Below are positions 1 through 64,000 of a stretch of 64,000 nucleotides of DNA, one piece after another. The first letter of the stretch is position 1, and every line of letters begins with the position of its first letter. The DNA is from Phycicoccus sp. Soil802 (GTDB lineage Bacteria > Actinomycetota > Actinomycetes > Actinomycetales > Dermatophilaceae). Both the position numbers and the translations under genes were made by a program. The stretch is from NCBI RefSeq assembly GCF_001429605.1, contig NZ_LMSS01000005.1:62001-126000 (forward strand), in the 5' to 3' direction. The notes under the pieces are model-generated. The model was not told where the DNA came from, did no database searches, and saw only the letters and a program-made list of their open reading frames with translations.

Positions 1-309
1 CCCGTCGCAGACCATCGCCAGCTGCGCGTCAGCGGGGCCGAATCCCTGGTCCTCGAAGGCCACCCGGGCTGCAGCGTGGGCCCGCTCCTCTGCCGAGTCC
101 TGGGCGCGAGCCGTGACGTACGCGCGCCCGGCCTCGCGCGCCGCGGTCGACGCGGCATACGAGCCGGCTTGAACTCGCGAGACCGTCATCACGAGGTAGA
201 ACAACGGCACCATCAACAGCACGGTGAGGAACACGAACTCCACCACGGCACTGCCGCTGTCGGGCGGGCCGCAGCGTGCGGCCAGCCGACGACGCATCGC
301 AGTGCTCAC
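1..309 (-). CDS. TadE-like pseudopilin, partial (left edge)
   Basis: The 103 visible codons include an intact N-terminus; the C-terminal part lies beyond the window. After a short basic leader there is a TadE-type membrane helix, SGSAVVEFVFLTVLLMVPL (from residue 18), with the conserved Glu, then an Ala-rich amphipathic helix. TadE/TadF proteins are minor pseudopilins of Tad/Flp pili, anchored in the membrane. The GTG start overlaps the TGA of the upstream pseudopilin gene (GTGA at 309-306), which fixes the start and implies translational coupling. TadE and TadF cannot be told apart without the C-terminus. Confidence 0.8.
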   Translation of the reverse strand, partial: MSTAMRRRLAARCGPPDSGSAVVEFVFLTVLLMVPLFYLVMTVSRVQAGSYAASTAAREAGRAYVTARAQDSAEERAHAAARVAFEDQGFGPADAQLAMVCDG

Positions 310-704
310 TGCGCCTCTATGAAGGCATGCCCGACGAGGTCGAAGCCGTCGTCGACACCGAGGGGTCCGAGGACCGGCAGCGGCGCCCGGACCCGGACCG
401 CCACCACCTGCACGCCACCGTCGACGGTCACGCCCGCGGACACGTCCCTCGCGAACCGTGCCGACAGCGACGTCGAGATGAGCGCCCGGGTCCGGGCAGC
501 CCCCTCCTCCGGGCTGGACCCGTCACGCGCCCCGAGGCGCGCACCCTCCGAGGCGCAGGAGATCAACGTGTTCCGCACGTGGAGGGTGAGCCCCACCTGG
601 AGGACCGCGACGAACAGGACCGACACCAGCGCCGAGACGAGGACGAAGTCCGCCACCGCCGACCCGGCCTCACCGTGCGGCCGGAGAGCAGGTACAGGTA
701 CCAC
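306..704 (-). CDS. TadE-like pseudopilin
   Basis: A 132-residue protein with one N-terminal membrane helix (about residues 18-40, GSAVADFVLVSALVSVLF), Asp standing where TadE proteins usually have Glu, then a segment with a lone Cys (NTLISCASEGARLGARDG). This is the layout of TadE/TadF pseudopilins of the Tad pilus. No ATG lies near; the GTG at 704, six bases after the stop of the pilin-like gene, is chosen because it leaves a short leader before the helix. The gene sits between a small pilin-like gene and a second TadE-like gene, at the end of a tadABC operon. A start a few codons further in is possible. Confidence 0.72.
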   Translation of the reverse strand: MVPVPALRPHGEAGSAVADFVLVSALVSVLFVAVLQVGLTLHVRNTLISCASEGARLGARDGSSPEEGAARTRALISTSLSARFARDVSAGVTVDGGVQVVAVRVRAPLPVLGPLGVDDGFDLVGHAFIEAQ

Positions 705-709
705 GACGG

Positions 710-919
710 TCAGCGACGCGCGCTGTCGAGGGCGTCCGTGAAGAGCGCCTTGAGCTGGTCCTCGGCCACAGCCCACAGCACCGCCACGAGCCCGGCGGTC
801 ATCAGGGTGATCAGCACCCATCCGGGGACGTCGCCGCGTTCACCTCGGGCATAGACCCGACGGGTGGCTCGGGCCAGGGCGAGCTGCGACCGCAGCAGGG
901 TTCGGTGGAGACGGGTCAT
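710..919 (-). CDS. small Flp-pilin-like membrane protein of the Tad operon
   Basis: Sixty-nine residues: a basic N-terminus, the junction RGERGDVPGWVLITLMTAGL (about residues 35-54) and one hydrophobic helix, then a short polar tail. The position between tadC and the tadE-like genes and the GD/helix junction suggest a pilin or pseudopilin, the place taken by DUF4244-type or Flp genes in other actinobacterial Tad loci. It lacks the typical Flp signature G-ATAVEYGL seen in the three Flp pilins of the other Tad locus, so the major-pilin role is an inference. ATG start at 919. Confidence 0.65.
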   Translation of the reverse strand: MTRLHRTLLRSQLALARATRRVYARGERGDVPGWVLITLMTAGLVAVLWAVAEDQLKALFTDALDSARR

Positions 920-957
920 GGCGTTCCTCTCGTGGGCTGCAAAGGCGTCACCGGGGG

Positions 958-1890
958 TCAGATCTGGAACCGCAGGAAGGCGAATCCGGGGAAGACGGCG
1001 AAGAGCACGGTGATCGGGAGCACGAGGAAGACGACCGGCACCATCATCGCGATCTCCTTCTTGCCGCCGGCCTCCAGCACCGCTCGTCGGCCGTCCTCCC
1101 GCACGTCCTGGGCCTGCGCGCGGAGGACCTCGGCGAGCGGGGTGCCGCGCTCGACCGCGATGACCATGCCGTCCACGAACCGCGCGAGGCTCACCAGCCC
1201 GGTCCGGTCGCCGAGGCCCTGCAGAGCGGTGGGTAGCGGCGCCCCCGCGCGCGCGTCGGCGAGGCACCGCCTGAGCTCGGCGGACAGGTCGCCCTGGGAC
1301 AGCCGACACACGCGCTCCAGGGCTCCCACCGCGCCCTCGCCAGCGCCGACGGCGAGGGCCAGCAGCTCGGCGATCGTGGGGAACTCGCTGAGCATCCGTT
1401 GCTCACGGACGGTGGCCTCGTGGCTGAGCCACTGGTCGCGCGCCACCACGCCCGCCCCCGTCCCGCTGACGACGATGAGGAGGGGACGCACCACCGAACC
1501 GCCCTGTCCCAGCCAGACCATGCTGCCGAGGGCGAGTCCGACGCCCATGCCCGCCGCACCCCACACCACCTGCTCCGCACGGAACCGGTCGACGTCCGGA
1601 GCCTTCCCGGCGCGGAGCAACCGCCTCGCGACCGAGGCCGACCCGCCGAGCACGGACTCGACGCGCCTGGCCAGGTCGGTCACCACCGGCCGGGCGAGGA
1701 CGTGGAGGACGCCGCCGCCGCCCACCTGCCGCGCGGCGAGCAGCCGGGACGGCTGCGGAGCATCGCGCAGGTAGGGGAACAGTCGGTCGTCGAGCGTGGC
1801 GCGGCGGCGGGTCGGGAGCCGCGCCCAGACCAGGACCAACCCGATCCCGAGGGTCAGCCCCAGGAGCGCACCGGCCAGCGACGGGCTCAC
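958..1890 (-). CDS. tadC: TadC-type Tad secretion inner-membrane protein
   Basis: A 310-residue T2SS protein F (GSPII_F) domain protein. The N-terminus has a membrane helix (LLGLTLGIGLVLVWA), a pair of helices lie near the middle (VVWGAAGMGVGLALGSMVW and VRPLLIVVSGTGAGVVA), followed by a cytoplasmic helical domain (EFPTIAELLALAVGAGEG) and a final hydrophobic stretch (MMVPVVFLVLPITVLFAVFP). With TadB it forms the inner-membrane platform on which the TadA ATPase acts. The GTG start overlaps the TGA of tadB (GTGA at 1890-1887). The family identification is firm; TadC is assigned because it follows TadB. Confidence 0.88.
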   Translation of the reverse strand: MSPSLAGALLGLTLGIGLVLVWARLPTRRRATLDDRLFPYLRDAPQPSRLLAARQVGGGGVLHVLARPVVTDLARRVESVLGGSASVARRLLRAGKAPDVDRFRAEQVVWGAAGMGVGLALGSMVWLGQGGSVVRPLLIVVSGTGAGVVARDQWLSHEATVREQRMLSEFPTIAELLALAVGAGEGAVGALERVCRLSQGDLSAELRRCLADARAGAPLPTALQGLGDRTGLVSLARFVDGMVIAVERGTPLAEVLRAQAQDVREDGRRAVLEAGGKKEIAMMVPVVFLVLPITVLFAVFPGFAFLRFQI

Positions 1891-2753
1891 CGCAGCACCC
1901 GCTCGTCCTCGGGCAGCCGCCCGACGAAGATCATGATCCGGTATGCCGCGACGGAGGCGACCGCGCCCGCCACCAGGACCAACGTGCCGGTCGAGCTCGC
2001 GTACGCCTGGATGGACTCCGGTCGAGTGCACAACATGCCGAGCACGACCCAGGGCGCGGCGACCGCGAGCCTGGCCGCATTCACCGTCCAGCCTTGCCGC
2101 GCTTCCAGCTCGGAGCGGGTGCGGCTGTCCTCGCGCAGGAAGGTCGACAGCGTGCGGAGGAGCGTGCCCAGGTCGCTCCCGCCAACCTCCCTCGCGATCC
2201 GCAGGGACTCGACCAGCCGATCACCGACGGGGTCGCTCAGGCTCGCCTTCAGTCGGTCGAGGCAGTCGTGGAAGCGCCCAGTGGATCGATAGTCCTCGGC
2301 AAAGACCTGGAAGGCCGGCCGGAGCTCCTCGGGTCCCCGGATCGCCAGCTGGCTCAACGCCTCCGGGAGCGCGAGGCCAGCCCTCACCCCCGAGGTGATG
2401 TTGTCGACGGCGTCCGGCCACAGCTCCCGCAGGTTGGCCCGGCGCCGGCGCGCACGCGTCCGCACGAGGGCAACCGGCGCGTACCCGGCCATGGCGGCGA
2501 AGCAGAGGGCGACCGGCGCAACGCGCGTCGCGGCATACAGGAGGAGTCCGACGAGACCGAACGCCAGCAGGCACGCGGCCAGCAGCCCCCGCGGCCCGAG
2601 CGTCTCGTAGCCGGCCTGGGCGAGCTGGTCGCGCGTGCGGCCCACCAGCGAGACCCGACGGGCGGCTCGGGGCGTGGCACCGGGCACCCAGCAGGCCCAC
2701 CACACGCAGAACAGCCCGCACCCCAGCAGCAGGCCCACGACGATCCCGCTCAT
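1887..2753 (-). CDS. tadB: TadB-type Tad secretion inner-membrane protein
   Basis: A 288-residue type II secretion F family protein: N-terminal helix (SGIVVGLLLGCGLFCVWWAC), two helices at about 60-100, a cytoplasmic domain with LWPDAVDNITSGVRAGLALP, typical of TadB, and C-terminal helices (VAAPWVVLGMLCT; TLVLVAGAVASVAAYRIM). It pairs with TadC as the membrane platform of the Tad pilus. The ATG at 2753 gives a start five bases after the tadA stop; longer open-frame extensions have no family similarity. Unlike the TadB of the locus near 50 kb it carries no fused von Willebrand domain. Confidence 0.88.
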   Translation of the reverse strand: MSGIVVGLLLGCGLFCVWWACWVPGATPRAARRVSLVGRTRDQLAQAGYETLGPRGLLAACLLAFGLVGLLLYAATRVAPVALCFAAMAGYAPVALVRTRARRRRANLRELWPDAVDNITSGVRAGLALPEALSQLAIRGPEELRPAFQVFAEDYRSTGRFHDCLDRLKASLSDPVGDRLVESLRIAREVGGSDLGTLLRTLSTFLREDSRTRSELEARQGWTVNAARLAVAAPWVVLGMLCTRPESIQAYASSTGTLVLVAGAVASVAAYRIMIFVGRLPEDERVLR

Positions 2754-2757
2754 CTCA

Positions 2758-3981
2758 TCACTCCGGGGCCAGAAGAGCCGCGACGTCGTAGCCGGCCCGC
2801 CGAAAACGCTCGGCGTGCGGAGGGAAGCCGTCGGCGCGGCTGAGGACGCCCTCGCGCTGGGTGAAGATGTCGGCGGTCTCGACCACGTCTCCCTCGACCC
2901 GACCCGGGATCGCCACGACCTCCCGGACCCGCCGGACCCCGTCGTGCTCGAGGGCTGCGTGGACGACGAGGTCGATCGACCCCGCGACCGTCGGGACGAC
3001 GAACCGGCTGCCGACGTTCTCGCCTGCGAGCAGGGGCAGCGTGCACATCTTCGTGATGGCTTCGCGAGCACTGTTCGCATGGATGGTGCACATGCCCGGC
3101 AGCCCACTGTTGAGCGCGATGAGCAGGTCGAGGCTCTCTCCCTGACGGACCTCGCCGACGATGATCCGGGATGGGCGCATCCGCAGCGCCTCCTTGACCA
3201 GCCGCCGCAGCGGGATCTCACCCGTCCCCTCGAGGCTGGGCTGTCGACACTGCATGGAGGCGACGTCACGCAAGGGGATCTTCAGCTCGAAGACCTCCTC
3301 ACAGGTCACCACGCGTTCCCGGGGCGGGATCGCGGCGCTCAGGCAGTTGAGCAGGGTGGTCTTACCTGCCTGGGTGCCACCGGCGACGAGGATGTTCAAT
3401 CCCGACGCGACTGCTGCGCCGAGGAACCGCGCCGCGTGGGCGGTCAGGGTCCCGAGGCCCACGAGGTCGTCCAGATGGGCTGCGCGGACCACGAACTTCC
3501 GGACGTTGACCGACCAGTGCCTCCTCGTGATGTCGGGGATGACGACGTGCAGCCGCGAACCGTCCGGCAGGACGGCGTCGACGAAGGGGCTCGACAGGTC
3601 GACCCGGCGCCCGCTGGTCTTGAGCATGCGCTCGACGAGGTCGCGCACGCCGTCTGCCGTGAGCATGGTCGTGGTGAGCTCGGCGACGCCCCCACGGGCC
3701 ACGAACACCTTCGACGGCTCGTTGATCCAGATCTCCTCGACGGTGGGGTCGTCGAAGTACTGCTGCAGCGGACCGAACCCGGCGACAGCGTCCTTCACCG
3801 ACTTGACCGCGTCGTCGATGCTGGGCAGCGCCGGGAGGCTGCCGTGCAGTGACCGCTCGTCGTAGTCGGCGACCGCGTCACGGACCAGGCGATCGAGCTC
3901 ACCGACATCACGCGCCGGGTCCACCCCGGAGCGGCGGATGAGCTCCCGCACCTCGGACTCGACCGTCACGAGCGCGTCCAT
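2758..3981 (-). CDS. tadA: TadA secretion ATPase (CpaF family)
   Basis: A 407-residue hexameric type II/IV secretion ATPase that powers Tad pilus assembly from the cytoplasmic side. Visible motifs: Walker A GGTQAGKTTLLN (about residue 200), an Asp-box equivalent TCEEVFELKIP, Walker B region RIIVGEVRQGESLDLL (about 270) and the His box TIHANSAREA (about 300). The N-terminal domain with FGPLQQYFDDPTVEEIWIN is typical. The start at ATG 3981 is preceded by a strong GGGGGTGAGG ribosome site. It leads the tadA-tadB-tadC-pilin operon and diverges from the FHA-FtsK gene. It differs clearly from the second TadA at 51125-52495, so the two are not a recent duplication. Confidence 0.93.
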   Translation of the reverse strand: MDALVTVESEVRELIRRSGVDPARDVGELDRLVRDAVADYDERSLHGSLPALPSIDDAVKSVKDAVAGFGPLQQYFDDPTVEEIWINEPSKVFVARGGVAELTTTMLTADGVRDLVERMLKTSGRRVDLSSPFVDAVLPDGSRLHVVIPDITRRHWSVNVRKFVVRAAHLDDLVGLGTLTAHAARFLGAAVASGLNILVAGGTQAGKTTLLNCLSAAIPPRERVVTCEEVFELKIPLRDVASMQCRQPSLEGTGEIPLRRLVKEALRMRPSRIIVGEVRQGESLDLLIALNSGLPGMCTIHANSAREAITKMCTLPLLAGENVGSRFVVPTVAGSIDLVVHAALEHDGVRRVREVVAIPGRVEGDVVETADIFTQREGVLSRADGFPPHAERFRRAGYDVAALLAPE

Positions 3982-4075
3982 GACCTCACCCCCCTTCGAT
4001 CGCCAGTCATCACGATCACGTTCGTTTGCCTTTGTTTGCGGAATGATAGGTGCGGTGAGCATGCGATGCGGTCCT

Positions 4076-4093
4076 TTGTCCACAGCTGTGGAC
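4076..4093. promoter_or_regulatory. perfect 16-bp palindrome containing a DnaA-box sequence
   Basis: GTCCACAGCTGTGGAC at 4078-4093 is a perfect palindrome. With the two preceding bases it contains TTGTCCACA, the high-GC DnaA-box consensus, in inverted arrangement. It lies in the 153-bp divergent region between tadA and the FHA-FtsK gene, about 30 bases upstream of the latter's proposed -10 element. It could be a repressor operator or a DnaA-titration site; nothing here decides which. Confidence 0.45.
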
Positions 4094-4122
4094 GACGTGG
4101 CGGTGCGCCGGTCGCCCGTCCC

Positions 4123-4128
4123 TACCGT
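4123..4128 (+). promoter_or_regulatory. -10 element for a leaderless FHA-FtsK transcript
   Basis: TACCGT ends six bases before the ATG at 4135. No Shine-Dalgarno sequence precedes that ATG, so transcription probably begins at or next to the start codon. No clear -35 element is seen. Confidence 0.5.
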
Positions 4129-4134
4129 CGCCGG

Positions 4135-7100
4135 ATGCGTCTCCAGCTCACCGTCCTGCTGTCGGCGTCCGACGGCGAACCTCCCGCCGCGCCGGTGGAG
4201 GTCGAGGTGGAGGCCGCTCCCGGGGCCACGGCCGGTCAGCTGGCCAGGGCGCTCGCTGCTGCCTTCGTCGACCCCGCGACCGTCGACCGCACCCCTCCCC
4301 CTGGTCCGACCCTCTCGGTGGGCGGAGCCATCGTCGGGGCGGGGGCGGCGCTGGGGCGGTCACCCCTGGTCGACGGCGCAGCCGTCACCCTCCTCCTCGG
4401 CCCGGCTCCGCTGCCACCACCACGTCCGACGAACCCTCGGGCGCCCGTCGCGGTGGCGATCACCCACGGCCCGGATGCGGGGCGCACGATCGAGCTGGTC
4501 CTCGGCGCACACACACTCGGACGCGGCTCGGAGGCCGCGATCGTGATCGACGACCCGCGGATCTCGCGAGTCCATGCCGTGCTCACCGTCGCCGCCGACT
4601 CCATCACGGTCGCCGACCTGGGGTCGACGAACGGCACCGAGCTGGACGGCGTGCCCGTCTCGGCGCATCCTCACCCGACCCGGATCGGAGCCACCGTCCG
4701 GGTCGGCGACAGCTTGGTGGTGCTCCGCGCGGGAGGCGGCGAACCGGCTGCCGTGGTGGCGCGGGACGACGGCACGTTGACCGTCAGCCGCAGACCACGA
4801 CTCATGGGGGCACCAGGTCGACGGTCGATCTCGCTGCCGGCTCCGCCCGCGGCGCCCCACGCCACTCGCGTGCCGTGGCTACCCATGCTGCTGCCGCTTC
4901 CGATCGCGGGGGTCATGGCGCTGGTCTTCGGCCCGATGATGCTCGCCTTCGCCCTCATGAGCCCAGTTCTCATGGCAGGCAACGTCATCGGCGATCGGTT
5001 GACCACCAAACGCCGGTATGCCACGGAGCACGCGGCCTACAGGCATCGCCGCCGAGAGGCCGAGGACCAGGTGCAAACCGCCTGCCGCGATGAGGCCGAC
5101 CTGTTGGCCCGTACGTTCCCCGATCCGGCGCAGGTCTTGGTGGCCGCCACGACGCCGACGGTGCAGGTCTGGGAACGACGGAGCACCGATCCGGACGCAC
5201 TCACCGCGAGCGTCGGGTGGTGCAACAAACCGGCCTCCGTGCAGGTGGTCAGCGAGATCGGCGCGGACATGCCGGAAGCCCCTCTGCTGCAACGGGTTCC
5301 CTGCGCCCTCCCCCTGGCCGAGCTGGGGGTCACGGGCATCTGTGGTGAGCGCACCGCCGTGATGGGTGCGCTGCGAGCCCTGGTGGGCCAGCTCGTCACG
5401 CTGCACTCCCCTCGCGACCTCGAGCTGGTCCTCGTCACGGGACCGGGTCCCGCCGACCCTGCCTGGTCCTGGGTCGGCCGGCTGCCCCACGTCCGCACCG
5501 CCGACGGGCACCCGCGCCCCGACTGGCTGCTGGCGTTCGAGCAACCCCACACCACACGGGCCGACGCCGCACGGGCCGGCGTCGCCGCGCTCGCGGCCGT
5601 GGTCCGACACCGGATCGCCCACCGCGACGTCGTGGCCGAGGCCCGGTCGGGGGCGCGGACCCTCGTCGTGCTCGACGGGTCCGGCCTGGATGGGCTGCCC
5701 GACCTCGCCACCGTGCTCGAGCACGGCCCATCCGTGGGGATCGTCGTCGTGGCCGTCGCCGACCAGCGGCCCCGACTGCCCTCTGAGTGTCGGGCGGTCC
5801 TCGACCTCGACCTCCCCACATCAGTGCTGCACGTTCCCGGCGCCGCCCCCACCCACCTCGTGGTGGACCGGGTCGGGCCGTGGTGGGCGGACCGGCTGAG
5901 CCGTGGCCTCGCGCCACTGCGCGACGCCACCCCCGCACGCGCGGCCGGCGCGCCTCCGGTCGGGCTCGGGCTCCGCGAGCTGCTCGGTCTGGAGGACCCC
6001 GAGTCGATGGGCGCGACCATCGGCCGCACCTGGTCGGAGAGCCCGGGGAGCACCTCGGTGCCGATCGGTCACACCGGAGAAGGCGCCTTTCGTGTCGACC
6101 TCGCGTCCGACGGCCCGCACGTGCTGGTGGCCGGCACCACCGGTGCCGGCAAGTCCGAGCTCCTGCGCACCCTCGTGGCCTCGCTGGCGGTGCACCGCCG
6201 CCCGGAGCACCTGTCGCTCGTGCTCGTCGACTACAAGGGCGGGGCCGCCTTCCGCGACTGCTCCGCGCTCCCCCACGTCGCCGCCGTGGTCACCGACCTC
6301 GACGAGCACCTCGCCGCCCGAGCCCTCACGTCGCTCCGGGCCGAGCTCAAGCGGCGGGAGCGAGTGCTGGCCGCCGCCGAGGTCGCGGACTTCCGGTCGT
6401 ACCAGTCAGCTTCGGCCTCCGCCTCGAGTCCCCTGCCCCGGCTGGTCGTCGTCATCGACGAGTTCCGGGCTCTCGCGGAGGAGCTGCCCCAGTTCATCGA
6501 CGGCATGGTGGCCTTGGCGGCACTCGGACGATCCTTGGGGATCCACCTGGTCCTTGCCACGCAACGACCAGCCGGCGTGGTCACGGCGGACATCAAGGCG
6601 AACATGAACCTGCGGATCGGGCTGCGGCTGCGCGACCGCTCCGACTCGGTCGACGTCATCGACGCCCCGGATGCCGCGGCACTGGATCCGGGTGCGCCCG
6701 GACGCGCGCTCGCCCGGGTGGCGGACGGAGCGGTCGTTGCCTTCCAGACGGCGTTCGCCGGGGCCAAGTCCGGTGGCACGCGGGAGGCCCCCGACGGCAT
6801 ACGGGTGAGGCGACTGCCGTGGGGTGCGGCGCCGCCGCCGTGGCCGGGGCCCGCACCCGGCCACGGCGATGCCGGCGGCTCCACGGACCTGGCAGCCGTG
6901 GTCGCTGGCGTGTCGGCCGCCGTCGCCAGGACCGGGGCGCGTCGGGCCGCGAGTCCATGGCTCGCGCCACTCCCCCAACGGGTTGACGCTCAGTCCCTGC
7001 CGCGGTCGGGGGACGCCATGCGACTCCCGATCGGCCTCGTCGACGAGCCTGCCCTGCAACGGCAGCGGCCGCTCGAGGTAGCCCTGGACGAGCCAGGTCA

Positions 7101-8484
7101 CTGGGGTTTCGTCGGCGGTCCGGGGAGCGGGCGCAGCACGGCCCTGCTCACGGTGGCGGGATCGGCGACCGTCTCGCACGGCCCGGGAGACCTCCATGTG
7201 TATGCCGTGAGCGGTGGTTCGCTCACGGCGGTCCAGTCCTTGCCCCACTGCGGTGCGCACGTGGGAATCGACGACCTCCCCCGTCTCACCCGGCTGGTCG
7301 CCCGGATGTCGGAGGAGCTGGCCACCCGGCGCGAGCGGCTTGCCACCGCTGGCCACCCGTCGATGGCCCACTGGCGCCGGGTCGACCCGACGACCGCTCC
7401 CGTCCCGGTGGTGCTGTTGGTCGACGACTGGGACCTGCTCGTGCAGCGAGCCGACGACCAGCACGGCGGCCAGGTGGTCACGAAGCTGCTGGGCCTGTTG
7501 CGGGAGGGCGCCGGCCTCGGCCTCACCTGCGTGCTGGCCGGTGACCGGGCGCTCCTGGTCGGTCGGGCCGCCTCCGCCCTGGCCCACCGGGTCCTGCTCC
7601 GGCTGAACGACCCCACCGACCTGCTCCTGGCCGGTCTGCCGCCGCGAGCGGTCCCTGCCGAGCAGCCGGCCGGCCGCGGACTGCTGCTGGACGGCACGGA
7701 GGTCCAGGTCGCAGTATCCGCGGCGTCCGCACAGCAGCCGGCGACGCTCGGGAGGTCGATCGGCGGCGCCGCCGACAGCGGACACAACCGGCCGTGGCGG
7801 GTCGACGCCTTGCCGGAACGCGTGTCCCTGCAGTCGTTGCGGCAGTCGCAGCCACTCGGGACCGACGCGGACGACCTCGTCCTGGTGGGAATGGGTGGCG
7901 ACGAGCTCGCTCCCCGAGGGCTGGGTCCGGGTCGCGACGGGCGGCGGTGGGCCGTCATCGGCGGGAACGGTTCAGGAGTCAGCTCCACCCTCGCGACGGT
8001 CGTGTCAGGCCTGGTGACCACGGGCCGCCAGGTCTGCGTGGTCGCGGTCCCGTCCGCTCCCTGGGAGGTGCTGCGCCAGGACTCGCGAATCCTCTGGTGC
8101 GAGGATCCGGGTCGCATCGACGAGCTCGTGGAGCTGCGGCGGCACGTGCCCGATCTCGCCGTGGTGGTCGACGACGCCGACCAGCTGCTCGACACACCGC
8201 TCGACGCGGCCGTGCGGGGCGTGGCTGCCTCGGTCGACCGCGACCGAGGGCTGGTCGTGGTGGGGGCCAAGGACGACGCCGTGTCCGTGCAGTACCGAGG
8301 GGTGGCGGTCAGCGTGGCACGACACCGCACGGGCATTCTGCTCGGCCCTTCCGGCGCGACGGCTGCCGACCTCCTCGGCGTGCGGGTCCCGGTGGACCGG
8401 CAGGCGCCGCCGGGGCGTGGCTACCTGGTGCGGTCAGGGGCCGCGCTGCCGATCCAGGTCGCCTCGCGTACGGTCAGGAGGTGA
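4135..8484 (+). CDS. FHA domain and triple FtsK/SpoIIIE ATPase, EssC/EccC-like
   Basis: A 1449-residue protein resembling the membrane ATPase of type VII secretion. Order: an N-terminal beta-rich, ubiquitin-like-sized segment (1-100); an FHA phosphothreonine-binding domain (about 115-200, TLGRGSE and DLGSTNGTE); two closely spaced membrane helices (about 250-285); a region ending in VWERRSTDPDAL as in EssC/EccC; then three ATPase modules. The first has an intact Walker A GTTGAGKSELL (about 667), a DYKGGAAF motif and Walker B VVVIDEFRAL (about 770). The second (GGPGSGRST, about 993) and third (GNGSGVSS, about 1275) have lost the catalytic Lys. No WXG100 substrate, EccB, EccD or mycosin gene is adjacent. 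The start is the ATG six bases after a TACCGT hexamer; two upstream in-frame ATG codons would add unrelated residues. Confidence 0.85.
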   Translation: MRLQLTVLLSASDGEPPAAPVEVEVEAAPGATAGQLARALAAAFVDPATVDRTPPPGPTLSVGGAIVGAGAALGRSPLVDGAAVTLLLGPAPLPPPRPTNPRAPVAVAITHGPDAGRTIELVLGAHTLGRGSEAAIVIDDPRISRVHAVLTVAADSITVADLGSTNGTELDGVPVSAHPHPTRIGATVRVGDSLVVLRAGGGEPAAVVARDDGTLTVSRRPRLMGAPGRRSISLPAPPAAPHATRVPWLPMLLPLPIAGVMALVFGPMMLAFALMSPVLMAGNVIGDRLTTKRRYATEHAAYRHRRREAEDQVQTACRDEADLLARTFPDPAQVLVAATTPTVQVWERRSTDPDALTASVGWCNKPASVQVVSEIGADMPEAPLLQRVPCALPLAELGVTGICGERTAVMGALRALVGQLVTLHSPRDLELVLVTGPGPADPAWSWVGRLPHVRTADGHPRPDWLLAFEQPHTTRADAARAGVAALAAVVRHRIAHRDVVAEARSGARTLVVLDGSGLDGLPDLATVLEHGPSVGIVVVAVADQRPRLPSECRAVLDLDLPTSVLHVPGAAPTHLVVDRVGPWWADRLSRGLAPLRDATPARAAGAPPVGLGLRELLGLEDPESMGATIGRTWSESPGSTSVPIGHTGEGAFRVDLASDGPHVLVAGTTGAGKSELLRTLVASLAVHRRPEHLSLVLVDYKGGAAFRDCSALPHVAAVVTDLDEHLAARALTSLRAELKRRERVLAAAEVADFRSYQSASASASSPLPRLVVVIDEFRALAEELPQFIDGMVALAALGRSLGIHLVLATQRPAGVVTADIKANMNLRIGLRLRDRSDSVDVIDAPDAAALDPGAPGRALARVADGAVVAFQTAFAGAKSGGTREAPDGIRVRRLPWGAAPPPWPGPAPGHGDAGGSTDLAAVVAGVSAAVARTGARRAASPWLAPLPQRVDAQSLPRSGDAMRLPIGLVDEPALQRQRPLEVALDEPGHWGFVGGPGSGRSTALLTVAGSATVSHGPGDLHVYAVSGGSLTAVQSLPHCGAHVGIDDLPRLTRLVARMSEELATRRERLATAGHPSMAHWRRVDPTTAPVPVVLLVDDWDLLVQRADDQHGGQVVTKLLGLLREGAGLGLTCVLAGDRALLVGRAASALAHRVLLRLNDPTDLLLAGLPPRAVPAEQPAGRGLLLDGTEVQVAVSAASAQQPATLGRSIGGAADSGHNRPWRVDALPERVSLQSLRQSQPLGTDADDLVLVGMGGDELAPRGLGPGRDGRRWAVIGGNGSGVSSTLATVVSGLVTTGRQVCVVAVPSAPWEVLRQDSRILWCEDPGRIDELVELRRHVPDLAVVVDDADQLLDTPLDAAVRGVAASVDRDRGLVVVGAKDDAVSVQYRGVAVSVARHRTGILLGPSGATAADLLGVRVPVDRQAPPGRGYLVRSGAALPIQVASRTVRR

Positions 8485-8891
8485 CCCTTCCCCCTGACCT
8501 GGCCGCCCTCGGTGACGAGAAGTTCGTCTCCCTCACCACGTTCCGCACGTCCGGCGAGGCCGTGGACACCACCGTGTGGATCGGTCGGGACGGCGACACG
8601 CTGATCGTCACGACCCCGAGCGGCAGCGGGAAGGTCAAGCGGCTGCGGAACGACGAGCGCATCTCCCTGCGCCCCTCGAGCCGCCGGGGCAAGGCCGACA
8701 CCTCGGTGCCACCGGTCGCCGGCGTGGCCGAGGTCGTCGAGGGCCGGGAGGCGATGTACCGGCTCGACTCGGTCATGGGAGCCAAGTACCCCCTCGAGTA
8801 CCGCCTCGTCATGGGAATCGAGCGACTCATCCGCCGTGGCGCACCCGAGCGGGTCATGCTGCGCATCACGGCAGCCGACGAAGCTGCCTGA
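8481..8891 (+). CDS. PPOX-class / F420-dependent flavoenzyme-like protein
   Basis: A 136-residue split-barrel protein of the pyridoxamine 5-phosphate oxidase-like superfamily. The segments FVSLTTFRTSGEAVDTTVWI and GKVKRLRNDERISLRP match the small actinobacterial PPOX class F420-dependent proteins, which bind FMN or F420 and act as oxidoreductases or cofactor-binding proteins. The substrate cannot be read from sequence. The GTG start at 8481 overlaps the TGA of the FHA-FtsK gene (GTGA) with CAGGAG just upstream, so it is translationally coupled to it; whether this reflects a shared function is unknown. Confidence 0.82.
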   Translation: MTLPPDLAALGDEKFVSLTTFRTSGEAVDTTVWIGRDGDTLIVTTPSGSGKVKRLRNDERISLRPSSRRGKADTSVPPVAGVAEVVEGREAMYRLDSVMGAKYPLEYRLVMGIERLIRRGAPERVMLRITAADEAA

Positions 8892-8902
8892 CCCGAGCGG
8901 CC

Positions 8903-8917
8903 TGAGCGAGGCTCAGT
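8903..8917. terminator. weak hairpin between convergent genes
   Basis: CTGAGC-GAG-GCTCAG forms a 6-bp stem between the stop of the PPOX gene and the stop of the opposing membrane-protein gene, overlapping the latter's stop codon. No T-run follows, so termination here is only a possibility. Confidence 0.3.
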
Positions 8918-9329
8918 CTCTGCCGGTGTCCTCCGCCGTGTCGTCGTCCCTCGTGTCCGCCCGGATCGCCGCGAGGATGCCGACCAGGGCGATGACGATG
9001 ACCAGGGCACCGACCAGCCCACGGTCGCTCTGGATGAGGCTCCAGCCGACGGGTAGCAGCAGCGCGTTCCAGACGGCCGTCGGGGTGCTGGGCCAGTTGT
9101 CGCCACGCACCCAGCCGCGAGCGAGTGCGCCGATGCCCACCGCGAAGACGAGGATCAGCAGGGCCGACATCACGACCCGGGTCGCGTCGTCCGAGGAGTC
9201 CTGGGTCAGCTCCCACAGGTAGAACCCGACGAACCCGAGCAGCGCCAGCGCCTGCAGGGCGCAGATGCCAGCCGCGACGGCACGGAACAGGTCGCGCGGA
9301 CGGGACGGGGCAGGGGCCGGACTGGTCAC
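8913..9329 (-). CDS. four-helix integral membrane protein, function unknown
   Basis: A 138-residue protein with about four hydrophobic helices (AAGICALQALALLGFVGFYL; VVMSALLILVFAVGIGAL; VWNALLLPVGWSLIQ; LVGALVIVIALVGILAAI) and an acidic C-terminus (DTRDDDTAEDTGRD). I do not recognise a named family. The GTG start at 9329 is preceded at seven bases by TAGCCT, the leaderless arrangement common in this window; a longer open frame upstream has no protein-like character. It diverges from whiB1 across a 433-bp intergenic region. Confidence 0.75.
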   Translation of the reverse strand: MTSPAPAPSRPRDLFRAVAAGICALQALALLGFVGFYLWELTQDSSDDATRVVMSALLILVFAVGIGALARGWVRGDNWPSTPTAVWNALLLPVGWSLIQSDRGLVGALVIVIALVGILAAIRADTRDDDTAEDTGRD

Positions 9330-9336
9330 GGCACTC

Positions 9337-9342
9337 AGGCTA
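9337..9342 (-). promoter_or_regulatory. -10 element, leaderless membrane-protein gene
   Basis: TAGCCT on the minus strand, seven bases before the GTG at 9329; no ribosome-binding site is present. Confidence 0.5.
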
Positions 9343-9583
9343 GGCCCGGGCGCGGAAGGCGCGCACGCGGCATACCGAGGTCTGCGGGTCGGTCCTGCGC
9401 GCGGGGACGCGTGGTCCGAACTGCATGGAGGTGACGCGGTTCGTCCGACATGTGACCAACACCTCACTGTTACCCCGATGAAATGTCGTGCCGAGGGTGT
9501 CCATTCGAGCGTGGATGCGTCAGGCTGGAACAGAAAGCCGCGGCAACCCGTTGGCAGAAGTGCGTCCACCCCCTCAAACTGGG

Positions 9584-9609
9584 TGCGCACGCGTTTCACC
9601 CTGTGCGCA
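9584..9609 (+). promoter_or_regulatory. inverted repeat, candidate operator of whiB1
   Basis: TGCGCAC (9584-9590) and GTGCGCA (9603-9609) are perfect inverted arms separated by 12 bases. They end 11 bases before a TAGTGT hexamer (9621-9626) that could serve as the whiB1 -10 element. Placement over the -35 region suits a dimeric regulator; the protein is unknown. Confidence 0.4.
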
Positions 9610-9762
9610 ACTGGGTCGGCTAGTGTTTGCCGTTGGCCCCTGACCAGCTCAGGCGCACGACCCCCTGCACACCCCCGCAATGACGCGTCCGTGCTGTGAG
9701 GTCCGCACCCCAGGGCCCACACCGCGCGGATGCGACCCCCTGCACTACAAGGAGCACCCTTC

Positions 9763-10011
9763 ATGGATTGGCGCGATCGCGCTGCCTGCCTCGACGAGGA
9801 CCCCGAGCTGTTCTTCCCGATTGGGAACACCGGCCCGGCCATCCTCCAGATCGAGGAGGCCAAGGCCGTCTGCCGGCGATGCACCGTCGTCGACGTCTGC
9901 CTGAAGTGGGCCATCGAGTCCGGCCAGGACGCCGGCGTCTGGGGCGGCATGTCCGAGGACGAGCGCCGCGCCCTCAAGCGTCGCAACGCCCGCGCCCGCC
10001 GCGCCGGCTGA
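9763..10011 (+). CDS. whiB1: WhiB-family iron-sulfur transcription factor, WhiB1/WblE type
   Basis: An 82-residue protein with the four cluster-ligand cysteines C9, C37, C40 and C46 (CRRC plus flanking Cys), the GVWGG turn (58-62) and a basic tail KRRNARARR for DNA contact. The N-terminus MDWRDRAACLDEDPELFFP and the MSEDERRALKRRN segment match WhiB1/WblE, the essential [4Fe-4S] nitric-oxide-responsive regulator that binds the primary sigma factor. The start is the ATG with AAGGAG nine bases upstream. The long leader and the inverted repeat upstream suggest regulated expression. Confidence 0.95.
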   Translation: MDWRDRAACLDEDPELFFPIGNTGPAILQIEEAKAVCRRCTVVDVCLKWAIESGQDAGVWGGMSEDERRALKRRNARARRAG

Positions 10012-10040
10012 CCGAGCCCACGGGTTCACCAGGCTCAGGC

Positions 10041-10058
10041 CGCCGACCCCCGTCGGCG
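10041..10058 (+). terminator. hairpin after whiB1
   Basis: CGCCGAC-CCCC-GTCGGCG, a perfect 7-bp stem with a 4-base loop, lies between the stop codons of whiB1 and the convergent kinase gene. No T-tract, as is common for actinobacterial terminators; it could act in both directions. Confidence 0.5.
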
Positions 10059-10099
10059 AACCCCGCACCACCACAACTCAAGACGACCGGGATCCCGCC

Positions 10100-11593
10100 T
10101 CAGGCGGAGTCCCTCCCCAGTGGTCGAAGCCGCGCGATGAAACGCACCCGCGTACCGCGCGGCTTTGCTGCGTCCCAGGCGATCCGGCCGCGCAGGTCCT
10201 GCACGAGCGACTGCACGATCTGGGTGCCGAGCCCCGACCCGCCCGGCTTGAAGTCGGCGGGCAGGCCCGCGCCGTCGTCGGTGATCGTCACCGTGAGCAG
10301 CTCGTCGCCGCGGTCGTCGGCCGACCGCTCCGCCTCGATGTCCACGGTGCCGCCACCGGTCTCGGCGAGGCCGTGCTCGACGGCGTTCTGCACCAGCTCG
10401 GAGAGCACCATCGCGAGCGCCGTCGCGTCCTCGGCGCGCAGCGTGCCGAACGACCCCCGCACCTGGGAGGTGATCGGGTGCTCGACCTTGGCGACCTCGG
10501 TGATCGCCTGCAGCCCGCGCACCGCGATGTCGTCGAAGTCCACCAGCTCGTCGAAACCCTGGCTCAGCGTCTCGTGCACCAGCGCGATCACCCCGACGCG
10601 ACGGACCGCCTCGTCCAGCGCCGCCCGGCCGGCCTCCCCCTCGGGGAGCCGCCGGGCCTGCAGCCGCAGCAACGCCGCGACGGTCTGGAGGTTGTTCTTC
10701 ACCCGGTGGTGGATCTCGCGGATCGTCGCGTCCTTGGTGAGCAGCTCGAGCTCGCGCCGACGCAGCTCGGACACGTCGCGCAGGAGCAGCAGCGCCCCGA
10801 CCCGGATGCCGCCCTCGGTGATCGGGATGGCGCGCATCGAGACGCTCGCCCCACGTGAGGTGACCTCGGTGCGCCACGGGGCCCGGCCGGTCACCACCAG
10901 GGCCAGGGACTCGTCGACCGGCGACTCGTCACGCAGGAGGTCGGCGACCACCTTGGCCAGCAGCTCCCCGATGACGTCGCCGACGTGGCCGAGCCGGTGG
11001 ACGGCGGAGAGCGCGTTGGGGCTGGCGTAGGACACGATGCCGTTGACGTCGAGGCGCATGACGCCATCACCGACCCGCGGCGCACCACGCCGCTGACCAG
11101 TCGGGGCGGAGCTGTTGGGGAACTCGCCCGCCGCGATCATCCGCGCCAGCGCGTCGGCGAGGGCCTGATAGGTCAGCTCGAGCCGGCTCGGCGTCCGCAT
11201 CGCCGCAAGATTGGTATGCCGCGTGATCACCGCGAGCGCGCGCCCCTCCCGCACGACGGGGATGGCCTCCTCGCGGACTGGCATGTCGTCGCGGAAGATC
11301 GGGTCCTTCTCGCGCACGATCCGCTGGTCGAGGTAGGCCTGGTCGAGCAGCGACTGCCGGCCACGGTGGGTCCGGCGACCGACGACGTCCTCGAAGAACA
11401 CCATCTGGCCGGTGGTGGGCCGCACGTGCGCGACCGCCAGCCAGCCCTCGAGGCCACCCGGCACCCACAGCACGAGGTCGCCGAAGGAGAGGTCCGAGAT
11501 CAGCTGCCAGTCACCGACGAGCAGCTGCAGCCACTCGACCTCTGCGGGGGCGAGGTCGGTGGCGGACTGGAGCACCTCGTTGAGGGTGGGCAC
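10100..11593 (-). CDS. pdtaS: PdtaS-type sensor histidine kinase
   Basis: A 497-residue cytosolic kinase with no membrane helix. An N-terminal GAF-like H_kinase_N domain (about 10-150) is followed by a PAS domain (about 165-285), a HisKA_2 helix with phospho-acceptor motif EIHHRVKNNLQTVAALLRL (about 295-315) and an ATPase domain (LSELVQNAVEHG, DDGAGLP, GSGLGTQIV). This order matches PdtaS (Rv3220c type), which phosphorylates the ANTAR regulator PdtaR; no PdtaR gene is in the window. The GTG start is supported by TAGGCT exactly six bases upstream on the minus strand, again leaderless. In actinobacteria PdtaS often lies near WhiB1, as here. Confidence 0.9.
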   Translation of the reverse strand: MPTLNEVLQSATDLAPAEVEWLQLLVGDWQLISDLSFGDLVLWVPGGLEGWLAVAHVRPTTGQMVFFEDVVGRRTHRGRQSLLDQAYLDQRIVREKDPIFRDDMPVREEAIPVVREGRALAVITRHTNLAAMRTPSRLELTYQALADALARMIAAGEFPNSSAPTGQRRGAPRVGDGVMRLDVNGIVSYASPNALSAVHRLGHVGDVIGELLAKVVADLLRDESPVDESLALVVTGRAPWRTEVTSRGASVSMRAIPITEGGIRVGALLLLRDVSELRRRELELLTKDATIREIHHRVKNNLQTVAALLRLQARRLPEGEAGRAALDEAVRRVGVIALVHETLSQGFDELVDFDDIAVRGLQAITEVAKVEHPITSQVRGSFGTLRAEDATALAMVLSELVQNAVEHGLAETGGGTVDIEAERSADDRGDELLTVTITDDGAGLPADFKPGGSGLGTQIVQSLVQDLRGRIAWDAAKPRGTRVRFIARLRPLGRDSA

Positions 11594-11599
11594 GCGGGA

Positions 11600-11605
11600 A
11601 GCCTA
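11600..11605 (-). promoter_or_regulatory. -10 element, leaderless pdtaS
   Basis: TAGGCT on the minus strand, six bases before the GTG at 11593. Confidence 0.5.
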
Positions 11606-11670
11606 ATAGCGGGCACGGAGCGGGCTGTTCGACGGGTGGGCGGCACCTGTCTGCGGCGCCGATCGTGCAC

Positions 11671-11676
11671 GACACT
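11671..11676 (+). promoter_or_regulatory. possible -10 element, cyclic-nucleotide-binding protein
   Basis: GACACT lies six bases before the GTG at 11683. It matches only the A and final T of TANNNT, so it is weaker than the others, but its spacing favours the 11683 start over the GTG at 11665. Confidence 0.35.
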
Positions 11677-11682
11677 GGGTCG

Positions 11683-12234
11683 GTGACCGACTTGCTGCGT
11701 CTCGCCGCCGACCTGCCGTCGGAAACCGTCGACGCCGGTGACGTGCTCATCGCAGAGGGCTCACCCGCCGGACGGATGCTGGTGCTGGTGTCCGGCTCGG
11801 TCGTCATCGAGCACGACGGGGTGCCCTTCGCACGCATCGACTCCCCCGGCGCGGTGTTCGGGGAGATGTCCGCCGTGCTGGGTCGCACCGCGACGGCGAC
11901 GGTCCGCGCGGTCGAGGACGTCGTGGTGCACGTCGTCGAGGACCCGCTCGACTTCCTGTCCGAGCGACCGGGAGCAGCGCTCGCCGTCCTGCGGACCACT
12001 GCCTCGCGCCTGGATGGGATGACGCACTACCTCGTCGACGTGAAGAGGCAGTTCGCCGACCAAGCCGGTCACCTGGGGCTGGTCGACCAGATCCTCGACG
12101 TGCTCGTCCACCACCAGGGCCCGGCGGCCCGCACCGGCTCCGCGCGCGACCCCGAGGGCGACCACCACGGCGACGACGCCGGTGGCCACCGCGATGACCA
12201 CGAGCACCCGTCAGGCGAGGCTGAGCAGCTCTGA
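11683..12234 (+). CDS. cyclic-nucleotide-binding domain protein with acidic/His-rich tail
   Basis: A 183-residue protein. Residues about 10-110 form a Crp-type cNMP-binding domain (EGSPAGRMLVLVSGSVVI, GAVFGEMSAVLGRTATATV), including the FGE..... RTATATV phosphate-binding cassette. There is no helix-turn-helix. A helical middle is followed by a tail rich in Asp, Glu and His (about 155-183, with DHHGDD and HRDDHEH). It is probably a soluble sensor for cAMP or a related nucleotide, not a DNA-binding Crp. Its 3' end overlaps the opposing metallophosphoesterase gene by 24 bases. A GTG at 11665 is an alternative start six codons upstream. Confidence 0.8.
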   Translation: MTDLLRLAADLPSETVDAGDVLIAEGSPAGRMLVLVSGSVVIEHDGVPFARIDSPGAVFGEMSAVLGRTATATVRAVEDVVVHVVEDPLDFLSERPGAALAVLRTTASRLDGMTHYLVDVKRQFADQAGHLGLVDQILDVLVHHQGPAARTGSARDPEGDHHGDDAGGHRDDHEHPSGEAEQL

Positions 12235-12930
12235 GTCGAAGACGCCGAACCAGGTCGCGGTGGCGGCATCGGTGTCGAGGGTGATGTGCGCCGGCACCTT
12301 GCCGATCTGCTTGCCCGCGTTGAAGACCCACGTGTCACCGAGCCGGGCGTGCCACGAGCCGCCCTTGGCCCACGGCGCCTGGTGGATGTGCCCGCAGAGC
12401 ACCACGTCAGGGCCGTGCAGCGCGATCCAGGCGGCCAGCTCCTCGTCGGGGAAGGTCCGGCGGCCGTCGAAGCAGAGCGGCGTCCCCGCGGGCGGGGCGT
12501 GGTAGAGCCACACCCAGCGGGCCGGGCGGTCGACCGCAGCGGCGGCGAGCTGGGCAGCCACCTCGTCACGGGTCACCGGGCCGTCCCACCAGGGGCAGAC
12601 GGTGAAGCGGGTGTCGCCGAGGTCGACACTGGTGCCGTCGACGTGCACCGACTCGGGCTGGGGCAGCCGCAGCCACGCGGCCACCTGCTCACCGTGCGCC
12701 CCCGGCCCGTCCAGGTCGTGGTTGCCGGAGGCGACGAGGACCGTGCCCCGGGCCGCGAGGAGCGCGAGGTAGCGGGTCAGCACCACGGTCTGGACCGCGT
12801 GCGGCACCGGGCTGACGACATCGGCCAGGTCACCGACCACGGCGACCACGTCCACGTCGGAAGCCGCCTCCACGAGCCAGTCGTAGTGCGGCAGCCGGTA
12901 GTGCAGGTCCGACACCACGAGGATCCGCAT
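12211..12930 (-). CDS. metallophosphoesterase
   Basis: A 239-residue calcineurin-like phosphoesterase. The dinuclear-metal motifs are complete: VSDLHYR (residues 5-11), VVGDLAD, ASGNHDLDGPG, a conserved YHAPP and the C-terminal LCGHIHQAPW. Such enzymes hydrolyse phosphomonoesters or diesters, in some cases cyclic nucleotides. The convergent neighbour binds cyclic nucleotides, but a functional link is only a guess. The ATG at 12930 follows AAGGATCAGG; longer upstream frames look spurious. The last 24 bases overlap the neighbour's 3' end in antisense. Confidence 0.85.
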   Translation of the reverse strand: MRILVVSDLHYRLPHYDWLVEAASDVDVVAVVGDLADVVSPVPHAVQTVVLTRYLALLAARGTVLVASGNHDLDGPGAHGEQVAAWLRLPQPESVHVDGTSVDLGDTRFTVCPWWDGPVTRDEVAAQLAAAAVDRPARWVWLYHAPPAGTPLCFDGRRTFPDEELAAWIALHGPDVVLCGHIHQAPWAKGGSWHARLGDTWVFNAGKQIGKVPAHITLDTDAATATWFGVFDSELLSLA

Positions 12931-13020
12931 GGCCTGATCCTTGCGGGTCGACCCCCCTCGGCGCGCCCCCGGTGTCACCCGCTGGACCGTGCTGTCCGAT
13001 ATGCCCAGCTGGTGACCCGA

Positions 13021-13731
13021 TCAGTCGACGTGAACGCTGTCGCCCACGGTGATCGTGCCCGGCTGGAGCACCGACGCGTAGATCCCCGCGTTGAGGTCGT
13101 GGTGGTCGCTGATCGCCTTGAGCATGCCCGGGCGCTCGGCCAGGTCCACCTGCGCGACCCCCACCATCCGGCACCGCTCGATCGCCTCGGTCACGCGCAG
13201 CCGCACCGTGCCGATGGTGACCTCGCGCCCGATCCACGACTCCTCGGCATACGGCTCGGTCGTGGTGACGACGAGGTTCGCGCGCAGGTGCCGTGGGTCG
13301 AGAGGGCGTCCGTCGCCCTCGTGCCGACCGAGCTCGGCGAGCGTCGCGCTGCCCACGAGCGAGAAGGTCGCAGCGTCCTGGTGCGGCACCTCACCCTCCT
13401 GCCGCACGGTGACCGGCTGTCCGAAGTGGCGCGACACGGTGGCGTCCGCGCCGTCCCGCCCCAGCGTGACCTCCGAGCCGTCCGGCAGGGTGACCACGGT
13501 GTCGGCGGCCCGCTGCGCCGCGACCAGCTCGAAGACCGGGTCCATCCTGCGGAAGCGCCGTGAGTGCTTGCCGCTGGCGAGCTTGCCGTCCGCCGCGTAG
13601 ACCGCCCACGCGCGGTCGCCGACCAGCCCGGTCGGGCCGACCTCGACCGAGGTGAGGGTCTCCCCGCCCATCGACTTGACCGGGTAGCGGGTCACGAGCA
13701 GGACCTGCGGTTGCGTCGTCTGGTCGGCCAC
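13021..13731 (-). CDS. MOSC domain protein
   Basis: A 236-residue protein with the N-terminal MOSC_N beta barrel (VTRYPVKSMGGETL, GLVGDRAWAVYAADGKLASGK in two stretches) and the C-terminal MOSC domain (RHLRANLVV, EAIERCRMVGVAQ) with the conserved Cys that binds the molybdenum cofactor in this family. These proteins act in molybdopterin-dependent reduction or as sulfurcarriers; the substrate is unknown. The GTG start at 13731 lies six bases after TACAGT on the minus strand, so the long apparent upstream extension is rejected. Confidence 0.88.
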   Translation of the reverse strand: MADQTTQPQVLLVTRYPVKSMGGETLTSVEVGPTGLVGDRAWAVYAADGKLASGKHSRRFRRMDPVFELVAAQRAADTVVTLPDGSEVTLGRDGADATVSRHFGQPVTVRQEGEVPHQDAATFSLVGSATLAELGRHEGDGRPLDPRHLRANLVVTTTEPYAEESWIGREVTIGTVRLRVTEAIERCRMVGVAQVDLAERPGMLKAISDHHDLNAGIYASVLQPGTITVGDSVHVD

Positions 13732-13737
13732 GCGCTC

Positions 13738-13743
13738 ACTGTA
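13738..13743 (-). promoter_or_regulatory. -10 element, leaderless MOSC gene
   Basis: TACAGT on the minus strand, six bases before GTG 13731; a near-consensus -10. Confidence 0.55.
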
Positions 13744-13781
13744 TCCGCGCGGTTTCGCCCCACTCCGGACCGGTTTCGTCC

Positions 13782-13787
13782 TACCCT
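13782..13787 (+). promoter_or_regulatory. -10 element, leaderless Pro-rich protein gene
   Basis: TACCCT ends eight bases before the ATG at 13796; no Shine-Dalgarno sequence is present. Confidence 0.4.
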
Positions 13788-13795
13788 CGGCGACC

Positions 13796-14269
13796 ATGAC
13801 CGTGCCACCGTCCCAGCCACCCGTGCCACCCGTGCCACCCGGGCCACCCGGGCCACCCGGCCAGTCGATGCCGCCGGCCCCGCCGTCGCAGCCCGCCGTG
13901 GGCACGATCCGGCTGACCATCCAGGGGTCCATCTGGACGGCCAACGCCATCACCCCGCGGGTGCGGATCAACGGCTACCCGGTGCCGTCGCGCTACGGCG
14001 TGCAGGACCTGCCGGTCTACGCCGGGCCGAATCACCTCGACATCGACACGCAGTGGATGCGCACCTACGGCCAGGCCTGGATCGACACGAGCGTGGCGCC
14101 CGGGCAGGTGGTCGAGGTCTGGTACGCCTCGCCGGTGCACCAGTTCGCGCGCGGCAACATCGGCTTCACGAAGCAGCCCCGCCCGGGCACGGGCTGCCTG
14201 TGGGTGGGCCTGGCCGCCGTCGCCGTCTTCTGCGTCCTCGCCCTGCTGGCCGACGTGCTCGCCGGCTGA
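13796..14269 (+). CDS. Pro-rich, C-terminally anchored protein, function unknown
   Basis: A 157-residue protein in three parts. Residues 1-34 are Pro/Gly-rich, built from PPV and PPG triplets coded by a 9-bp tandem repeat. Residues about 36-120 look like a small beta-sandwich (GTIRLTIQGSIW, RINGYPVPSRYGVQ). One hydrophobic helix follows near the end (CLWVGLAAVAVFCVLALLAD). With no signal peptide and a C-terminal helix, the beta domain most likely faces the cytoplasm. I do not recognise the family. Confidence 0.72.
   Translation: MTVPPSQPPVPPVPPGPPGPPGQSMPPAPPSQPAVGTIRLTIQGSIWTANAITPRVRINGYPVPSRYGVQDLPVYAGPNHLDIDTQWMRTYGQAWIDTSVAPGQVVEVWYASPVHQFARGNIGFTKQPRPGTGCLWVGLAAVAVFCVLALLADVLAG
13817..13861 (+). 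repeat. 9-bp tandem repeat coding for Pro-Pro-Val/Gly
   Basis: Five adjacent units of CCACCC followed by GTG, GTG, GGG, GGG and GGC. They lie in frame and make the Pro-rich N-terminus of the neighbouring protein. Confidence 0.8.
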
Positions 14270-14319
14270 CGCGACACTCGCCGACTGACGCGACACCTGA
14301 CCGCCAGGAGACTCGACCG

Positions 14320-17300
14320 CTAGGACGTCGCCGCCCCCGAGCGGATCACCGAGCGCAGCGTGCGCAGGGCGACCGACAGCGCCGCGATGTTCGGCTTGTC
14401 GAGCCGCTCGATGCCGCTGAGCGCCGTCTTGGCCCGGGCCAGGCTCTCGGCGTTGGCCTTGGCCCACTCGTCGTACCGCGCCAGCGGCGTGGCACCCGAG
14501 GTCGACGCGTCGATGACGGAGCGCACGAGGCTCTCCAGCACGGCGTACAGGTCGTCGCGGAGGGCACCACGCGCCAAGGCGTCCCACCGGTCGTCACGCG
14601 GCAGGTTGGTGACCCGGGTGAGCATGCCGTCGATCCCGAACCGCTCCGAGAGCACGAAGTAGAGCGGTGCCACGTCGGCGGGCGACTCGCCCGTGTCGGT
14701 GGCGATGTCGACGATGTCGAGCAGCGAGAACTGGTCGAGCAGGCTCGCCGAGCGCAGGGCGAGGTCCTCGGGCACACCGAGCTTCTCGAGCCCGGAGGCG
14801 TTGTGCTGCAGCCGCTTCAGCTCGGCGCCCTTGAGCAGGTCGGTGATCTGGGGAGCGAACTCACGGACCACCGCACCGAAGCGCGTCACCTCGTTGGCGA
14901 CGTCGAGCCGCGACGGGCGTGAGGTGAGGAACCAGCGCATCGAGCGGTCGATCAGCCGTCGGAACTCGAGGTAGAGCTGGCTCTGCACGTCGGTGGACAC
15001 CACGTTGTCGAGCGCCTCGACCTCGTGCACGAAGCTCGGCAGGTCGAAGATCTCGCGGCAGACCACGAAGGCGCGCGCGATCTGCTCCGGGGTCGCGCCG
15101 GTCTCCTCCATCGCCCGGAACGCGAACGTGATGCCGCCCCGGTTGACCATCGAGTTGACCACCGAGTTGGTGATGATCTCGCGACGCAGCGGGTGCTGGG
15201 CCAGCTCGCCGGCGAACTGCTCGCGCAGGGCCGCCGGGAAGTAGTTGGTCAGGGTTGCCTGGAACCACGGGTCGTCGGGCAGCTCGGACGGCAGCAGGTC
15301 CTCCTTGAGGGCCAGCTTGGCGTAGGCCACCAGCACCGAGAACTCCGGCGACTTCAGGCCGAGGCCGTCGGCGAAGCGCCGGTCGATCTCGGTGTCGGTC
15401 GGCAGGAACTCCAGCGCCCGGTCGAGGTCGCCGCGCTCCTCCAGCCAGTGGATCAGCCGCTGGTGGACGGGAAGCATCGGGTGCTCCTGGGCCCGGGCGT
15501 TGCCCAGCAGGACGTTCTGCTCGTAGTTGTCGCGCAGCACCTGCGCGGCGACGTCGTCGGTCATCGACGCGAGCAGGGTGTTGCGCTGCTTGAGCGTCAT
15601 GTCACCGCCCTTGACCAGGGAGGTGAGCAGGATCTTGATGTTCACCTCGTGGTCGGAGGTGTCGACGCCCGCGGAGTTGTCGATGGCGTCGGTGTTGACC
15701 CGCACGCCGTGCAGGGCCGCCTCGATGCGGCCGAGCTGGCTGAGCCCGAGGTTGCCGCCCTCACCGACCACCTTGCAGCGCAGCTGGGCACCGTCGACGC
15801 GGATCGCGTCGTTGGCGCGGTCGCCGATGTCGGTGCTGCTCTCGCCGGCCGACTTCACGTAGGTGCCGATGCCGCCGTTCCAGAGCAGGTCGACCGGCGC
15901 CTGCAGGATCGCCTTCATCAGCTCTGCTGGAGTCATCGACGTGGCGCTCTTGGGCAGCCCCAGCGCCGCGGTCATCTCGGGGGTGATGGCGATCGACTTG
16001 AGCGAGCGGTCGAAGACCCCACCACCGGTCGAGATGAGCGAGGTGTCGTAGTCGGCCCACGAGGAGCGCGGCAGGTCGAACAACCGCTGGCGCTCCGGGA
16101 AGCTCGTCGCCGCAACGGGATCCGGGTCGACGAAGATGTGGCGGTGGTCGAACGCGGCGACCAGTCGGATGTGCTCGGACAGCAGCATGCCGTTGCCGAA
16201 GACGTCGCCGGACATGTCGCCGATGCCGACTGCGGTGAAGTCCTGGGTCTGCGTGTCGTGACCCATCTCGCGGAAGTGCCGCTTGACCGACTCCCACGCG
16301 CCGCGGGCCGTGATACCCATCGCCTTGTGGTCGTAGCCGGCCGAGCCGCCCGAGGCGAACCCGTCGTCGAGCCAGAAGCCGTAGGACTGTGCGACCCCGT
16401 TGGCGATGTCGGAGAAGGTCGCCGTGCCCTTGTCGGCCGCCACCACGAGGTAGGAGTCGTCGGGGTCGTGCCGCACCACCGAGGGAGGCGGCACGATCTT
16501 CGAGCCGTCGCGGTTGTCGGTGAGGTCGAGCAGCCCGGAGATGAAGACCTTGTAGGAGCCGATGCCCTCGGCGAGCCACGCGTCCCGGTCGACCGTGGGG
16601 TCGGGCAGCTGCTTGGCGTAGAACCCGCCCTTGGAGCCGGTCGGCACGATGACGGCGTTCTTGACCATCTGCGCCTTGACCAGGCCGAGCACCTCGGTGC
16701 GGAAGTCCTCGCGGCGGTCGGACCAGCGCAGCCCTCCACGAGCCACCGGCCCGAAGCGCAGGTGCACGCCTTCGACGCGCGGCGAGTAGACGAAGATCTC
16801 GAACTGCGGCCGCGGGGCCGGCAGGTCGGGCACCTTCTTCGGGTTGAGCTTGATCGAGACGTAGGTCTTGGCAGCCCCTGCGGAGTCCGCCTGGTAGAAG
16901 TTCGTCCGCAGCGTCGCCGTGATCACCCCGAGGAACGCCCGGATGATCCGGTCGTGGTCGAGGCTCTTCACCTCGTCGAGGTCCTTGGTGATCTGGTCGC
17001 ACAACGCGCCCTGCTCGGCCTCGCGCTCGGGACCGGCCGCACCGGCATACCGGCTCGGGTCGAACCGGGCCTCGAAGAGGGCCACCAGCTTCGCGGCCAG
17101 CCGCAGGTTGGAGACCAGCGCCGACTCGACGTAGTCCTGGGAGAACGTCGAACCGGTCTGGCGCAGGTACTTCGCGACGGTGCGCAGGATGACGACCTGT
17201 CGCCAGGTCAGCCCGGCACCGAGGACGAGGGCGTTGAAGCCGTCGGACTCGGCCTCGCCCCGCCACACGGCGCCCACCGCGTCCTGGAACAGCTCACGGA

Positions 17301-19224
17301 GCCGGTCCCGGCCGCCATCACCGGTCCACACCTTGTCGTCACGCACCCGCAGGCCGAAGTCGTAGACCCAGAGGCCGACGCCGTCGCCCCGCGAGATCTC
17401 GTAGGGCCGTTCGTCGACGACCTCGACGCCCATGTGGGTGAACATCGGCAGCACCTGGGTCAGCGACAGCGGGCTGCGGCGGTAGAGCTTGAACCGGCGC
17501 TCGTTCGCGGGGGCGCCGGGCTCCTGGTACATGTTCAGGCCGGTGGCGTCGTCGCTCTCGAGCGCGTCCATGTGGCGGATGTCGGCCACGCCGATCCGGG
17601 AGGTGAAGTCCTCCTTGTAGGCCTCGGGGAAGGCCCGCCCGTAGAGGCCGACCAGCCGCGCGGCCGCCTCCTCACCGTGCTCCGCGCGGGCTGCCTCGCC
17701 GAGGTCCTCGTCCCAGGTGCGCGTCGCGTCGACGAGCTGACGCTCGAGCACCGCCTCGTCGATCGAGGGGATCGACTCACCTGGGGGGACGCGCACGACG
17801 AAGTGCAGGCGCGCCAGCACGGACTCGGAGACCCGTGTCGTGAAGTCGACCGTGGCACCCGGAAATGCTTGCCGCAGAATGGATTCCATCTTGAGCCGGA
17901 CGCCGGTGTTGTAGCGGTCGCGGGGGATGTAGACGAGGCAGGACACGAACCGGCCGAACCGGTCACGCCGCAGGAACAGCTTGGTCTTGCGCCGCTCCTG
18001 CAGGTGGAGCACTGCCGTCGCGTTGTCGTAGAGCGACTCCTCCTCGGCCTGGAAGAGCTCATCCCGCGGATAGTTCTCGAGCACCTCGAGCAGGTCCTTG
18101 CCCGAGTGCGAGTCGGGCAGGAAGCCGGTGCGCTGGAAGATCGCAGCGACCTTGTCGCGCAGCACCGGCACCCGGGTCACGGACTCGGTGTAGGCGCTCG
18201 AGGTGAACAGCCCGAGGAAGCGCTTCTCCCCCGTCACCTCGCCCGCGTCGTCGAACTGCTTGACGCTGACGTAGTCGAGGTAGGTGTTGCGGTGCACCGT
18301 CGCCCGCGAGTTGGCCTTCGTGATGATGAGCAGCTCGCGCGCCCGCGCCACGGCCTTGGCCTGCTCGCTCAGCAGCACGCCGTCACCGGTGCGGTCGTAG
18401 CGCAGGAGACCCAGCCCGGTGCCCTGGACGGCCTCGAGGGTGTCGGCGTCCGGCCCGCGGTGGAGGGCGTACTCGCGGTAGCCGAGGAAGGTGAAGTGGT
18501 TGTCCGCCAGCCACTCCAGGAGACCGCGGGCCTGCTCCACCTCCTCCTCCGGGATGCCGGTCGGCGGCGCGTCGGCGAGGTCGCGCGCCAGCTGCGAGCA
18601 GGTGGCCTTCATCTTGGGCCAGTCCTCGACGGCCTCGCGCACGTTGCCGAGGATGCGGCGCAGCCCGTCGGCGATGGCGGCGCGCTCGGAGGCGCTGCTG
18701 TCGCGGTCGATCTCCAGGTGCATCCAGGACTCGCGCACCAGGCCGAACCCGTCGTCCTGGCCGGGCTGCCCGGCCGCAGCGGCGCCGTCGAGGACGACCT
18801 CCTCCAGCTGGCCCGCGGCGTTGCGGCGCACCCGCATCGTCGGGTGCACGACGAGGTAGACGGCGCGCTCCATCCGCTGCAGCTCGGCACTCACCGAGTC
18901 GACGAGGAAGGGCATGTCGTCGGTGACGATCTGAACGACGGTGTGCCCGCTGGCCCACCCCTGCTCCTCGACCGCAGGGTTGAAGACCTCGACCTTCGCG
19001 GTGCCGACCGGTCGGTTCGTCGCGAGCTCGCGCTGGGCCATCGCCGCGCCGAGCAGGTCCTCGGGGGCACGGGCGAGGAGGTCCTCGGTGGCCACGTGGC
19101 GGTAGTAGGTGCGCAGGAACTCCTCGACCGCCTCACCACCGGCGTGGTCCGCGCGCTCAGCGGCGGTGTGCAGGAGTTGCTGACGGGACTGCTCCAGCGA
19201 CGCAGACATGGCTGTCGACTTCAT
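14320..19224 (-). CDS. NAD-specific glutamate dehydrogenase, 180-kDa class
   Basis: A 1634-residue enzyme of the long NAD-GDH class known from Streptomyces clavuligerus, converting glutamate to 2-oxoglutarate and ammonia. The long N-terminal part carries ACT-like regulatory regions. The catalytic core shows GPVARGGLRWSDRREDF (about 830) and VPTGSKGGFYAK (about 860), holding the substrate-binding and catalytic lysines, followed by the NAD-binding domain and a long C-terminal helical region. The start is uncertain: ATG 19224 has GAACCT seven bases upstream, ATG 19209 is the alternative; neither has a well-spaced ribosome site. It sits among other glutamate, proline and oxoproline catabolic genes. 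Confidence 0.95.
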   Translation of the reverse strand: MKSTAMSASLEQSRQQLLHTAAERADHAGGEAVEEFLRTYYRHVATEDLLARAPEDLLGAAMAQRELATNRPVGTAKVEVFNPAVEEQGWASGHTVVQIVTDDMPFLVDSVSAELQRMERAVYLVVHPTMRVRRNAAGQLEEVVLDGAAAAGQPGQDDGFGLVRESWMHLEIDRDSSASERAAIADGLRRILGNVREAVEDWPKMKATCSQLARDLADAPPTGIPEEEVEQARGLLEWLADNHFTFLGYREYALHRGPDADTLEAVQGTGLGLLRYDRTGDGVLLSEQAKAVARARELLIITKANSRATVHRNTYLDYVSVKQFDDAGEVTGEKRFLGLFTSSAYTESVTRVPVLRDKVAAIFQRTGFLPDSHSGKDLLEVLENYPRDELFQAEEESLYDNATAVLHLQERRKTKLFLRRDRFGRFVSCLVYIPRDRYNTGVRLKMESILRQAFPGATVDFTTRVSESVLARLHFVVRVPPGESIPSIDEAVLERQLVDATRTWDEDLGEAARAEHGEEAAARLVGLYGRAFPEAYKEDFTSRIGVADIRHMDALESDDATGLNMYQEPGAPANERRFKLYRRSPLSLTQVLPMFTHMGVEVVDERPYEISRGDGVGLWVYDFGLRVRDDKVWTGDGGRDRLRELFQDAVGAVWRGEAESDGFNALVLGAGLTWRQVVILRTVAKYLRQTGSTFSQDYVESALVSNLRLAAKLVALFEARFDPSRYAGAAGPEREAEQGALCDQITKDLDEVKSLDHDRIIRAFLGVITATLRTNFYQADSAGAAKTYVSIKLNPKKVPDLPAPRPQFEIFVYSPRVEGVHLRFGPVARGGLRWSDRREDFRTEVLGLVKAQMVKNAVIVPTGSKGGFYAKQLPDPTVDRDAWLAEGIGSYKVFISGLLDLTDNRDGSKIVPPPSVVRHDPDDSYLVVAADKGTATFSDIANGVAQSYGFWLDDGFASGGSAGYDHKAMGITARGAWESVKRHFREMGHDTQTQDFTAVGIGDMSGDVFGNGMLLSEHIRLVAAFDHRHIFVDPDPVAATSFPERQRLFDLPRSSWADYDTSLISTGGGVFDRSLKSIAITPEMTAALGLPKSATSMTPAELMKAILQAPVDLLWNGGIGTYVKSAGESSTDIGDRANDAIRVDGAQLRCKVVGEGGNLGLSQLGRIEAALHGVRVNTDAIDNSAGVDTSDHEVNIKILLTSLVKGGDMTLKQRNTLLASMTDDVAAQVLRDNYEQNVLLGNARAQEHPMLPVHQRLIHWLEERGDLDRALEFLPTDTEIDRRFADGLGLKSPEFSVLVAYAKLALKEDLLPSELPDDPWFQATLTNYFPAALREQFAGELAQHPLRREIITNSVVNSMVNRGGITFAFRAMEETGATPEQIARAFVVCREIFDLPSFVHEVEALDNVVSTDVQSQLYLEFRRLIDRSMRWFLTSRPSRLDVANEVTRFGAVVREFAPQITDLLKGAELKRLQHNASGLEKLGVPEDLALRSASLLDQFSLLDIVDIATDTGESPADVAPLYFVLSERFGIDGMLTRVTNLPRDDRWDALARGALRDDLYAVLESLVRSVIDASTSGATPLARYDEWAKANAESLARAKTALSGIERLDKPNIAALSVALRTLRSVIRSGAATS

Positions 19225-19436
19225 CCTCACTAGGTTCGTCGGGCAGTGCGGGTGGTCGTGCACTGCCGTCGCACCACGCTGTGCGACCCAGCCGAGACTA
19301 TCGCTCACGTGTCGCAGGCGGCACACCCCGCCCCTCGTGCCCCATACAGGGAACGTTTTCGCAGGTCAAAGTGCATTTTTGCCCCAATGTGTGGTGAGGT
19401 GGAGTGTTTGCATCCCCTGATCAAAAGGAGTTCCAC

Positions 19437-19595
19437 GTGATCGTCCTCGGCATCGTCTTGCTGATCCTCGGTCTGCTCGTCAGCAGCCTCAAGGTCCTGG
19501 TGACCATCGGCGCCATCCTCATCGTGATCGGGCTCGTCCTGGCCATCCTGGGTGGCACCGGTCGCGCCATCGGCGGCAGGAAGCACTGGTACTGA
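19437..19595 (+). CDS. DUF6131-type small hydrophobic protein
   Basis: Fifty-two residues, almost all in two hydrophobic helices (LGIVLLILGLLVSSLKVLV and IGAILIVIGLVLAILGG), ending in GRAIGGRKHWY. This fits the DUF6131 family of tiny actinobacterial membrane proteins of unknown role. The GTG start is decided by a textbook AAAAGGAG seven bases upstream. A strong terminator follows directly, so it is transcribed alone. The upstream 210 bases hold no other gene. Confidence 0.82.
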   Translation: MIVLGIVLLILGLLVSSLKVLVTIGAILIVIGLVLAILGGTGRAIGGRKHWY

Positions 19596-19614
19596 TCGGA
19601 CCTCGTTCGTGACG

Positions 19615-19658
19615 AACGGCCCTCGGAGTGCCCCATGTGGGTATCTCCGGGGGCCGTT
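19615..19658 (+). terminator. strong terminator after the DUF6131 gene
   Basis: AACGGCCCTCGGAG and CTCCGGGGGCCGTT pair over 14 positions with a single G-T wobble; the 16-base loop contains a further CCC/GGG pairing. No long T-run. Confidence 0.8.
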
Positions 19659-19671
19659 GCCATGACCTCAC

Positions 19672-19677
19672 TACAGT
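19672..19677 (+). promoter_or_regulatory. -10 element within a small palindrome
   Basis: TACAGT lies seven bases before the ATG at 19685 and inside CTCACT-AC-AGTGAG (19667-19680), a 6-bp inverted repeat that overlaps the promoter and could be an operator. Confidence 0.5.
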
Positions 19678-19684
19678 GAGGGGT

Positions 19685-19993
19685 ATGCCGCCCGCCCGGG
19701 TCGACCCCGACCGTCTCCGTTCGCTCGGTGCGGCTCTGGGGCCGCTGCGCGAGTGCGCGAGGGATGGCGCCGAGGAGGTCCTCGAGCAGTTCCCCGAGGT
19801 GGGTGACCGGGAGACCCAGGCCGTCCTCGACGGGTGGGTCGAGCAGCTCGCCGACCTGTTGCGCGAGATCGAGGCGACCGCCACCGACCTCGCCGGTCAG
19901 CTGCACGTCGCCTCGCTCGCCGAGCCCACCGGACCTACTGACCCTGGGGGACTCCCTGACCCGGCCGGACGCGACGATCGGGTGCGGTCGTGA
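19685..19993 (+). CDS. small helical protein, weakly ESX/WXG100-like
   Basis: A 102-residue acidic protein: a helical first 75 residues (RLRSLGAALGPLRECA; VLDGWVEQLADLLREIEATA) and a disordered Pro/Gly/Asp tail. Size and helix pattern recall ESX-type helical hairpins, but the WXG turn is not clear (GWVEQ), so this is only a resemblance. The ATG at 19685 follows TACAGT by seven bases, indicating a leaderless start. Its stop overlaps the GTG of the next gene, so both are probably co-translated. Confidence 0.6.
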   Translation: MPPARVDPDRLRSLGAALGPLRECARDGAEEVLEQFPEVGDRETQAVLDGWVEQLADLLREIEATATDLAGQLHVASLAEPTGPTDPGGLPDPAGRDDRVRS

Positions 19994-20526
19994 GCCTCGT
20001 CGCCGGCGACCCGGCCTCCTGCTCGCGCCTGGGCGGCACCCTGCGCCAGCTGGCCACCCGGCTGCGGACCACTGGCCGCGCTGCCCACGACGCCTTCGAC
20101 CATGACTGCTTCGACCACGACGGCTTCGCTCGACCCGGCGCGGTGCTGCGGCCGGCCCGACGACGCGTCGCGGCGCTCGACGCCGCCACGGCCGCCGCGG
20201 CCCGCGAGGTCGACCGGGTCGGCTCGGCCCTGCAGGCCCACGCCGCCGACCTGTCCGAGGCGGTCGCCGACAGCCGCCGAGTCGCCGCCCGCGCCAGCCA
20301 GGCGGGTCTCCGGGTGGGTGACGACGGGGAGGTCGGCACGGCCTGGGGCGTCAGCGGGGTCGCCGACGGCGAGGTGAGCGCCCACCAGCTCGCGTCCGCC
20401 GAACGCATCCAGGCCGAGCTCGACGCCGTCACCGGCCTCGTCGCCCAGCGCCGGCACCGCCTGGCCCTGGTGCTGCGCGAGTCGCAGCACGTGCTGGCCA
20501 CCCACGCGGAAGCCCTGCGCCGGTGA
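19990..20526 (+). CDS. helical protein coupled to its neighbour, function unknown
   Basis: A 178-residue Ala/Arg-rich protein predicted to be mostly helical. The segments [40 protein letters not shown] and [18 protein letters not shown] look like coiled-coil helices; a short HDCFDHDGF insert lies near residue 40. No signal peptide or membrane helix. Two coiled-coil partners encoded back to back suggest a heterodimer, which is inference. The start overlaps the upstream stop (GTGA at 19990) and the stop overlaps the start of pxpA (20523), so all three are translationally coupled. Confidence 0.6.
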
Positions 20527-21293
20527 CGACCGTCGACCTCAACGCCGACCTGGGCGAGTCGTTCGGGCGGTGGACCCTGGGCGACGACGAGGCGATGCTC
20601 GACGTCGTCAGCAGCGCCAACGTCGCCTGCGGCTTCCATGCCGGCGACCCCCGGGGGCTGTTGCGTGTGTGTGGACAGGCCGCCGAGCGCGGCGTCGTCA
20701 TCGGTGCGCAGGTCGGCTACCGCGACCTCGCAGGCTTCGGGCGCCGGTTCATCGACCTCGACCCGGCCGACCTGCTGGCCGACGTCGTCTACCAGCTGGG
20801 CGCCCTCCAGGGCATCTGCGCGGCGGTCGGCGCGAAGGTCCGCTACGTCAAGCCGCACGGCGCCCTCTACAACGCGGTCGTCCACCACGAGGCCCAGGCC
20901 GCTGCAGTGGTCGAGGCGGTGCGTCGGGTGGACCCGTCGCTGCCCGTGCTCGGACTCCCCGGCTCGGTCCTGCTGGCCGTCGCCCAGGCCGCCGGGCTGC
21001 CGACGGTGTCCGAGGCCTTCGCCGACCGCGCCTACACGCCGCAGGGCCGGCTGGTCCCCCGCAGCGAGGACGGCGCCGTGCTGCACGACCCCGACTCGGT
21101 GGCCGCACGGGCCGTGCGCATGGTGGTCACCGGCCGGGTCGACGCCTCCGACGGTTCAGCGGTCCCGGTCGCCGCGCGGTCCCTGTGCGTCCACGGTGAC
21201 AGTCCGGGCGCCGTGTCGATGGCCACGGCCGTGCGGACCGGCCTCGAGGCGGCCGGTGTCACCATCCGGCCGTTCGTCGCGGCTGACTCCTAG
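20523..21293 (+). CDS. pxpA: 5-oxoprolinase subunit A
   Basis: A 256-residue LamB/YcsF family protein. The signature [15 protein letters not shown] at the N-terminus, [12 protein letters not shown] (30-42) and VKPHGALYN (about 114) are diagnostic. PxpA works with PxpB and PxpC in ATP-dependent opening of 5-oxoproline (pyroglutamate) to glutamate. The gene overlaps the upstream helical-protein gene by four bases and is followed after six bases by the fused pxpB-pxpC gene, so the complete enzyme is encoded here. Confidence 0.93.
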
Positions 21294-21299
21294 GCCGTC

Positions 21300-22961
21300 G
21301 TGACCGGTCGGCTGCTGCCCAGCGGCGAGCAGGCCCTCCTCGCCGAGGTCGACACGCTCGAGGAGGTGCTCGAGCTGAACCGACGCCTGTGGGTCGACGA
21401 CCGCGCCCCTGGCCTCGTCGACGCCGTGACCGGCGCCCGCACCCTCCTGCTCGTCGTCGACTCGGCGGGTGCCCTGGGCCGGGTCCGCTCGGCCGCCGAG
21501 ACGGCCATCCGCACGCTCTCGGGCTCGTCGGGTACAGCGGTGGCCGAGGCCGGGGACGCCGCCGACGTCGAGATCGCGGTCCACTACCACGGCCCCGACC
21601 TCGCCGACGTGGCCGAGCTCACCGGACTGTCGCCCGAGGAGGTCGTCGCAGCCCACACCGGCCGGGTCTGGCGGGTGGGGTTCAGCGGCTTCGCGCCGGG
21701 CTTCGCCTACCTCGTGGGTGGCGACCCTCGCCTCGACGTCCCACGCCGCGCCTCACCCCGCACCCGCGTCCCCGCCGGGGCGGTCGGGCTGGCCGGGGAG
21801 TTCAGTGGCATCTACCCGCGGTCCTCCCCCGGCGGCTGGCAGCTGATCGGCCGCACCGAGCAGGTCCTGTGGGACCTGGACCGAGACCCACCGGCACTGC
21901 TCCGACCCGGGCTGCGGGTGCAGTTCGTCGATGCTGACCGTGTCGATGTGCACCGTGTCGATGTCGACAGTGTCGATGGTGACCGGGCCGATGGTGACCG
22001 GGTCGATGGTGACCGGGTCGATGTGGTTGGTGTCGACACGGACGGAACCGCCATGACTGGTGACCGGGCGGCCACCGCCGGCCAGACGGCATACGCACGG
22101 CTGGAGGTGCTCGCGACCGGCCCCCTGGCCCTCGTCCAGGATCGCGGTCGCCCCGGGCTGTCCGAGCTCGGGGTCGGCCCGTCTGGGGCCGCCGACCGCG
22201 GGGCCCACGCGCTCGGTGCCCGGCTGCTCGGACAGGACACCGACCGCGCTGCCATCGAGGCCCACCACGGCGGCCTGGCCCTGCGCGCCCACGGCGCGGT
22301 CACCGTGGTGCTCACCGGCGCACCCACGACCGCGACCGTCGACGGCAGCCGGGTCGGTCATGCCGCCCCGTTCACGGTCGGCGACGGAGCGGTCCTGGAC
22401 CTGGGCCGACCCACGAGCGGACTGCGCACCTATCTGAGCGTCCGTGGCGGCATCGACGTCGAGCCGGTGCTCGGATCACGTTCGTACGACACGCTTTCCG
22501 CGATAGGTCCGGCACCCTTGCGCCAGGGCGACCTGCTTCGGGTCGGCTCCCCCGTGGGCCAGCCGACGGTCGACGTCGCCCCTGTCCCCACTCCGTCGAG
22601 CGGCACCGTGGTGCTCGACCTCCTACCCGGCCCGCGTCGCGACTGGCTGCGCGACGTCGCGGAGCTGACCTCGTCGCCCTGGACCATCGACCCGGCCAGC
22701 GACCGCGTCGGGCTGCGCCTCGACGGTGCCGTCCTGACGAGGTCGCCACAGTTCGAGGACCGCGAGCTCCCCAGTGAGGGCGTGGTCAGGGGTGCCGTGC
22801 AGGTCACCGCCGACGGGCGCCCGGTGGTGTTCCTCGCGGACCACCCGGTCACCGGCGGCTACCCCGTCGTCGCCGTGGTCACCGAGCGCGCCGCGGACCT
22901 CGCCGCCCAGCTGGTGCCCGGCCAGCAGGTGCGCCTGCGGATGGCCTCGTCGCGGCCCTGA
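21300..22961 (+). CDS. 5-oxoprolinase subunits B and C, fused (PxpBC)
   Basis: A 553-residue fusion. Residues 1-205 are PxpB (AHS1 / KipI type: HYHGPDLADVAELTGLS, VGFSGFAPGFAYLVGGD). Residues about 262-550 are PxpC (AHS2 / KipA type: QDRGRPGLSELGVGPSGAAD). Between them lies a low-complexity linker of V-D-x-x-R repeats coded by a 15-bp DNA repeat. Together with PxpA the protein would convert 5-oxoproline to glutamate, feeding the glutamate dehydrogenase encoded nearby. In many bacteria B and C are separate genes. GTG start at 21300, six bases after the pxpA stop. Confidence 0.92.
   Translation: MTGRLLPSGEQALLAEVDTLEEVLELNRRLWVDDRAPGLVDAVTGARTLLLVVDSAGALGRVRSAAETAIRTLSGSSGTAVAEAGDAADVEIAVHYHGPDLADVAELTGLSPEEVVAAHTGRVWRVGFSGFAPGFAYLVGGDPRLDVPRRASPRTRVPAGAVGLAGEFSGIYPRSSPGGWQLIGRTEQVLWDLDRDPPALLRPGLRVQFVDADRVDVHRVDVDSVDGDRADGDRVDGDRVDVVGVDTDGTAMTGDRAATAGQTAYARLEVLATGPLALVQDRGRPGLSELGVGPSGAADRGAHALGARLLGQDTDRAAIEAHHGGLALRAHGAVTVVLTGAPTTATVDGSRVGHAAPFTVGDGAVLDLGRPTSGLRTYLSVRGGIDVEPVLGSRSYDTLSAIGPAPLRQGDLLRVGSPVGQPTVDVAPVPTPSSGTVVLDLLPGPRRDWLRDVAELTSSPWTIDPASDRVGLRLDGAVLTRSPQFEDRELPSEGVVRGAVQVTADGRPVVFLADHPVTGGYPVVAVVTERAADLAAQLVPGQQVRLRMASSRP
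21927..22046 (+). repeat. 15-bp tandem repeat in the PxpB-PxpC linker
   Basis: Eight units on the pattern GTCGATGGTGACCGG, three of them (21972-22016) nearly identical and the outer ones more diverged. The unit keeps frame and codes V-D-G-D-R-like pentapeptides, giving a polar linker of about 40 residues. Confidence 0.85.
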
Positions 22962-23034
22962 GCCCCGATGGCTACGCTGGCGAGGCGACGTCCCGCCGCT
23001 TGGTGGGCAGCACCCCGGTGACAGGAGAAGACGC

Positions 23035-23526
23035 ATGAAGATCGCCAAGACGATCGAGTACGCCGCCACCCCTGAGGAGGTCTTCGCGGTCCTGTCGGAC
23101 GTGAAGTTCCAGGAGGCGAAGTGCGCGGCCACCGCGGCCATCAAGCACTCGGCGGACGTCGAGACCGTCGGCGACCACACCGTCATCACCACCGAGCGCA
23201 TCCTGCCCAGCGACGGGCTGCCCGACTTCGCCAAGTCCATGGTCGGCGACACCCTGAAGGTGACCGAGACCCAGGACTGGGGGCCGGCCGCCGCCGGCGG
23301 GGGCCGGCGCGGCACGGTCGAGATGGCGGTCGCCGGCGCACCCATCGCCCTCAAGGGCACCCTGATGCTGGCCCCCGGCGCGGGCGGCACGGTGGAGACG
23401 CTCGAGGCCGAGCTCAAGGCCAAGGTGCCGCTGATCGGCGGCAAGATCGAGAAGGCCGCCGCGCCGCCGATCGAGGAGGCCATCGACATCGAGGCCACCA
23501 CCGCCAAGACCTGGCTCAAGCGCTGA
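23035..23526 (+). CDS. DUF2505 (SRPBCC-fold) protein
   Basis: A 163-residue protein with the DUF2505 pattern: an N-terminal MKIAKTIEYAATPEEVFAVL, a central beta sheet and a C-terminal amphipathic segment KVPLIGGKIEKAAAPPIEEA, the ligand-cavity helix of START-like folds. DUF2505 proteins probably bind a hydrophobic ligand; the ligand is unknown. The ATG follows AGGAGAAGACGC. A TACGCT hexamer about 55 bases upstream could be its promoter. It is convergent with pruA. Confidence 0.85.
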   Translation: MKIAKTIEYAATPEEVFAVLSDVKFQEAKCAATAAIKHSADVETVGDHTVITTERILPSDGLPDFAKSMVGDTLKVTETQDWGPAAAGGGRRGTVEMAVAGAPIALKGTLMLAPGAGGTVETLEAELKAKVPLIGGKIEKAAAPPIEEAIDIEATTAKTWLKR

Positions 23527-23546
23527 GGCGACCCGGCGCGCCCGCG

Positions 23547-25175
23547 TCAGCCCATGTGCGGGTAGGCGTGTGCCTTCGGCGGGTTGAAGGTCTCCTTGAT
23601 GGAGCGGGCGCTGGTCCAGCGCAGGAGGTTCTGGGCGGCACCGGCCTTGTCGTTGGTGCCCGAGGCCCGGCCACCGCCGAACGGCTGCTGGCCCACCACC
23701 GCACCGGTCGGCTTGTCGTTGATGTAGAAGTTGCCGGCCGCGAACCGCAGTCGCGACGTCGCGTCGGCGATCACGTAGCGGTCCTGGGCGATGATCGAGC
23801 CGGTCAGGCCGAACGGCGCGAACGACTCCATCTGATCGAGCACCTTGTCGTACTGGCGGTCCGGGTAGACGTGCACCGACAGGATCGGGCCGAAGTACTC
23901 GGTGCGGAAGGACTCGTCGGTCGGGTCGTCGATCTCGAGGACGGTCGGGCGGATGAACCAGCCCTCGCTGTCGTCGTAGGTGCCACCGGCCACGACGTCG
24001 ACGCCCGGAGTGGCGTGCGCGCGGTCGATGGCGGCGGTGTGCTTGGCGTAGGCCCGCTCGTCGATGACCGCGCCCATGAAGTTGGACAGGTCCGTGACGT
24101 CGCCCTGGCTCAGGCCGTTGGTGATCGACACGAGGTCGGCCTTGATCTTCTTCCACAGCGAGCGCGGCACGTAGGCACGCGAGGCGGCCGAGCACTTCTG
24201 CCCCTGGAACTCGAAGGCGCCGCGGATCATGGCCGTGCGCAACACCTCCGGGTCTGCGGACGGGTGGGCGAGGATGAAGTCCTTGCCGCCGGTCTCGCCG
24301 ACCAGGCGCGGGTAGGTGCGGTAGCTCGGCAGGTTGGCGCCGACCTCCTGCCACAGGTGCTGGAAGGTCGGGGTCGAACCGGTGAAGTGGATGCCGGCGA
24401 GGTCGGGGTCGGCGAGCGCGACCTTCGAGACGTTGAGTCCGTCGCCCGTGACCATGTTGATGACGCCGGGCGGCATCCCGGCCTCCTCGAGCAGCGACAT
24501 GGTCAGCTGCGCCGCGAACTGCTGGGTCGGGCTGGGCTTCCACACCACCGTGTTGCCCATCAGCGCCGGCGCGGTCGGCAGGTTGCCGGCGATCGCGGTG
24601 AAGTTGAACGGGGTGATCGCATAGACGAACCCCTCGAGCGGGCGGTGGTCGGTGCGGTTCCAGATGCCCTTGGCGTTGAGCGGCGGCTGCTCGGCGAGGA
24701 TCTGCCGGGCGAAGTGGACGTTGATCCGCCAGAAGTCGATCAGCTCGCAGGCCGCGTCGATCTCGGCCTGGTAGGCGGTCTTCGACTGGCCCAGCATGGT
24801 GGCCGCGTTCAGGTGCGCACGCCACGGGCCGGAGAGCAGCTCGGCCGCCTTGAGCAGGATCGCGGCGCGGTCGTCGAACGACGTCTCGCGCCACTGCGGC
24901 GCCGCCGCCTTGGCCGCGTCGACCGCTGCCTGGGCGTCACCGAGGGTCGCGTTGCGCATCGTGCCCAGCACCTTGCGGCGGGCGTGCGGCTGGCGGACCT
25001 CGATCTTCTTGCCCGTGCCCATGACCCGCTTGCCCGCGATGGTGTGGGGCAGGTCGACGCGGGAGCTGCCCAGCTCGGCGAGCGCCACCTCGAGGGAGGC
25101 GCGTTCGGGGCTGCCCGGCGCGTAGTCCAGGACGGTCTCGTTGACGGGGACGGGCACCTGGGTGACGGCATCCAT
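23547..25175 (-). CDS. pruA: L-glutamate gamma-semialdehyde dehydrogenase
   Basis: A 542-residue aldehyde dehydrogenase (1-pyrroline-5-carboxylate dehydrogenase), the second step of proline catabolism, producing glutamate with NAD+. The catalytic Glu region LVGETGGKDF (about 290) and nucleophile Cys in GQKCSAASRAYV (about 326) are intact. The N-terminus (MDAVTQVPVPVNETVLDYAP) and length match the stand-alone P5CDH of actinobacteria and eukaryotes. No proline dehydrogenase gene is adjacent. The product feeds the nearby glutamate dehydrogenase. Confidence 0.95.
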   Translation of the reverse strand: MDAVTQVPVPVNETVLDYAPGSPERASLEVALAELGSSRVDLPHTIAGKRVMGTGKKIEVRQPHARRKVLGTMRNATLGDAQAAVDAAKAAAPQWRETSFDDRAAILLKAAELLSGPWRAHLNAATMLGQSKTAYQAEIDAACELIDFWRINVHFARQILAEQPPLNAKGIWNRTDHRPLEGFVYAITPFNFTAIAGNLPTAPALMGNTVVWKPSPTQQFAAQLTMSLLEEAGMPPGVINMVTGDGLNVSKVALADPDLAGIHFTGSTPTFQHLWQEVGANLPSYRTYPRLVGETGGKDFILAHPSADPEVLRTAMIRGAFEFQGQKCSAASRAYVPRSLWKKIKADLVSITNGLSQGDVTDLSNFMGAVIDERAYAKHTAAIDRAHATPGVDVVAGGTYDDSEGWFIRPTVLEIDDPTDESFRTEYFGPILSVHVYPDRQYDKVLDQMESFAPFGLTGSIIAQDRYVIADATSRLRFAAGNFYINDKPTGAVVGQQPFGGGRASGTNDKAGAAQNLLRWTSARSIKETFNPPKAHAYPHMG

Positions 25176-25253
25176 GTGGGCTGGCTCCTCGGGGTCGCTT
25201 CGGTGGCTCGGGCGCGGCTGCCGCACAGCTCCGGTGGCAGCGCAGCGCGGACC

Positions 25254-25259
25254 TATGGT
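25254..25259 (+). promoter_or_regulatory. -10 element, leaderless hydrolase gene
   Basis: TATGGT ends seven bases before the ATG at 25267; no ribosome-binding site is present. A GTATGCCGC motif overlaps the start codon. Confidence 0.5.
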
Positions 25260-25266
25260 GTCACGT

Positions 25267-26088
25267 ATGCCGCCTGCCCTCGACGCCCCCGAGCTCGCCT
25301 ACCGCTGGTCCGGCCCCGCCGACCCGAGCGCCCCCACCGTCGTGCTCCTGCACGGACTGGGTGACTCCGGCGACTGCTGGCCGGACGCGGTGCGCCGCTG
25401 GTCCGCGGACTACCGCGTGGTCGGCGTGGACCTGCTCGGCCACGGCAGCTCACCGCGGTTCACGCCCGTGCAGCTGGCCTCCCCCGACCCGATGGAGGCG
25501 ATGTATGCCGCGGCCGAGGCCACCGTCTCGCAGGTCGCCGCCGCGCACGGCGGCCGGGTCCTCGTGGTGGGCCACTCGATGGGCGGTGGCATCGCGGGGG
25601 CGCTGGCCGCGCGACGACCGGACCTCGTGGCCGGCGTCGTGCTCGAGGACCCCGCCTGGCGCGACCCGGCCGAACGGGTGCAGCCGCGCGGCATCGTGCG
25701 TGAACGGGTCGCGGAGTGCCGCGCCTTCGCCGACGACCCCGCCGGGCAGCTCGAGAAGGGTCGCGCCGACAACCCGACCTGGCCCGACGTCGAGCTCGCC
25801 CCGTGGGTGGAGTCCAAGGCCCAGGTGGACCTGGCCTTCCTCGACCTCGGCATCGCGAACCTGCTCGAGCCGTGGGACCAGCTCGTCGCCGCCATCGAGG
25901 TGCCGACGCTGGTGCTGCTGGCCGAGCGTGGCGGGCCGGTCACCCCTGCCGTGCGCGGGCGCGCCGCCGAGCTGGCCAACCCGCAGGTCGACATCAGGGT
26001 CGTCGACGGCGCCGGGCACTGCGTACGCCGCGACCGCACCGAGGAGTTCCACGCGATCGTCGACCCCTGGCTCGCCGCCCTCGCCTGA
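25267..26088 (+). CDS. alpha/beta hydrolase
   Basis: A 273-residue alpha/beta-fold hydrolase. Visible elements: oxyanion-hole region VLLHGLGDSGDCW, nucleophile elbow GHSMGGG (Ser about residue 106), and a C-terminal catalytic His in GAGHCVRRD (about 250). No signal peptide, so probably cytosolic. The substrate cannot be predicted. The ATG at 25267 follows TATGGT by seven bases. The gene diverges from pruA and converges with the PGM1-like ligase gene. Confidence 0.85.
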   Translation: MPPALDAPELAYRWSGPADPSAPTVVLLHGLGDSGDCWPDAVRRWSADYRVVGVDLLGHGSSPRFTPVQLASPDPMEAMYAAAEATVSQVAAAHGGRVLVVGHSMGGGIAGALAARRPDLVAGVVLEDPAWRDPAERVQPRGIVRERVAECRAFADDPAGQLEKGRADNPTWPDVELAPWVESKAQVDLAFLDLGIANLLEPWDQLVAAIEVPTLVLLAERGGPVTPAVRGRAAELANPQVDIRVVDGAGHCVRRDRTEEFHAIVDPWLAALA

Positions 26089-26123
26089 CGGCCGGCACCG
26101 GAGAGGTCGGGGTCAGGCCGTCA
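26086..26123. terminator. bidirectional hairpin between convergent genes
   Basis: TGACGGCC (26086-26093) and GGCCGTCA (26116-26123) are perfect 8-bp inverted arms with a 22-base loop. The arms overlap or abut the stop codons of the hydrolase (plus) and the peptide-ligase gene (minus). Confidence 0.45.
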
Positions 26124-27579
26124 CGAGGGACCGCACGGCTCGTTCGGTCGCCTCGTAGAGTCGCTCGACCTCGTCGGGATCGGCGGCGATCGCGGTCACC
26201 CCGAGTCGGCCGTCGACGCGCAGGCAGCTGAGCATGTGCAGGACGACGCCGACCCGTCGCGCCGGGTCGAACTGGAGTCCCGCTGCGGCAACGGCCTCGA
26301 TCACCGCGGTCGGGGAGAGTCGGGTCCACGCCGGGTCCATGAGGCCGTCCGTGGAGCGGTAGCACCGTGCGCCACTGCCGTCCGCGAGCTCGTACCTCCC
26401 GGTGGCCGCGTCGTAGGTCCCGGGGGCCAGGTGACGCAGGGCGGTGAACGGATGGGTCGTCCCGCCCTTGCGGAGGTTGACCTCCAGCGCGCGCACGTCC
26501 CAGCCCTCCCGGTGCCGGACGGCGAGGAAGTCGATGCCCAGCCGGCCCCGGGCGCCGCGGTCAGCCAGCCACTGGCCCACGGCCACGGCGTGCGCACCCA
26601 GCCGCGCGGCATACGCAGGGTCGGCGGGGAAGCGGCAGCCGGAGTAGACCTGGCCGTTGTCGCCACCGAGGATCTGCTCATGGGTCGCCAGCACCCGCAC
26701 GGAGCCGTCCGGAAGGACGTCCACCTGGGCGCTGGGGCTGCGCAGGTCGCCGCCCTCCAAGAGCTCCTCCACGACTCCCCCGGCCCGGAGGTCCGCGACG
26801 TACCACGGCGGAAGGCTCTGCTCGAGGGCGCCGACGAGATCGGCCGGGTCCAGGGGACGACCGGAGGTGTCGCGGACCGGCACCACGACGTTGCCGTCAC
26901 CCGCACCGCTGTTGTCGTGCTTGACGACCACCGCGGTGACCTCGGGGCGGGTGCGCCGGATGGCGGCCACGGCCCGTCCCACCCCCTCGACGTCCCGGAC
27001 GTCCTCCACGCCCGCGGGCGTGGGCACTCCCACCTCGCGGAACAGCCTGCGGCCGGCGCTCTTGAACGCGAGCGGCCACAGGTCCGGTGCGGTGCCGTTG
27101 ACGGGCGCGCCGACCCTGCGCGCGACCTCGATCTCGGTGTCCGTCACGTTCCACGGCTCGAGGAGGGTGAGGCGGCCGTCGGTCAGGCTGCTCAGCCGCT
27201 CGAGGAGGTCAGGACGGTCGAGGAGCTTGGCCGACACCGCGCGGGGCGAGTGGTCCTCGACCGTCAGGACGTGCAGCCGCTCCAGCAGGCCACCCGGGTG
27301 GCCGGGTGAGCCCAGCCGGTCGTAGTAGTCGAGGACCTCGGGCTCCGGTGCCTGGCAGGTGACGAACACCAGCTCGCAGCCGGGGATCCTGGGGATCATC
27401 AGGGTGGCGAGCAGGTAACGGTGCTCGTACGCGCCCAGGCGGGTGGCGTAGTGCGCCAGCAGGCTCTCGCCGAGGCTGAACGCGGGCAGGACCACGACGA
27501 CGTGCGGCGTCGCCGAGCCGGCCAGGTTGGCGGCCACCGCCTCGGCCAGCCGGCCCTGGCGCTGCGTGTCGGTCTCCAC
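26113..27579 (-). CDS. PGM1-like ATP-grasp peptide ligase
   Basis: A 488-residue ATP-grasp protein. A pre-ATP-grasp Rossmann-like region (1-140, HVVVVLPAFSLGESLLAHYA) is followed by the ATP-binding part (TAVVVKHDNSGAGDGNVVVP, about 210-230) and the metal/catalytic motif LEVNLRKGGTTHPF (about 370), then a C-terminal domain of about 80 residues. The layout and EVNLRKGGTTHP motif match the PGM1 family, named after the ligase that joins an N-terminal amino-acid derivative to ribosomal peptides in pheganomycin synthesis. No precursor peptide or other biosynthetic gene is recognisable nearby. The GTG start has GGAGGTGGT immediately upstream. Confidence 0.75.
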   Translation of the reverse strand: METDTQRQGRLAEAVAANLAGSATPHVVVVLPAFSLGESLLAHYATRLGAYEHRYLLATLMIPRIPGCELVFVTCQAPEPEVLDYYDRLGSPGHPGGLLERLHVLTVEDHSPRAVSAKLLDRPDLLERLSSLTDGRLTLLEPWNVTDTEIEVARRVGAPVNGTAPDLWPLAFKSAGRRLFREVGVPTPAGVEDVRDVEGVGRAVAAIRRTRPEVTAVVVKHDNSGAGDGNVVVPVRDTSGRPLDPADLVGALEQSLPPWYVADLRAGGVVEELLEGGDLRSPSAQVDVLPDGSVRVLATHEQILGGDNGQVYSGCRFPADPAYAARLGAHAVAVGQWLADRGARGRLGIDFLAVRHREGWDVRALEVNLRKGGTTHPFTALRHLAPGTYDAATGRYELADGSGARCYRSTDGLMDPAWTRLSPTAVIEAVAAAGLQFDPARRVGVVLHMLSCLRVDGRLGVTAIAADPDEVERLYEATERAVRSLVTA

Positions 27580-27696
27580 ACCACCTCCGGACTTCCCGCC
27601 CTGACCTCGAGCATCGAGGTGGTCGACAGGTCCGGGGAACCAGCGTTCTCCGTAGTGGCAGCGGAACGGCCGTGTGGCAGTAGGCAGCCGACCGGG

Positions 27697-28119
27697 TCAG
27701 AGCAGGCGGAGCACCTCGTCGAGCTCGGTCGCGTCGTACCAGAGCAGGTCCTCCATGCCCTGGTCGCCCGCCTCCTCGTCGACGTGGAACGACACCACCT
27801 GTCGCAGCGAGACCGGGCTGGCGACCGTCACGGCCGCGAGGGACTCACGGGTGCCGTCCGACGAAACCGCGCCGGGGTCGACGTCCGCGGCGGCGACGAC
27901 CCGCTTGGCCACCGTGGTGCCCTGGAGCAGGGCTGCCGCGTCCGCGGCCTCGGTCAGCGCGGCATACTCCCACTCCTCCTCGAGGCCGGTCGGGTCGGCG
28001 CGCTCGATGCGTTCGGTAACGCCGAAGGCGGCGACCGGCGCAGGACCGATCTCGCGGTCTGCGGCCAGCCGGCGCACGGCCTCCGGGAGCAGGGGAACGT
28101 AGATCCTGGTCTGGGTCAT
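27697..28119 (-). CDS. DUF6912-type protein, function unknown
   Basis: A 140-residue soluble protein: TRIYVPLLPEAVRRLAADRE at the start, an acidic centre (DPTGLEEEWEYAALTEAADA), a strand VAKRVVAAADV and a C-terminal EDLLWYDATELDEVL. From memory this pattern fits DUF6912, a short conserved actinobacterial family without known function. The ATG overlaps the patatin stop (ATGA at 28119-28116), so it is translationally coupled to a lipase and probably acts with it. Confidence 0.7.
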   Translation of the reverse strand: MTQTRIYVPLLPEAVRRLAADREIGPAPVAAFGVTERIERADPTGLEEEWEYAALTEAADAAALLQGTTVAKRVVAAADVDPGAVSSDGTRESLAAVTVASPVSLRQVVSFHVDEEAGDQGMEDLLWYDATELDEVLRLL

Positions 28120-29156
28120 CCCACGTCCTCACTGAGTGATCCGACATCGTCGAAGGCGGCACGGTCGGGTAGGGGTGCCGGGTCGTGCAGGGCCACGGCC
28201 GACGTGCGCAGCGAGGTAGCGATCACGGCCGGCCGGCGGCTGACGTCCATGAGGTTGGACCCGAACGCCTCGAGGTCCTCCTCGCCGGGGCCGAGCACCG
28301 TCACCTCGGCACCGTCGTCGTGCACCTTGCCCAGCTCGCGCAGCACCCGGAGCGTCACGCGGTTGCGCCACTGCCGCTCCACGCGGGTGCGCCAGTGGGT
28401 GGGGGCGTCGCGGACGAAGCTCACCTGGGGGGCGAGCACGTAGACCTCGTCGAGGCCGAGACCGGCCATCAGGTCGAGGTTCGTCGACGACCAGGCGCCG
28501 CCGTCGATGTAGCGGTGCGCACCGATGCGCACGGGCTGGTACCAGCCGGGGATCGCGCACGAGGCCATCACCGCGGCCGGGAGGTCGACGACCGGAGCAC
28601 CTTCCCGACCGAAGGCCACCCGCTCCCCCGTGTCGTAGTCGAGGGCCACGACGGTGACCCCGCCTCGGGGCGGCCACCCGTCCGGGACGACGTGGCCGAC
28701 CATGGCACCGACGGCCTCGATGCTGCCGCGACCCTCGGGCAGGATCGCGGAGAGGACGGCGGTCGGGGGCAGGTGGCGGAGGTGGAGTGCGTTGCGCCGC
28801 AACAGCTCTCGCGACCCGAGCCCGACCTTCGGGAGACCCGGTCGGTCGCCGCCGGTGTCCTTCTCGTAGTCCCAGGCGTACCCGGCCAGCGGCCCGACGT
28901 CGATGCTGCCGTCGAGCTGGTGGGTGAGGAGGTCGGCGACCGAGACCCCGGCCCCGAGCAGCCCGGCGAGGACGGAGCCGGCCGAGGTGCCCACGAGCTC
29001 GTCGAACTCGCGCACGTCCACCCCGAGCTCGGCCTCGAGCGCGGTGAGGGCACCGACCATCCACGCGGCGCCCAGCACCCCGCCGCCCCCGAGCACGAGG
29101 CCACGCCGCGGGCCGCCACGACGGCTCGCCGCACCGGGCGCCGCGGGCGGTGTCAT
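28116..29156 (-). CDS. patatin-like phospholipase/lipase
   Basis: A 346-residue patatin-fold acyl hydrolase. The oxyanion hole GLVLGGGGVLGAAW (about 19-32), nucleophile elbow GTSAGS (about 56-61) and catalytic-Asp motif IDGGAWS (about 215) form the complete Ser-Asp dyad. It would release fatty acids from glycerolipids, probably at a membrane or lipid-droplet surface since it has no signal peptide. The ATG overlaps the stop of the WS/DGAT gene (ATGA), so synthesis and hydrolysis of neutral lipids may be co-regulated. Confidence 0.88.
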   Translation of the reverse strand: MTPPAAPGAASRRGGPRRGLVLGGGGVLGAAWMVGALTALEAELGVDVREFDELVGTSAGSVLAGLLGAGVSVADLLTHQLDGSIDVGPLAGYAWDYEKDTGGDRPGLPKVGLGSRELLRRNALHLRHLPPTAVLSAILPEGRGSIEAVGAMVGHVVPDGWPPRGGVTVVALDYDTGERVAFGREGAPVVDLPAAVMASCAIPGWYQPVRIGAHRYIDGGAWSSTNLDLMAGLGLDEVYVLAPQVSFVRDAPTHWRTRVERQWRNRVTLRVLRELGKVHDDGAEVTVLGPGEEDLEAFGSNLMDVSRRPAVIATSLRTSAVALHDPAPLPDRAAFDDVGSLSEDVG

Positions 29157-30577
29157 CGCGCCTTGGACCGGTGGCTGTCCAGCAGCTCACCGAGGGAGTC
29201 GACGATGCTCTGGCCGAGGACGTCGATGTCGGGCATCGAGTCGCGGTCGGCATTGAGGCCGTAGTAGACGCCACCGTCGTAGGACGTCAGCCCGATCGAC
29301 AGGGCCTGTCCCTTGGCGAGCGGCATCACCGGGTAGGTGGACAGCATCCGCGCGTCACCGGCATACAGGGTGTGCTGGGGGCCGGGCACGTTGGTGATCA
29401 CGACGTTGAACAGCCGCCGGGACACCGCGCTCCCGAGCCGGGCACCGAGGGAGTGGAGGGTCGGCGGCGCGAATCCAGCCAGTCCGGCAAGGGACTCGGC
29501 ACCGACGGCCTGGCCGCCCTCCATCTGCTGCCGCATCGCGAACGCGATCTGGTGCAGCCGCATCGACGGGCCGGGTTCTCCGACGGGCAGGTCGACGAAG
29601 CAGGCGGTGAGCCGGCTGCCGACGTGTCGGGCGTCCTCGTCGTAGACGCTCACGGGCACCATCGCCCGCACCGTCGTCCCGGAGTGGACGGACTCGCCAC
29701 GGGTCAGCAGCCAGGTGCGGAAGGCACCGGAGATGGTGGCGAGCACCACGTCGTTGATCGACACGTCGTCGGCGTAGTTGCCCCGGGCGAGCCGGCTGCG
29801 GACCTTGCGGTAGTCCTCGAGGTCGGTGCCGATCATGACGTAGCGGCGGGCCTCCCCCACCGGCGCGTTGAGCGGCGAGTGGGGGGCCGGTCGGGCGGCC
29901 GTGCGGGCCAGCGTCGACACGACATCGCCTGCGGCAGTAAGGGCGCGCGTGCCCACGGCCTTCACGTCGACCATGCCGCCGCGGATGTTCTCGACGACCT
30001 CGCTGGGCCGCCGGACCGCGTCGACGAGGGCGCCGGTGAGCAGCTCGATGTCGCTCGGCTCGCGGGAGGGTCGCCAGGTGTCGGTGACCAGTCCCTCGGC
30101 TGCCGGGTCGCCGTCGACGATGACGTGCGCGATGTCGACCGCGTTGATGCCGTCGACCAGCGCCTGGTGCGACTTCGTCACGATCGCGAAGCGCCCCTCG
30201 GCCAACCCCTCGACGAGGTAGACCTCCCACAGGGGGCGGTGCCGGTCAAGGGCGCGGGGCTGGATCCGGGCGACGAACTCCTGCAGCTGCTCGTCGCTGC
30301 CCGGCCGCGGGAGGGCGGAGCGGCGCACGTGGTAGGTCACGTCGAAGTTCTCGTCGTCGACCCACACCGGGTTGGCCAGCCGGCCGGGGATCTGCCGGAT
30401 CCGCTGCCGGTAACGGGGCACGAAGGCGATGCGGGTGGAGATGAGCTGCACCAGCCGGTCGTAGTCGAACCCGTCGCTCGGGGGGTCGAACACCATGACC
30501 GAACCGACGTGCATCGGCGTCGTCGCCTCTTCGAGGTAGAGGAACGACGCGTCGAGGGAGCTCAGGCGGTCAGGCAC
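29153..30577 (-). CDS. wax ester synthase / diacylglycerol acyltransferase (WS/DGAT)
   Basis: A 474-residue acyl-CoA-dependent acyltransferase. The N-terminus RLSSLDASFLYLEEATTPMH is diagnostic, and the C-terminal half has NDVVLATISGAFR and the VPGPQHTLYAGDAR segment. The active-site motif reads SHQALVDG (about 136-143), with Gln at the second position of the usual HHxxxDG. Products would be triacylglycerol or wax esters for storage. The GTG start at 30577 lies 40 bp from the divergent lipoprotein gene; CACGAT six bases upstream could be its -10. It is first in an operon with patatin and DUF6912. Confidence 0.88.
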   Translation of the reverse strand: MPDRLSSLDASFLYLEEATTPMHVGSVMVFDPPSDGFDYDRLVQLISTRIAFVPRYRQRIRQIPGRLANPVWVDDENFDVTYHVRRSALPRPGSDEQLQEFVARIQPRALDRHRPLWEVYLVEGLAEGRFAIVTKSHQALVDGINAVDIAHVIVDGDPAAEGLVTDTWRPSREPSDIELLTGALVDAVRRPSEVVENIRGGMVDVKAVGTRALTAAGDVVSTLARTAARPAPHSPLNAPVGEARRYVMIGTDLEDYRKVRSRLARGNYADDVSINDVVLATISGAFRTWLLTRGESVHSGTTVRAMVPVSVYDEDARHVGSRLTACFVDLPVGEPGPSMRLHQIAFAMRQQMEGGQAVGAESLAGLAGFAPPTLHSLGARLGSAVSRRLFNVVITNVPGPQHTLYAGDARMLSTYPVMPLAKGQALSIGLTSYDGGVYYGLNADRDSMPDIDVLGQSIVDSLGELLDSHRSKAR

Positions 30578-30604
30578 CCGCTCATCGTGTCAGAAAGCGC
30601 TGTT

Positions 30605-30610
30605 TAGACT
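30605..30610 (+). promoter_or_regulatory. -10 element, leaderless lipoprotein gene
   Basis: TAGACT ends seven bases before the GTG at 30618, inside the 40-bp divergent region shared with the WS/DGAT gene. Confidence 0.5.
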
Positions 30611-30617
30611 CGGGTTC

Positions 30618-31076
30618 GTGACGAAGATGACCCTGCGCAGGCCGATGACGTGTGCCGCCGGACTGGCGCTGAGCCTGCCCCTCGCCCTCGGTCTGGCCGC
30701 CTGTGGGAGCTCCGGCGACGAGTCCGGGACGGGCGGGTCCACCTCCTCCTCGACGACGTCCTCGAGCTCCTCGAGCAGCAGCTCCAGCTCGTCCAGCAGC
30801 AGCTCCAGCGCGAGCGGCCGCACCATCGCCATCACCGTCACCGGCTCGAAGGTCACTCCCGCGCCCGCCACGGTCGACCTCGCGGTCGGCGAGCAGCTGA
30901 CCCTCACCGTGACCAGCGACCACGCCGACCAGCTCCACATCCACGGGTTCGAGATCGAGAAGGACCTGGTCGCGGGCATGCCGTTGAGCGTCACCGTCAC
31001 GGGTGCGCAGCCCGGCGTCTACGAGGTGGAGACCCACCACCCGGAGCTGCGGCTGATGAAGATCGCGGTCCGGTGA
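30618..31076 (+). CDS. cupredoxin-like lipoprotein with poly-Ser linker
   Basis: A 152-residue secreted lipoprotein. A signal peptide ends in a lipobox LAAC with Cys near residue 29, followed by a Ser/Thr linker (residues 41-67) and a C-terminal beta domain of about 85 residues. That domain has the look of a cupredoxin: LTLTVTSDHADQLHIHGFEI and EVETHHPELRLMKIAVR carry several His, but a classical type-1 Cys ligand is missing, so copper binding is uncertain. It overlaps the next membrane-protein gene by four bases (GTGA). Confidence 0.82.
   Translation: MTKMTLRRPMTCAAGLALSLPLALGLAACGSSGDESGTGGSTSSSTTSSSSSSSSSSSSSSSSSASGRTIAITVTGSKVTPAPATVDLAVGEQLTLTVTSDHADQLHIHGFEIEKDLVAGMPLSVTVTGAQPGVYEVETHHPELRLMKIAVR
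30738..30818 (+). repeat. Ser-codon-rich low-complexity tract
   Basis: About 27 codons, nearly all TCC, TCG, AGC or ACG, coding the Ser/Thr linker between lipid anchor and beta domain. The codons are mixed, so this is a protein-level, not a strict DNA-level, repeat. Confidence 0.7.
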
Positions 31077-32440
31077 CACCCGGCGCCCTCGCCGCCCTAC
31101 CCGCAGCCACGGCCCTGCCCGCTCTCGTGCCCGGCCTCGTGCCCGCCCACGGCGTGGGGTCGCGAGAGGACCTCCCGCTCCCCTTCACGCTCCTGCTCGT
31201 CGGGGCCGGGCTGGCCCTCGTGGTGTCGTTCGTCGCGCTGGGGCTGCTCTGGAAGCAACCGCGGCTCGATGCCCAGGACGGGCGCCTCCTCCCGATGCCG
31301 GTCGCGCTGGCCCTCGACAGCGGCGCCATCCGGGGGCTGTTCGTCATCCTGTCGCTCGCCATCACGGCCTGGACCCTGCTGGCGCTGGCCTTCGGCAAGG
31401 ACGACGCGAACAACCCGGTGCCCTCCGTGGTCTACGTGTGGCTCTGGGTCGGGCTCGCCTTCCTGTCCATCGTGTTCGGCGGCATCTGGCGGTTGCTCAA
31501 CCCGGTGCGCTGGATCCGCACCGGGATCCTGCGAGCGGCCCGCATCGACGACGACTTCGCCCTCGCGGACTACCGCCTCGGCTTCTGGCCGGCCGCGACC
31601 GGCCTGCTCGCCTTCGCCTGGCTCGAGCTGATCGCCCCCGACAACGCCGACCAGCCGGTGCTGCGCATCGCGGTGCTCGGCTACCTCATCGTCAGCATCG
31701 TCCTGGCCCTCACCTTCGGCACGCCCTACCTGCGTCGAGGCGACCCCTTCACCTCCTGGTCGTCCCTCTACGGCACGCTGAGCCCCCTCGGCCGGCGGGC
31801 CGACGGTCGCTGGGTGCTGCGGACCCCCCTGCACGGACCGCTCCAGCTCGACGCGGCCCCCGGGCTGCTCGCGGTCACGTCGGTGATGCTCGGCACCACC
31901 GCGTACGACGGCTTCTCCGGCGAGACCCGCTGGTACACGTTCGTCCAGTCGTCCAGCCTCCCCGCCCGCCTGTGGGAGACCGGGGCGCTGGTCACCTTCA
32001 GCCTCGTCGTCGCCGGCTCCCTGTATGCCGCGGCCGTGCTGTCGGCGCGCCTCGCCGGCGTCAGCGTGCGAGGAATCGCCACGGCCTTCGCGCCCTCGCT
32101 CATCCCGATCGCCGCGGGGTACCTCGTCGCGCACTACTGGTCGCTGTGGGTGTGGGAGGGCACCAACGGCCTCGCCAAGATGAGCGACCCCCTGGGGACG
32201 GGGGCCAACTGGCTGGGCACCGCCGGCGTGTCGCCCTCGGCCGCGCTCATCGCCCCCGGCCTCGTGGCCGGCATCCAGGTCGTGGCCATCATCACCGGCC
32301 ACGTCCTCGGCGTCGTCGCCGCCCACGAGCGCGCGATCACGCTGTTCCCGCGCCGGGCCGCCGTGCTCGGCCAGGTGCCTCTGCTCGTCCTGATGGTCGG
32401 CTACACCGTGGGCGGGCTCACCCTGCTGTTCAGCTCCTGA
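31073..32440 (+). CDS. polytopic membrane protein coupled to the cupredoxin-like lipoprotein
   Basis: A 455-residue protein with about ten membrane helices. The N-terminus PAHGVGSREDLPLPFTLLLV and the first helices resemble, from memory, a family often labelled fenitrothion hydrolase in databases; that label rests on a distant relative and should not be read as its function. No catalytic motif of a soluble hydrolase is visible. GTG 31073 overlaps the lipoprotein stop, so the two proteins probably form a membrane unit in which the lipoprotein sits outside. A role in copper or redox handling is inference. Confidence 0.75.
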   Translation: MTPGALAALPAATALPALVPGLVPAHGVGSREDLPLPFTLLLVGAGLALVVSFVALGLLWKQPRLDAQDGRLLPMPVALALDSGAIRGLFVILSLAITAWTLLALAFGKDDANNPVPSVVYVWLWVGLAFLSIVFGGIWRLLNPVRWIRTGILRAARIDDDFALADYRLGFWPAATGLLAFAWLELIAPDNADQPVLRIAVLGYLIVSIVLALTFGTPYLRRGDPFTSWSSLYGTLSPLGRRADGRWVLRTPLHGPLQLDAAPGLLAVTSVMLGTTAYDGFSGETRWYTFVQSSSLPARLWETGALVTFSLVVAGSLYAAAVLSARLAGVSVRGIATAFAPSLIPIAAGYLVAHYWSLWVWEGTNGLAKMSDPLGTGANWLGTAGVSPSAALIAPGLVAGIQVVAIITGHVLGVVAAHERAITLFPRRAAVLGQVPLLVLMVGYTVGGLTLLFSS

Positions 32441-32443
32441 CCC

Positions 32444-32461
32444 GACGGGGCCGGGCCCGTC
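32444..32461. terminator. GC hairpin between convergent genes
   Basis: GACGGG and CCCGTC form a 6-bp stem around a six-base GC loop, between the membrane-protein stop (32440) and the CpaE-like stop (32460). Confidence 0.35.
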
Positions 32462-33704
32462 AGCGACGTCGGCGACGACGCTCGGGCAACGGCGCGGCAT
32501 ACCCGTCAGCGAGCGTGGCGAGCGCCCTGCGCAGCGCGGACTGGGGCGCGGACTCGGCCAGCGTGGTCCCGGCGAACACGGCCGCGTCGAGGCTCGGCTG
32601 GTCCAGGGGCAGGAAGGTGAGGTCGTCCATCCCGGCGAAGCGCCCGAGCGCCTCGGCGATCCGGCGCTCGGGGCGCGGCCCCACGGACGTGGGCCGGACC
32701 CGGTTGACCACCACCCGGGCCCGGGGCGACGGCACCGAGGCGAGGTCCTGGACCGCCCGGACCAGCCGCTGCAGCCCGATCGGGTCGGCCGTGCCCACCA
32801 CGACCAGCTCGTCCGCCTCCTCCAGCGCCGTGAGGGTGGCGGCGTTGCGCCGGGGGGCCAGGGTGTCGTAGGACAGCTCCTCGTCGTCCTCGATCGCGAA
32901 GCCGCAGTCCACGACGACGAAGCGGACCAGTCCCCGGGCGGTGGCCAGCACGTGCGCCACCGAGGGCGCCCGGAGCTCGGTCCACCGCCCGGCCCGCGGT
33001 AGGCCGGTCAGCACCCGCAGCCCGGGGCTCACCTCCGGAGCCACTCGCGCCAGCCCCGCGAGGTCGAGCCCACCCTGGTCGGCGGCGCGGGTCGCCGCGG
33101 CGACCCCCGGCGCCTCGTCGAGCAGCCCGAGCACCTGGGCGATGGACGAGCCGTAGGTGTCGAGGTCGACCAGGAGGGTCGGCTCGCGGAGGGCGAGCTC
33201 GGCGGCCAGGTTGACCGCGACGGTCGTGCGACCCGGCGCGCCGGTCGGGCCCCAGACCGCGATGACGGTCGCCGGGGTCGGCGGTGCCGCGCCGTCGTCG
33301 AGGTGGCCACCGGCCAGCCCGTCGGGTCCGGTGGGGGGCGGCCCGCCGTGGACCGCCTCGAGGGAGTCGAGTGCGTCATCGATCTCGTGGCTGGCCAGGT
33401 CGGCGCGCAGGACGACTTGGAGGCCGAGCTGGCGCAGTCGGAGCTCACCCGGCTCGTCGCCCGGCCCCACCACCCCGGCGGCCTCGACCCCGTGGCTGGC
33501 CAGCTCGTGCAGCGCCGGACGGTCCAGGGCGCGCAGGTCGGCGGAGACGAGGGCGATCTCCCCGTGCCCCGCCGCTGCGGCGGCCAGCAGGTCGGCGAGG
33601 TCGGCGCACCGCCGCGCGACGGTGTAGCCGGCGGTGCCCTCGACCGCCGCGACCAGCTCCGACTCCCAGGACGCGTCGAGGGCGGCGATGACCTGACGCG
33701 TCAC
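32460..33704 (-). CDS. CpaE/MinD-like protein with degenerate P-loop
   Basis: A 414-residue protein: an N-terminal response-regulator-like domain without a clear phospho-acceptor (1-125), a linker, then a ParA/MinD-type domain (about 145-400). The P-loop reads GPTGAPGRTTVAVN, so both lysines of the deviant Walker A (KGGxGKT) are replaced. The second motif DLDTYGSSIAQVLGL is kept. CpaE proteins position Tad pilus machines at poles or membranes. It overlaps the stop of the SAF-domain gene (start 33704, stop 33701). The C-terminus is Arg-rich. No other Tad gene adjoins. Confidence 0.8.
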   Translation of the reverse strand: MTRQVIAALDASWESELVAAVEGTAGYTVARRCADLADLLAAAAAGHGEIALVSADLRALDRPALHELASHGVEAAGVVGPGDEPGELRLRQLGLQVVLRADLASHEIDDALDSLEAVHGGPPPTGPDGLAGGHLDDGAAPPTPATVIAVWGPTGAPGRTTVAVNLAAELALREPTLLVDLDTYGSSIAQVLGLLDEAPGVAAATRAADQGGLDLAGLARVAPEVSPGLRVLTGLPRAGRWTELRAPSVAHVLATARGLVRFVVVDCGFAIEDDEELSYDTLAPRRNAATLTALEEADELVVVGTADPIGLQRLVRAVQDLASVPSPRARVVVNRVRPTSVGPRPERRIAEALGRFAGMDDLTFLPLDQPSLDAAVFAGTTLAESAPQSALRRALATLADGYAAPLPERRRRRR

Positions 33705-34378
33705 TGCTCCACCCGGAGGGCCGAGCCGGCCACCGGCACCACCGTCACCCGCGCCCCCAGGTCGACCGCGGCGATGATCTCCTTGATCCGCGGGGTCGGG
33801 GCCATGACCTGCACGGCGCGGTCACCCGCCGAGCCACCTCCCAGCCCGCCCGTGCTGCGGGGCAGGCTCGACACGGAGACGGCCTGCAGGGTGAGCTCCG
33901 GCCCGAGGAAGCCCCCTGCCGAGCCGCTGCCGGCGGCCGGGTCGACCCGGTTGACGTAGACGTCGACGGTGGACCCCACCTGCAGGGCGGCCGCGGAGCC
34001 GGCATCGACGGTGAGGACCAGCGGCTGGACCCCGACCTCGTCCCGGTCGCCCACCGCGGCGGCCGGGACGAGCTCTCCGGCGGGCACCGGCCGGAGCACG
34101 AAGCGGTCGGGCGCCAGGCCACCGGTCGCCGAGAGGTAGGCGGTCAGCTCCGCCCCCAGCTGGACGTCGACCCGGCTCAGGTCGTCGTCGGTGAGCCGCT
34201 GGCCCGGCACCAAGGCTCCGCGGGCGGCATACACCGCGGTCCGGTCGTCGACGTGGGCCACGACGAAGGCGCCGAGGCCGACCGAGGACAGCACGAGCAG
34301 CACCCCCACCCCGAGGCGGGCGTCGCGCCACCCCGGGCGCTGGAGCCGGACCGCCTTGGGCGCAGCGAGGTCAGTCAT
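33701..34378 (-). CDS. SAF-domain membrane protein, CpaB/RcpC-like
   Basis: A 225-residue protein with one N-terminal membrane helix (LGVGVLLVLSSVGLGAFVVA) and an SAF domain (AARGALVPGQRLTDDDLSRV), followed by an RcpC-like region (LQVGSTVDVYVNRVD). This is the architecture of CpaB/RcpC, which lie outside the membrane in Tad systems. The start is ATG 34378 with GGGGGA eight bases upstream. It is co-transcribed with the CpaE-like gene, giving a CpaB-CpaE pair separate from the two full Tad loci in this window. Confidence 0.78.
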   Translation of the reverse strand: MTDLAAPKAVRLQRPGWRDARLGVGVLLVLSSVGLGAFVVAHVDDRTAVYAARGALVPGQRLTDDDLSRVDVQLGAELTAYLSATGGLAPDRFVLRPVPAGELVPAAAVGDRDEVGVQPLVLTVDAGSAAALQVGSTVDVYVNRVDPAAGSGSAGGFLGPELTLQAVSVSSLPRSTGGLGGGSAGDRAVQVMAPTPRIKEIIAAVDLGARVTVVPVAGSALRVEQ

Positions 34379-34654
34379 GGCGAGGTCCCCCTTCGTCAAC
34401 ACGTCTTCATCGGCTCCTGACCGGGGCAAACGAGCGCACCGGAGCGGTCATCATGGCGCGCCGGGAGGGGCCAGACCCGCTCAGTCCACAGGTTCGCGGG
34501 TCATCCACAAGGTCGGGAGGCCAACTCCCCCAAACGGCTATAGATGCCAGAATCTGTCCAACGAACAGACGCAGCCACAAGAACATGGTAAAAATTCGGT
34601 CAAGGAAAGGTCTGCTCCCAGTCAAGGCGACTGGCGGAAGAAGAGGGGAAGAAC

Positions 34655-34879
34655 GTGGCAAAGCGATTCATTCAGCTTTCCGAGGTCTCGGAAGTTCTCG
34701 ACATCTCGTCAGCCCAGGCATACGCACTCGTCCGCTCCGGAGAGCTGCCCGCCATCAAGGTCGGCGGCCGCGGTCAGTGGCGCGTCGAGGTGGCCGAGCT
34801 CGAGGGGTACATCCAGCGGATGTACAGCGAGACCAAGACCTTCGTCGCCGCCCACCCGTTCGGCCAGGGTCAGGACTGA
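34655..34879 (+). CDS. excisionase-type helix-turn-helix protein
   Basis: A 74-residue protein consisting of one MerR/excisionase-type winged helix: LSEVSEVLDISSAQAYALVR (recognition helix), then ELPAIKVGGRGQWRVEVAEL (wing) and a short tail. Related small proteins in actinobacteria, such as BldC, are developmental or chromosomal regulators; this one is not close enough to name. GTG start with GAGGGGAAGAAC upstream. The preceding 270 bases are unusually AT-rich for this window and probably hold its promoter. Not part of a phage or integrative element. Confidence 0.82.
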   Translation: MAKRFIQLSEVSEVLDISSAQAYALVRSGELPAIKVGGRGQWRVEVAELEGYIQRMYSETKTFVAAHPFGQGQD

Positions 34880-35442
34880 CCCGGCTGCGCCCCGGCCGGT
34901 CGGGCGGGGCGCACCAGCACCACCGCGGAGAACGGCACGAGGCGACGCCCGGTGACGTTCCCCGCCCTGCGGGGCAGGTCCGGGGCGTGCTCGCTCAGCT
35001 CTAGCACGTCGCGACCCACCGCATCGATGGTGCCGCTCACCACCACCCCGTCGAGGTCGGTCACGAGCACGGTGGCGCGGTCGCGGCTCAGCCCGCGCAG
35101 GGCGTAGCCGAGCCCGAAGCGACGTCCTGGACCGGCCTCGTCGACCCGAGCCGGGAGCCCCGTCACCCCGGTCACCGCGGGGAACGGCACGAGCGCCAGG
35201 CCGCCGGGCTCGGTGGCCAGCAGAAGCCACCCGTCACCCACCTCCAGGACCCGCCCCGGCAGCGAGCCGACCACGCGCACCGTCAGCGCCACCCGCCCGC
35301 CGAGGGCCGCCGCCAGCCGCTCCTGCAGGCCCACCTGCGCCCGCTCCCGCCTGGTGCGGTCGGCGACCTCGCCGTCCAGCTCGCGCCGCGCCTCGGCGTC
35401 CCACTGGGCCCCCAGGTCTGAGAACAGGTCGTCCCAGCGCAT
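34870..35442 (-). CDS. conserved hypothetical soluble protein
   Basis: A 190-residue protein. A helical, charged N-terminus (DDLFSDLGAQWDAEARRELD) is followed by beta-rich sequence (VALTVRVVGSLPGRVLEVGD, LVPFPAVTGVTGLP, VLVTDLDGVVVSGTID). The SH3/Sm-like pattern could indicate a small-barrel binding domain, but I do not recognise a family. ATG at 35442 has AAGGGGAGG five bases upstream. Its 3' end overlaps the convergent HTH gene by ten bases. Confidence 0.7.
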   Translation of the reverse strand: MRWDDLFSDLGAQWDAEARRELDGEVADRTRRERAQVGLQERLAAALGGRVALTVRVVGSLPGRVLEVGDGWLLLATEPGGLALVPFPAVTGVTGLPARVDEAGPGRRFGLGYALRGLSRDRATVLVTDLDGVVVSGTIDAVGRDVLELSEHAPDLPRRAGNVTGRRLVPFSAVVLVRPARPAGAQPGQS

Positions 35443-35547
35443 CGTCCTCCCCTTGCCACCATGGCTCCACGTTGTTACCGTCAAACCGCATCAAGCAGAC
35501 GCAACCACATGGAAACGATACAAGGCAAGTCGCCACGGGGGGTGTGG

Positions 35548-36426
35548 ATGGTGCTCAACGAGTCCGTGAGCCGACGCCGCGGGATCGGCGCAGGCCTGAG
35601 GCCGGTCGCCGCGATCGGTGCGCTGGCCGGGCTGGAGCTGCTCGCACTGGGAGGGGCACGGAGTGCGTGGCGGGTCGTGCGGGCCCCCGGACCAGCGAGC
35701 CTCGAAGAGGCGGTGCTGGTCGTCGTCCTGGCCGCCTGCGTGCTCCTCGCTGGGTGGCTGGTGGTCAGCACCACCATCGCCTGCGCGGCCCACCTCCCGG
35801 GCCGGCTCGGCGACCGGGCTCGACGGTGGTCGCGCACAGTGGCGCCCGCGGCGACGAGACGGGTCGCCGCGATCCTGGTGGGTGCTGCCGTCGGTGCCAC
35901 CCTCGCGCCGGGCACCGCGACCGGCTCGGTGGGCGGCGTGGGCGGGCCCGGCGCACCCGCGGGACGCTCCCCCGGGTTCGTCCTGACCCTGCCGGCGGCC
36001 ACGCCCTCGCCTTCGCCTTCGGCACCCACACCAGCCGCCCCGGAGGCCTCCGCCACAGCAGCCTCCGTCACCGCGCCCTCCGTCACCGCGCCCTCCGTCA
36101 CCGCGCCCTCCGTCACCGCGCCCTCGGTCACCGCGCCCTCGGTCACCGGGCCCGGCTGGACCCCGTCGCGACCGGTGCACCCGCCCGCCCCCGTCGCGCG
36201 CCTCGTGACCGGCCCGAGCGCCCCGGCCTCGACCGAGGTCGTCGTCCACCGCGGCGACTCGCTGTGGACGATCGCGCGTCGCCACCTCGGCCCCGGGGCG
36301 ACCGACACCGAGGTCGCCGCTGCGTGGCCGCACTGGTACGCAGCCAACCGCGACGTGATCGGTCCCGACCCCGACCTCCTCCGGCCCGGACAGCGGCTGC
36401 GCGCACCCGTGGGAGCCCACCCGTGA
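35548..36426 (+). CDS. membrane-anchored LysM-domain protein
   Basis: A 292-residue protein. Three hydrophobic segments (about 18-35, 52-80, 108-125) are followed by a Pro/Ala/Thr/Ser-rich stalk with six SVTAP-like repeats (172-201) and a C-terminal LysM domain (VVVHRGDSLWTIARRHLGP to LRPGQRLRAP, about 230-288), which binds N-acetylglucosamine in peptidoglycan. It likely ties the membrane to the cell wall. The ATG at 35548 follows GGGGGGTGTGG; ATG 35509 is an alternative. It is translationally coupled (GTGA) to the Rv3235-family gene. Confidence 0.82.
   Translation: MVLNESVSRRRGIGAGLRPVAAIGALAGLELLALGGARSAWRVVRAPGPASLEEAVLVVVLAACVLLAGWLVVSTTIACAAHLPGRLGDRARRWSRTVAPAATRRVAAILVGAAVGATLAPGTATGSVGGVGGPGAPAGRSPGFVLTLPAATPSPSPSAPTPAAPEASATAASVTAPSVTAPSVTAPSVTAPSVTAPSVTGPGWTPSRPVHPPAPVARLVTGPSAPASTEVVVHRGDSLWTIARRHLGPGATDTEVAAAWPHWYAANRDVIGPDPDLLRPGQRLRAPVGAHP
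36061..36150 (+). repeat. 15-bp tandem repeat in the LysM protein stalk
   Basis: Six adjacent 15-bp units on CCCTCCGTCACCGCG; units 2-4 are identical, units 5 and 6 carry one and two substitutions. They code SVTAP pentapeptides. Confidence 0.9.
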
Positions 36427-36974
36427 GCCCCGCGCGGGGCGCCTCCCCCACCCCGACGGCGCCCGGACGGCTCACCCCGCTGCGGATCGTCCCGGCTCCC
36501 CGCACCCGGCCCCCGGTGCTGAGCGAGCTCGAGTCCTGGGTGCCCGAGGACCGCGTCCCGCCGCGCTACATCCAGGACGCGCTCGCCGTCGACTTCGACT
36601 CGATGACCGACGAGCAGCTCTTCGGCGAGCGCCCGACCCGGCGCGACGACCTCCCCGACCCCCGCGAGTGGGCCGGCCACATCGCCCAGGGGCTCGTCGA
36701 GGTGATGGCCGGAGCCCGTCCGGCGCCTCAGGTGCTGCGCTGGACCACCCCGGAGGTGTATGCCGCCGTGGCCCGCCGCGCGGCCGTGTCAGCCCGGCGC
36801 GGGGCCGGGTCGACGCGGCGCACCGTGGTGCGTGGCGTCCGCGTGTGCGAGCCGGCCGACGGAGTGGCCGAGGCCAGCGCCGTCGTGGTCGACGGCGGCC
36901 GGGTCCGCGCGCTGGCCTTCCGGCTCGTGGGCATCGACGGGCGCTGGCGGGTCGAGGCCCTCCAGGTCGGCTGA
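36423..36974 (+). CDS. Rv3235-family protein
   Basis: A 183-residue protein. A Pro-rich N-terminus is followed by a helical part (PRYIQDALAVDFDSMTDEQL, AGHIAQGLVEVMAG) and a C-terminal beta segment with RALAFRLVGIDGRWRVEALQ. This C-terminus and the position next to secA match the Rv3235 family of actinobacteria, whose function is unknown. GTG start overlaps the stop of the LysM gene (36423-36426). Convergent with secA, sixteen bases apart. Confidence 0.8.
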   Translation: MSPARGASPTPTAPGRLTPLRIVPAPRTRPPVLSELESWVPEDRVPPRYIQDALAVDFDSMTDEQLFGERPTRRDDLPDPREWAGHIAQGLVEVMAGARPAPQVLRWTTPEVYAAVARRAAVSARRGAGSTRRTVVRGVRVCEPADGVAEASAVVVDGGRVRALAFRLVGIDGRWRVEALQVG

Positions 36975-36990
36975 GGTCAGGACGTCGGCG

Positions 36991-39900
<2,910 letters not shown>

Positions 39901-40060
39901 GCAACATCTCCTGAAGTTTTCTGATCTCCTGCTACGCCCGGACGACCGCAGCCGTGGTCATCCGGGTGGCAAGGCCCGACCTAGGCTAGTCGAGTCGACG
40001 CGACGCCGTGGACCCGCGGGCGGGGAACGCTCCCCACGGCCGAACGCGCCGGGCGCATTC

Positions 40061-40117
40061 GGGGTTCCGGTCGACAACACAGCGGGGTTCCGGTCGACGG
40101 CACAGTGCGGTTCCGAC
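40061..40117. repeat. imperfect 23-25-bp tandem repeat upstream of secA
   Basis: Two copies of GGGGTTCCGGTCGAC followed by AACACAGC or GGCACAGTGC (40061-40083, 40084-40108), then a partial third copy GGTTCCGAC (40109-40117). It lies in the 225-bp gap between the GNAT gene's stop and the secA start. Function unknown. Confidence 0.6.
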
Positions 40118-40125
40118 GAGGAGCC

Positions 40126-40428
40126 CTAGTGGGCGACGAGGTCCTGGTAGTCGGGGTGCCGGGCGATCCACGCGGAGATGAAGGGGCAGAGCGCGACGAC
40201 GTCGTGCTCGGCCCGGGCCCGGACGTCGTCGAGCGCGCCCCTGGCCAGCACCCCGCCGACGCCCTGCCCGGCGAAGGCGTCGTCCACCTCGGTGTGCGTG
40301 AAGACGATGTGGGCGCCCTTGAAGCGGTAGGCCGAGAAGCCTGCGAGCGCCCCGTCGATGCGGGCCTCGTACCGGTGCTCGGCCGGGTTGTCGGTGACCA
40401 CGATGTCGGAGGTCCGGAGGTCCGTCAT
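40126..40428 (-). CDS. GNAT-type N-acetyltransferase, short form
   Basis: A 100-residue single-domain acetyltransferase of the short YidJ/Gcn5-like kind. EARIDGALAGFSAYRFKGA and TEVDDAFAGQGVGGVLARGA (the acetyl-CoA phosphate-binding turn QGVGG) are clear, and the C-terminus ALCPFISAWIARHPDYQDL is typical. The substrate is unknown. The start is ATG 40428; a TTG four codons upstream is less likely. Confidence 0.85.
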   Translation of the reverse strand: MTDLRTSDIVVTDNPAEHRYEARIDGALAGFSAYRFKGAHIVFTHTEVDDAFAGQGVGGVLARGALDDVRARAEHDVVALCPFISAWIARHPDYQDLVAH

Positions 40429-40497
40429 GCGCCAAGCCAAGCACGGCTGTCAACGCAGCCGACGGGTGGGCTCACCGCCGCCGACCGGTGGGCCCGG

Positions 40498-41850
40498 TCA
40501 GGCCACCGCGCCCACCTCGGCGTCCTCCCCCTCCGAGCTCCACGAGCCGCGTTCGGGGGACCGGGAGATCGCCAGGCAGGCGAGCGCCGCGAACAGGCAC
40601 AGCCCGCCGGCCGTCAGCCACGCGGTGAAGTAGTCGCCCGTGCTCTGCCGCACCCAGCCGGCATAGCTCGCGGCGACTCCGGCGCCGACCATGTGGGACG
40701 CGAAGACCCAGCCGAAGACGACCCCCGAGCGCGCGACCCCGAAGTGTCGGCGGCACAGCGCGATCGTCGGCGGCACGGTGGCCACCCAGTCGAGCCCGTA
40801 GAAGACGATGAAGATGAAGAGGTTGGGGTGGATGTCCGGCCCGAGCAGGGCGGGCACGAACAGCAGCGAGAGCCCCCGGACCCCGTAGTAGCCGCAGAGC
40901 AGCAGCCGCGGGTCCACCTTGTCGGTGAGCCAGCCCGAGGCGATCGTGCCGACCAGGTCGAAGACGCCGATCAGCGCGAGCAGCCCGGCGGCGGTGGTCT
41001 CGGGCATGCCGTGGTCGTGCGCCGCGGGGATGAAGTGCGTGCCGATCAGCCCGTTCGTGGACCAGCCGCAGATCCAGAAGGTGCCGACAAGGATCCAGAA
41101 CGTCCGCGAGCGCGTGCTCTCGCGCAGCGTCCGCACGGCGAGCCGGCCCGGCCCGACCTGCGACCCGGTATGCCGCGTGGCCGGCTCGTCGAGCGGCTCA
41201 CCCGGGTGCGCCCCCAGGGGCCGCAGGCCGAGGTCGGCCGGTCGGTCGCGGACGACCAGCAGGACCAGCGGCACCAGGAGCAGGGCCGCGCCGGTGACCA
41301 CGAGCGCCGACCAGCGCCAGCCCGGCCCGGTGGCCAGGGCGGCGATCCCGGGGAGGAAGACCAGCTGTCCAGCGGCACCGGCTGCGGAGAACACCCCGGT
41401 GACCAGGCTGCGGCGCGACTCCACGAACCACCGGTTCGCGACGACGGCCCCCAGCACGAGGGCCATCGCCCCGGCCCCGACGCCCACGAACACCCCCCAG
41501 AGCAGCCACAGCTGCCAGGGGGCGGTCATCACGGTGGTGAGCCCGCTGCCGAGCGCCACGAGGACGAGGGCGAGGCAGACCACCCGGCGCAGGCCGAACC
41601 GCTCCATGAGCGCGGCCGCGAACGGCGCGGTCAGCCCGTAGATCACCAGGTTGGCCGTGACCGCGCCGGAGGTGGTGGCCCGCGACCAGCCGAACTCGGA
41701 CTCGAGCGGCTCGAGCAGGGCCCCGGTCGACGACCGGAAGCCGGCTGCGGCCACGAGGGCGCCGAGGATCACGAGCGCCACCCACCAGGCCCGGTGGATG
41801 GCCGGCCGTCGGGTCGGGGTCGTCACCTGGGTAGCGGCAGGAATCGTCAC
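40498..41850 (-). CDS. major facilitator superfamily transporter
   Basis: A 450-residue permease with twelve predicted membrane helices in two halves, the loop between helices 6 and 7 at about 195-235. DRPADLGLRPLG after helix 6 and the GWSRATTSGA start of helix 2 are common in the oxalate/formate and monocarboxylate-type MFS branch; the substrate cannot be named. The GTG start at 41850 has TAGCCT exactly six bases upstream on the minus strand, so the transcript is probably leaderless. Confidence 0.88.
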   Translation of the reverse strand: MTIPAATQVTTPTRRPAIHRAWWVALVILGALVAAAGFRSSTGALLEPLESEFGWSRATTSGAVTANLVIYGLTAPFAAALMERFGLRRVVCLALVLVALGSGLTTVMTAPWQLWLLWGVFVGVGAGAMALVLGAVVANRWFVESRRSLVTGVFSAAGAAGQLVFLPGIAALATGPGWRWSALVVTGAALLLVPLVLLVVRDRPADLGLRPLGAHPGEPLDEPATRHTGSQVGPGRLAVRTLRESTRSRTFWILVGTFWICGWSTNGLIGTHFIPAAHDHGMPETTAAGLLALIGVFDLVGTIASGWLTDKVDPRLLLCGYYGVRGLSLLFVPALLGPDIHPNLFIFIVFYGLDWVATVPPTIALCRRHFGVARSGVVFGWVFASHMVGAGVAASYAGWVRQSTGDYFTAWLTAGGLCLFAALACLAISRSPERGSWSSEGEDAEVGAVA

Positions 41851-41856
41851 TGTCGC

Positions 41857-41862
41857 AGGCTA
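41857..41862 (-). promoter_or_regulatory. -10 element, leaderless MFS gene
   Basis: TAGCCT on the minus strand, six bases before the GTG at 41850. Confidence 0.5.
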
Positions 41863-41948
41863 TCTGCCAACCGTCGGCGCCTGACAGCGCATTCCGGACA
41901 ACCCCCGGCAGGATCCCGCCACGGGGGCGCCCCGCCAAGGAACGCCTG

Positions 41949-43142
41949 TCAGGCGACGCCGGCCAGGCCCAGCCAGCCGGCCATCAGGGCCAGCTCGTCG
42001 TCGAGGGCGGCCCGGGCCGCCTCGGGGGCCCCTGGCTCCCAGTGCACAGCCTGCACCCGCAGCACCCCTGCCGCTCGGTCGGCCTTGAGGTCACAGCGCG
42101 CCACGAGCGCGTCGCCGAACAGGAACGGCAGGACGTAGTAGCCGTGCACCCGCAGGTGGGCGGGCACGTAGATCTCCAGCCGGTAGTCCATGCCGAAGAT
42201 CGCGGCGGTGCGGTCCCGCTGCCAGACCAGCGAGTCGAACGGGCTGAGCAGCGCCTGGGCGTGCACCTTCCGGGGCCGGCGCGCCTCGGGGTGCAGGTAG
42301 GCCGGCCGTTTCCAGCCCTCGATCGTGGCCGGCACGAGCGCCCCCTCCGCCACGAGGGACTCGAGGGCCGGCCGGGCCTGTTCCGGCTTGAGCCGGAAGT
42401 AGTCGCGCAGGCACTGCTCGGTGCCCACCCCGTGGGCCCGGGCCGCGATGAGGACCAGCTCCCGGAAGGCGACGTCGTGCGGCGGCCTGGCTGCGGGGTC
42501 GGCGACCTCGGCGGCGAGGTGTCCGGGCAGCACCCGCTCCAGCGCGGCATACCGTCGCTCGAACTGGCTGGTCCGGCCGGCGCTGGTGATCTGGCCGGCC
42601 CAGAAGAGGTGCTCGAGCGCGCTCTTGACCAGCGACCAGTTCCAGCCCCACTCGTCACGCTGGCGCGGGAGGTCGTGCTCGAGCGCGGCCTCCAGGCCGC
42701 GTGACGTGATCGGACCCCGCGCGCCGACCTCGGCGAGCACCGCCGCCACCAGCTCGGGGTGCTCGCGGGCGACCCGCTGCATGCCGCCCCACGAGTCCTG
42801 CAGGGCGCGTTGCATGCGGAAGTCGAGCAGCGGCCAGGTCGTGGGCGGGATCAGGCTCGCCTCGTGGGCCCAGTACTCGACCAGCCGACGCGGGGCGCGG
42901 TCGCGGGCCCGGTCGAGCAGGGCGGTGTCGTAGGGGCCGAGCCGGGAGAAGAACGGCAGGTACTGACTGCGGGTGAGCACGTTGACGCTGTCGATCTGGA
43001 CGATCTGCACGCGGTCGATGACGCGCTGGACGTGCCGCATCGTGGCGCTGCCCGGCGCCGGGCGCGGCTCGGCGAAGCCCTGGGCGGCGAGGGCGATCCG
43101 CCGTGCCTGGGCACGCGTCAGCCGCACCGGTTCAGTGGTCAC
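41949..43142 (-). CDS. YcaQ-type winged-helix DNA glycosylase (crosslink repair)
   Basis: A 397-residue HTH_42-superfamily protein. The QxQ catalytic motif occurs as [11 protein letters not shown] (about residues 46-56), followed by the tandem winged-helix body ([55 protein letters not shown]). YcaQ and the related AlkX/AlkZ enzymes unhook interstrand crosslinks. The specific substrate is not predictable. ATG-equivalent start at 43142 (GTG). Confidence 0.88.
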
Positions 43143-43172
43143 GCCACGTCCTTGGTCAACCAGGCCTGCAGG

Positions 43173-43874
43173 TCACTCGCCGGGTTCGAGGAGGTTCTCG
43201 CGGACGGCGTACATGGCCGCCTCCATCCGCGAGTGGAGCTGGAGCTTCTCGAGGATGTTGCGCACGTGGTTCTTGACGGTGTTCTCGGAGATGAACAGCT
43301 GGTGGGCGATCTCCTTGTTGGCCAGCCCGCGCGCGACGAGCCGCAGCACCTCGAGCTCGCGGTCGGTCAGCCGCGGGGCGCCGACGCCGCTGGGGCGCTC
43401 GCCCTGGCGCTTGCTCATGTGGGCGAACTCGGCGAGCAGCTTGGACGCCATCGAGGGTGACAGCAGTGAGTCGCCGTTGAACACCGCGCGCACGCCGTCG
43501 GCGATCTCCTCGCCCGGCACGTCCTTGAGCAGGTAGCCGTTGGCACCGGCCTTGACCGCCTCGTAGAGGTCGGACTCCTCGTCGGACATCGTCAGCATGA
43601 TGATCTTGGTCGACGGCACGAGGGCCTTGATCGTCTGGCAGGCCTGGATGCCCGAGGTGTGGGGCATCCGCACGTCCATCAGCACGACGTCGGGAAGCAG
43701 CTCGACGGTGCGGTCGACGGCCTCCTTGCCGTCACCCGCCTCGCCGACGATCTCGATGTCGTCGTCCTGCGACACCACCATCTGCAGGCCCCGGCGGTAG
43801 AGGACGTGGTCGTCCGCGATGACGACCCTGATCGGGTCGGCACCGCTGCCCAGCACACCATCCCCATTCGACAC
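43173..43874 (-). CDS. NarL/LuxR-family response regulator
   Basis: About 233 residues: a receiver domain (IRVVIADDHVLYRRG; phospho-acceptor in VVLMDVRMPHTSG; conserved KAGANGYLLKD) and a LuxR-type helix-turn-helix (LTDRELEVLRLVARGLANKE, ISENTVKNHVRNILEKL). No kinase gene adjoins, so it is an orphan here. The start is unsettled: GTG 43874 lies nine bases after GACAGT, ATG 43883 lies immediately after it; both are shown by the same frame. The hairpin at 43898-43943 separates it from hpf. Confidence 0.9.
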   Translation of the reverse strand: MSNGDGVLGSGADPIRVVIADDHVLYRRGLQMVVSQDDDIEIVGEAGDGKEAVDRTVELLPDVVLMDVRMPHTSGIQACQTIKALVPSTKIIMLTMSDEESDLYEAVKAGANGYLLKDVPGEEIADGVRAVFNGDSLLSPSMASKLLAEFAHMSKRQGERPSGVGAPRLTDRELEVLRLVARGLANKEIAHQLFISENTVKNHVRNILEKLQLHSRMEAAMYAVRENLLEPGE

Positions 43875-43897
43875 GAGGCACATACTGTCACGGACAG

Positions 43898-43943
43898 CGA
43901 CGACACCGGACGAAACGCCCTCTGGGCTCGCCCGGTGTCGTCG
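43898..43943 (-). terminator. long-stem terminator after hpf
   Basis: CGACGACACCGG (43898-43909) and CCGGTGTCGTCG (43932-43943) form a perfect 12-bp stem with a 22-base loop, just downstream of the hpf stop (43954, minus strand). Confidence 0.7.
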
Positions 43944-43953
43944 TCGTCGCAGG

Positions 43954-44604
43954 TCAGGAGACCTTGCGCTCCGCGCCCTCGTCCTCGGTGACGTCGAGGT
44001 GGATCACGCCGTAGGACCAGCCCCTGCGGCGGTAGACGACGCTCGGCTGGCCGGTGTCCTCGTCGTGGTAGAGGTAGAAGTCGTGCCCGACGAGCTCCAT
44101 CTCGCGGACCGCCTGGTCGAGCGCCATCGGCACGGTCGCGTGGATCTTCTCGCGGATCTCGACCGGCGAGTTGCCCTGGGCGCCGAACCGGTCGCCGTCA
44201 CCGTCGAGGCCGTCGTGCACGTGGTCCTCGCCGGTCGATGCGCCGGGCTCCTGGATCCGCGCCGTCGCAGCGGCCACCGACTCGGGTGCGTGCCTCCCGC
44301 GGTGCACCCGCTTGCGGTCCTGGGCCCGCCTGAGGCGTTCCATCAGCTTGTCCAGCGCCAGGTCGAGCGCGGCGTACTTGTCGTCGAGACATGCCTCGGC
44401 CCGCACGATCGGGCCCTTCACGTGACAGGTGATCTCGACCCGTTCGCAGGACTTCGCCTGCCGCTTGTTGGGCTCGTGGCTCACGATGACATCGACGCGC
44501 TGCACCCGGGGGGCGAGCTGCGGGATCTTGGCGAGCTTTTCGTCGAGGTGGTCACGGAATCGGTCTGAGACCTGCATGTGGCGTCCGGTGACGACAATCT
44601 CCAC
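43954..44604 (-). CDS. hpf: ribosome hibernation promoting factor, long form
   Basis: A 216-residue long HPF. The N-terminal S30AE domain (1-105, EIVVTGRHMQVSDRFRDHLD; ERVEITCHVKGPIVRAEACL) binds the 30S decoding centre. A charged linker leads to the C-terminal dimerisation domain (about 155-210, GHDFYLYHDEDTGQPSVVYR; GWSYGVIHL) that joins two ribosomes into 100S particles in stationary phase. The GTG start has GGAGGAACACC upstream. It is preceded by a 200-base leader holding a palindrome and a candidate leaderless small ORF. Confidence 0.95.
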   Translation of the reverse strand: MEIVVTGRHMQVSDRFRDHLDEKLAKIPQLAPRVQRVDVIVSHEPNKRQAKSCERVEITCHVKGPIVRAEACLDDKYAALDLALDKLMERLRRAQDRKRVHRGRHAPESVAAATARIQEPGASTGEDHVHDGLDGDGDRFGAQGNSPVEIREKIHATVPMALDQAVREMELVGHDFYLYHDEDTGQPSVVYRRRGWSYGVIHLDVTEDEGAERKVS

Positions 44605-44638
44605 GGTGTTCCTCCATGGGTTCGGCGGGAGTGTGGGT

Positions 44639-44654
44639 CGGGCTGCGCAGCCCG
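44639..44654 (-). promoter_or_regulatory. perfect palindrome in the hpf leader
   Basis: CGGGCTGCGCAGCCCG, a perfect 16-base palindrome 35 bases before the hpf GTG. It could be an operator or, in RNA, a hairpin between the leader ORF and hpf. Confidence 0.4.
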
Positions 44655-44658
44655 GTGG

Positions 44659-44805
44659 TCAGCCGCGGCAGCACCTCCACGCGGGCGTGCGGGAGCACCC
44701 GGTGGTCGGCGTGTCCTGCTGCTCCGCTCCCTGCCGCAGAGCGCCCTTCGGACCGCGTCCGAGGCGCCCTGTTCGCGTGACGTGCACGGGGGCCAGGGGG
44801 GCCAT
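44659..44805 (-). CDS. candidate leaderless leader ORF upstream of hpf
   Basis: Forty-eight codons (MAPLAPVHVTRTGRLGRGPK at the N-terminus, basic and with three Cys near the end). The ATG at 44805 lies exactly six bases after TACCGT on the minus strand, the same spacing used by annotated leaderless genes in this window, and the stop is 54 bases before hpf. The sequence is not obviously protein-like in codon use. It could be a regulatory leader peptide, or the ATG may be a coincidence at the transcription start. Confidence 0.3.
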   Translation of the reverse strand: MAPLAPVHVTRTGRLGRGPKGALRQGAEQQDTPTTGCSRTPAWRCCRG

Positions 44806-44811
44806 GTACCG

Positions 44812-44817
44812 ACGGTA
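44812..44817 (-). promoter_or_regulatory. probable -10 element of the hpf transcript
   Basis: TACCGT on the minus strand, about 210 bases before the hpf start and six bases before the candidate leader ORF. Confidence 0.45.
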
Positions 44818-44832
44818 GACCACGCCGGAGGT

Positions 44833-45735
44833 TTACGACACAAGGATTGGTTCAGCGTTTGCCCGGAGTCCGTGGTGTGCCACCTGTATGCCGTGCTCAG
44901 GCGGTTCGTGGACGGGGAAACCCGGCCCCGGGTGCCGTTCCAACCCGTGGGACAGCGACCCGGTCCGGCCGCCGGAGCGCCGCTGGGTGGCGCAGATGGT
45001 GGCGGCCACGACCACGGTCGCGCCCGCCGCACGCAGCGCGCGGGCGGCCTCGACCAGGGTCGACCCGGTCGTCAGGACGTCGTCGACGACGACGCACGCC
45101 GCCCCGTCGACGACGGCCCCCCAGCGTGGTCGAACCGCCATCGCGTGCTCGAGGTTGACGGCCCGCTCCCGCGCCCCGAGGCCGGCCTGGTCGGCCACCC
45201 GGCGCCGGGCGCGCAGCGCGTCGGCGAGGACCGCCTCAGTCGGGTCGAAGCCGGTGACGGCGCGCTCGGCCAGGGCCCGCAGCGGCGCGTCACCCCGCCG
45301 GCGACGGGCGGCTGCCGAGGACGGCACCGGGACGACGAGCACCGGCCCGTCGCCGCGGCGCCAGCGCGCGACCACCTCCGGACACCCCACCACCGCGGCA
45401 TCCAGCGAGCCGGCGAGCAGCCCGCCCAGCAGGCCGGTGCAGTCGCGGCGGCCGTCGTCCTTGTAGGCCGTGACGACGGCAGCCAGCGACCCGGCATACC
45501 GGCCTGCGCTGTGCACCGGCGGCAGCCCGCGCGGGACCGGCCGCGGACGCACGGCCCTGGGGCCGCTCGGCCACAGGGAGGCCGCCACGTCGGCCTCGCA
45601 GGCGGGGCACAGGAGGTGGTCCGGGCGCCCGCAGGCGGCGCAGCCGACGGGGAGCGCGAGGTCGGTCAGGGCACGGAGAGCGTCGACGGCTCCGACCGGG
45701 CTGGACCATGGGCGCTCGCGCGACATGGGCCACAT
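44833..45735 (-). CDS. comF: ComF-family phosphoribosyltransferase-like protein
   Basis: A 300-residue protein. An N-terminal zinc-ribbon-like part (CAACGRPDHLLCPACE, about 33-48) is followed by a type I PRTase-like domain with the PRPP-binding loop VVVDDVLTTGSTLVEAARAL (about 215). ComF proteins take part in DNA uptake in competent bacteria; in actinobacteria the gene is kept between lpqB and hpf whether or not competence is known. ATG 45735 and ATG 45726 are both possible starts. Divergent from the sensor kinase. Confidence 0.88.
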   Translation of the reverse strand: MWPMSRERPWSSPVGAVDALRALTDLALPVGCAACGRPDHLLCPACEADVAASLWPSGPRAVRPRPVPRGLPPVHSAGRYAGSLAAVVTAYKDDGRRDCTGLLGGLLAGSLDAAVVGCPEVVARWRRGDGPVLVVPVPSSAAARRRRGDAPLRALAERAVTGFDPTEAVLADALRARRRVADQAGLGARERAVNLEHAMAVRPRWGAVVDGAACVVVDDVLTTGSTLVEAARALRAAGATVVVAATICATQRRSGGRTGSLSHGLERHPGPGFPVHEPPEHGIQVAHHGLRANAEPILVS

Positions 45736-45808
45736 CGTGGGCTCGACGGTGTGTTGCCGCTGATTGGGGGGCGCAAGCGTGGGGACACGACTAGTCTGGG
45801 CCTCGGCC

Positions 45809-45817
45809 TGTGGACAA
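45809..45817 (-). promoter_or_regulatory. DnaA-box sequence in the comF/sensor-kinase divergent region
   Basis: TGTGGACAA on the plus strand, i.e. TTGTCCACA on the minus, an exact high-GC DnaA box. A TAGTCT hexamer lies about 15 bases upstream on the plus strand and may be the -10 of the kinase gene. Confidence 0.35.
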
Positions 45818-45853
45818 CTGCTGGGCGCCGGGGACGTGAGACGGGAGGCGTGT

Positions 45854-47467
45854 ATGCGTTGGCTGCCCCATCTGGCCGTGTCCACCCGGCTCCGCCTGTC
45901 GATGGCCGCAGTGGCCGGACTGTTCGCCTACATCGACGGAAGCTTCGTCACGGCCCTGCCGTGGATCCTGCTGGTGGTGACGCTCGACCTCGCCGCGGCC
46001 AGCCTCGGGTACCTCACCGTCATCCAGGGCGCCTTCCGGAACACCCAGCTGATCGCGCTGCTGGTCGTCGGGGTCGTCTCCGCGGGGATCGGCATGGGGA
46101 GCGAGGGATCGTGGTCCAAGCTGCTCATCCTCATCCCCGCCTACCACGCCGGATCGCGGTTCGCCCGCACCGGCGCCTTCTCCGCGCCGCTGGTCGGCCT
46201 GGTCGTCGCCTTGGCCACCTCGCAGTGGCTCAAGCAGCTGACGCCGCCCGAAGCCCAGCTGATCACCCTCGCCTCGCTGTTGGCCGTGCTCTTCGGGCTG
46301 CTCGGGGCCTGGTCCCGCGAGCTCGAGCCGGAGGAGGTGCTCCCCGACGCCAACGTGGCGGCCGAGGCGAGCCTGCTGCTCCGCCGGCTGCACGAGCTCG
46401 CCGACACCCTCGACACCGGCTTCGACGCGCCCGGGTCCGCCGAGATGGCGCTCCAGGACCTCAGCAACCAGATGCGCTCGGCCCGCAGCGCGATCCTCGT
46501 CGGCTACGGCGACGACCCGGCCGTGCCGCTGGCCATCCGTGGCGCTGACCGCACGCCCTGGCCCGACCCCATGGAGCAGGACTCCGTCCTCGCGTGGACC
46601 TGGCGACGCGGCGAGGCGACCCTCGCGGAGTGGAAGGACGACCTCGTCGCCCGCTCGGTCATCGTCGTGCCCCTCAACGACGACAAGGGCGACCGCCTCG
46701 GCCTCCTGGTCGCCGACCGCCCCCTGGTCACGCCGTTCCGCGAGGAGGACCTCGTCGCGGCCCAGGGCGTGGCTGACCGCCATGCGGCCAACATCGACCT
46801 GTCGGTGCTCTTCGCCGGGCTGCGCGAGCGCGCCGGGCTGGAGGAGCGCGAGCGGCTGGCCCGGGAGATGCACGACGGGATCGCCCAGGAGATGGTCGCG
46901 CTCGGCTTCGGCATCGATGCCGTGCGGCGCAAGGCACGCGGCGCCGACTCCCCCCTCGCCGACGAGCTGGACGCCCTGCGCGTGGACGTGTCGCGGGTCC
47001 TGGGTGACCTGCGGCTGCACATCGCCGACCTGCGGATCGCGGTGCGCCCCGACACCGGGCTCGGCGCGATGATCGGCGCCCGGCTCCAGAACTTCGGGTC
47101 GTCGTCGGGCGTGACCACCCGGATGCACCTCAGCGAGACCGGGTTCCGGCTGCCCGCGCACACCGAGGTCCTCATCTACCGACTGTTCCTGCGGATGCTG
47201 GCCGACGCCCGGCACTCCCTCAATGCCGAGACCGTCGAGGTGCGGCTCAACGTCGCAGCCCCGAGAGTGGAGCTGTGGATGGCTCACGACGGCACCAGCA
47301 CCCTCACCGAACGCGACTTCGGCGACCATCCCCTGCTCAGCCTCGGCGGGGAGATCTCCATCGAACCCTTCGGCGTTGAAGGCGTCGCCCTCCGCATGCG
47401 CATGCGTGCTCGTGGCGCCGCTCCCTCAGCAACGCTGTCCAACGAAAGGATCCCCCAGCCCTCATGA
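45854..47467 (+). CDS. NarL-type sensor histidine kinase with membrane and GAF domains
   Basis: A 537-residue kinase. Four to five N-terminal membrane helices (about 8-130) lack a large external loop, so it probably senses a membrane or intracellular signal. A GAF-like domain (about 190-330) is followed by a HisKA_3 helix with EMHDGIAQEMVALGFGIDAV (His about 339) and an ATPase-like end that is poorly conserved: no clear GxGxG box is visible in the last 120 residues. ATG 45854 has GGGAGG upstream. The stop overlaps the ATG of its response regulator (ATGA). Confidence 0.88.
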   Translation: MRWLPHLAVSTRLRLSMAAVAGLFAYIDGSFVTALPWILLVVTLDLAAASLGYLTVIQGAFRNTQLIALLVVGVVSAGIGMGSEGSWSKLLILIPAYHAGSRFARTGAFSAPLVGLVVALATSQWLKQLTPPEAQLITLASLLAVLFGLLGAWSRELEPEEVLPDANVAAEASLLLRRLHELADTLDTGFDAPGSAEMALQDLSNQMRSARSAILVGYGDDPAVPLAIRGADRTPWPDPMEQDSVLAWTWRRGEATLAEWKDDLVARSVIVVPLNDDKGDRLGLLVADRPLVTPFREEDLVAAQGVADRHAANIDLSVLFAGLRERAGLEERERLAREMHDGIAQEMVALGFGIDAVRRKARGADSPLADELDALRVDVSRVLGDLRLHIADLRIAVRPDTGLGAMIGARLQNFGSSSGVTTRMHLSETGFRLPAHTEVLIYRLFLRMLADARHSLNAETVEVRLNVAAPRVELWMAHDGTSTLTERDFGDHPLLSLGGEISIEPFGVEGVALRMRMRARGAAPSATLSNERIPQPS

Positions 47468-48114
47468 CCATCAACGTCGTGGTGATCGACGACCACACCC
47501 TCGTCCGCGAAGCCGTCTGCCGCATGATCGACAGCGAGCCCGACCTGGCCGTCGTCGGCCAGGCGGGAGGCATCGCAGAGGGACGCACCGTCCTCGCCCA
47601 GAACCTCATCCACGTGCTCGTCGTCGACGTGTCCATGCCCGACGGCTCGGGACTGGTGCTGGCCCGCGCCGCGCGCGAGGCCTCGCCCCGGCTCGGCATC
47701 GTGGTCCTGACCATGCACAACGACGACGAGACCCTGCTGGAGGCGCTCGACCTGGGCGCGTCGGCGCTGGTCCTGAAGTCGGCCCCCTCCGACGAGGTCA
47801 TCGCCGCGGTCCGCCGGGCCGCCGTCGCGCCCGACGCCTTCATGGCGACCGGGCTCGCCGAGGCGCTGCGCCGTCGGGACTCGAGCGACAAGCCCCGCCT
47901 CACGCCCCGTGAGGCCGAGGTCCTCGACCGCCTCGTCGCCGGTGACTCCATCGCGGCCGTCGCCAAGAAGCTCTACATGAGCGAGTCGACCGTGAAGACC
48001 CACGTCTCCAAGGTCTACGAGAAGCTCGGCGCCCACAACCGCGCCTCCGCGGTGATGTCCGCGCTGCGCCTCGGGCTGGTGAAGGCCGAGTCGGTGGGCC
48101 ACGCGCGGCACTGA
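47464..48114 (+). CDS. NarL/LuxR-family response regulator, partner of the adjacent kinase
   Basis: A 216-residue regulator: a receiver domain (INVVVIDDHTLVREAVCRMI; phospho-acceptor in HVLVVDVSMPDGSG) and a LuxR helix-turn-helix (LTPREAEVLDRLVAGDSIAA, YMSESTVKTHVSKVYEKLG). It overlaps its kinase gene and is convergent with the tad locus that starts 114 bases away. Control of that locus is likely by position but not shown. Confidence 0.92.
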   Translation: MTINVVVIDDHTLVREAVCRMIDSEPDLAVVGQAGGIAEGRTVLAQNLIHVLVVDVSMPDGSGLVLARAAREASPRLGIVVLTMHNDDETLLEALDLGASALVLKSAPSDEVIAAVRRAAVAPDAFMATGLAEALRRRDSSDKPRLTPREAEVLDRLVAGDSIAAVAKKLYMSESTVKTHVSKVYEKLGAHNRASAVMSALRLGLVKAESVGHARH

Positions 48115-48173
48115 CCAGCACCACGCGGCATACCCACCACAGCGACCGGGTGTGCCGCGGACGCACCGCATGC

Positions 48174-48204
48174 AGAAGGACCCCGCCGGTGGCGGGGTCC
48201 TTCT
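48174..48204. terminator. strong bidirectional terminator
   Basis: AGAAGGACCCCGCC and GGCGGGGTCCTTCT pair perfectly over 14 bp with a 3-base loop (GGT). It lies between the regulator (plus) and the end of the tad operon (minus), and the TTCT tail serves both. Confidence 0.88.
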
Positions 48205-48228
48205 GTCGTACCGGCTGGTGGGGTCAGC

Positions 48229-49149
48229 TCACATGTTCCCGAAGGTGTCGGCGATCCGGATGGCACCGGGGCCGATGATGACGATGAACAGGGCGGGGAA
48301 GATGAACAGGAGCATCGGGAAGAGGATCTTCACCGGCACCTTCATGGCCTTCTCCTCGGCCCGCTGACGGCGCACGAGACGCATCTGGTTGGACTGCTCG
48401 CGCAGCACGTTGCCGATGGGCAGACCCAGCCGGTCGGCCTGGACCAGGGCGCTCACGAAGGTCTTGGCCTCGGAGACCGTGGTGCGGGCGGCCAGCGAGG
48501 AGAACGCCGCGCCTCGCGTCTTGCCGATCTGGATCTCCGACAGCACGCGGGCGAACTCACCCGAGATCGGGCCGGTGGTGGAGCGAGCGACCTGCAGCAG
48601 CGCCGCGTCGAAGCCCTGACCGGCCTCCACACAGACGGTCAGCATGTCGAGGGCGTCGGCGAGGCCGCGCTGCAGCTCCTCCTGGCGCTTCTGGCCGGTG
48701 TTCATGAGCAGCAGGTCGGGCAGGAAGAACCCGGCTGCCGCGGCGGCGGCGCAGATGACCAGGCCGCGGATGCTGAGCTGTCCGCCCAACAGGAAGCCGA
48801 GGACCGCTCCCACCAAGAGGCCGATGCCCTTGGCGCCCATCACCCGCTCGACCGTCCAGGAGCCGGGGTTGCCGGCCAGGTTGAGCCGACGCACGATGCG
48901 GTCGTTGGCCCCGGTCGGCGACAGGCGCTGCGCGAGGGCGCGGGTCTGGTTGAGCATCGGGGCGACGAGCCGCTCCATGGCCGGGAGGTCGGACTTGCCC
49001 ACCTCGTTCTTGTCGATGGTCCGCTCGATCAGGTCGAGGGACCGAGCGACCCCGGTGGGCTGGCCGGCGCCGAGGCCCGTGGCGAGCACCAGAGTGCCCA
49101 GAGCTCCACCGATGAAGACGAGCGCGAGGACGAGCAGAATTGTTCCCAT
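48229..49149 (-). CDS. tadC: TadC-type inner-membrane protein of the second Tad locus
   Basis: A 306-residue type II secretion F family protein. N-terminal helix (GTILLVLALVFIGGALGTLV), paired helices at about 105-150 (GIGLLVGAVLGFLLGGQL; LVICAAAAAAGFFLPDLLL), the cytoplasmic domain with LADALDMLTVCVEAGQGFDA, and a final helix (ILFPMLLFIFPALFIVIIGP). The start codon shares one base with the stop of the VWA-TadB gene (TGATG). It ends the operon before a strong terminator. Confidence 0.92.
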   Translation of the reverse strand: MGTILLVLALVFIGGALGTLVLATGLGAGQPTGVARSLDLIERTIDKNEVGKSDLPAMERLVAPMLNQTRALAQRLSPTGANDRIVRRLNLAGNPGSWTVERVMGAKGIGLLVGAVLGFLLGGQLSIRGLVICAAAAAAGFFLPDLLLMNTGQKRQEELQRGLADALDMLTVCVEAGQGFDAALLQVARSTTGPISGEFARVLSEIQIGKTRGAAFSSLAARTTVSEAKTFVSALVQADRLGLPIGNVLREQSNQMRLVRRQRAEEKAMKVPVKILFPMLLFIFPALFIVIIGPGAIRIADTFGNM

Positions 49150-51124
49150 CAGACCTTCACATCCACGACTTTGCGCATCCAGGCCATGCCGATGCCGAGC
49201 GAGATGACGCCGCCGATGATCATGGCTATACCCATCGGTCGGGTCCAGAGGAGTTCGATGTACTCACGGTTGGTCTTCATCGTGTAGAGGAAGACCCCGA
49301 TCGGGAGCGCGACGAGGATGTAGGCCGACAGCCGGCCCTCGGCCGAGAGGGCGCGGACGTGGCGACGGAGCTCCTCACGCTCACGAAGCGTCTTGGCGGT
49401 GGTGCGCAGCGTCTCGGCCAGGTTTCCACCGACCTCACGCTGGATCCGGATGGCCATCGAGGTCCAGCGCATGTTGTCGCTGTCCATCCGGTCGGACATC
49501 CGCTCCAGCGAGTCCGCGATGTCAGAGCCGATGCGGGTCTCGGCCAGGGCCCGGGCGAACTCCTTCGCGGCCGGCTCGGCGGCGTCCTTGGCCACGGCGT
49601 CGAGCGCCTGCGGCAGGGAGAAGCCGGTGCTCAGGCTGCTGGCCACCAGGGTCAGCACGTCGGGCAGCTGGCTGTCGAACTTCTTGCCCCGACGGTTGGA
49701 GAGGAAGCGCAGGACGAAGGCCGGCCCGAAGATCCCGACCACCAGACCGCCCAGGGCAGCCGCGATCGTCGCCAGGAGGCCGCCACGGAAGAAGATCATC
49801 GAGGCGGCGACCGTCGCGACGACAGCCACGATGCGCAGCACCCACCACTCTCCTGCGCGCAGGGGCAGGTCGGCACGCTGGATGTGGGCCATCGTCTTGC
49901 TGGTCGACGAGCGACCTTCCATCATCCGCTCGCCGAGGAACACGAGGTTCTCCGACATCACGTTCGGGCGGGACTTGGCCTTGCCGATCGCGGCGGTGCC
50001 GGCGGCCACGTAGCGGTCGATGTTCTCGACCCGGGTGCGGCGACCGGACTTGAAGGACGAGCTCGCCAGCGAGATCACCAGCACCATCAGGGCCAGGAAG
50101 ACCGCCCCGATGGCGATGCCGAGGATCGGGGAGACCCCGAGGATCGGCAGGACCGCAGGCTTGGGTGCCGCCTTCACGACGTCCTCGGTGGGGCCGACGA
50201 CCGGTGAGTTGTCCGAGGTCGCCTTGGTCGGGGCGGCCACGCCGGCTCCGAAGTCCACGAGCGCGGTCGTCGCGAACGGCTTGCCGTTCGACTGGCCGGA
50301 GATCTTGACGTTCTGGGCGCCACCGACGCCCACCGGGAGCGGCATCGAGAAGCTGAGCTGCGAGGCGAGGGTCTTGGCAGCGGAGGTGAAGGCGTTCTGC
50401 ACACTGCCTGCGTTGGCCGCGGAGACGACGCTGCCGCCGCCCGCCTTGGCGAAGCTCTGGAGCACGCTGACGTTGCTGTCGGTGGACTTGAACGAGACGG
50501 CTTCAGCGCGGACCTTGGCACCCTTCAGGGCGGCCACGGTCGAGGCCTGGGTGGCCGTGCTCGCGGTGTCACCACCGTCGCTGAGGATCAACAGGCTGCG
50601 CTCGCCCTTGCTGCCGAGCGACTTCACCGCGAGGGTGACCCCGTCGTACAGCGCGGTCTCACCGTCGGCGGTCAGGGCGTTGACCGCGGTCTGGACCTTG
50701 CCCTGGTCGCCCGTGGGCGGGAGGTTCAGCTTGGCCTTGCCGGAGAACGACACGACGCCGATCCGCACGTCGTCGGGGACGCTCTTGAGGAACGCCCCGA
50801 CGGCGGAGCGCACGGTGGCCATCCCCGTCGTCCCCATCGAGCCGCTGGTGTCGACGACGATGATCGCGGTCCGGGCCACTGGCGAGCCGGAGCCGCTGGT
50901 GATCGCGTCGACCGGGTAGGTCTTCCCGGCCACCGTCACGTCGAGCGAGGGGTCGATGTCCGACCCGGACGTGGAGGAGATCAGGCCGATCAGGTTGCCG
51001 GACTTGACCTCGATCCCGGTCACCGTGACCGAGCTGTCCGCGGCCAAGGCAGGCACTGCGGCGAGGAGCCCGACCAGTCCCGCGGTGAGCAGCGCGCGGC
51101 CGGCGCGCTGGGTACCACGCACCA

Positions 51125-51128
<4 letters not shown>
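49149..51128 (-). CDS. von Willebrand A domain fused to TadB
   Basis: A 659-residue fusion. A signal peptide (about 1-30, ALLTAGLVGLLAAVPALAA) is followed by an extracytoplasmic beta region, a VWA domain (about 85-280) with a complete metal site (DTSGSMG at 92, DGETALYDG, ILSDGGDT), a membrane helix (about 335-355, ILGIAIGAVFLALMVLVISL) and then a TadB-type GSPII_F domain (about 400-650). The VWA part would face the cell wall and bind a protein or matrix ligand, while the TadB part forms the assembly platform. GTG start overlaps the tadA stop (GTGA); ATG at 51125 is the alternative. Confidence 0.92.
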
Positions 51129-52491
<1,363 letters not shown>

Positions 52492-52495
<4 letters not shown>

Positions 52496-53697
52496 CGGTT
52501 ACCTCCACGCGACAGGGACCAGCGGCTGGCCTTGGGGGACTGCTGTGACGTCCCGGGTGCGTCGGCCGCACCCGTCGGGGCGTCGGGGACACGGATGAAG
52601 CGGTCGGCGAGGTCGCGCAGGGCGACGCTCACCGCGTGCTTCGGCTCGTCGAGGATGATCGGCACCCCACGGTTGACCGAGGCCGGCACCGCGGTGCTGT
52701 TCGGCACCATCACGGCGATGTCCTGCTTGATGGCCGCGACGACGTCCTCCGGTCGGAGCCCGACCTTCGCGTCGGAGCGGTTGAGCACGACAAGGCGTGA
52801 CTCCTTCTTGTTGCCGAGGAGGTCGAGGGTGTCGAGGGTGAGGCGCAGGTTCTTGACCGCGGGGATGTCGAGGGTGGCGATCAGGATCAGCAGGTCGCTG
52901 TCATCGAAGGCCGCCAGGACGTGCGAGGTGAAGGCCGGCGGGGTGTCGAGGATGACGTAGTCGTAGTGCCGCTTGGCCACGCGGACGAGCTCGGCGACCG
53001 TGGTGCCCGGCACCCGGTCCGCGTCACTCGGCTCGGCCGGCGCGCTGATCGCCTCGAGGCCGCTGTCGTGCTTGGTGACGACGGCCTTGATGGCCTGCTC
53101 GTCGATGTTGCCGGCCATGCTGACCAGGTCGATGATCGAGTTCTGGGGCAGCATCTGCAGGCTGATGCCGACGTCGCCGAAGGCGAGGTCGAGGTCGATG
53201 AGCAGCACTCGCGAGCCGGTAGAGGCCAGGTAGGCACTGAGGTTCGTCGCGAACGTCGTCTTGCCGACGCCGCCCTTCGCCGAGAACACCGTCACGACCC
53301 GGGCCGTCTTGGCGCCGACGCCCCCCGACTCTCCGGCGTGCCCGTGCACGCGGGTCGAGAGGTCGCGGCTGCGGCGCGCCGCATCGGCCAGACCGGTGAC
53401 GTCGTCGGAGGTGATGACCTCGCGGATGCCGGCGCGCAGGGCCTGGCCCAGCACGGCCACGTCGATGCGCCGGCGCAGGAGGATGACCCCGAGCTCGGGG
53501 CGCTCCACGCGGCAGAGCTCGGCGAACTGGCAGGCGGCATCCATGTCGACGTCCGGACCGATCAGGACGAGCAGCTCGGTCGGGTTGTCCTCGAGCGCCC
53601 GGACCATGGTGGCCTGGGTCTCGAAGCGGGTGATCGCACCCACCGCGAAGTCGTAGCGCTCGGTGGCGCCGGGGTCGGCGTCCCACAGGAGGGTCAT
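52492..53697 (-). CDS. cpaE: CpaE/TadZ localisation protein of the second Tad locus
   Basis: A 401-residue protein: an atypical receiver domain (about 1-120) without a clear phospho-acceptor, then a MinD/ParA domain with an intact deviant Walker A SAKGGVGKTTFATNL (about 140), DLDLAFGDVGISLQML and DYVILDTPPAF. CpaE/TadZ places the Tad machine on the membrane or at the pole. ATG start with AGGAG upstream. The intact P-loop contrasts with the degenerate one of the CpaE-like protein at 32460. Confidence 0.93.
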
Positions 53698-53706
53698 GAC
53701 GCACTC

Positions 53707-54486
53707 CTACTTGGCGGAGAAGAGGGTGGCTTCGGAGATGACCTTACCGAGGTCGATCTTGGGGTCCGTGCCACGCAGTGCGGCGTACAGGTTGCCGGTC
53801 TGGATCCCGTGCACCAGGCGGGTGGCGTCAGCGGGCGACACCGCGACGGTCATGAGGGCACCCCGGACCGGAGCCGAGCCGGCGGAGTCCTCCCCCGCGT
53901 CGGTGGGGGCCTGCGTCGGGGTGAGCGAGGCCTCGCCCATCGCGATGACCAGGACGTCGTCGAGGAGGACGCGGGTCTGCTGGCTCAGCTTGGTGGCGTC
54001 GGCGCCGTCCTTCACTGCCGTCTCGGTGGGCGTGTAGGTGTCGAACAGGACGACCTTGGACCCGGGCGTGAGGAAGGTGCCGACGCGGGCGGGGTCAGCC
54101 AGGGCGATGGACACCGCGACCTGACCGGCCGGCACGTCGATGGCCTTGGTGCCCACGGGCTTGGTGCCGAAGCGGTCGGCGAGCACGTACTCGCCGGGTT
54201 GGATGTCCGAGAGGGCGTACAGCCCACCATTCGAACCGGTGACGCCCTGCAGGGCACCGAGCGGCACACCCTTCGCGGCGACCGAGGTCTTGATGATCAG
54301 GCCGCTCTGCACCGAGTCCTTGAGCGTCGTGCCAGCGGGCACGACGGACTTGACCACATACACGGACGATGGGTCCTGCGCAGCGATGGCCCTGTCGTCA
54401 GCACCCTTGGCGTACATCAGCACGGCGACCACGCCGAGCAGTGCCACGACGGCGGCCGCGAAGATGGCGACGATTCTGCGTCCCAC
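53707..54486 (-). CDS. cpaB: CpaB/RcpC Flp-pilus assembly protein
   Basis: A 259-residue protein with one N-terminal membrane helix (IVAIFAAAVVALLGVVAVLM), an SAF domain (VVKSVVPAGTTLKDSV) and an RcpC-like region (GQVAVSIALADPARVGTFLT; SKVVLFDTYTP). CpaB works outside the membrane in stabilising the pilus. GTG start at 54486, preceded by AAGGGAATC. It lies between the flp genes and cpaE in the order usual for actinobacterial Tad loci. Confidence 0.9.
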   Translation of the reverse strand: MGRRIVAIFAAAVVALLGVVAVLMYAKGADDRAIAAQDPSSVYVVKSVVPAGTTLKDSVQSGLIIKTSVAAKGVPLGALQGVTGSNGGLYALSDIQPGEYVLADRFGTKPVGTKAIDVPAGQVAVSIALADPARVGTFLTPGSKVVLFDTYTPTETAVKDGADATKLSQQTRVLLDDVLVIAMGEASLTPTQAPTDAGEDSAGSAPVRGALMTVAVSPADATRLVHGIQTGNLYAALRGTDPKIDLGKVISEATLFSAK

Positions 54487-54542
54487 GATGTGATTCCCTT
54501 GCTTGAGGTCAGACGGTGGAGGACGCGCCGGCGGGGCGCGTC

Positions 54543-54788
54543 CTACGGGTTGAAGATGCTCGACGGCACGTTGTAGAGGTCGCTCACGTTGTGCCCGAAG
54601 GCCACGACGGAGACCACGATGACGATGGCGATGAGGCCCACCATCAGGCCGTACTCGACAGCGGTGGCTCCGTGGTCGCCCCGGTGGACTCCGGGGCGAC
54701 CACGGTTCAGCCAGCTGTCGGAGGAGCGCAGCCGCACTCCCGCGGCGGACCGGCCGAAGGGCGCGATACGAGCGAGTCGTGCGGTCAT
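54543..54788 (-). CDS. Flp-type pilin with long leader
   Basis: An 81-residue Flp family pilin. The processing junction and helix read GDHGATAVEYGLMVGLIAIV (about 37-56). The leader before the cleavage site is longer than in the other two pilins and Arg-rich, and the mature C-terminus (HNVSDLYNVPSSIFNP) differs from theirs, suggesting a distinct or minor pilin. ATG 54788 with AGGAGGAAGC upstream, the best ribosome site of the three. Confidence 0.9.
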   Translation of the reverse strand: MTARLARIAPFGRSAAGVRLRSSDSWLNRGRPGVHRGDHGATAVEYGLMVGLIAIVIVVSVVAFGHNVSDLYNVPSSIFNP

Positions 54789-54804
54789 GCTTCCTCCTGG
54801 GTTC

Positions 54805-54828
54805 GGCGGGCTGAAGTTGTGGCCCGTC
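54805..54828 (-). terminator. weak hairpin between two flp genes
   Basis: On the minus strand CGACGGGC and GCCCGCCG can pair over seven or eight positions with one mismatch, eighteen bases after the second pilin's stop. No T-run. It may reduce read-through or protect the pilin mRNA 3' end. Confidence 0.3.
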
Positions 54829-54845
54829 GGATTTTCTTGGTTACG

Positions 54846-55019
54846 TCAGATGCTGGTGGCGGTGTTCTTGAACAGCGTGCTGAGGTTCGTGCCGAGCAGC
54901 GCAACGGCGACGATGATGACGATCGCGATGAGGGCAACCATGAGGCCGTACTCGACGGCGGTCGCACCCTTCTCGCGGGAGACGAGCTTGGTGTGAAGCT
55001 TGGCGGCGAACTTGTGCAT
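54846..55019 (-). CDS. flp: Flp-type major pilin candidate (copy 1)
   Basis: A 57-residue Flp pilin. A short basic leader ends at REKG, followed by ATAVEYGLMVALIAIVIIVA and a short tail TNLSTLFKNTATSI. Prepilin peptidase cuts after the Gly; the conserved Glu five residues on and the Tyr are present. It differs from the next copy (55315-55488) at ten of 57 residues. ATG with GAAAGGACT upstream. It shares a diverged upstream DNA element with the next copy, indicating tandem duplication of gene plus control region. Confidence 0.93.
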   Translation of the reverse strand: MHKFAAKLHTKLVSREKGATAVEYGLMVALIAIVIIVAVALLGTNLSTLFKNTATSI

Positions 55020-55100
55020 GTGAGTAGTCCTTTCGAGACCAACGGGCGCGGTGGCCGTGTGCCCCGCGGTGAGAAGACTCGCAGTTCCGAGGACGGTGGG

Positions 55101-55169
55101 TAATCGTCCGTCATGCCATCCCCAACCGGCACCTTCGACTCCACTCTCTCCCCCGAACGGCCGATACCC
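55101..55169 (-). promoter_or_regulatory. upstream element of flp copy 1, duplicated at 55577-55645
   Basis: Sixty-nine bases that match 55577-55645 at 53 positions by hand count with no gaps. Both lie about 80-155 bases before their flp start. Best-kept parts, on the minus strand, are GTCGAA-GT-CCGGT-GGG and GG-CGATTA. Probably the promoter/operator region of each flp gene. Confidence 0.55.
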
Positions 55170-55283
55170 GCCACCGAGTCACGCGCGTAGGGGACGTGCG
55201 AATCGGCCGCCTCCGGTGCGGGGCTGGACGCGGGTTGCGTCGTGGTCCCCTGGGTGGAGGCGGCCGATCACGGTCACGAGTGG

Positions 55284-55304
55284 GCGACCGGTGCGCGCGG
55301 TCGC
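55284..55304 (-). terminator. hairpin after flp copy 2
   Basis: GCGACCG and CGGTCGC form a perfect 7-bp stem with a 7-base loop, eleven bases beyond the stop of the upstream pilin gene on the minus strand. It would separate the transcripts of the two flp copies. Confidence 0.5.
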
Positions 55305-55314
55305 GAGGAAATGG

Positions 55315-55488
55315 TCAGACGCTGTTGGCGGTGTTGTTGAACAGCGTGCTGAGGTTGGTGCCGAGGAGCGCCACGGCGACGATGATGACGATGGCGATGA
55401 GGGCGACCATCAGGCCGTACTCGACGGCGGTCGCACCCTTCTCGCGAGCAGCGAGCGCGGTGTTCAGCTTTGCCACGAACTGGAGCAT
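55315..55488 (-). CDS. flp: Flp-type major pilin candidate (copy 2)
   Basis: A 57-residue Flp pilin: leader MLQFVAKLNTALAAREKG, then ATAVEYGLMVALIAIVIIVA and tail TNLSTLFNNTANSV. Cleavage is expected after Gly18. The mature sequence is the same as copy 1 except for three tail residues. ATG with AGAAAGGGGC upstream. It is separated from copy 1 by a 295-bp region that holds its terminator and the control element of copy 1. Confidence 0.93.
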   Translation of the reverse strand: MLQFVAKLNTALAAREKGATAVEYGLMVALIAIVIIVAVALLGTNLSTLFNNTANSV

Positions 55489-55576
55489 GAGATGAGCCCC
55501 TTTCTGGGTAGAGCGGTGAGCGCGGGACGATTTCCCTTGGCGTCAAGCACACGGTCCCAGTTCGTAGGCGCCGCGA

Positions 55577-55645
55577 TAATCGCCCAACGTGCCAGCCCCG
55601 ACCGGTACTTTCGACTGCTCCCGCTCCCCCGTACAGCCGATGCCG
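55577..55645 (-). promoter_or_regulatory. upstream element of flp copy 2, duplicated at 55101-55169
   Basis: The counterpart of the element before flp copy 1. On the minus strand it contains GTCGAAAGTACCGGTCGGGG and, 9 bases on, GTTGGGCGATTAT. Confidence 0.55.
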
Positions 55646-55691
55646 GTGCGCCTGCGTGCGCCGCTATGGGCAACCTGCGAAGAATGAGGAC

Positions 55692-57083
55692 ATGCCCAGG
55701 CGAACCCCACTTCTCCGTGGCTGGGCGATCCTGCTGCCTGCGGTGGCCGTGGCCCTGGCCCCCCTCGCGCTGACCCGACCGGTGGGCGACCCCAGCCCCT
55801 GGCTGCACCTGCGCGTGGGGCAGTTCCTGCGGGAGGGCGGCCGGTTCGGCCTGCCCGACCCGTGGGCACCCTTCGCCACGCACGCCTACGTGCCCACCCA
55901 GTGGCTGCCTTCCATCGTCGTCTCGGACCTGACCGACCGGTTCGGGCTCGGCGCGGTGGTGTGGACGCGGGACCTGGGCATCGTCGCGCTGTTCGTCGCG
56001 GTCCACCTCGCCCTGCGCGCCCTTGCGGACGTACGGATCTCGCTGGTGGTCAGCTCGGCGGTGATGCTGGCCGCCTGGCCGGCGCTGACCGAACGACCCC
56101 AGCTGCTCGGCTTCGTCCTGTTGGCGCCCGTCGTGGCGCTGTGGCAGGCCAGTGCGCGTGACGGGCGGGCCCGCTGGTCCCTGGTGCCCCTCAGCTGGCT
56201 GCTGGCCTGCACCCACGGCATCTGGTCGCTCGGCCTGGCCGTCGGTGCGGTGTGCGTCGTCGCCACGCCTTGGGGCCGGGCCGGGCACCGCCGGATGGCG
56301 GGGGTCTGGGTGGCGAGCCTGGCCGCGACGGCCCTGACCCCGCTGGGCCCCAGGATCCTCGCGACGCCGTTCGCAGCCGGCTCGAACGGGCGCCAGTTCG
56401 TCGAGGAGTGGCTGCCGTCCTCGGCGCGCGACCCACACGTGGCGGTGGCCCTCGGGCTCTGCGCGGTGCTGGTGGCGCTCTGGCTCTTCCAGCCCGACCG
56501 GCCTCCGCTCTGGCAGGTGCTGCTCCTCCTGCTGTCGATCGTGTTGACGCTCTCGATGCAGCGGACGGTGCCGGTCGCAGCGCTGGTCCTCGCGCCGATG
56601 GTGGCGGCCGCCGGCACGCTGCGCTGGGGTTCGCTCGACCGCGAACGCCCCGCCCCTGCCACGGAGCGGTGGGCCCTGCTCGCCGCGGTCGTGGTGGCGG
56701 CGCTGGTCGCCCTCCCGCTGTCCGCGAGCGCGGCCCGCCAGGAGCCGGCCTACGTGCCGCAGGCCCTGCAGGCCCCGCTCGACGCGCTGCCGGCCGGCAC
56801 CCGCGTCCTCGCCGAGGGCGACGTGACCGGCTGGTTGCTCTACACCGCGCCCCAGCTGCGACCGGTGTTCGACCTGCGGATCGAGTCGTACGCCCCCGAC
56901 CACGTGCGCGACTACATCGACGCCCGCGCCGCCGAACCCGGCTGGCAGTCCTTCATCGCGAAGACCGCGCCGAGGGCCGCCCTCCTCCTCGAGTCCGCTC
57001 CCCTCGCCGGCGCGCTGCAGGATGAGTCCCACTGGACCGTGCAGGCCCGGGACCGGGGCTTCGTCCTGCTGGTGGCACCGTGA
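55692..57083 (+). CDS. polytopic membrane protein, paralogue of the next gene
   Basis: A 463-residue protein with about ten membrane helices and a C-terminal soluble part (about 365-463). The first external loop has PSPWLHLRVGQFLREGGRFG and PTQWLPSIVVSDL; a later LTERPQLLGFVLL is also shared with the next gene. The acidic/aromatic first loop recalls GT-C glycosyltransferases, which use lipid-linked sugars, but the catalytic acid seen in the neighbour (DTWWHLR) is here in DPSPWLHLR. I do not know its function. The ATG at 55692 is chosen because AAGAAT lies six bases upstream. Confidence 0.72.
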   Translation: MPRRTPLLRGWAILLPAVAVALAPLALTRPVGDPSPWLHLRVGQFLREGGRFGLPDPWAPFATHAYVPTQWLPSIVVSDLTDRFGLGAVVWTRDLGIVALFVAVHLALRALADVRISLVVSSAVMLAAWPALTERPQLLGFVLLAPVVALWQASARDGRARWSLVPLSWLLACTHGIWSLGLAVGAVCVVATPWGRAGHRRMAGVWVASLAATALTPLGPRILATPFAAGSNGRQFVEEWLPSSARDPHVAVALGLCAVLVALWLFQPDRPPLWQVLLLLLSIVLTLSMQRTVPVAALVLAPMVAAAGTLRWGSLDRERPAPATERWALLAAVVVAALVALPLSASAARQEPAYVPQALQAPLDALPAGTRVLAEGDVTGWLLYTAPQLRPVFDLRIESYAPDHVRDYIDARAAEPGWQSFIAKTAPRAALLLESAPLAGALQDESHWTVQARDRGFVLLVAP

Positions 57084-58498
57084 CCCGGTCCTTCTCCCGC
57101 GCCCTGGGCATTTTCGGGTATGCCGTGGCGCTCCTCGTCGGGTTCGGTTTCGGCACGGGGCGGTACCAAGAGGTCGACACCTGGTGGCACCTGCGGGTGG
57201 GCCGGCACATCCTCGACACCCACCAGCTGCGCGGCACCGACCCGTGGGCGGCTTTCGCCGTCCACCCCTACACGGCCACCCAGTGGCTGCCCGAGGCCGT
57301 CACCGCGTGGCTGGTTGACCTCACCGGGATGGGGGCAGTGGTCTGGCTGCGCTCCCTGGCCAGCCTCTCCCTCGTCGTGCTCCTCTATCTCACGGCGCGG
57401 CAGTCGGCCGGGCGGCTGGCCTCCTCCGCGGCGGCGGCCATCGGCGTGCTGGGCTGTGGGGCCGGGCTCAACCCCCGTCCCCAGCTCGTGAGCTTCGTCT
57501 GCTTCGCCGTCGTCGTGCTCGCCTGGTCCCGCACGGTGCGCGACGGCCGTCCTCGCTGGTGGCTCATCCCGGTGTTCTGGCTCTGGGGGTGCAGCCACGG
57601 CCTGTGGACCTTCGGCCTCCTCGTCAGTGCCGTGTTCCTGGCTGCACTGGTCGTCGACCCCGTGACCCGGCCCGACCGGCGACGCACGGCGCAGCTCGCC
57701 GGGCTGGTGGCCGCGTGCGCCGCAGTGGTCGCGCTGACCCCGCTGGGCCCGGCCCTCCTGCTCACCCCCTTCGACGTGGCGGCCAACGCCGCTGGGCTCG
57801 CCGAGGAGTGGCGGGCGACACCGGTCAACAACGTCTTCGCGATCGCGGCCCTGGGCATGGGGGTCGCCACGCCGCTGGCCTGGCTCGTGACCCGGCACCG
57901 CCCGCGGGTCTGGGAGCTGGCCCAGCTCACCCTGTCGCTCGGCCTCACCCTGGTGATGTGGCGTCTCGTGCCGCTCGGGGCGATCCTGGCGGCGCCCCTG
58001 CTCGCCACGGCGATCCAGCCGCTGGTCGGTCGAGCCCGCGAGGGCTGGTCGAGGCGCGAGCGCCGGGCCGTGCTGGCGTCGTGGGCCGCCGCACTGGCGC
58101 TCGCCACCGCCCTGGCGGCCGGCTCCGCCGGCCCCACCGCGCAACAGTTCCCCGGCAAGGTCGGCGCGGTGGACTCGGCGCTGGCGGAGCTGCCGGCCGG
58201 CACCGTGGTGCTGGACGACTTCGGCCTCAGCGGCTGGCTCCTGTGGAAGCACCCGACGCTCGAGCCCGTCATCGACCTCCGGGTCGAGCTGTACTCCCCC
58301 GAGCACATCGCCGCCTACCGCCGGACCGAACGCGTCCAGCCGGGCTGGCAGGACCTGCTCACCGAGACCCGGCCCGCCTACGCGGTGCTGCGCACCGACT
58401 CCGCGCTGAGTGGCGCGCTGCAGGACCGGCTCGGCTGGGCGACCGTCGCGACCGGCGGCGACTACACGCTGCTGCGCGCCCCGGCCGGACCCGGCTGA
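57080..58498 (+). CDS. polytopic membrane protein, paralogue of the previous gene
   Basis: A 472-residue protein with the same layout as its neighbour: about ten helices, first-loop motif DTWWHLRVGRHILDTHQLRG, PYTATQWLPEAVTAWLVDL, a LNPRPQLVSFVCFAVVV segment and a C-terminal soluble part with VVLDDFGLSGWLLWKHP. The two C-terminal domains share the pattern GWLL followed by P, then E-YSPEHI or ESYAPDHV. GT-C-like by impression only. GTG 57080 overlaps the neighbour's stop (GTGA), so the paralogues are translationally coupled and probably act together. Confidence 0.72.
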   Translation: MTRSFSRALGIFGYAVALLVGFGFGTGRYQEVDTWWHLRVGRHILDTHQLRGTDPWAAFAVHPYTATQWLPEAVTAWLVDLTGMGAVVWLRSLASLSLVVLLYLTARQSAGRLASSAAAAIGVLGCGAGLNPRPQLVSFVCFAVVVLAWSRTVRDGRPRWWLIPVFWLWGCSHGLWTFGLLVSAVFLAALVVDPVTRPDRRRTAQLAGLVAACAAVVALTPLGPALLLTPFDVAANAAGLAEEWRATPVNNVFAIAALGMGVATPLAWLVTRHRPRVWELAQLTLSLGLTLVMWRLVPLGAILAAPLLATAIQPLVGRAREGWSRRERRAVLASWAAALALATALAAGSAGPTAQQFPGKVGAVDSALAELPAGTVVLDDFGLSGWLLWKHPTLEPVIDLRVELYSPEHIAAYRRTERVQPGWQDLLTETRPAYAVLRTDSALSGALQDRLGWATVATGGDYTLLRAPAGPG

Positions 58499-58514
58499 GC
58501 CGAGCCGCGCGTCC

Positions 58515-60281
58515 TCAGCGCGCCGCGACCAGCAGGTCGGTCCCCTCGCCCACCCGCTGCCAGCGGCTGCCGGCGCGGATCAGCACCTCGTGGTCGTCGG
58601 TAGTCACGACCAGCCCCCGCTCGCCGTTGACCGTAGTGATCGTCCGCGCGCCGGCGATCTCCGGCCCGGCCGCAATGGGTCCGCCCAGTGGCACCAGCCA
58701 GGGCCGGATCACCTGGCTGGACGTCAGTCGTCCGAGGACAGCCACCGTGGCGTCGTCGACCCAGACCAGGTCGCGCGCCAGGGACAGCGTCGGGGCCAGC
58801 CGCAGCGGCGTGGAGAGCGAGGCCGGGAGTCCGTTGGGCTGCCGCACCACCCCCGCGACGTCGACCCGCGGGCTCGAGCCGTCGCGGTCGGTGGTCACGA
58901 CCGCCACCCGCTGTCCGTCGGGCGAGAGCCGCAGGCTGACCACCGTACGGCCGCTCAGCCAGTCGGCCGAGACGGTCTGCGGGGTGGACTTGGAGGCGTC
59001 TCCCGGGTCGGCCGCCGCGTTCACGACCCAGACCCTGGTGGCGCCGTTGGCGCGACCCGCGACCCACAGGACGTCCTCGCGGTCGTAGGTCGGATGGGTC
59101 AGCATCGTGCCGGGCGCGGTGAGCTGGACCTGGGTGGTCCCCCGCCAGCGGATCAGCTGGGCCCGGTCGCCTCCCACGGCAGCGATCTCCTGGCCGTTGC
59201 GCGACATGGCGAGGTAGGCCCAGCCCGGTTGGACCGTCGGGAAGCTGGCGGCCTGGGGTGGTGGTGGGCGCTGCCCGTTGTCGCCGACGTCGTCCGGGTC
59301 GACCGCGACCAGCGTGGTGCCGACCCGCAGGACCGGCTTGACCAGGGGGTCCGACGGTGTGGGGAACCCGAGCAGGGACAGGCTGTCGACCGTGCTGTCG
59401 CCATTGGGCATCTGCAGGTCGGCGCCCTCGAGCTGGAGGGCCACCCGTTCCACCCCTGGGGCCTGGGTGACGGTGGCGAGGAACTGGGCGCCGAGGTTCT
59501 GCCGCTGGCCGGGGTCGTTGCCAAGCTTGGTGGCCGAGAGGTCCACCTTGGCCGTGCCCGACGCGACCGTCACGGCGTCGACCGCGAGCTTCGTGCCGGC
59601 CGGGATGTCGGTGCGCACTGCCCCCTTGAGGTAGTCGGGCACCCCCGCCAGGAGGGAGCGCGCGAGCCGGGTCGCCAGGCCGGTGCCGAGGGGCAGCCAC
59701 CGGATGTCGGGGACGAGCCGGTGGTCGCCGGCCGACACGTAGTAGATCCGGAACGGGTCGTAGAGCCGGTCGAGGTCGGCCTGGCTCAGCCAGGTGCCGA
59801 AGTTGTCGGGCATCTGGCTGATCCGCCACTCGCCTCCCGTGCGCTCGAGCCGGAACGTCACCTGCACCCTCGACCGAGGCGACAGCTCCTGGTAGCGCCC
59901 GGCGCCGTCGATGCGGGCGATGGCCTTGGCGACGGCCGTCACGGTGTCGTCGTTACTGGGCTTGTAGGTCACTTCCGAGTCGGACCCGAAGACGACGACC
60001 GACGAGTCGGGCCGCCAGGTGCTCTGCGGTCCGCTCGCGAGGTAGGACCGGGCGACCTGATAGGAGTCGTCACTGGCCGCGGCGGCGCGGATGAAGCCCT
60101 GTACCACCTGCTGCGGTGAGGAGCCCGGCGCCACCGGGTTGACCTCCACCCGCACCTCGTTCTCCTGCACCGACCCGACCTCGAGCCCGGGCTGGATCGC
60201 CGAGCTGGTGGACAGCCCGCCGCAGGCGGTGACGGCGAGCACCGCGCCCGTAGCCAGCGTCGCGGCATACCGGCGCCTCAT
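58515..60281 (-). CDS. lpqB: lipoprotein LpqB
   Basis: A 588-residue lipoprotein: signal peptide with lipobox LAVTACGG (Cys20), a GerMN domain (about 175-320, including AVDAVTVASGTAKVDLSATK) and a C-terminal beta-propeller-like region. LpqB interacts with the sensor kinase MtrB and modulates MtrA activity; the lpqB gene follows mtrB throughout actinobacteria. ATG 60281 overlaps the mtrB stop (60278, ATGA). Confidence 0.95.
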   Translation of the reverse strand: MRRRYAATLATGAVLAVTACGGLSTSSAIQPGLEVGSVQENEVRVEVNPVAPGSSPQQVVQGFIRAAAASDDSYQVARSYLASGPQSTWRPDSSVVVFGSDSEVTYKPSNDDTVTAVAKAIARIDGAGRYQELSPRSRVQVTFRLERTGGEWRISQMPDNFGTWLSQADLDRLYDPFRIYYVSAGDHRLVPDIRWLPLGTGLATRLARSLLAGVPDYLKGAVRTDIPAGTKLAVDAVTVASGTAKVDLSATKLGNDPGQRQNLGAQFLATVTQAPGVERVALQLEGADLQMPNGDSTVDSLSLLGFPTPSDPLVKPVLRVGTTLVAVDPDDVGDNGQRPPPPQAASFPTVQPGWAYLAMSRNGQEIAAVGGDRAQLIRWRGTTQVQLTAPGTMLTHPTYDREDVLWVAGRANGATRVWVVNAAADPGDASKSTPQTVSADWLSGRTVVSLRLSPDGQRVAVVTTDRDGSSPRVDVAGVVRQPNGLPASLSTPLRLAPTLSLARDLVWVDDATVAVLGRLTSSQVIRPWLVPLGGPIAAGPEIAGARTITTVNGERGLVVTTDDHEVLIRAGSRWQRVGEGTDLLVAAR

Positions 60282-62065
60282 CGGGGACGCCCCGGGGCGG
60301 TGGGGGTATGCCGCGTGCTCCCCACCGGGCGCGCGGCGCCGGTCTGGACGATGGGGCGCACCGGGGCCTGGGGCTCCGCAGGAGGTTCGGTGAGGTCGTC
60401 GGGGCGCAGGGGTAGTGGCGCCTCGACGATCGGGACACCGGCGCGGCGCGGCAGGGTGAGCCGGAAGCAGGACCCCTCTCCGGGCTCACCCCACGCCTGC
60501 AGCCAGCCGTCGTGCAGCCGCGCGTCCTCCAGCGAGATCGCCAGGCCGAGCCCGGTGCCGCCGGTGGTGCGGGCCCGCGCCGGGTCGGCCCGCCAGAACC
60601 GGTTGAACACCAGGGCGCCCTCGCCAGGGCGCAGGCCGACGCCGTGGTCGCGGACCGTGACGGCCGCGGCGGTCTCGTTGACCGCGATGGCGATCTCGAC
60701 CGGACGGCCCTCGCCGTGCTCCAGCGCGTTGACCACGAGGTTGCGCAGGATCCGCTCGACCCGGCGGGCATCCATCTCGGCGTCACACTGCCCGTCCGAG
60801 GAGACCGTGATGGTGCTGCCCCAGCGGTCGGCGATCGGCTGGGCGGACTGCACGGCGCGCGCCACCGTGGCCCGCAGGTCGGTGACCTCCGAGTCGAGCG
60901 CGGCGGCCCCGGCGTCGAATCGGCTGATCTCGAGCAGGTCGGCGAGCAGCTCCTCGAACCGGTCGAGCTCGTTGTGCAGCAGCTCGGCCGACCGGGACAC
61001 CGCGGGGTCGAAGCCGGTCCGCGAGTCGTGGATCAGGTCGGCGGCCATCCGGATGGTCGTCAGGGGGGTGCGCAGCTCGTGGGACACGTCGGAGACGAAG
61101 CGCTGCTGCACCCGCGAGAGGCCTTCGAGCTGGCGGATCTGGGTCTGCAGGCTGTCGGCCATCTCGTTGAACGACTTGGCCAGCCGGGCCAGGTCGTCCT
61201 CGCCGCGGGCCCGCATCCGCTCGTTGAGCCGGCCGGAGGCGAGCCGCTCGGCGACCACGGCGGCCCGGCGCACCGGGGAGACCACCTGACGGGTCACCAC
61301 CCAGGCGATCACCCCGACGAGGAACACCAACGCGAGCCCGCCGATGAGGAAGGTGCGGGTGATCAGGTCGAGGGTGGCCTGCTCGCGCTGCATCGGGAAC
61401 ACCACGTACATGTCGTAGCGGCCGGCCAGGGGCGGCTCGACCTGCGAGCCGACGATGACGGCCGGCACGGTGTTCTCGGTCTGCGGGTCGGTGATGCCGA
61501 TCAGCGTCACCTGCTGCCGTCGGGGGTCGTCCCGGACGGCCTCACGCAGGGCGAGGGGCACGACGGTCAGGCCGATCTCGCCGCTGGAGATGGTGCGAAT
61601 GGTCGTGTTCGAGGTGTTCTCGAGGCCCCGCGTCAGCACGAGGTAGCGCTCGTTGTCGCCGCCGGCCGAGGCGGCGCTCTTGATGGCCTGGCTGGCCAGC
61701 ACGTTGAGGTCGGCCTCGCTGCTGGTGCGGTCGCTCTCGTCGAAGGTGGCCTGGACCTCCGTGGTCAACCGGGAGGTCTCGGTCTGCGCCGACTCGATGC
61801 GGTCCTGCTCGAGGCCGTCCGAGATCGAGGAGAACAGGTAGGAGCCGAGCAGCAGCACGACGACCAGCCCGAGCAGCATGGTCGTGGACACCACGCGGAA
61901 CTGCAGGGAGGCCCGCCACATGTGGGCGGCGGTCCGCGCCCAGCGGGCGGCATACCGGCGAGCCCGGCCGAGGAACGACCGGAGTGCACGCGCGCCCTGG
62001 GCGCGGTGGTCGGAGAACCGCGGTGTCGGCGTCCGACCAGGCCTCGGACCGGCCGACTCGGACAT
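60278..62065 (-). CDS. mtrB: sensor histidine kinase MtrB
   Basis: A 595-residue membrane kinase: TM1 (about 54-76, VVSTTMLLGLVVVLLLGSYL), an extracytoplasmic domain (about 77-225), TM2 (about 232-252, FLIGGLALVFLVGVIAWVV), a HAMP domain (VVSPVRRAAVVAERLASGRL), the HisKA helix with SHELRTPLTTIR (His about 329) and a complete ATPase domain (NLVVNALEHGEG, DHGVGLRPGE, GGTGLGLAI). Partner of MtrA; controls cell-wall metabolism and division. ATG 62065, two bases after the mtrA stop. Confidence 0.97.
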   Translation of the reverse strand: MSESAGPRPGRTPTPRFSDHRAQGARALRSFLGRARRYAARWARTAAHMWRASLQFRVVSTTMLLGLVVVLLLGSYLFSSISDGLEQDRIESAQTETSRLTTEVQATFDESDRTSSEADLNVLASQAIKSAASAGGDNERYLVLTRGLENTSNTTIRTISSGEIGLTVVPLALREAVRDDPRRQQVTLIGITDPQTENTVPAVIVGSQVEPPLAGRYDMYVVFPMQREQATLDLITRTFLIGGLALVFLVGVIAWVVTRQVVSPVRRAAVVAERLASGRLNERMRARGEDDLARLAKSFNEMADSLQTQIRQLEGLSRVQQRFVSDVSHELRTPLTTIRMAADLIHDSRTGFDPAVSRSAELLHNELDRFEELLADLLEISRFDAGAAALDSEVTDLRATVARAVQSAQPIADRWGSTITVSSDGQCDAEMDARRVERILRNLVVNALEHGEGRPVEIAIAVNETAAAVTVRDHGVGLRPGEGALVFNRFWRADPARARTTGGTGLGLAISLEDARLHDGWLQAWGEPGEGSCFRLTLPRRAGVPIVEAPLPLRPDDLTEPPAEPQAPVRPIVQTGAARPVGSTRHTPTAPGRPR

Positions 62066-62067
62066 GG

Positions 62068-62745
62068 CTAGCTCGGGCCCGCCTTGTAGCCGACGCCGCG
62101 GACGGTGACGACGATCTCGGGGTGCTCGGGGTCGTGCTCGATCTTCGAGCGCAGCCGCTGCACGTGCACGTTGACCAGTCGGGTGTCACCCGCGTGGCGG
62201 TAGCCCCAGACCTGCTCGAGCAGCACCTCGCGGGTGAACACCTGCCACGGCTTGCGGGCCAGGGCGACCAGGAGGTCGAACTCGAGGGGGGTGAGCGACA
62301 ACGAGTCGCCGTCGCGCTTCACCGAGTGGCCGGCGACGTCGATGACGAGGTCACCGATCTCCAGGCGCTCCGGCTCGGGCTCGTCACCACGACGCAACCT
62401 GGCCCGGATGCGGGCGATCAGCTCCTGCGGCTTGAACGGCTTGACGACGTAGTCGTCAGCCCCTGACTCGAGGCCGACGACGATGTCGACGGTGTCGGTG
62501 CGGGCGGTGAGCATGACGATCGGCACGCCGGACTCGGCCCGGATCCGCCGGCACACCTCCATGCCGTCCAGGCCGGGCAGCATGACGTCGAGGAGGACCA
62601 GGTCGGGACGGTGCTCGCGGAAGGCGCCCAGCGCCCCCGCGCCGTCGGCGACGTGCGCGACCTCGAGTCCTTCGTTGCGCAGGACGATGCCGAGCATCTC
62701 CGCCAGCGCCAGGTCGTCGTCGACGATGAGCACGCGACCGTTCAC
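62068..62745 (-). CDS. mtrA: response regulator MtrA
   Basis: A 225-residue OmpR/PhoB-type regulator: a receiver domain (GRVLIVDDDLALAEMLGIVL; phospho-acceptor in LVLLDVMLPG, about 54; MLTARTDTVD; DYVVKPFKPQ) and a winged helix (LTPLEFDLLVALARKPWQVF, RLVNVHVQRLRSKIE). It is essential or central in actinobacteria. GTG start at 62745; the 266-bp region upstream is shared with the divergent TadE gene. Confidence 0.98.
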   Translation of the reverse strand: MNGRVLIVDDDLALAEMLGIVLRNEGLEVAHVADGAGALGAFREHRPDLVLLDVMLPGLDGMEVCRRIRAESGVPIVMLTARTDTVDIVVGLESGADDYVVKPFKPQELIARIRARLRRGDEPEPERLEIGDLVIDVAGHSVKRDGDSLSLTPLEFDLLVALARKPWQVFTREVLLEQVWGYRHAGDTRLVNVHVQRLRSKIEHDPEHPEIVVTVRGVGYKAGPS

Positions 62746-62918
62746 CTGCGCCTACCCTCTTTCTGCAGTGAGTGGAGAATCCCTCCTGAATCATCACACA
62801 CGGGTGCGCTCCGCACGGGGACCCGGTGTCATCAGCCGTTCGGTCAAGGTGGGACCGGTCCGAACGTCCCATCCTGCTGGCCCGGCGCGTGCCGGGAGCC
62901 GCGCACCTGCGGATTCAA

Positions 62919-62933
62919 CCGTTTGGACGATTC
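62919..62933 (+). promoter_or_regulatory. element before tadE resembling the flp upstream element
   Basis: CCGTTTGGACGATTC shares GTT-GG-CGATT with the minus-strand sequence before flp copy 2 (GTTGGGCGATTAT) and GG-CGATT with copy 1. It lies about 80 bases before the tadE start. A short match, so possibly chance. Confidence 0.25.
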
Positions 62934-63011
62934 AGGACGGTGGGCGCTCCCCCGAGGATGTGCTTGGCAGCACGCCGATGGGGTGTGTGATGAGCAGGGA
63001 GAGCAGCACGC

Positions 63012-63524
63012 ATGGCACTGAAGCGACCCATCCGTGGCAGCCGCCCTGAGGGCGGGGCTGCGGCTGTCGAGTTCGCCCTGGTCATGCCGATCCTCGTGCT
63101 CCTGATCAGCTCGATCGTGGGCTTCGGCGTCGTCCTGGCCCAGCAGATGGCCCTCGGCAACGCCGCCCGCCAGACGGCCCGCTCGGCTGCCGTGGAGGCC
63201 TCCTTCTGCGGCACCGGCGGCGGCACCGGCTCGCCCGGCACGATGCTGACCGCGGAAGCCAAGCTCAACGCCACCACCCTCTTCGTCACGAAGAACAACG
63301 TGCAGGTCGAGATCAAGACCGGAACCACCTCCCCCACCGACCCCTACTCGACGGCGTGGACCAACACCTGCAGCGGCGACACGACCCAGCCGTGCACGGG
63401 GACCACCTTCGGAGACAACGTCTACGTGCGGATGCGCTACACCTCCACGCTGTCCCTGCCCTTCTTCCAGCCGTCCTTCAACCTCTCCGCGATTGGGGCC
63501 TTCCGATGCGAGTTCAACTCATGA
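63012..63524 (+). CDS. TadE-family pseudopilin
   Basis: A 170-residue pseudopilin: leader ending in GG, then AAAVEFALVMPILVLLISSI (about 17-36), an Ala-rich helix (NAARQTARSAAVEASFCG) and a C-terminal soluble domain with three Cys (TCSGDTTQPCTG and a final FRCEF). This TadE has a longer external domain than those at the left end. The ATG at 63012 follows AGGGAG at 14 bases, rather far. Its stop overlaps the ATG of the TadG-like gene (ATGA). Confidence 0.88.
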   Translation: MALKRPIRGSRPEGGAAAVEFALVMPILVLLISSIVGFGVVLAQQMALGNAARQTARSAAVEASFCGTGGGTGSPGTMLTAEAKLNATTLFVTKNNVQVEIKTGTTSPTDPYSTAWTNTCSGDTTQPCTGTTFGDNVYVRMRYTSTLSLPFFQPSFNLSAIGAFRCEFNS

Positions 63525-64000
63525 GCCGCCTGCGCTCCCGCCGTCGTGACGAGCGGGGCGCCGTCGCCGTGACCGTGGCGATGTTGATGGTGGTGCTCGT
63601 CGGCATCGGCGCCTTCACCGTGGACTTCGGCGTCTCCTACGTCAGCACCCGACAGCTCCAGACGGCCTCCGACTCGGCCGCCCTCGCCGCAGCCACCAAG
63701 TACGGACAGCTGCCCGGCAGCTGCGCAGTGCTCGCTGCCGACACCGCGGCGAAGGCCGCGGTGCAGTCCGGTGTGACCTCCTACCGCGAGGAAAACCGGG
63801 CCGGCAGCACTGGCTCGATCACCTCGGTGGCCTGCTCGCCTGACGGCAAGGCCCTCGACATCACGTACAGCTCGGCCGGGTCGACAGAGTCCTTCCTGGG
63901 CGGTGTCTTCGGCCACAGCAGCGGATACAACTCCACCAAGAGCGCCACCGCCCGGGTGCAGGTGCCGACCCAGGGGATTGGCGTGCGGCCCTACGCCCTC
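63521..64000 (+). CDS. TadG-like protein, partial (right edge)
   Basis: The 160 visible codons start with a basic leader, DERGAVAVTVAMLMVVLVGI (about 10-29) as the single membrane helix, then VDFGVSYVSTRQLQTASDSA, the signature of TadG/Flp pilus-assembly proteins with a putative Flp-processing-like start, and an external domain with Cys residues. The C-terminus, which often holds a VWA-like or other domain, lies beyond the window. ATG 63521 overlaps the tadE stop. Probably part of the Tad apparatus encoded at 48-55 kb. Confidence 0.88.
   Translation, partial: MSRLRSRRRDERGAVAVTVAMLMVVLVGIGAFTVDFGVSYVSTRQLQTASDSAALAAATKYGQLPGSCAVLAADTAAKAAVQSGVTSYREENRAGSTGSITSVACSPDGKALDITYSSAGSTESFLGGVFGHSSGYNSTKSATARVQVPTQGIGVRPYAL

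What the first reader, a model, noticed from the sequence alone, without database searches (positions are those of the whole stretch)
152..61955. A 9-mer, GCGGCATAC / GTATGCCGC, is strongly over-represented across the whole window
By eye I find at least 33 copies of GGCATAC/GTATGCC and at least 20 of the extended GCGGCATAC/GTATGCCGC. From about 72% GC, about 6 and fewer than 1 would be expected (hand estimate). Positions of GGCATAC on plus: 154, 2532, 6796, 9369, 13246, 17044, 22088, 26608, 27961, 29360, 32496, 34226, 34717, 38599, 42546, 45493, 48127, 52085, 60264, 61949; on minus: 1941, 5016, 7200, 11214, 19683, 25265, 25503, 32023, 36758, 41168, 44886, 57118, 60306. In about twenty genes it sits in frame as TAT GCC (Tyr-Ala), using TAT, a codon otherwise very rare here. 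In others it is read in a different frame (for example CGG CAT ACC at 11214 and 41168) or lies between genes, so amino-acid sequence alone does not explain it. It could be a site for a chromosome-organising, recombination (Chi-like) or uptake protein, a methylation-linked bias, or a codon-context effect.
Basis: partly seen in the sequence, partly recalled or inferred. Interest (0 to 1): 0.7.

Follow-up and report, generated by a model that had tools for sequence, protein, structure and literature searches.

The report
Possible DNA-uptake word in actinobacteria
A short DNA word is repeated more than a thousand times through this bacterium's genome, far beyond chance, many relatives carry the same, an altered or a quite different word, and it looks like the 'take up DNA of your own kind' labels described in two Gram-negative families.

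Summary
Observation confirmed: 33 GGCATAC and 20 GCGGCATAC at the stated places (shuffles 2 and 0.3); genome-wide 1,290 GCGGCATAC against 10 for the reversed word. The better core is CGGCATAC (1,101 in a 2.05 Mb sample, 29 expected). It is a DNA-level signal: six reading registers, twice as dense between genes, 12-fold above synonymous shuffles; half of the TAT codons lie in it. Strands are more balanced than random, and same-strand copies avoid each other within 1 kb. Orthologous copies are conserved far above background. It is clear in 112 of 186 genomes of one family (Intrasporangiaceae/Dermatophilaceae) and not raised in 184 genomes from other families of the order. Other members carry dialects (CGGCATCC, CGGCGTAC) or, in two genera, an unrelated word (CGAAGGGGG, 797-1,939 copies). 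This resembles the DUS/USS uptake sequences of Neisseriaceae and Pasteurellaceae. ComEC and TadE genes occur nearly throughout the family, and the window holds a Tad/Flp pilus operon. Best explanation: an uptake-type self-DNA word (about 0.6); a Chi-like site is the main rival, though RecC was not found here. Uptake and receptor are untested. My paper searches listed no such word in actinobacteria.

The parts
153..160 (+). CGGCATAC copy (core)
1941..1948 (-). CGGCATAC copy
2531..2538 (+). CGGCATAC copy
6795..6802 (+). CGGCATAC copy
7200..7207 (-). CGGCATAC copy
9368..9375 (+). CGGCATAC copy, not inside a predicted gene
11214..11221 (-). CGGCATAC copy, CGG CAT register
13245..13252 (+). CGGCATAC copy
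17043..17050 (+). CGGCATAC copy
19683..19690 (-). CGGCATAC copy; its complement GT-ATG-CCG covers a predicted start codon (19685)
22087..22094 (+). CGGCATAC copy
25265..25272 (-). CGGCATAC copy; complement covers a predicted start codon (25267)
25503..25510 (-). CGGCATAC copy
26607..26614 (+). CGGCATAC copy
27960..27967 (+). CGGCATAC copy
29359..29366 (+). CGGCATAC copy
32023..32030 (-). CGGCATAC copy
32495..32502 (+). CGGCATAC copy
34225..34232 (+). CGGCATAC copy
36758..36765 (-). CGGCATAC copy
38598..38605 (+). CGGCATAC copy
41168..41175 (-). CGGCATAC copy, CGG CAT register
42545..42552 (+). CGGCATAC copy
44886..44893 (-). CGGCATAC copy
45492..45499 (+). CGGCATAC copy
48126..48133 (+). CGGCATAC copy, not inside a predicted gene
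52084..52091 (+). CGGCATAC copy
57118..57125 (-). CGGCATAC copy
60263..60270 (+). CGGCATAC copy, inverted pair with 60306
60306..60313 (-). CGGCATAC copy, inverted pair with 60263
61948..61955 (+). CGGCATAC copy, not inside a predicted gene
48229..49149 (-). TadC-like T2SSF gene of the Tad/Flp pilus operon (candidate uptake machinery; role inferred)
   Evidence: PF00482
49149..51125 (-). VWA + TadB-like T2SSF gene
   Evidence: PF13519, PF00482; distribution does not track the word
51125..52495 (-). TadA-like secretion ATPase
   Evidence: PF00437
52492..53697 (-). CpaE/TadZ-like ATPase (name inferred from operon place)
   Evidence: PF13614
53707..54486 (-). RcpC/CpaB pilus assembly protein
   Evidence: PF16976
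54543..54737 (-). Flp pilin
   Evidence: PF04964
54846..55019 (-). Flp pilin
   Evidence: PF04964
55315..55488 (-). Flp pilin, closely similar to the previous one
   Evidence: translation; not scanned
63012..63524 (+). TadE-like minor pilin
   Evidence: PF07811

Best explanation
CGGCATAC, preferred context C-[A/G]-CGGCATAC-C, is a self-DNA recognition word that works like the DNA uptake sequences (DUS/USS) of Neisseriaceae and Pasteurellaceae. Inferred mechanism: a competence pilus of the Tad/Flp type with ComEA/ComEC carries a receptor that prefers DNA bearing the word. Kin DNA is taken up and recombined more often, so copies that lose the word are replaced and the word builds up wherever protein sequence tolerates it. 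A change in the receptor shifts the word, giving genus dialects. The strand pattern suggests that each copy serves a few kilobases on one side only, so both orientations are kept along the chromosome. SHOWN: the word, its excess, strictness, strand pattern, conservation, dialects, and the presence of com and tad genes. INFERRED: uptake, the receptor, the drive, the polarity.
For: Density and strictness: core 1,101 against 29 expected; most one-mismatch words at or below expectation, and 1,120 against 1,320 in synonymous shuffles overall. DNA-level signal: six registers, intergenic 0.92 per kb against 0.47 coding. Strand-imbalance index 0.40 (random 1.00 +/- 0.14) and same-strand gap CV 0.66 (random 0.94 +/- 0.02), against 1.16 (random 1.01 +/- 0.37) and 0.91 (random 0.89 +/- 0.08) for E. 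coli Chi, 85 sites in 300 kb. Close inverted pairs, 29 (-,+) and 12 (+,-) within 45 bp. Orthologous copies unchanged in 365 of 476 (Knoellia-type loci) and 124 of 200 (Pedococcus-type loci) comparisons against 22% and 21% of other 8-mers; towards a Phycicoccus group 0 of 547 against 15%. Dialects by genus: CGGCATCC, CGGCGTAC, CGAAGGGGG; supported by synonymous shuffles in G178 and G034 (CGGCATCC), G090 and G002 (CGGCGTAC) and G053 (CGAAGGGG). ComEC in 180 of 186 genomes, TadE in 181 of 186, type IVa prepilin motif in 4 of 186; tad genes are required for transformation in Micrococcus luteus (PMC4322843, passages).
Against: No uptake or transformation data for this family turned up (one search listed one paper, incidental by its title). 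ComEC and TadE are also present in genera where I found no word, so machinery presence does not track the word; the window's own VWA-TadB gene does not track it either (85 of 186; present in 11 of 12 g46 genomes, which lack CGGCATAC). No receptor identified. Hairpin pairs lie mostly between genes, but convergent regions are not enriched for the word. Density rises smoothly with GC, so scarcity in low-GC DNA may be partly composition. Dialect words mostly sit at new positions: Knoellia/Pedococcus sites read CGGCATCC in G034 in 3 of 32 comparisons, in G178 in 1 of 13, in two Ornithinibacter-type MAGs in 21 of 111. The raised CGGCGTAC of G084 is only twofold above synonymous shuffles (13 against 6.2, none of it intergenic). 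The strand pattern is weaker in seven other CGGCATAC genomes (CV 0.87, random 1.00 +/- 0.07; imbalance 1.16, random 1.01 +/- 0.38) and absent in the CGGCGTAC sample of 59 sites.
Confidence: 0.6

Rival explanations
1. Chi-like site: a helicase-nuclease (AdnAB or a RecBCD relative) reads the word on one strand, stops degrading and loads RecA. Orientation-specific action would explain same-strand avoidance, and altered enzymes would explain dialects.
For: Directional spacing on each strand. An adjacent pair of large frames with PDDEXK_1 domains, AdnAB-like (name recalled), occurs in all 22 genomes tested.
Against: No RecC match in 10 of the 11 genus members, G000 included, while 15 of 16 genomes of g27, which lacks CGGCATAC, have one. 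The AdnAB-like pair is equally present in genomes without the word. Strands are balanced everywhere sampled, whereas known Chi is skewed to the leading strand (recalled). E. coli Chi shows neither same-strand avoidance nor strand balance in 85 sites. Hairpin pairs and the lack of surplus one-mismatch copies are more like uptake words.
Confidence: 0.2
2. Binding site of an unknown nucleoid or chromosome-organising protein spread evenly along both strands.
For: Even spacing across the sampled genome.
Against: No strand polarity in any contig and copies in nearly all stretches, so not KOPS- or matS-like. Single-letter dialects and an unrelated word within one family would be unusual for a conserved organiser. 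Most copies lie inside genes with rare codons, which suggests a gain to the DNA copy rather than to the cell (inference).
Confidence: 0.12
3. Codon-context, mutational or methylation-linked bias without a recognised site.
For: The commonest register is TAT GCC (458 of 840 CDS copies).
Against: 12-fold above synonymous shuffles, other registers and intergenic excess, sharp presence or absence between genera of one family and no surplus of most one-step neighbours. Methylation could not be tested.
Confidence: 0.05

Closest known systems
DUS of Neisseriaceae and its dialects (Frye et al. 2013, PMC3630211; passages seen; no general orientation bias: PMC2346458 passages)
   Same: Thousands of copies, no orientation bias, intergenic and inverted-pair copies, few one-mismatch copies, dialects differing by single bases, two dialects mixed in one genome, family members without a word.
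   Different: High-GC actinobacteria; type IVa prepilin motif found in 4 of 186 genomes only, Tad/Flp genes instead; ComP not searched for by name; uptake not shown; an unrelated word (CGAAGGGGG) in other genera of the family.
USS of Pasteurellaceae (PMC7811141 passages; predicted receptor ComN and divergent USS dialects, PMC12616744 abstract)
   Same: 9-bp-scale word, inverted pairs at gene ends, dialects within one family.
   Different: The predicted receptor is a type IV minor pilin, a class with almost no match here; A/T-rich flanks of the USS (recalled) are absent here; same-strand self-avoidance is marked here, and I have not tested it in USS genomes.
Chi sites (E. coli GCTGGTGG; word recalled, measured)
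   Same: Short, non-palindromic, frequent, probably directional.
   Different: Strand balance, same-strand avoidance, no RecC match in this genome.
Flp/Tad-dependent competence of Micrococcus luteus (PMC4322843, passages)
   Same: Same class of pilus genes plus comEA/comEC in an actinobacterium.
   Different: The term 'uptake sequence' has 0 occurrences in that paper; transformation of the present family is not documented in my searches.

Membership tests
DNA uptake sequence (DUS/USS) | Short word in hundreds to thousands of copies far above chance | tested here: met
   1,290 GCGGCATAC against 10 reversed-word control; 112 of 186 family genomes clear by my threshold
DNA uptake sequence (DUS/USS) | Both strands, no replication skew | tested here: met
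   646/644; contig totals balanced, imbalance index 0.40; origin not located
DNA uptake sequence (DUS/USS) | Intergenic excess and inverted pairs at terminators | tested here: inconclusive
   Intergenic excess and hairpin pairs seen; convergent regions not enriched; termination and T-runs not tested
DNA uptake sequence (DUS/USS) | Scarce in recently acquired DNA | tested here: inconclusive
   0.0-0.4 sites per 5 kb in 10 bins below GC about 0.66, 2.8-3.4 at 0.70 and above, but with a smooth rise between; low GC is only a proxy
DNA uptake sequence (DUS/USS) | Dialects that follow the phylogeny | tested here: met
   phylogeny only as a quick ComEC tree, on which CGGCATCC arises twice
DNA uptake sequence (DUS/USS) | Competence genes present | tested here: met
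   comEA/comEC in G000, ComEC 180 of 186, TadE 181 of 186; equally present without the word
DNA uptake sequence (DUS/USS) | Preferential uptake or transformation of DNA carrying the word | not testable with these tools
   needs an uptake assay
DNA uptake sequence (DUS/USS) | Known or predicted receptor class (ComP, ComN: type IV minor pilins) | tested here: not met
   N_methyl motif PF07963 in 4 of 186 genomes, not in G000; a Tad-type receptor is possible but unidentified. I therefore claim that it works like a DUS, not that it is one
Chi site of RecBCD | RecBCD (RecC) present | tested here: not met
   No PF04257 match in G000
Chi site of RecBCD | Leading-strand skew | tested here: not met
Chi site of RecBCD | Stimulates recombination in one orientation | not testable with these tools
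   spacing pattern is compatible with directionality
KOPS / FtsK polar sequence | Strong polarity from origin to terminus | tested here: not met
   balanced strands in all contigs with copies

The most novel reading that the evidence does not exclude
Gram-positive actinobacteria have evolved their own DNA-uptake language: a Tad-pilus competence system that reads an 8-bp word with single-letter dialects, replaced outright by an unrelated word (CGAAGGGGG) in two genera, and that acts in one direction from each copy so that both orientations are kept balanced every few kilobases.
Probability: 0.5. Interest if true: 0.92.

Novelty: new variant of a known kind. Interest (0 to 1): 0.85.

Why it matters
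The papers I looked into describe uptake sequences for Neisseriaceae and Pasteurellaceae (passages; listing). A further origin in actinobacteria, with at least two unrelated words and several dialects in one family, would give an independent replicate for the open question of why such words evolve (molecular drive or selected species barrier), would point to possibly transformable genera, and would imply a sequence-reading DNA receptor in a Tad-type competence system. The dialect map makes the prediction directly testable: DNA with the matching word should transform better than DNA with a neighbour's word.

Tried and rejected
(1) Apparent strand skew in the listing was an artefact of listing one strand first; one search disproved it. 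(2) Codon context as cause: rejected by synonymous shuffles and registers. (3) RecBCD-Chi: no RecC match in G000. (4) Machinery presence as discriminator: ComEC and TadE are nearly universal and the AdnAB-like pair is in 22 of 22 genomes tested, so they do not separate genomes with and without the word. (5) The window's Tad cluster as determinant: its VWA-TadB gene does not track the word. (6) Gene content around comEC, 19 loci with and 9 without the word: among gene groups present in 6 or more loci none was frequent with the word and absent without it (best 7 of 19 and 0 of 9). (7) In-place dialect switching: a minority of sites. (8) Literature, by titles and abstract starts of the listings: searches (5 of 5 shown; 20 of 118; 15 of 81; 1 of 1; 12 of 20; none found; 10 of 17) show no actinobacterial uptake word. 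The sequence-string search gave 3,142 papers, of which 25 were listed; none of those titles is about genome words of these bacteria, the rest were not seen. Karlin et al. 1996 is not held. (9) My gene finder failed on the 56% GC genome G022 (3.2 kb of 40 kb called coding), so its shuffle result is void; G011 and G103 were also called incompletely (25 and 28 kb of 40).
Full report
WHAT WAS CHECKED. The genome that holds the window (G000, 4.29 Mb, 9 contigs, window = C5:62001-126000) has 1,290 GCGGCATAC, 646 on one strand and 644 on the other, against 10 for the same word read backwards. In that sample the best word is the 8-mer CGGCATAC: 1,101 copies, 29 expected from an order-2 Markov model; the context is C-[A/G]-CGGCATAC-C.

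IT IS A DNA-LEVEL SIGNAL. With 1,846 predicted genes, 840 copies lie in coding sequence in all six registers, 246 between genes and 15 on gene edges; density is 0.92 per kb between genes and 0.47 per kb in genes. Shuffling synonymous codons inside each gene, which keeps every protein and its codon usage, gives 67 copies instead of 840. 458 of the 906 TAT codons and 70 of the 149 ATA codons of the sample's predicted genes lie in the word. Most one-mismatch words are at or below expectation, and in genes CGGCGTAC, one step away, is at 131 against 295 in shuffles. Above the shuffles are CGGCATCC (330 against 243), CGGCACAC (109 against 78), CGGCCTAC (153 against 130) and CGGCATGC (164 against 144).

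SPACING AND STRANDS. Strands are balanced in each contig sampled. Strand imbalance per 20-kb stretch is 0.40, where random strands give 1.00 +/- 0.14, so orientations are more balanced than chance. Neighbouring copies are in opposite orientation 693 times and the same 309 times (summed from the table). Same-strand gaps have a CV of 0.657 against 0.925 +/- 0.024 for random placement; 9.5% are under 1 kb, against 23-35% for 40 control 8-mers. The Knoellia-type loci (184 sites; CV 0.65, imbalance 0.44) and the CGGCATCC dialect sample (113 sites; CV 0.74, imbalance 0.09) behave alike; seven other CGGCATAC genomes (154 sites) only weakly (CV 0.87, imbalance 1.16), the CGGCGTAC sample (59 sites) not at all, and E. 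coli Chi (85 sites) not at all. I read this as a sign that each copy acts on one side only, over a few kilobases; that is inference.

HAIRPINS AND ISLANDS. 29 tail-to-tail and 12 head-to-head pairs lie within 45 bp; 21 of the 29 are between genes. Copies between tandem genes lean towards the upstream gene's stop (38, 30, 25, 17, 15 by fifths), but convergent regions are not enriched, so a terminator role is only suggestive. DNA below about 66% GC, a proxy for recent acquisition, is nearly free of the word (0.0-0.4 per 5 kb in 10 bins), but density rises smoothly with GC, so composition may play a part.

CONSERVATION. At about 79% nucleotide identity, other 8-mers are unchanged 21-22% of the time; the word is unchanged in 365 of 476 comparisons among 8 Knoellia-type loci and 124 of 200 among 5 Pedococcus-type loci, and in 33 of 91 towards two congeners in which the word is weak (G144, G146; others 20%). 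Towards 8 loci of a Phycicoccus group (7 Phycicoccus and Nostocoides sp. Soil756) none of 547 sites is unchanged, where 15% of other 8-mers are; one-step replacements are CGGCATCC 67 times and CGGCCTAC 50 times. Comparisons share sequences and run both ways, so these counts are not independent.

DISTRIBUTION AND DIALECTS. In 186 genomes of the family, 112 (32 genera) are clearly positive by my threshold of at least 80 copies and three times the control, 6 are between, 68 at chance. In the 184 genomes drawn from other families of the order the counts are 48 or fewer and of the size of the controls (read by eye); beyond the order only a few 12-22 kb loci were looked at. Among the 74 genomes not clearly positive, I judged by eye that 9 carry CGGCGTAC in raised number (1,359-4,185 copies; the others reach 1,125), 2 carry CGGCATCC (3,619 and 3,949; five more, with 2,099-4,480 copies, also pass the CGGCATAC threshold; two g46 genomes are slightly raised, 1,210 and 1,336), and 19 (16 of 16 of g27 and 3 of 3 of g36) carry an unrelated word, CGAAGGGGG, in 797-1,939 copies, balanced by strand, where the other 167 genomes have 80 or fewer. 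In 40-kb samples the dialects stand above synonymous shuffles: CGGCATCC 26 against 6.0 (G178, 17 more between genes) and 37 against 5.4 (G034, 3 more); CGGCGTAC 19 against 3.9 (G090, 7 more) and 33 against 9.1 (G002, none between genes), but only 13 against 6.2 in G084 (none between genes); CGAAGGGG 16 against 3.2 (G053, 12 more). 41 genomes show none of the four clearly; they may hold words that I did not look for. On a quick ComEC tree of 66 rows the rows of g3, g5, g6, g7 and g35, where CGGCGTAC is raised, form one group (with Leekyejoonella, which carries 5 CGGCATAC in 22 kb), G084 is separate, and CGGCATCC arises in two places, G178 with G018 beside Intrasporangium, and G034 with Ornithinibacter beside Phycicoccus. 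G144 and G146 have few CGGCATAC and raised CGGCGTAC (865 and 1,011), which may be decay or a shift under way. Dialect sites are mostly at new positions.

MACHINERY. G000 has comEA and comEC side by side. ComEC is found in 180 of 186 genomes, TadE in 181 of 186, and the type IVa prepilin motif in 4 of 186, not in G000. The window itself carries a Tad/Flp operon at 48229-55488 and a TadE-like gene at 63012. [quoted passage not shown] These genes occur with and without the word, so they make uptake possible but do not prove it. No RecC match was found in G000 or in 9 of its 10 congeners; an AdnAB-like pair is present in 22 of 22 genomes checked. The name AdnAB is from memory.

COMPARISON WITH WHAT IS KNOWN. 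Frye et al. 2013 (PMC3630211, passages) describe eight DUS dialects with thousands of copies, largely congruent with phylogeny, in inverted pairs, with two dialects in one genome and with DUS-free relatives. These bioinformatic features recur here, the phylogeny being tested on one gene only. TerminatorNet (PMC13020248, passages), which looked for frequent words in terminators of many prokaryotes, names uptake words for Neisseriaceae and Pasteurellaceae in the passages I saw. Searches of open-licence PubMed Central papers listed no actinobacterial uptake word; four of the seven lists were cut (20, 57, 68, 86), and subscription journals and preprints were not searched.

VERDICT. The finding is real and larger than stated. 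It works like a DNA uptake sequence in most respects that sequence can show; membership is unproven because uptake was not tested, no receptor was found, and the receptor class of the known systems is missing. A Chi-like role is the chief rival.

Noticed in passing
G052-G067 (g27) and G091-G093 (g36), whole genomes; examples L115, L116: An unrelated word, CGAAGGGGG, occurs 797-1,939 times per genome, balanced by strand, in all 19 genomes held of two genera that lack CGGCATAC; 80 or fewer in the other 167.
   Followed up: partly
G144, G146 (genus of the window): Congeners with weak CGGCATAC and raised CGGCGTAC: decaying or switching dialect.
   Followed up: partly
G008 (g4), G114 (g42): Single species with few copies (9 and 27) inside otherwise word-bearing genera; G008 also has RecC, which the 4 other g4 genomes lack. 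Useful for comparison of gene content.
   Followed up: no
window 19685 and 25267: Complement GT-ATG-CCG of the word covers predicted start codons; 44 CDS copies in the sample are in the ATG register.
   Followed up: no
window 54543-55488: Three tandem Flp pilin genes, two of them closely similar.
   Followed up: no
window 49149-51125: TadB-like protein fused to a von Willebrand A domain; matched in 85 of 186 family genomes, some only over the TadB part.
   Followed up: partly
G000 C1:1-20000 (L009), C2:360001-380000 (L037), C3:320001-340000 (L053), C7:420001-440000 (L103): Stretches below the genome's usual GC with no GCGGCATAC copy, perhaps islands (L021, of usual GC, also has none).
   Followed up: no
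L115:13705-13790: Four CGAAGGGGG in 22-bp tandem steps in an intergenic region of G053.
   Followed up: no
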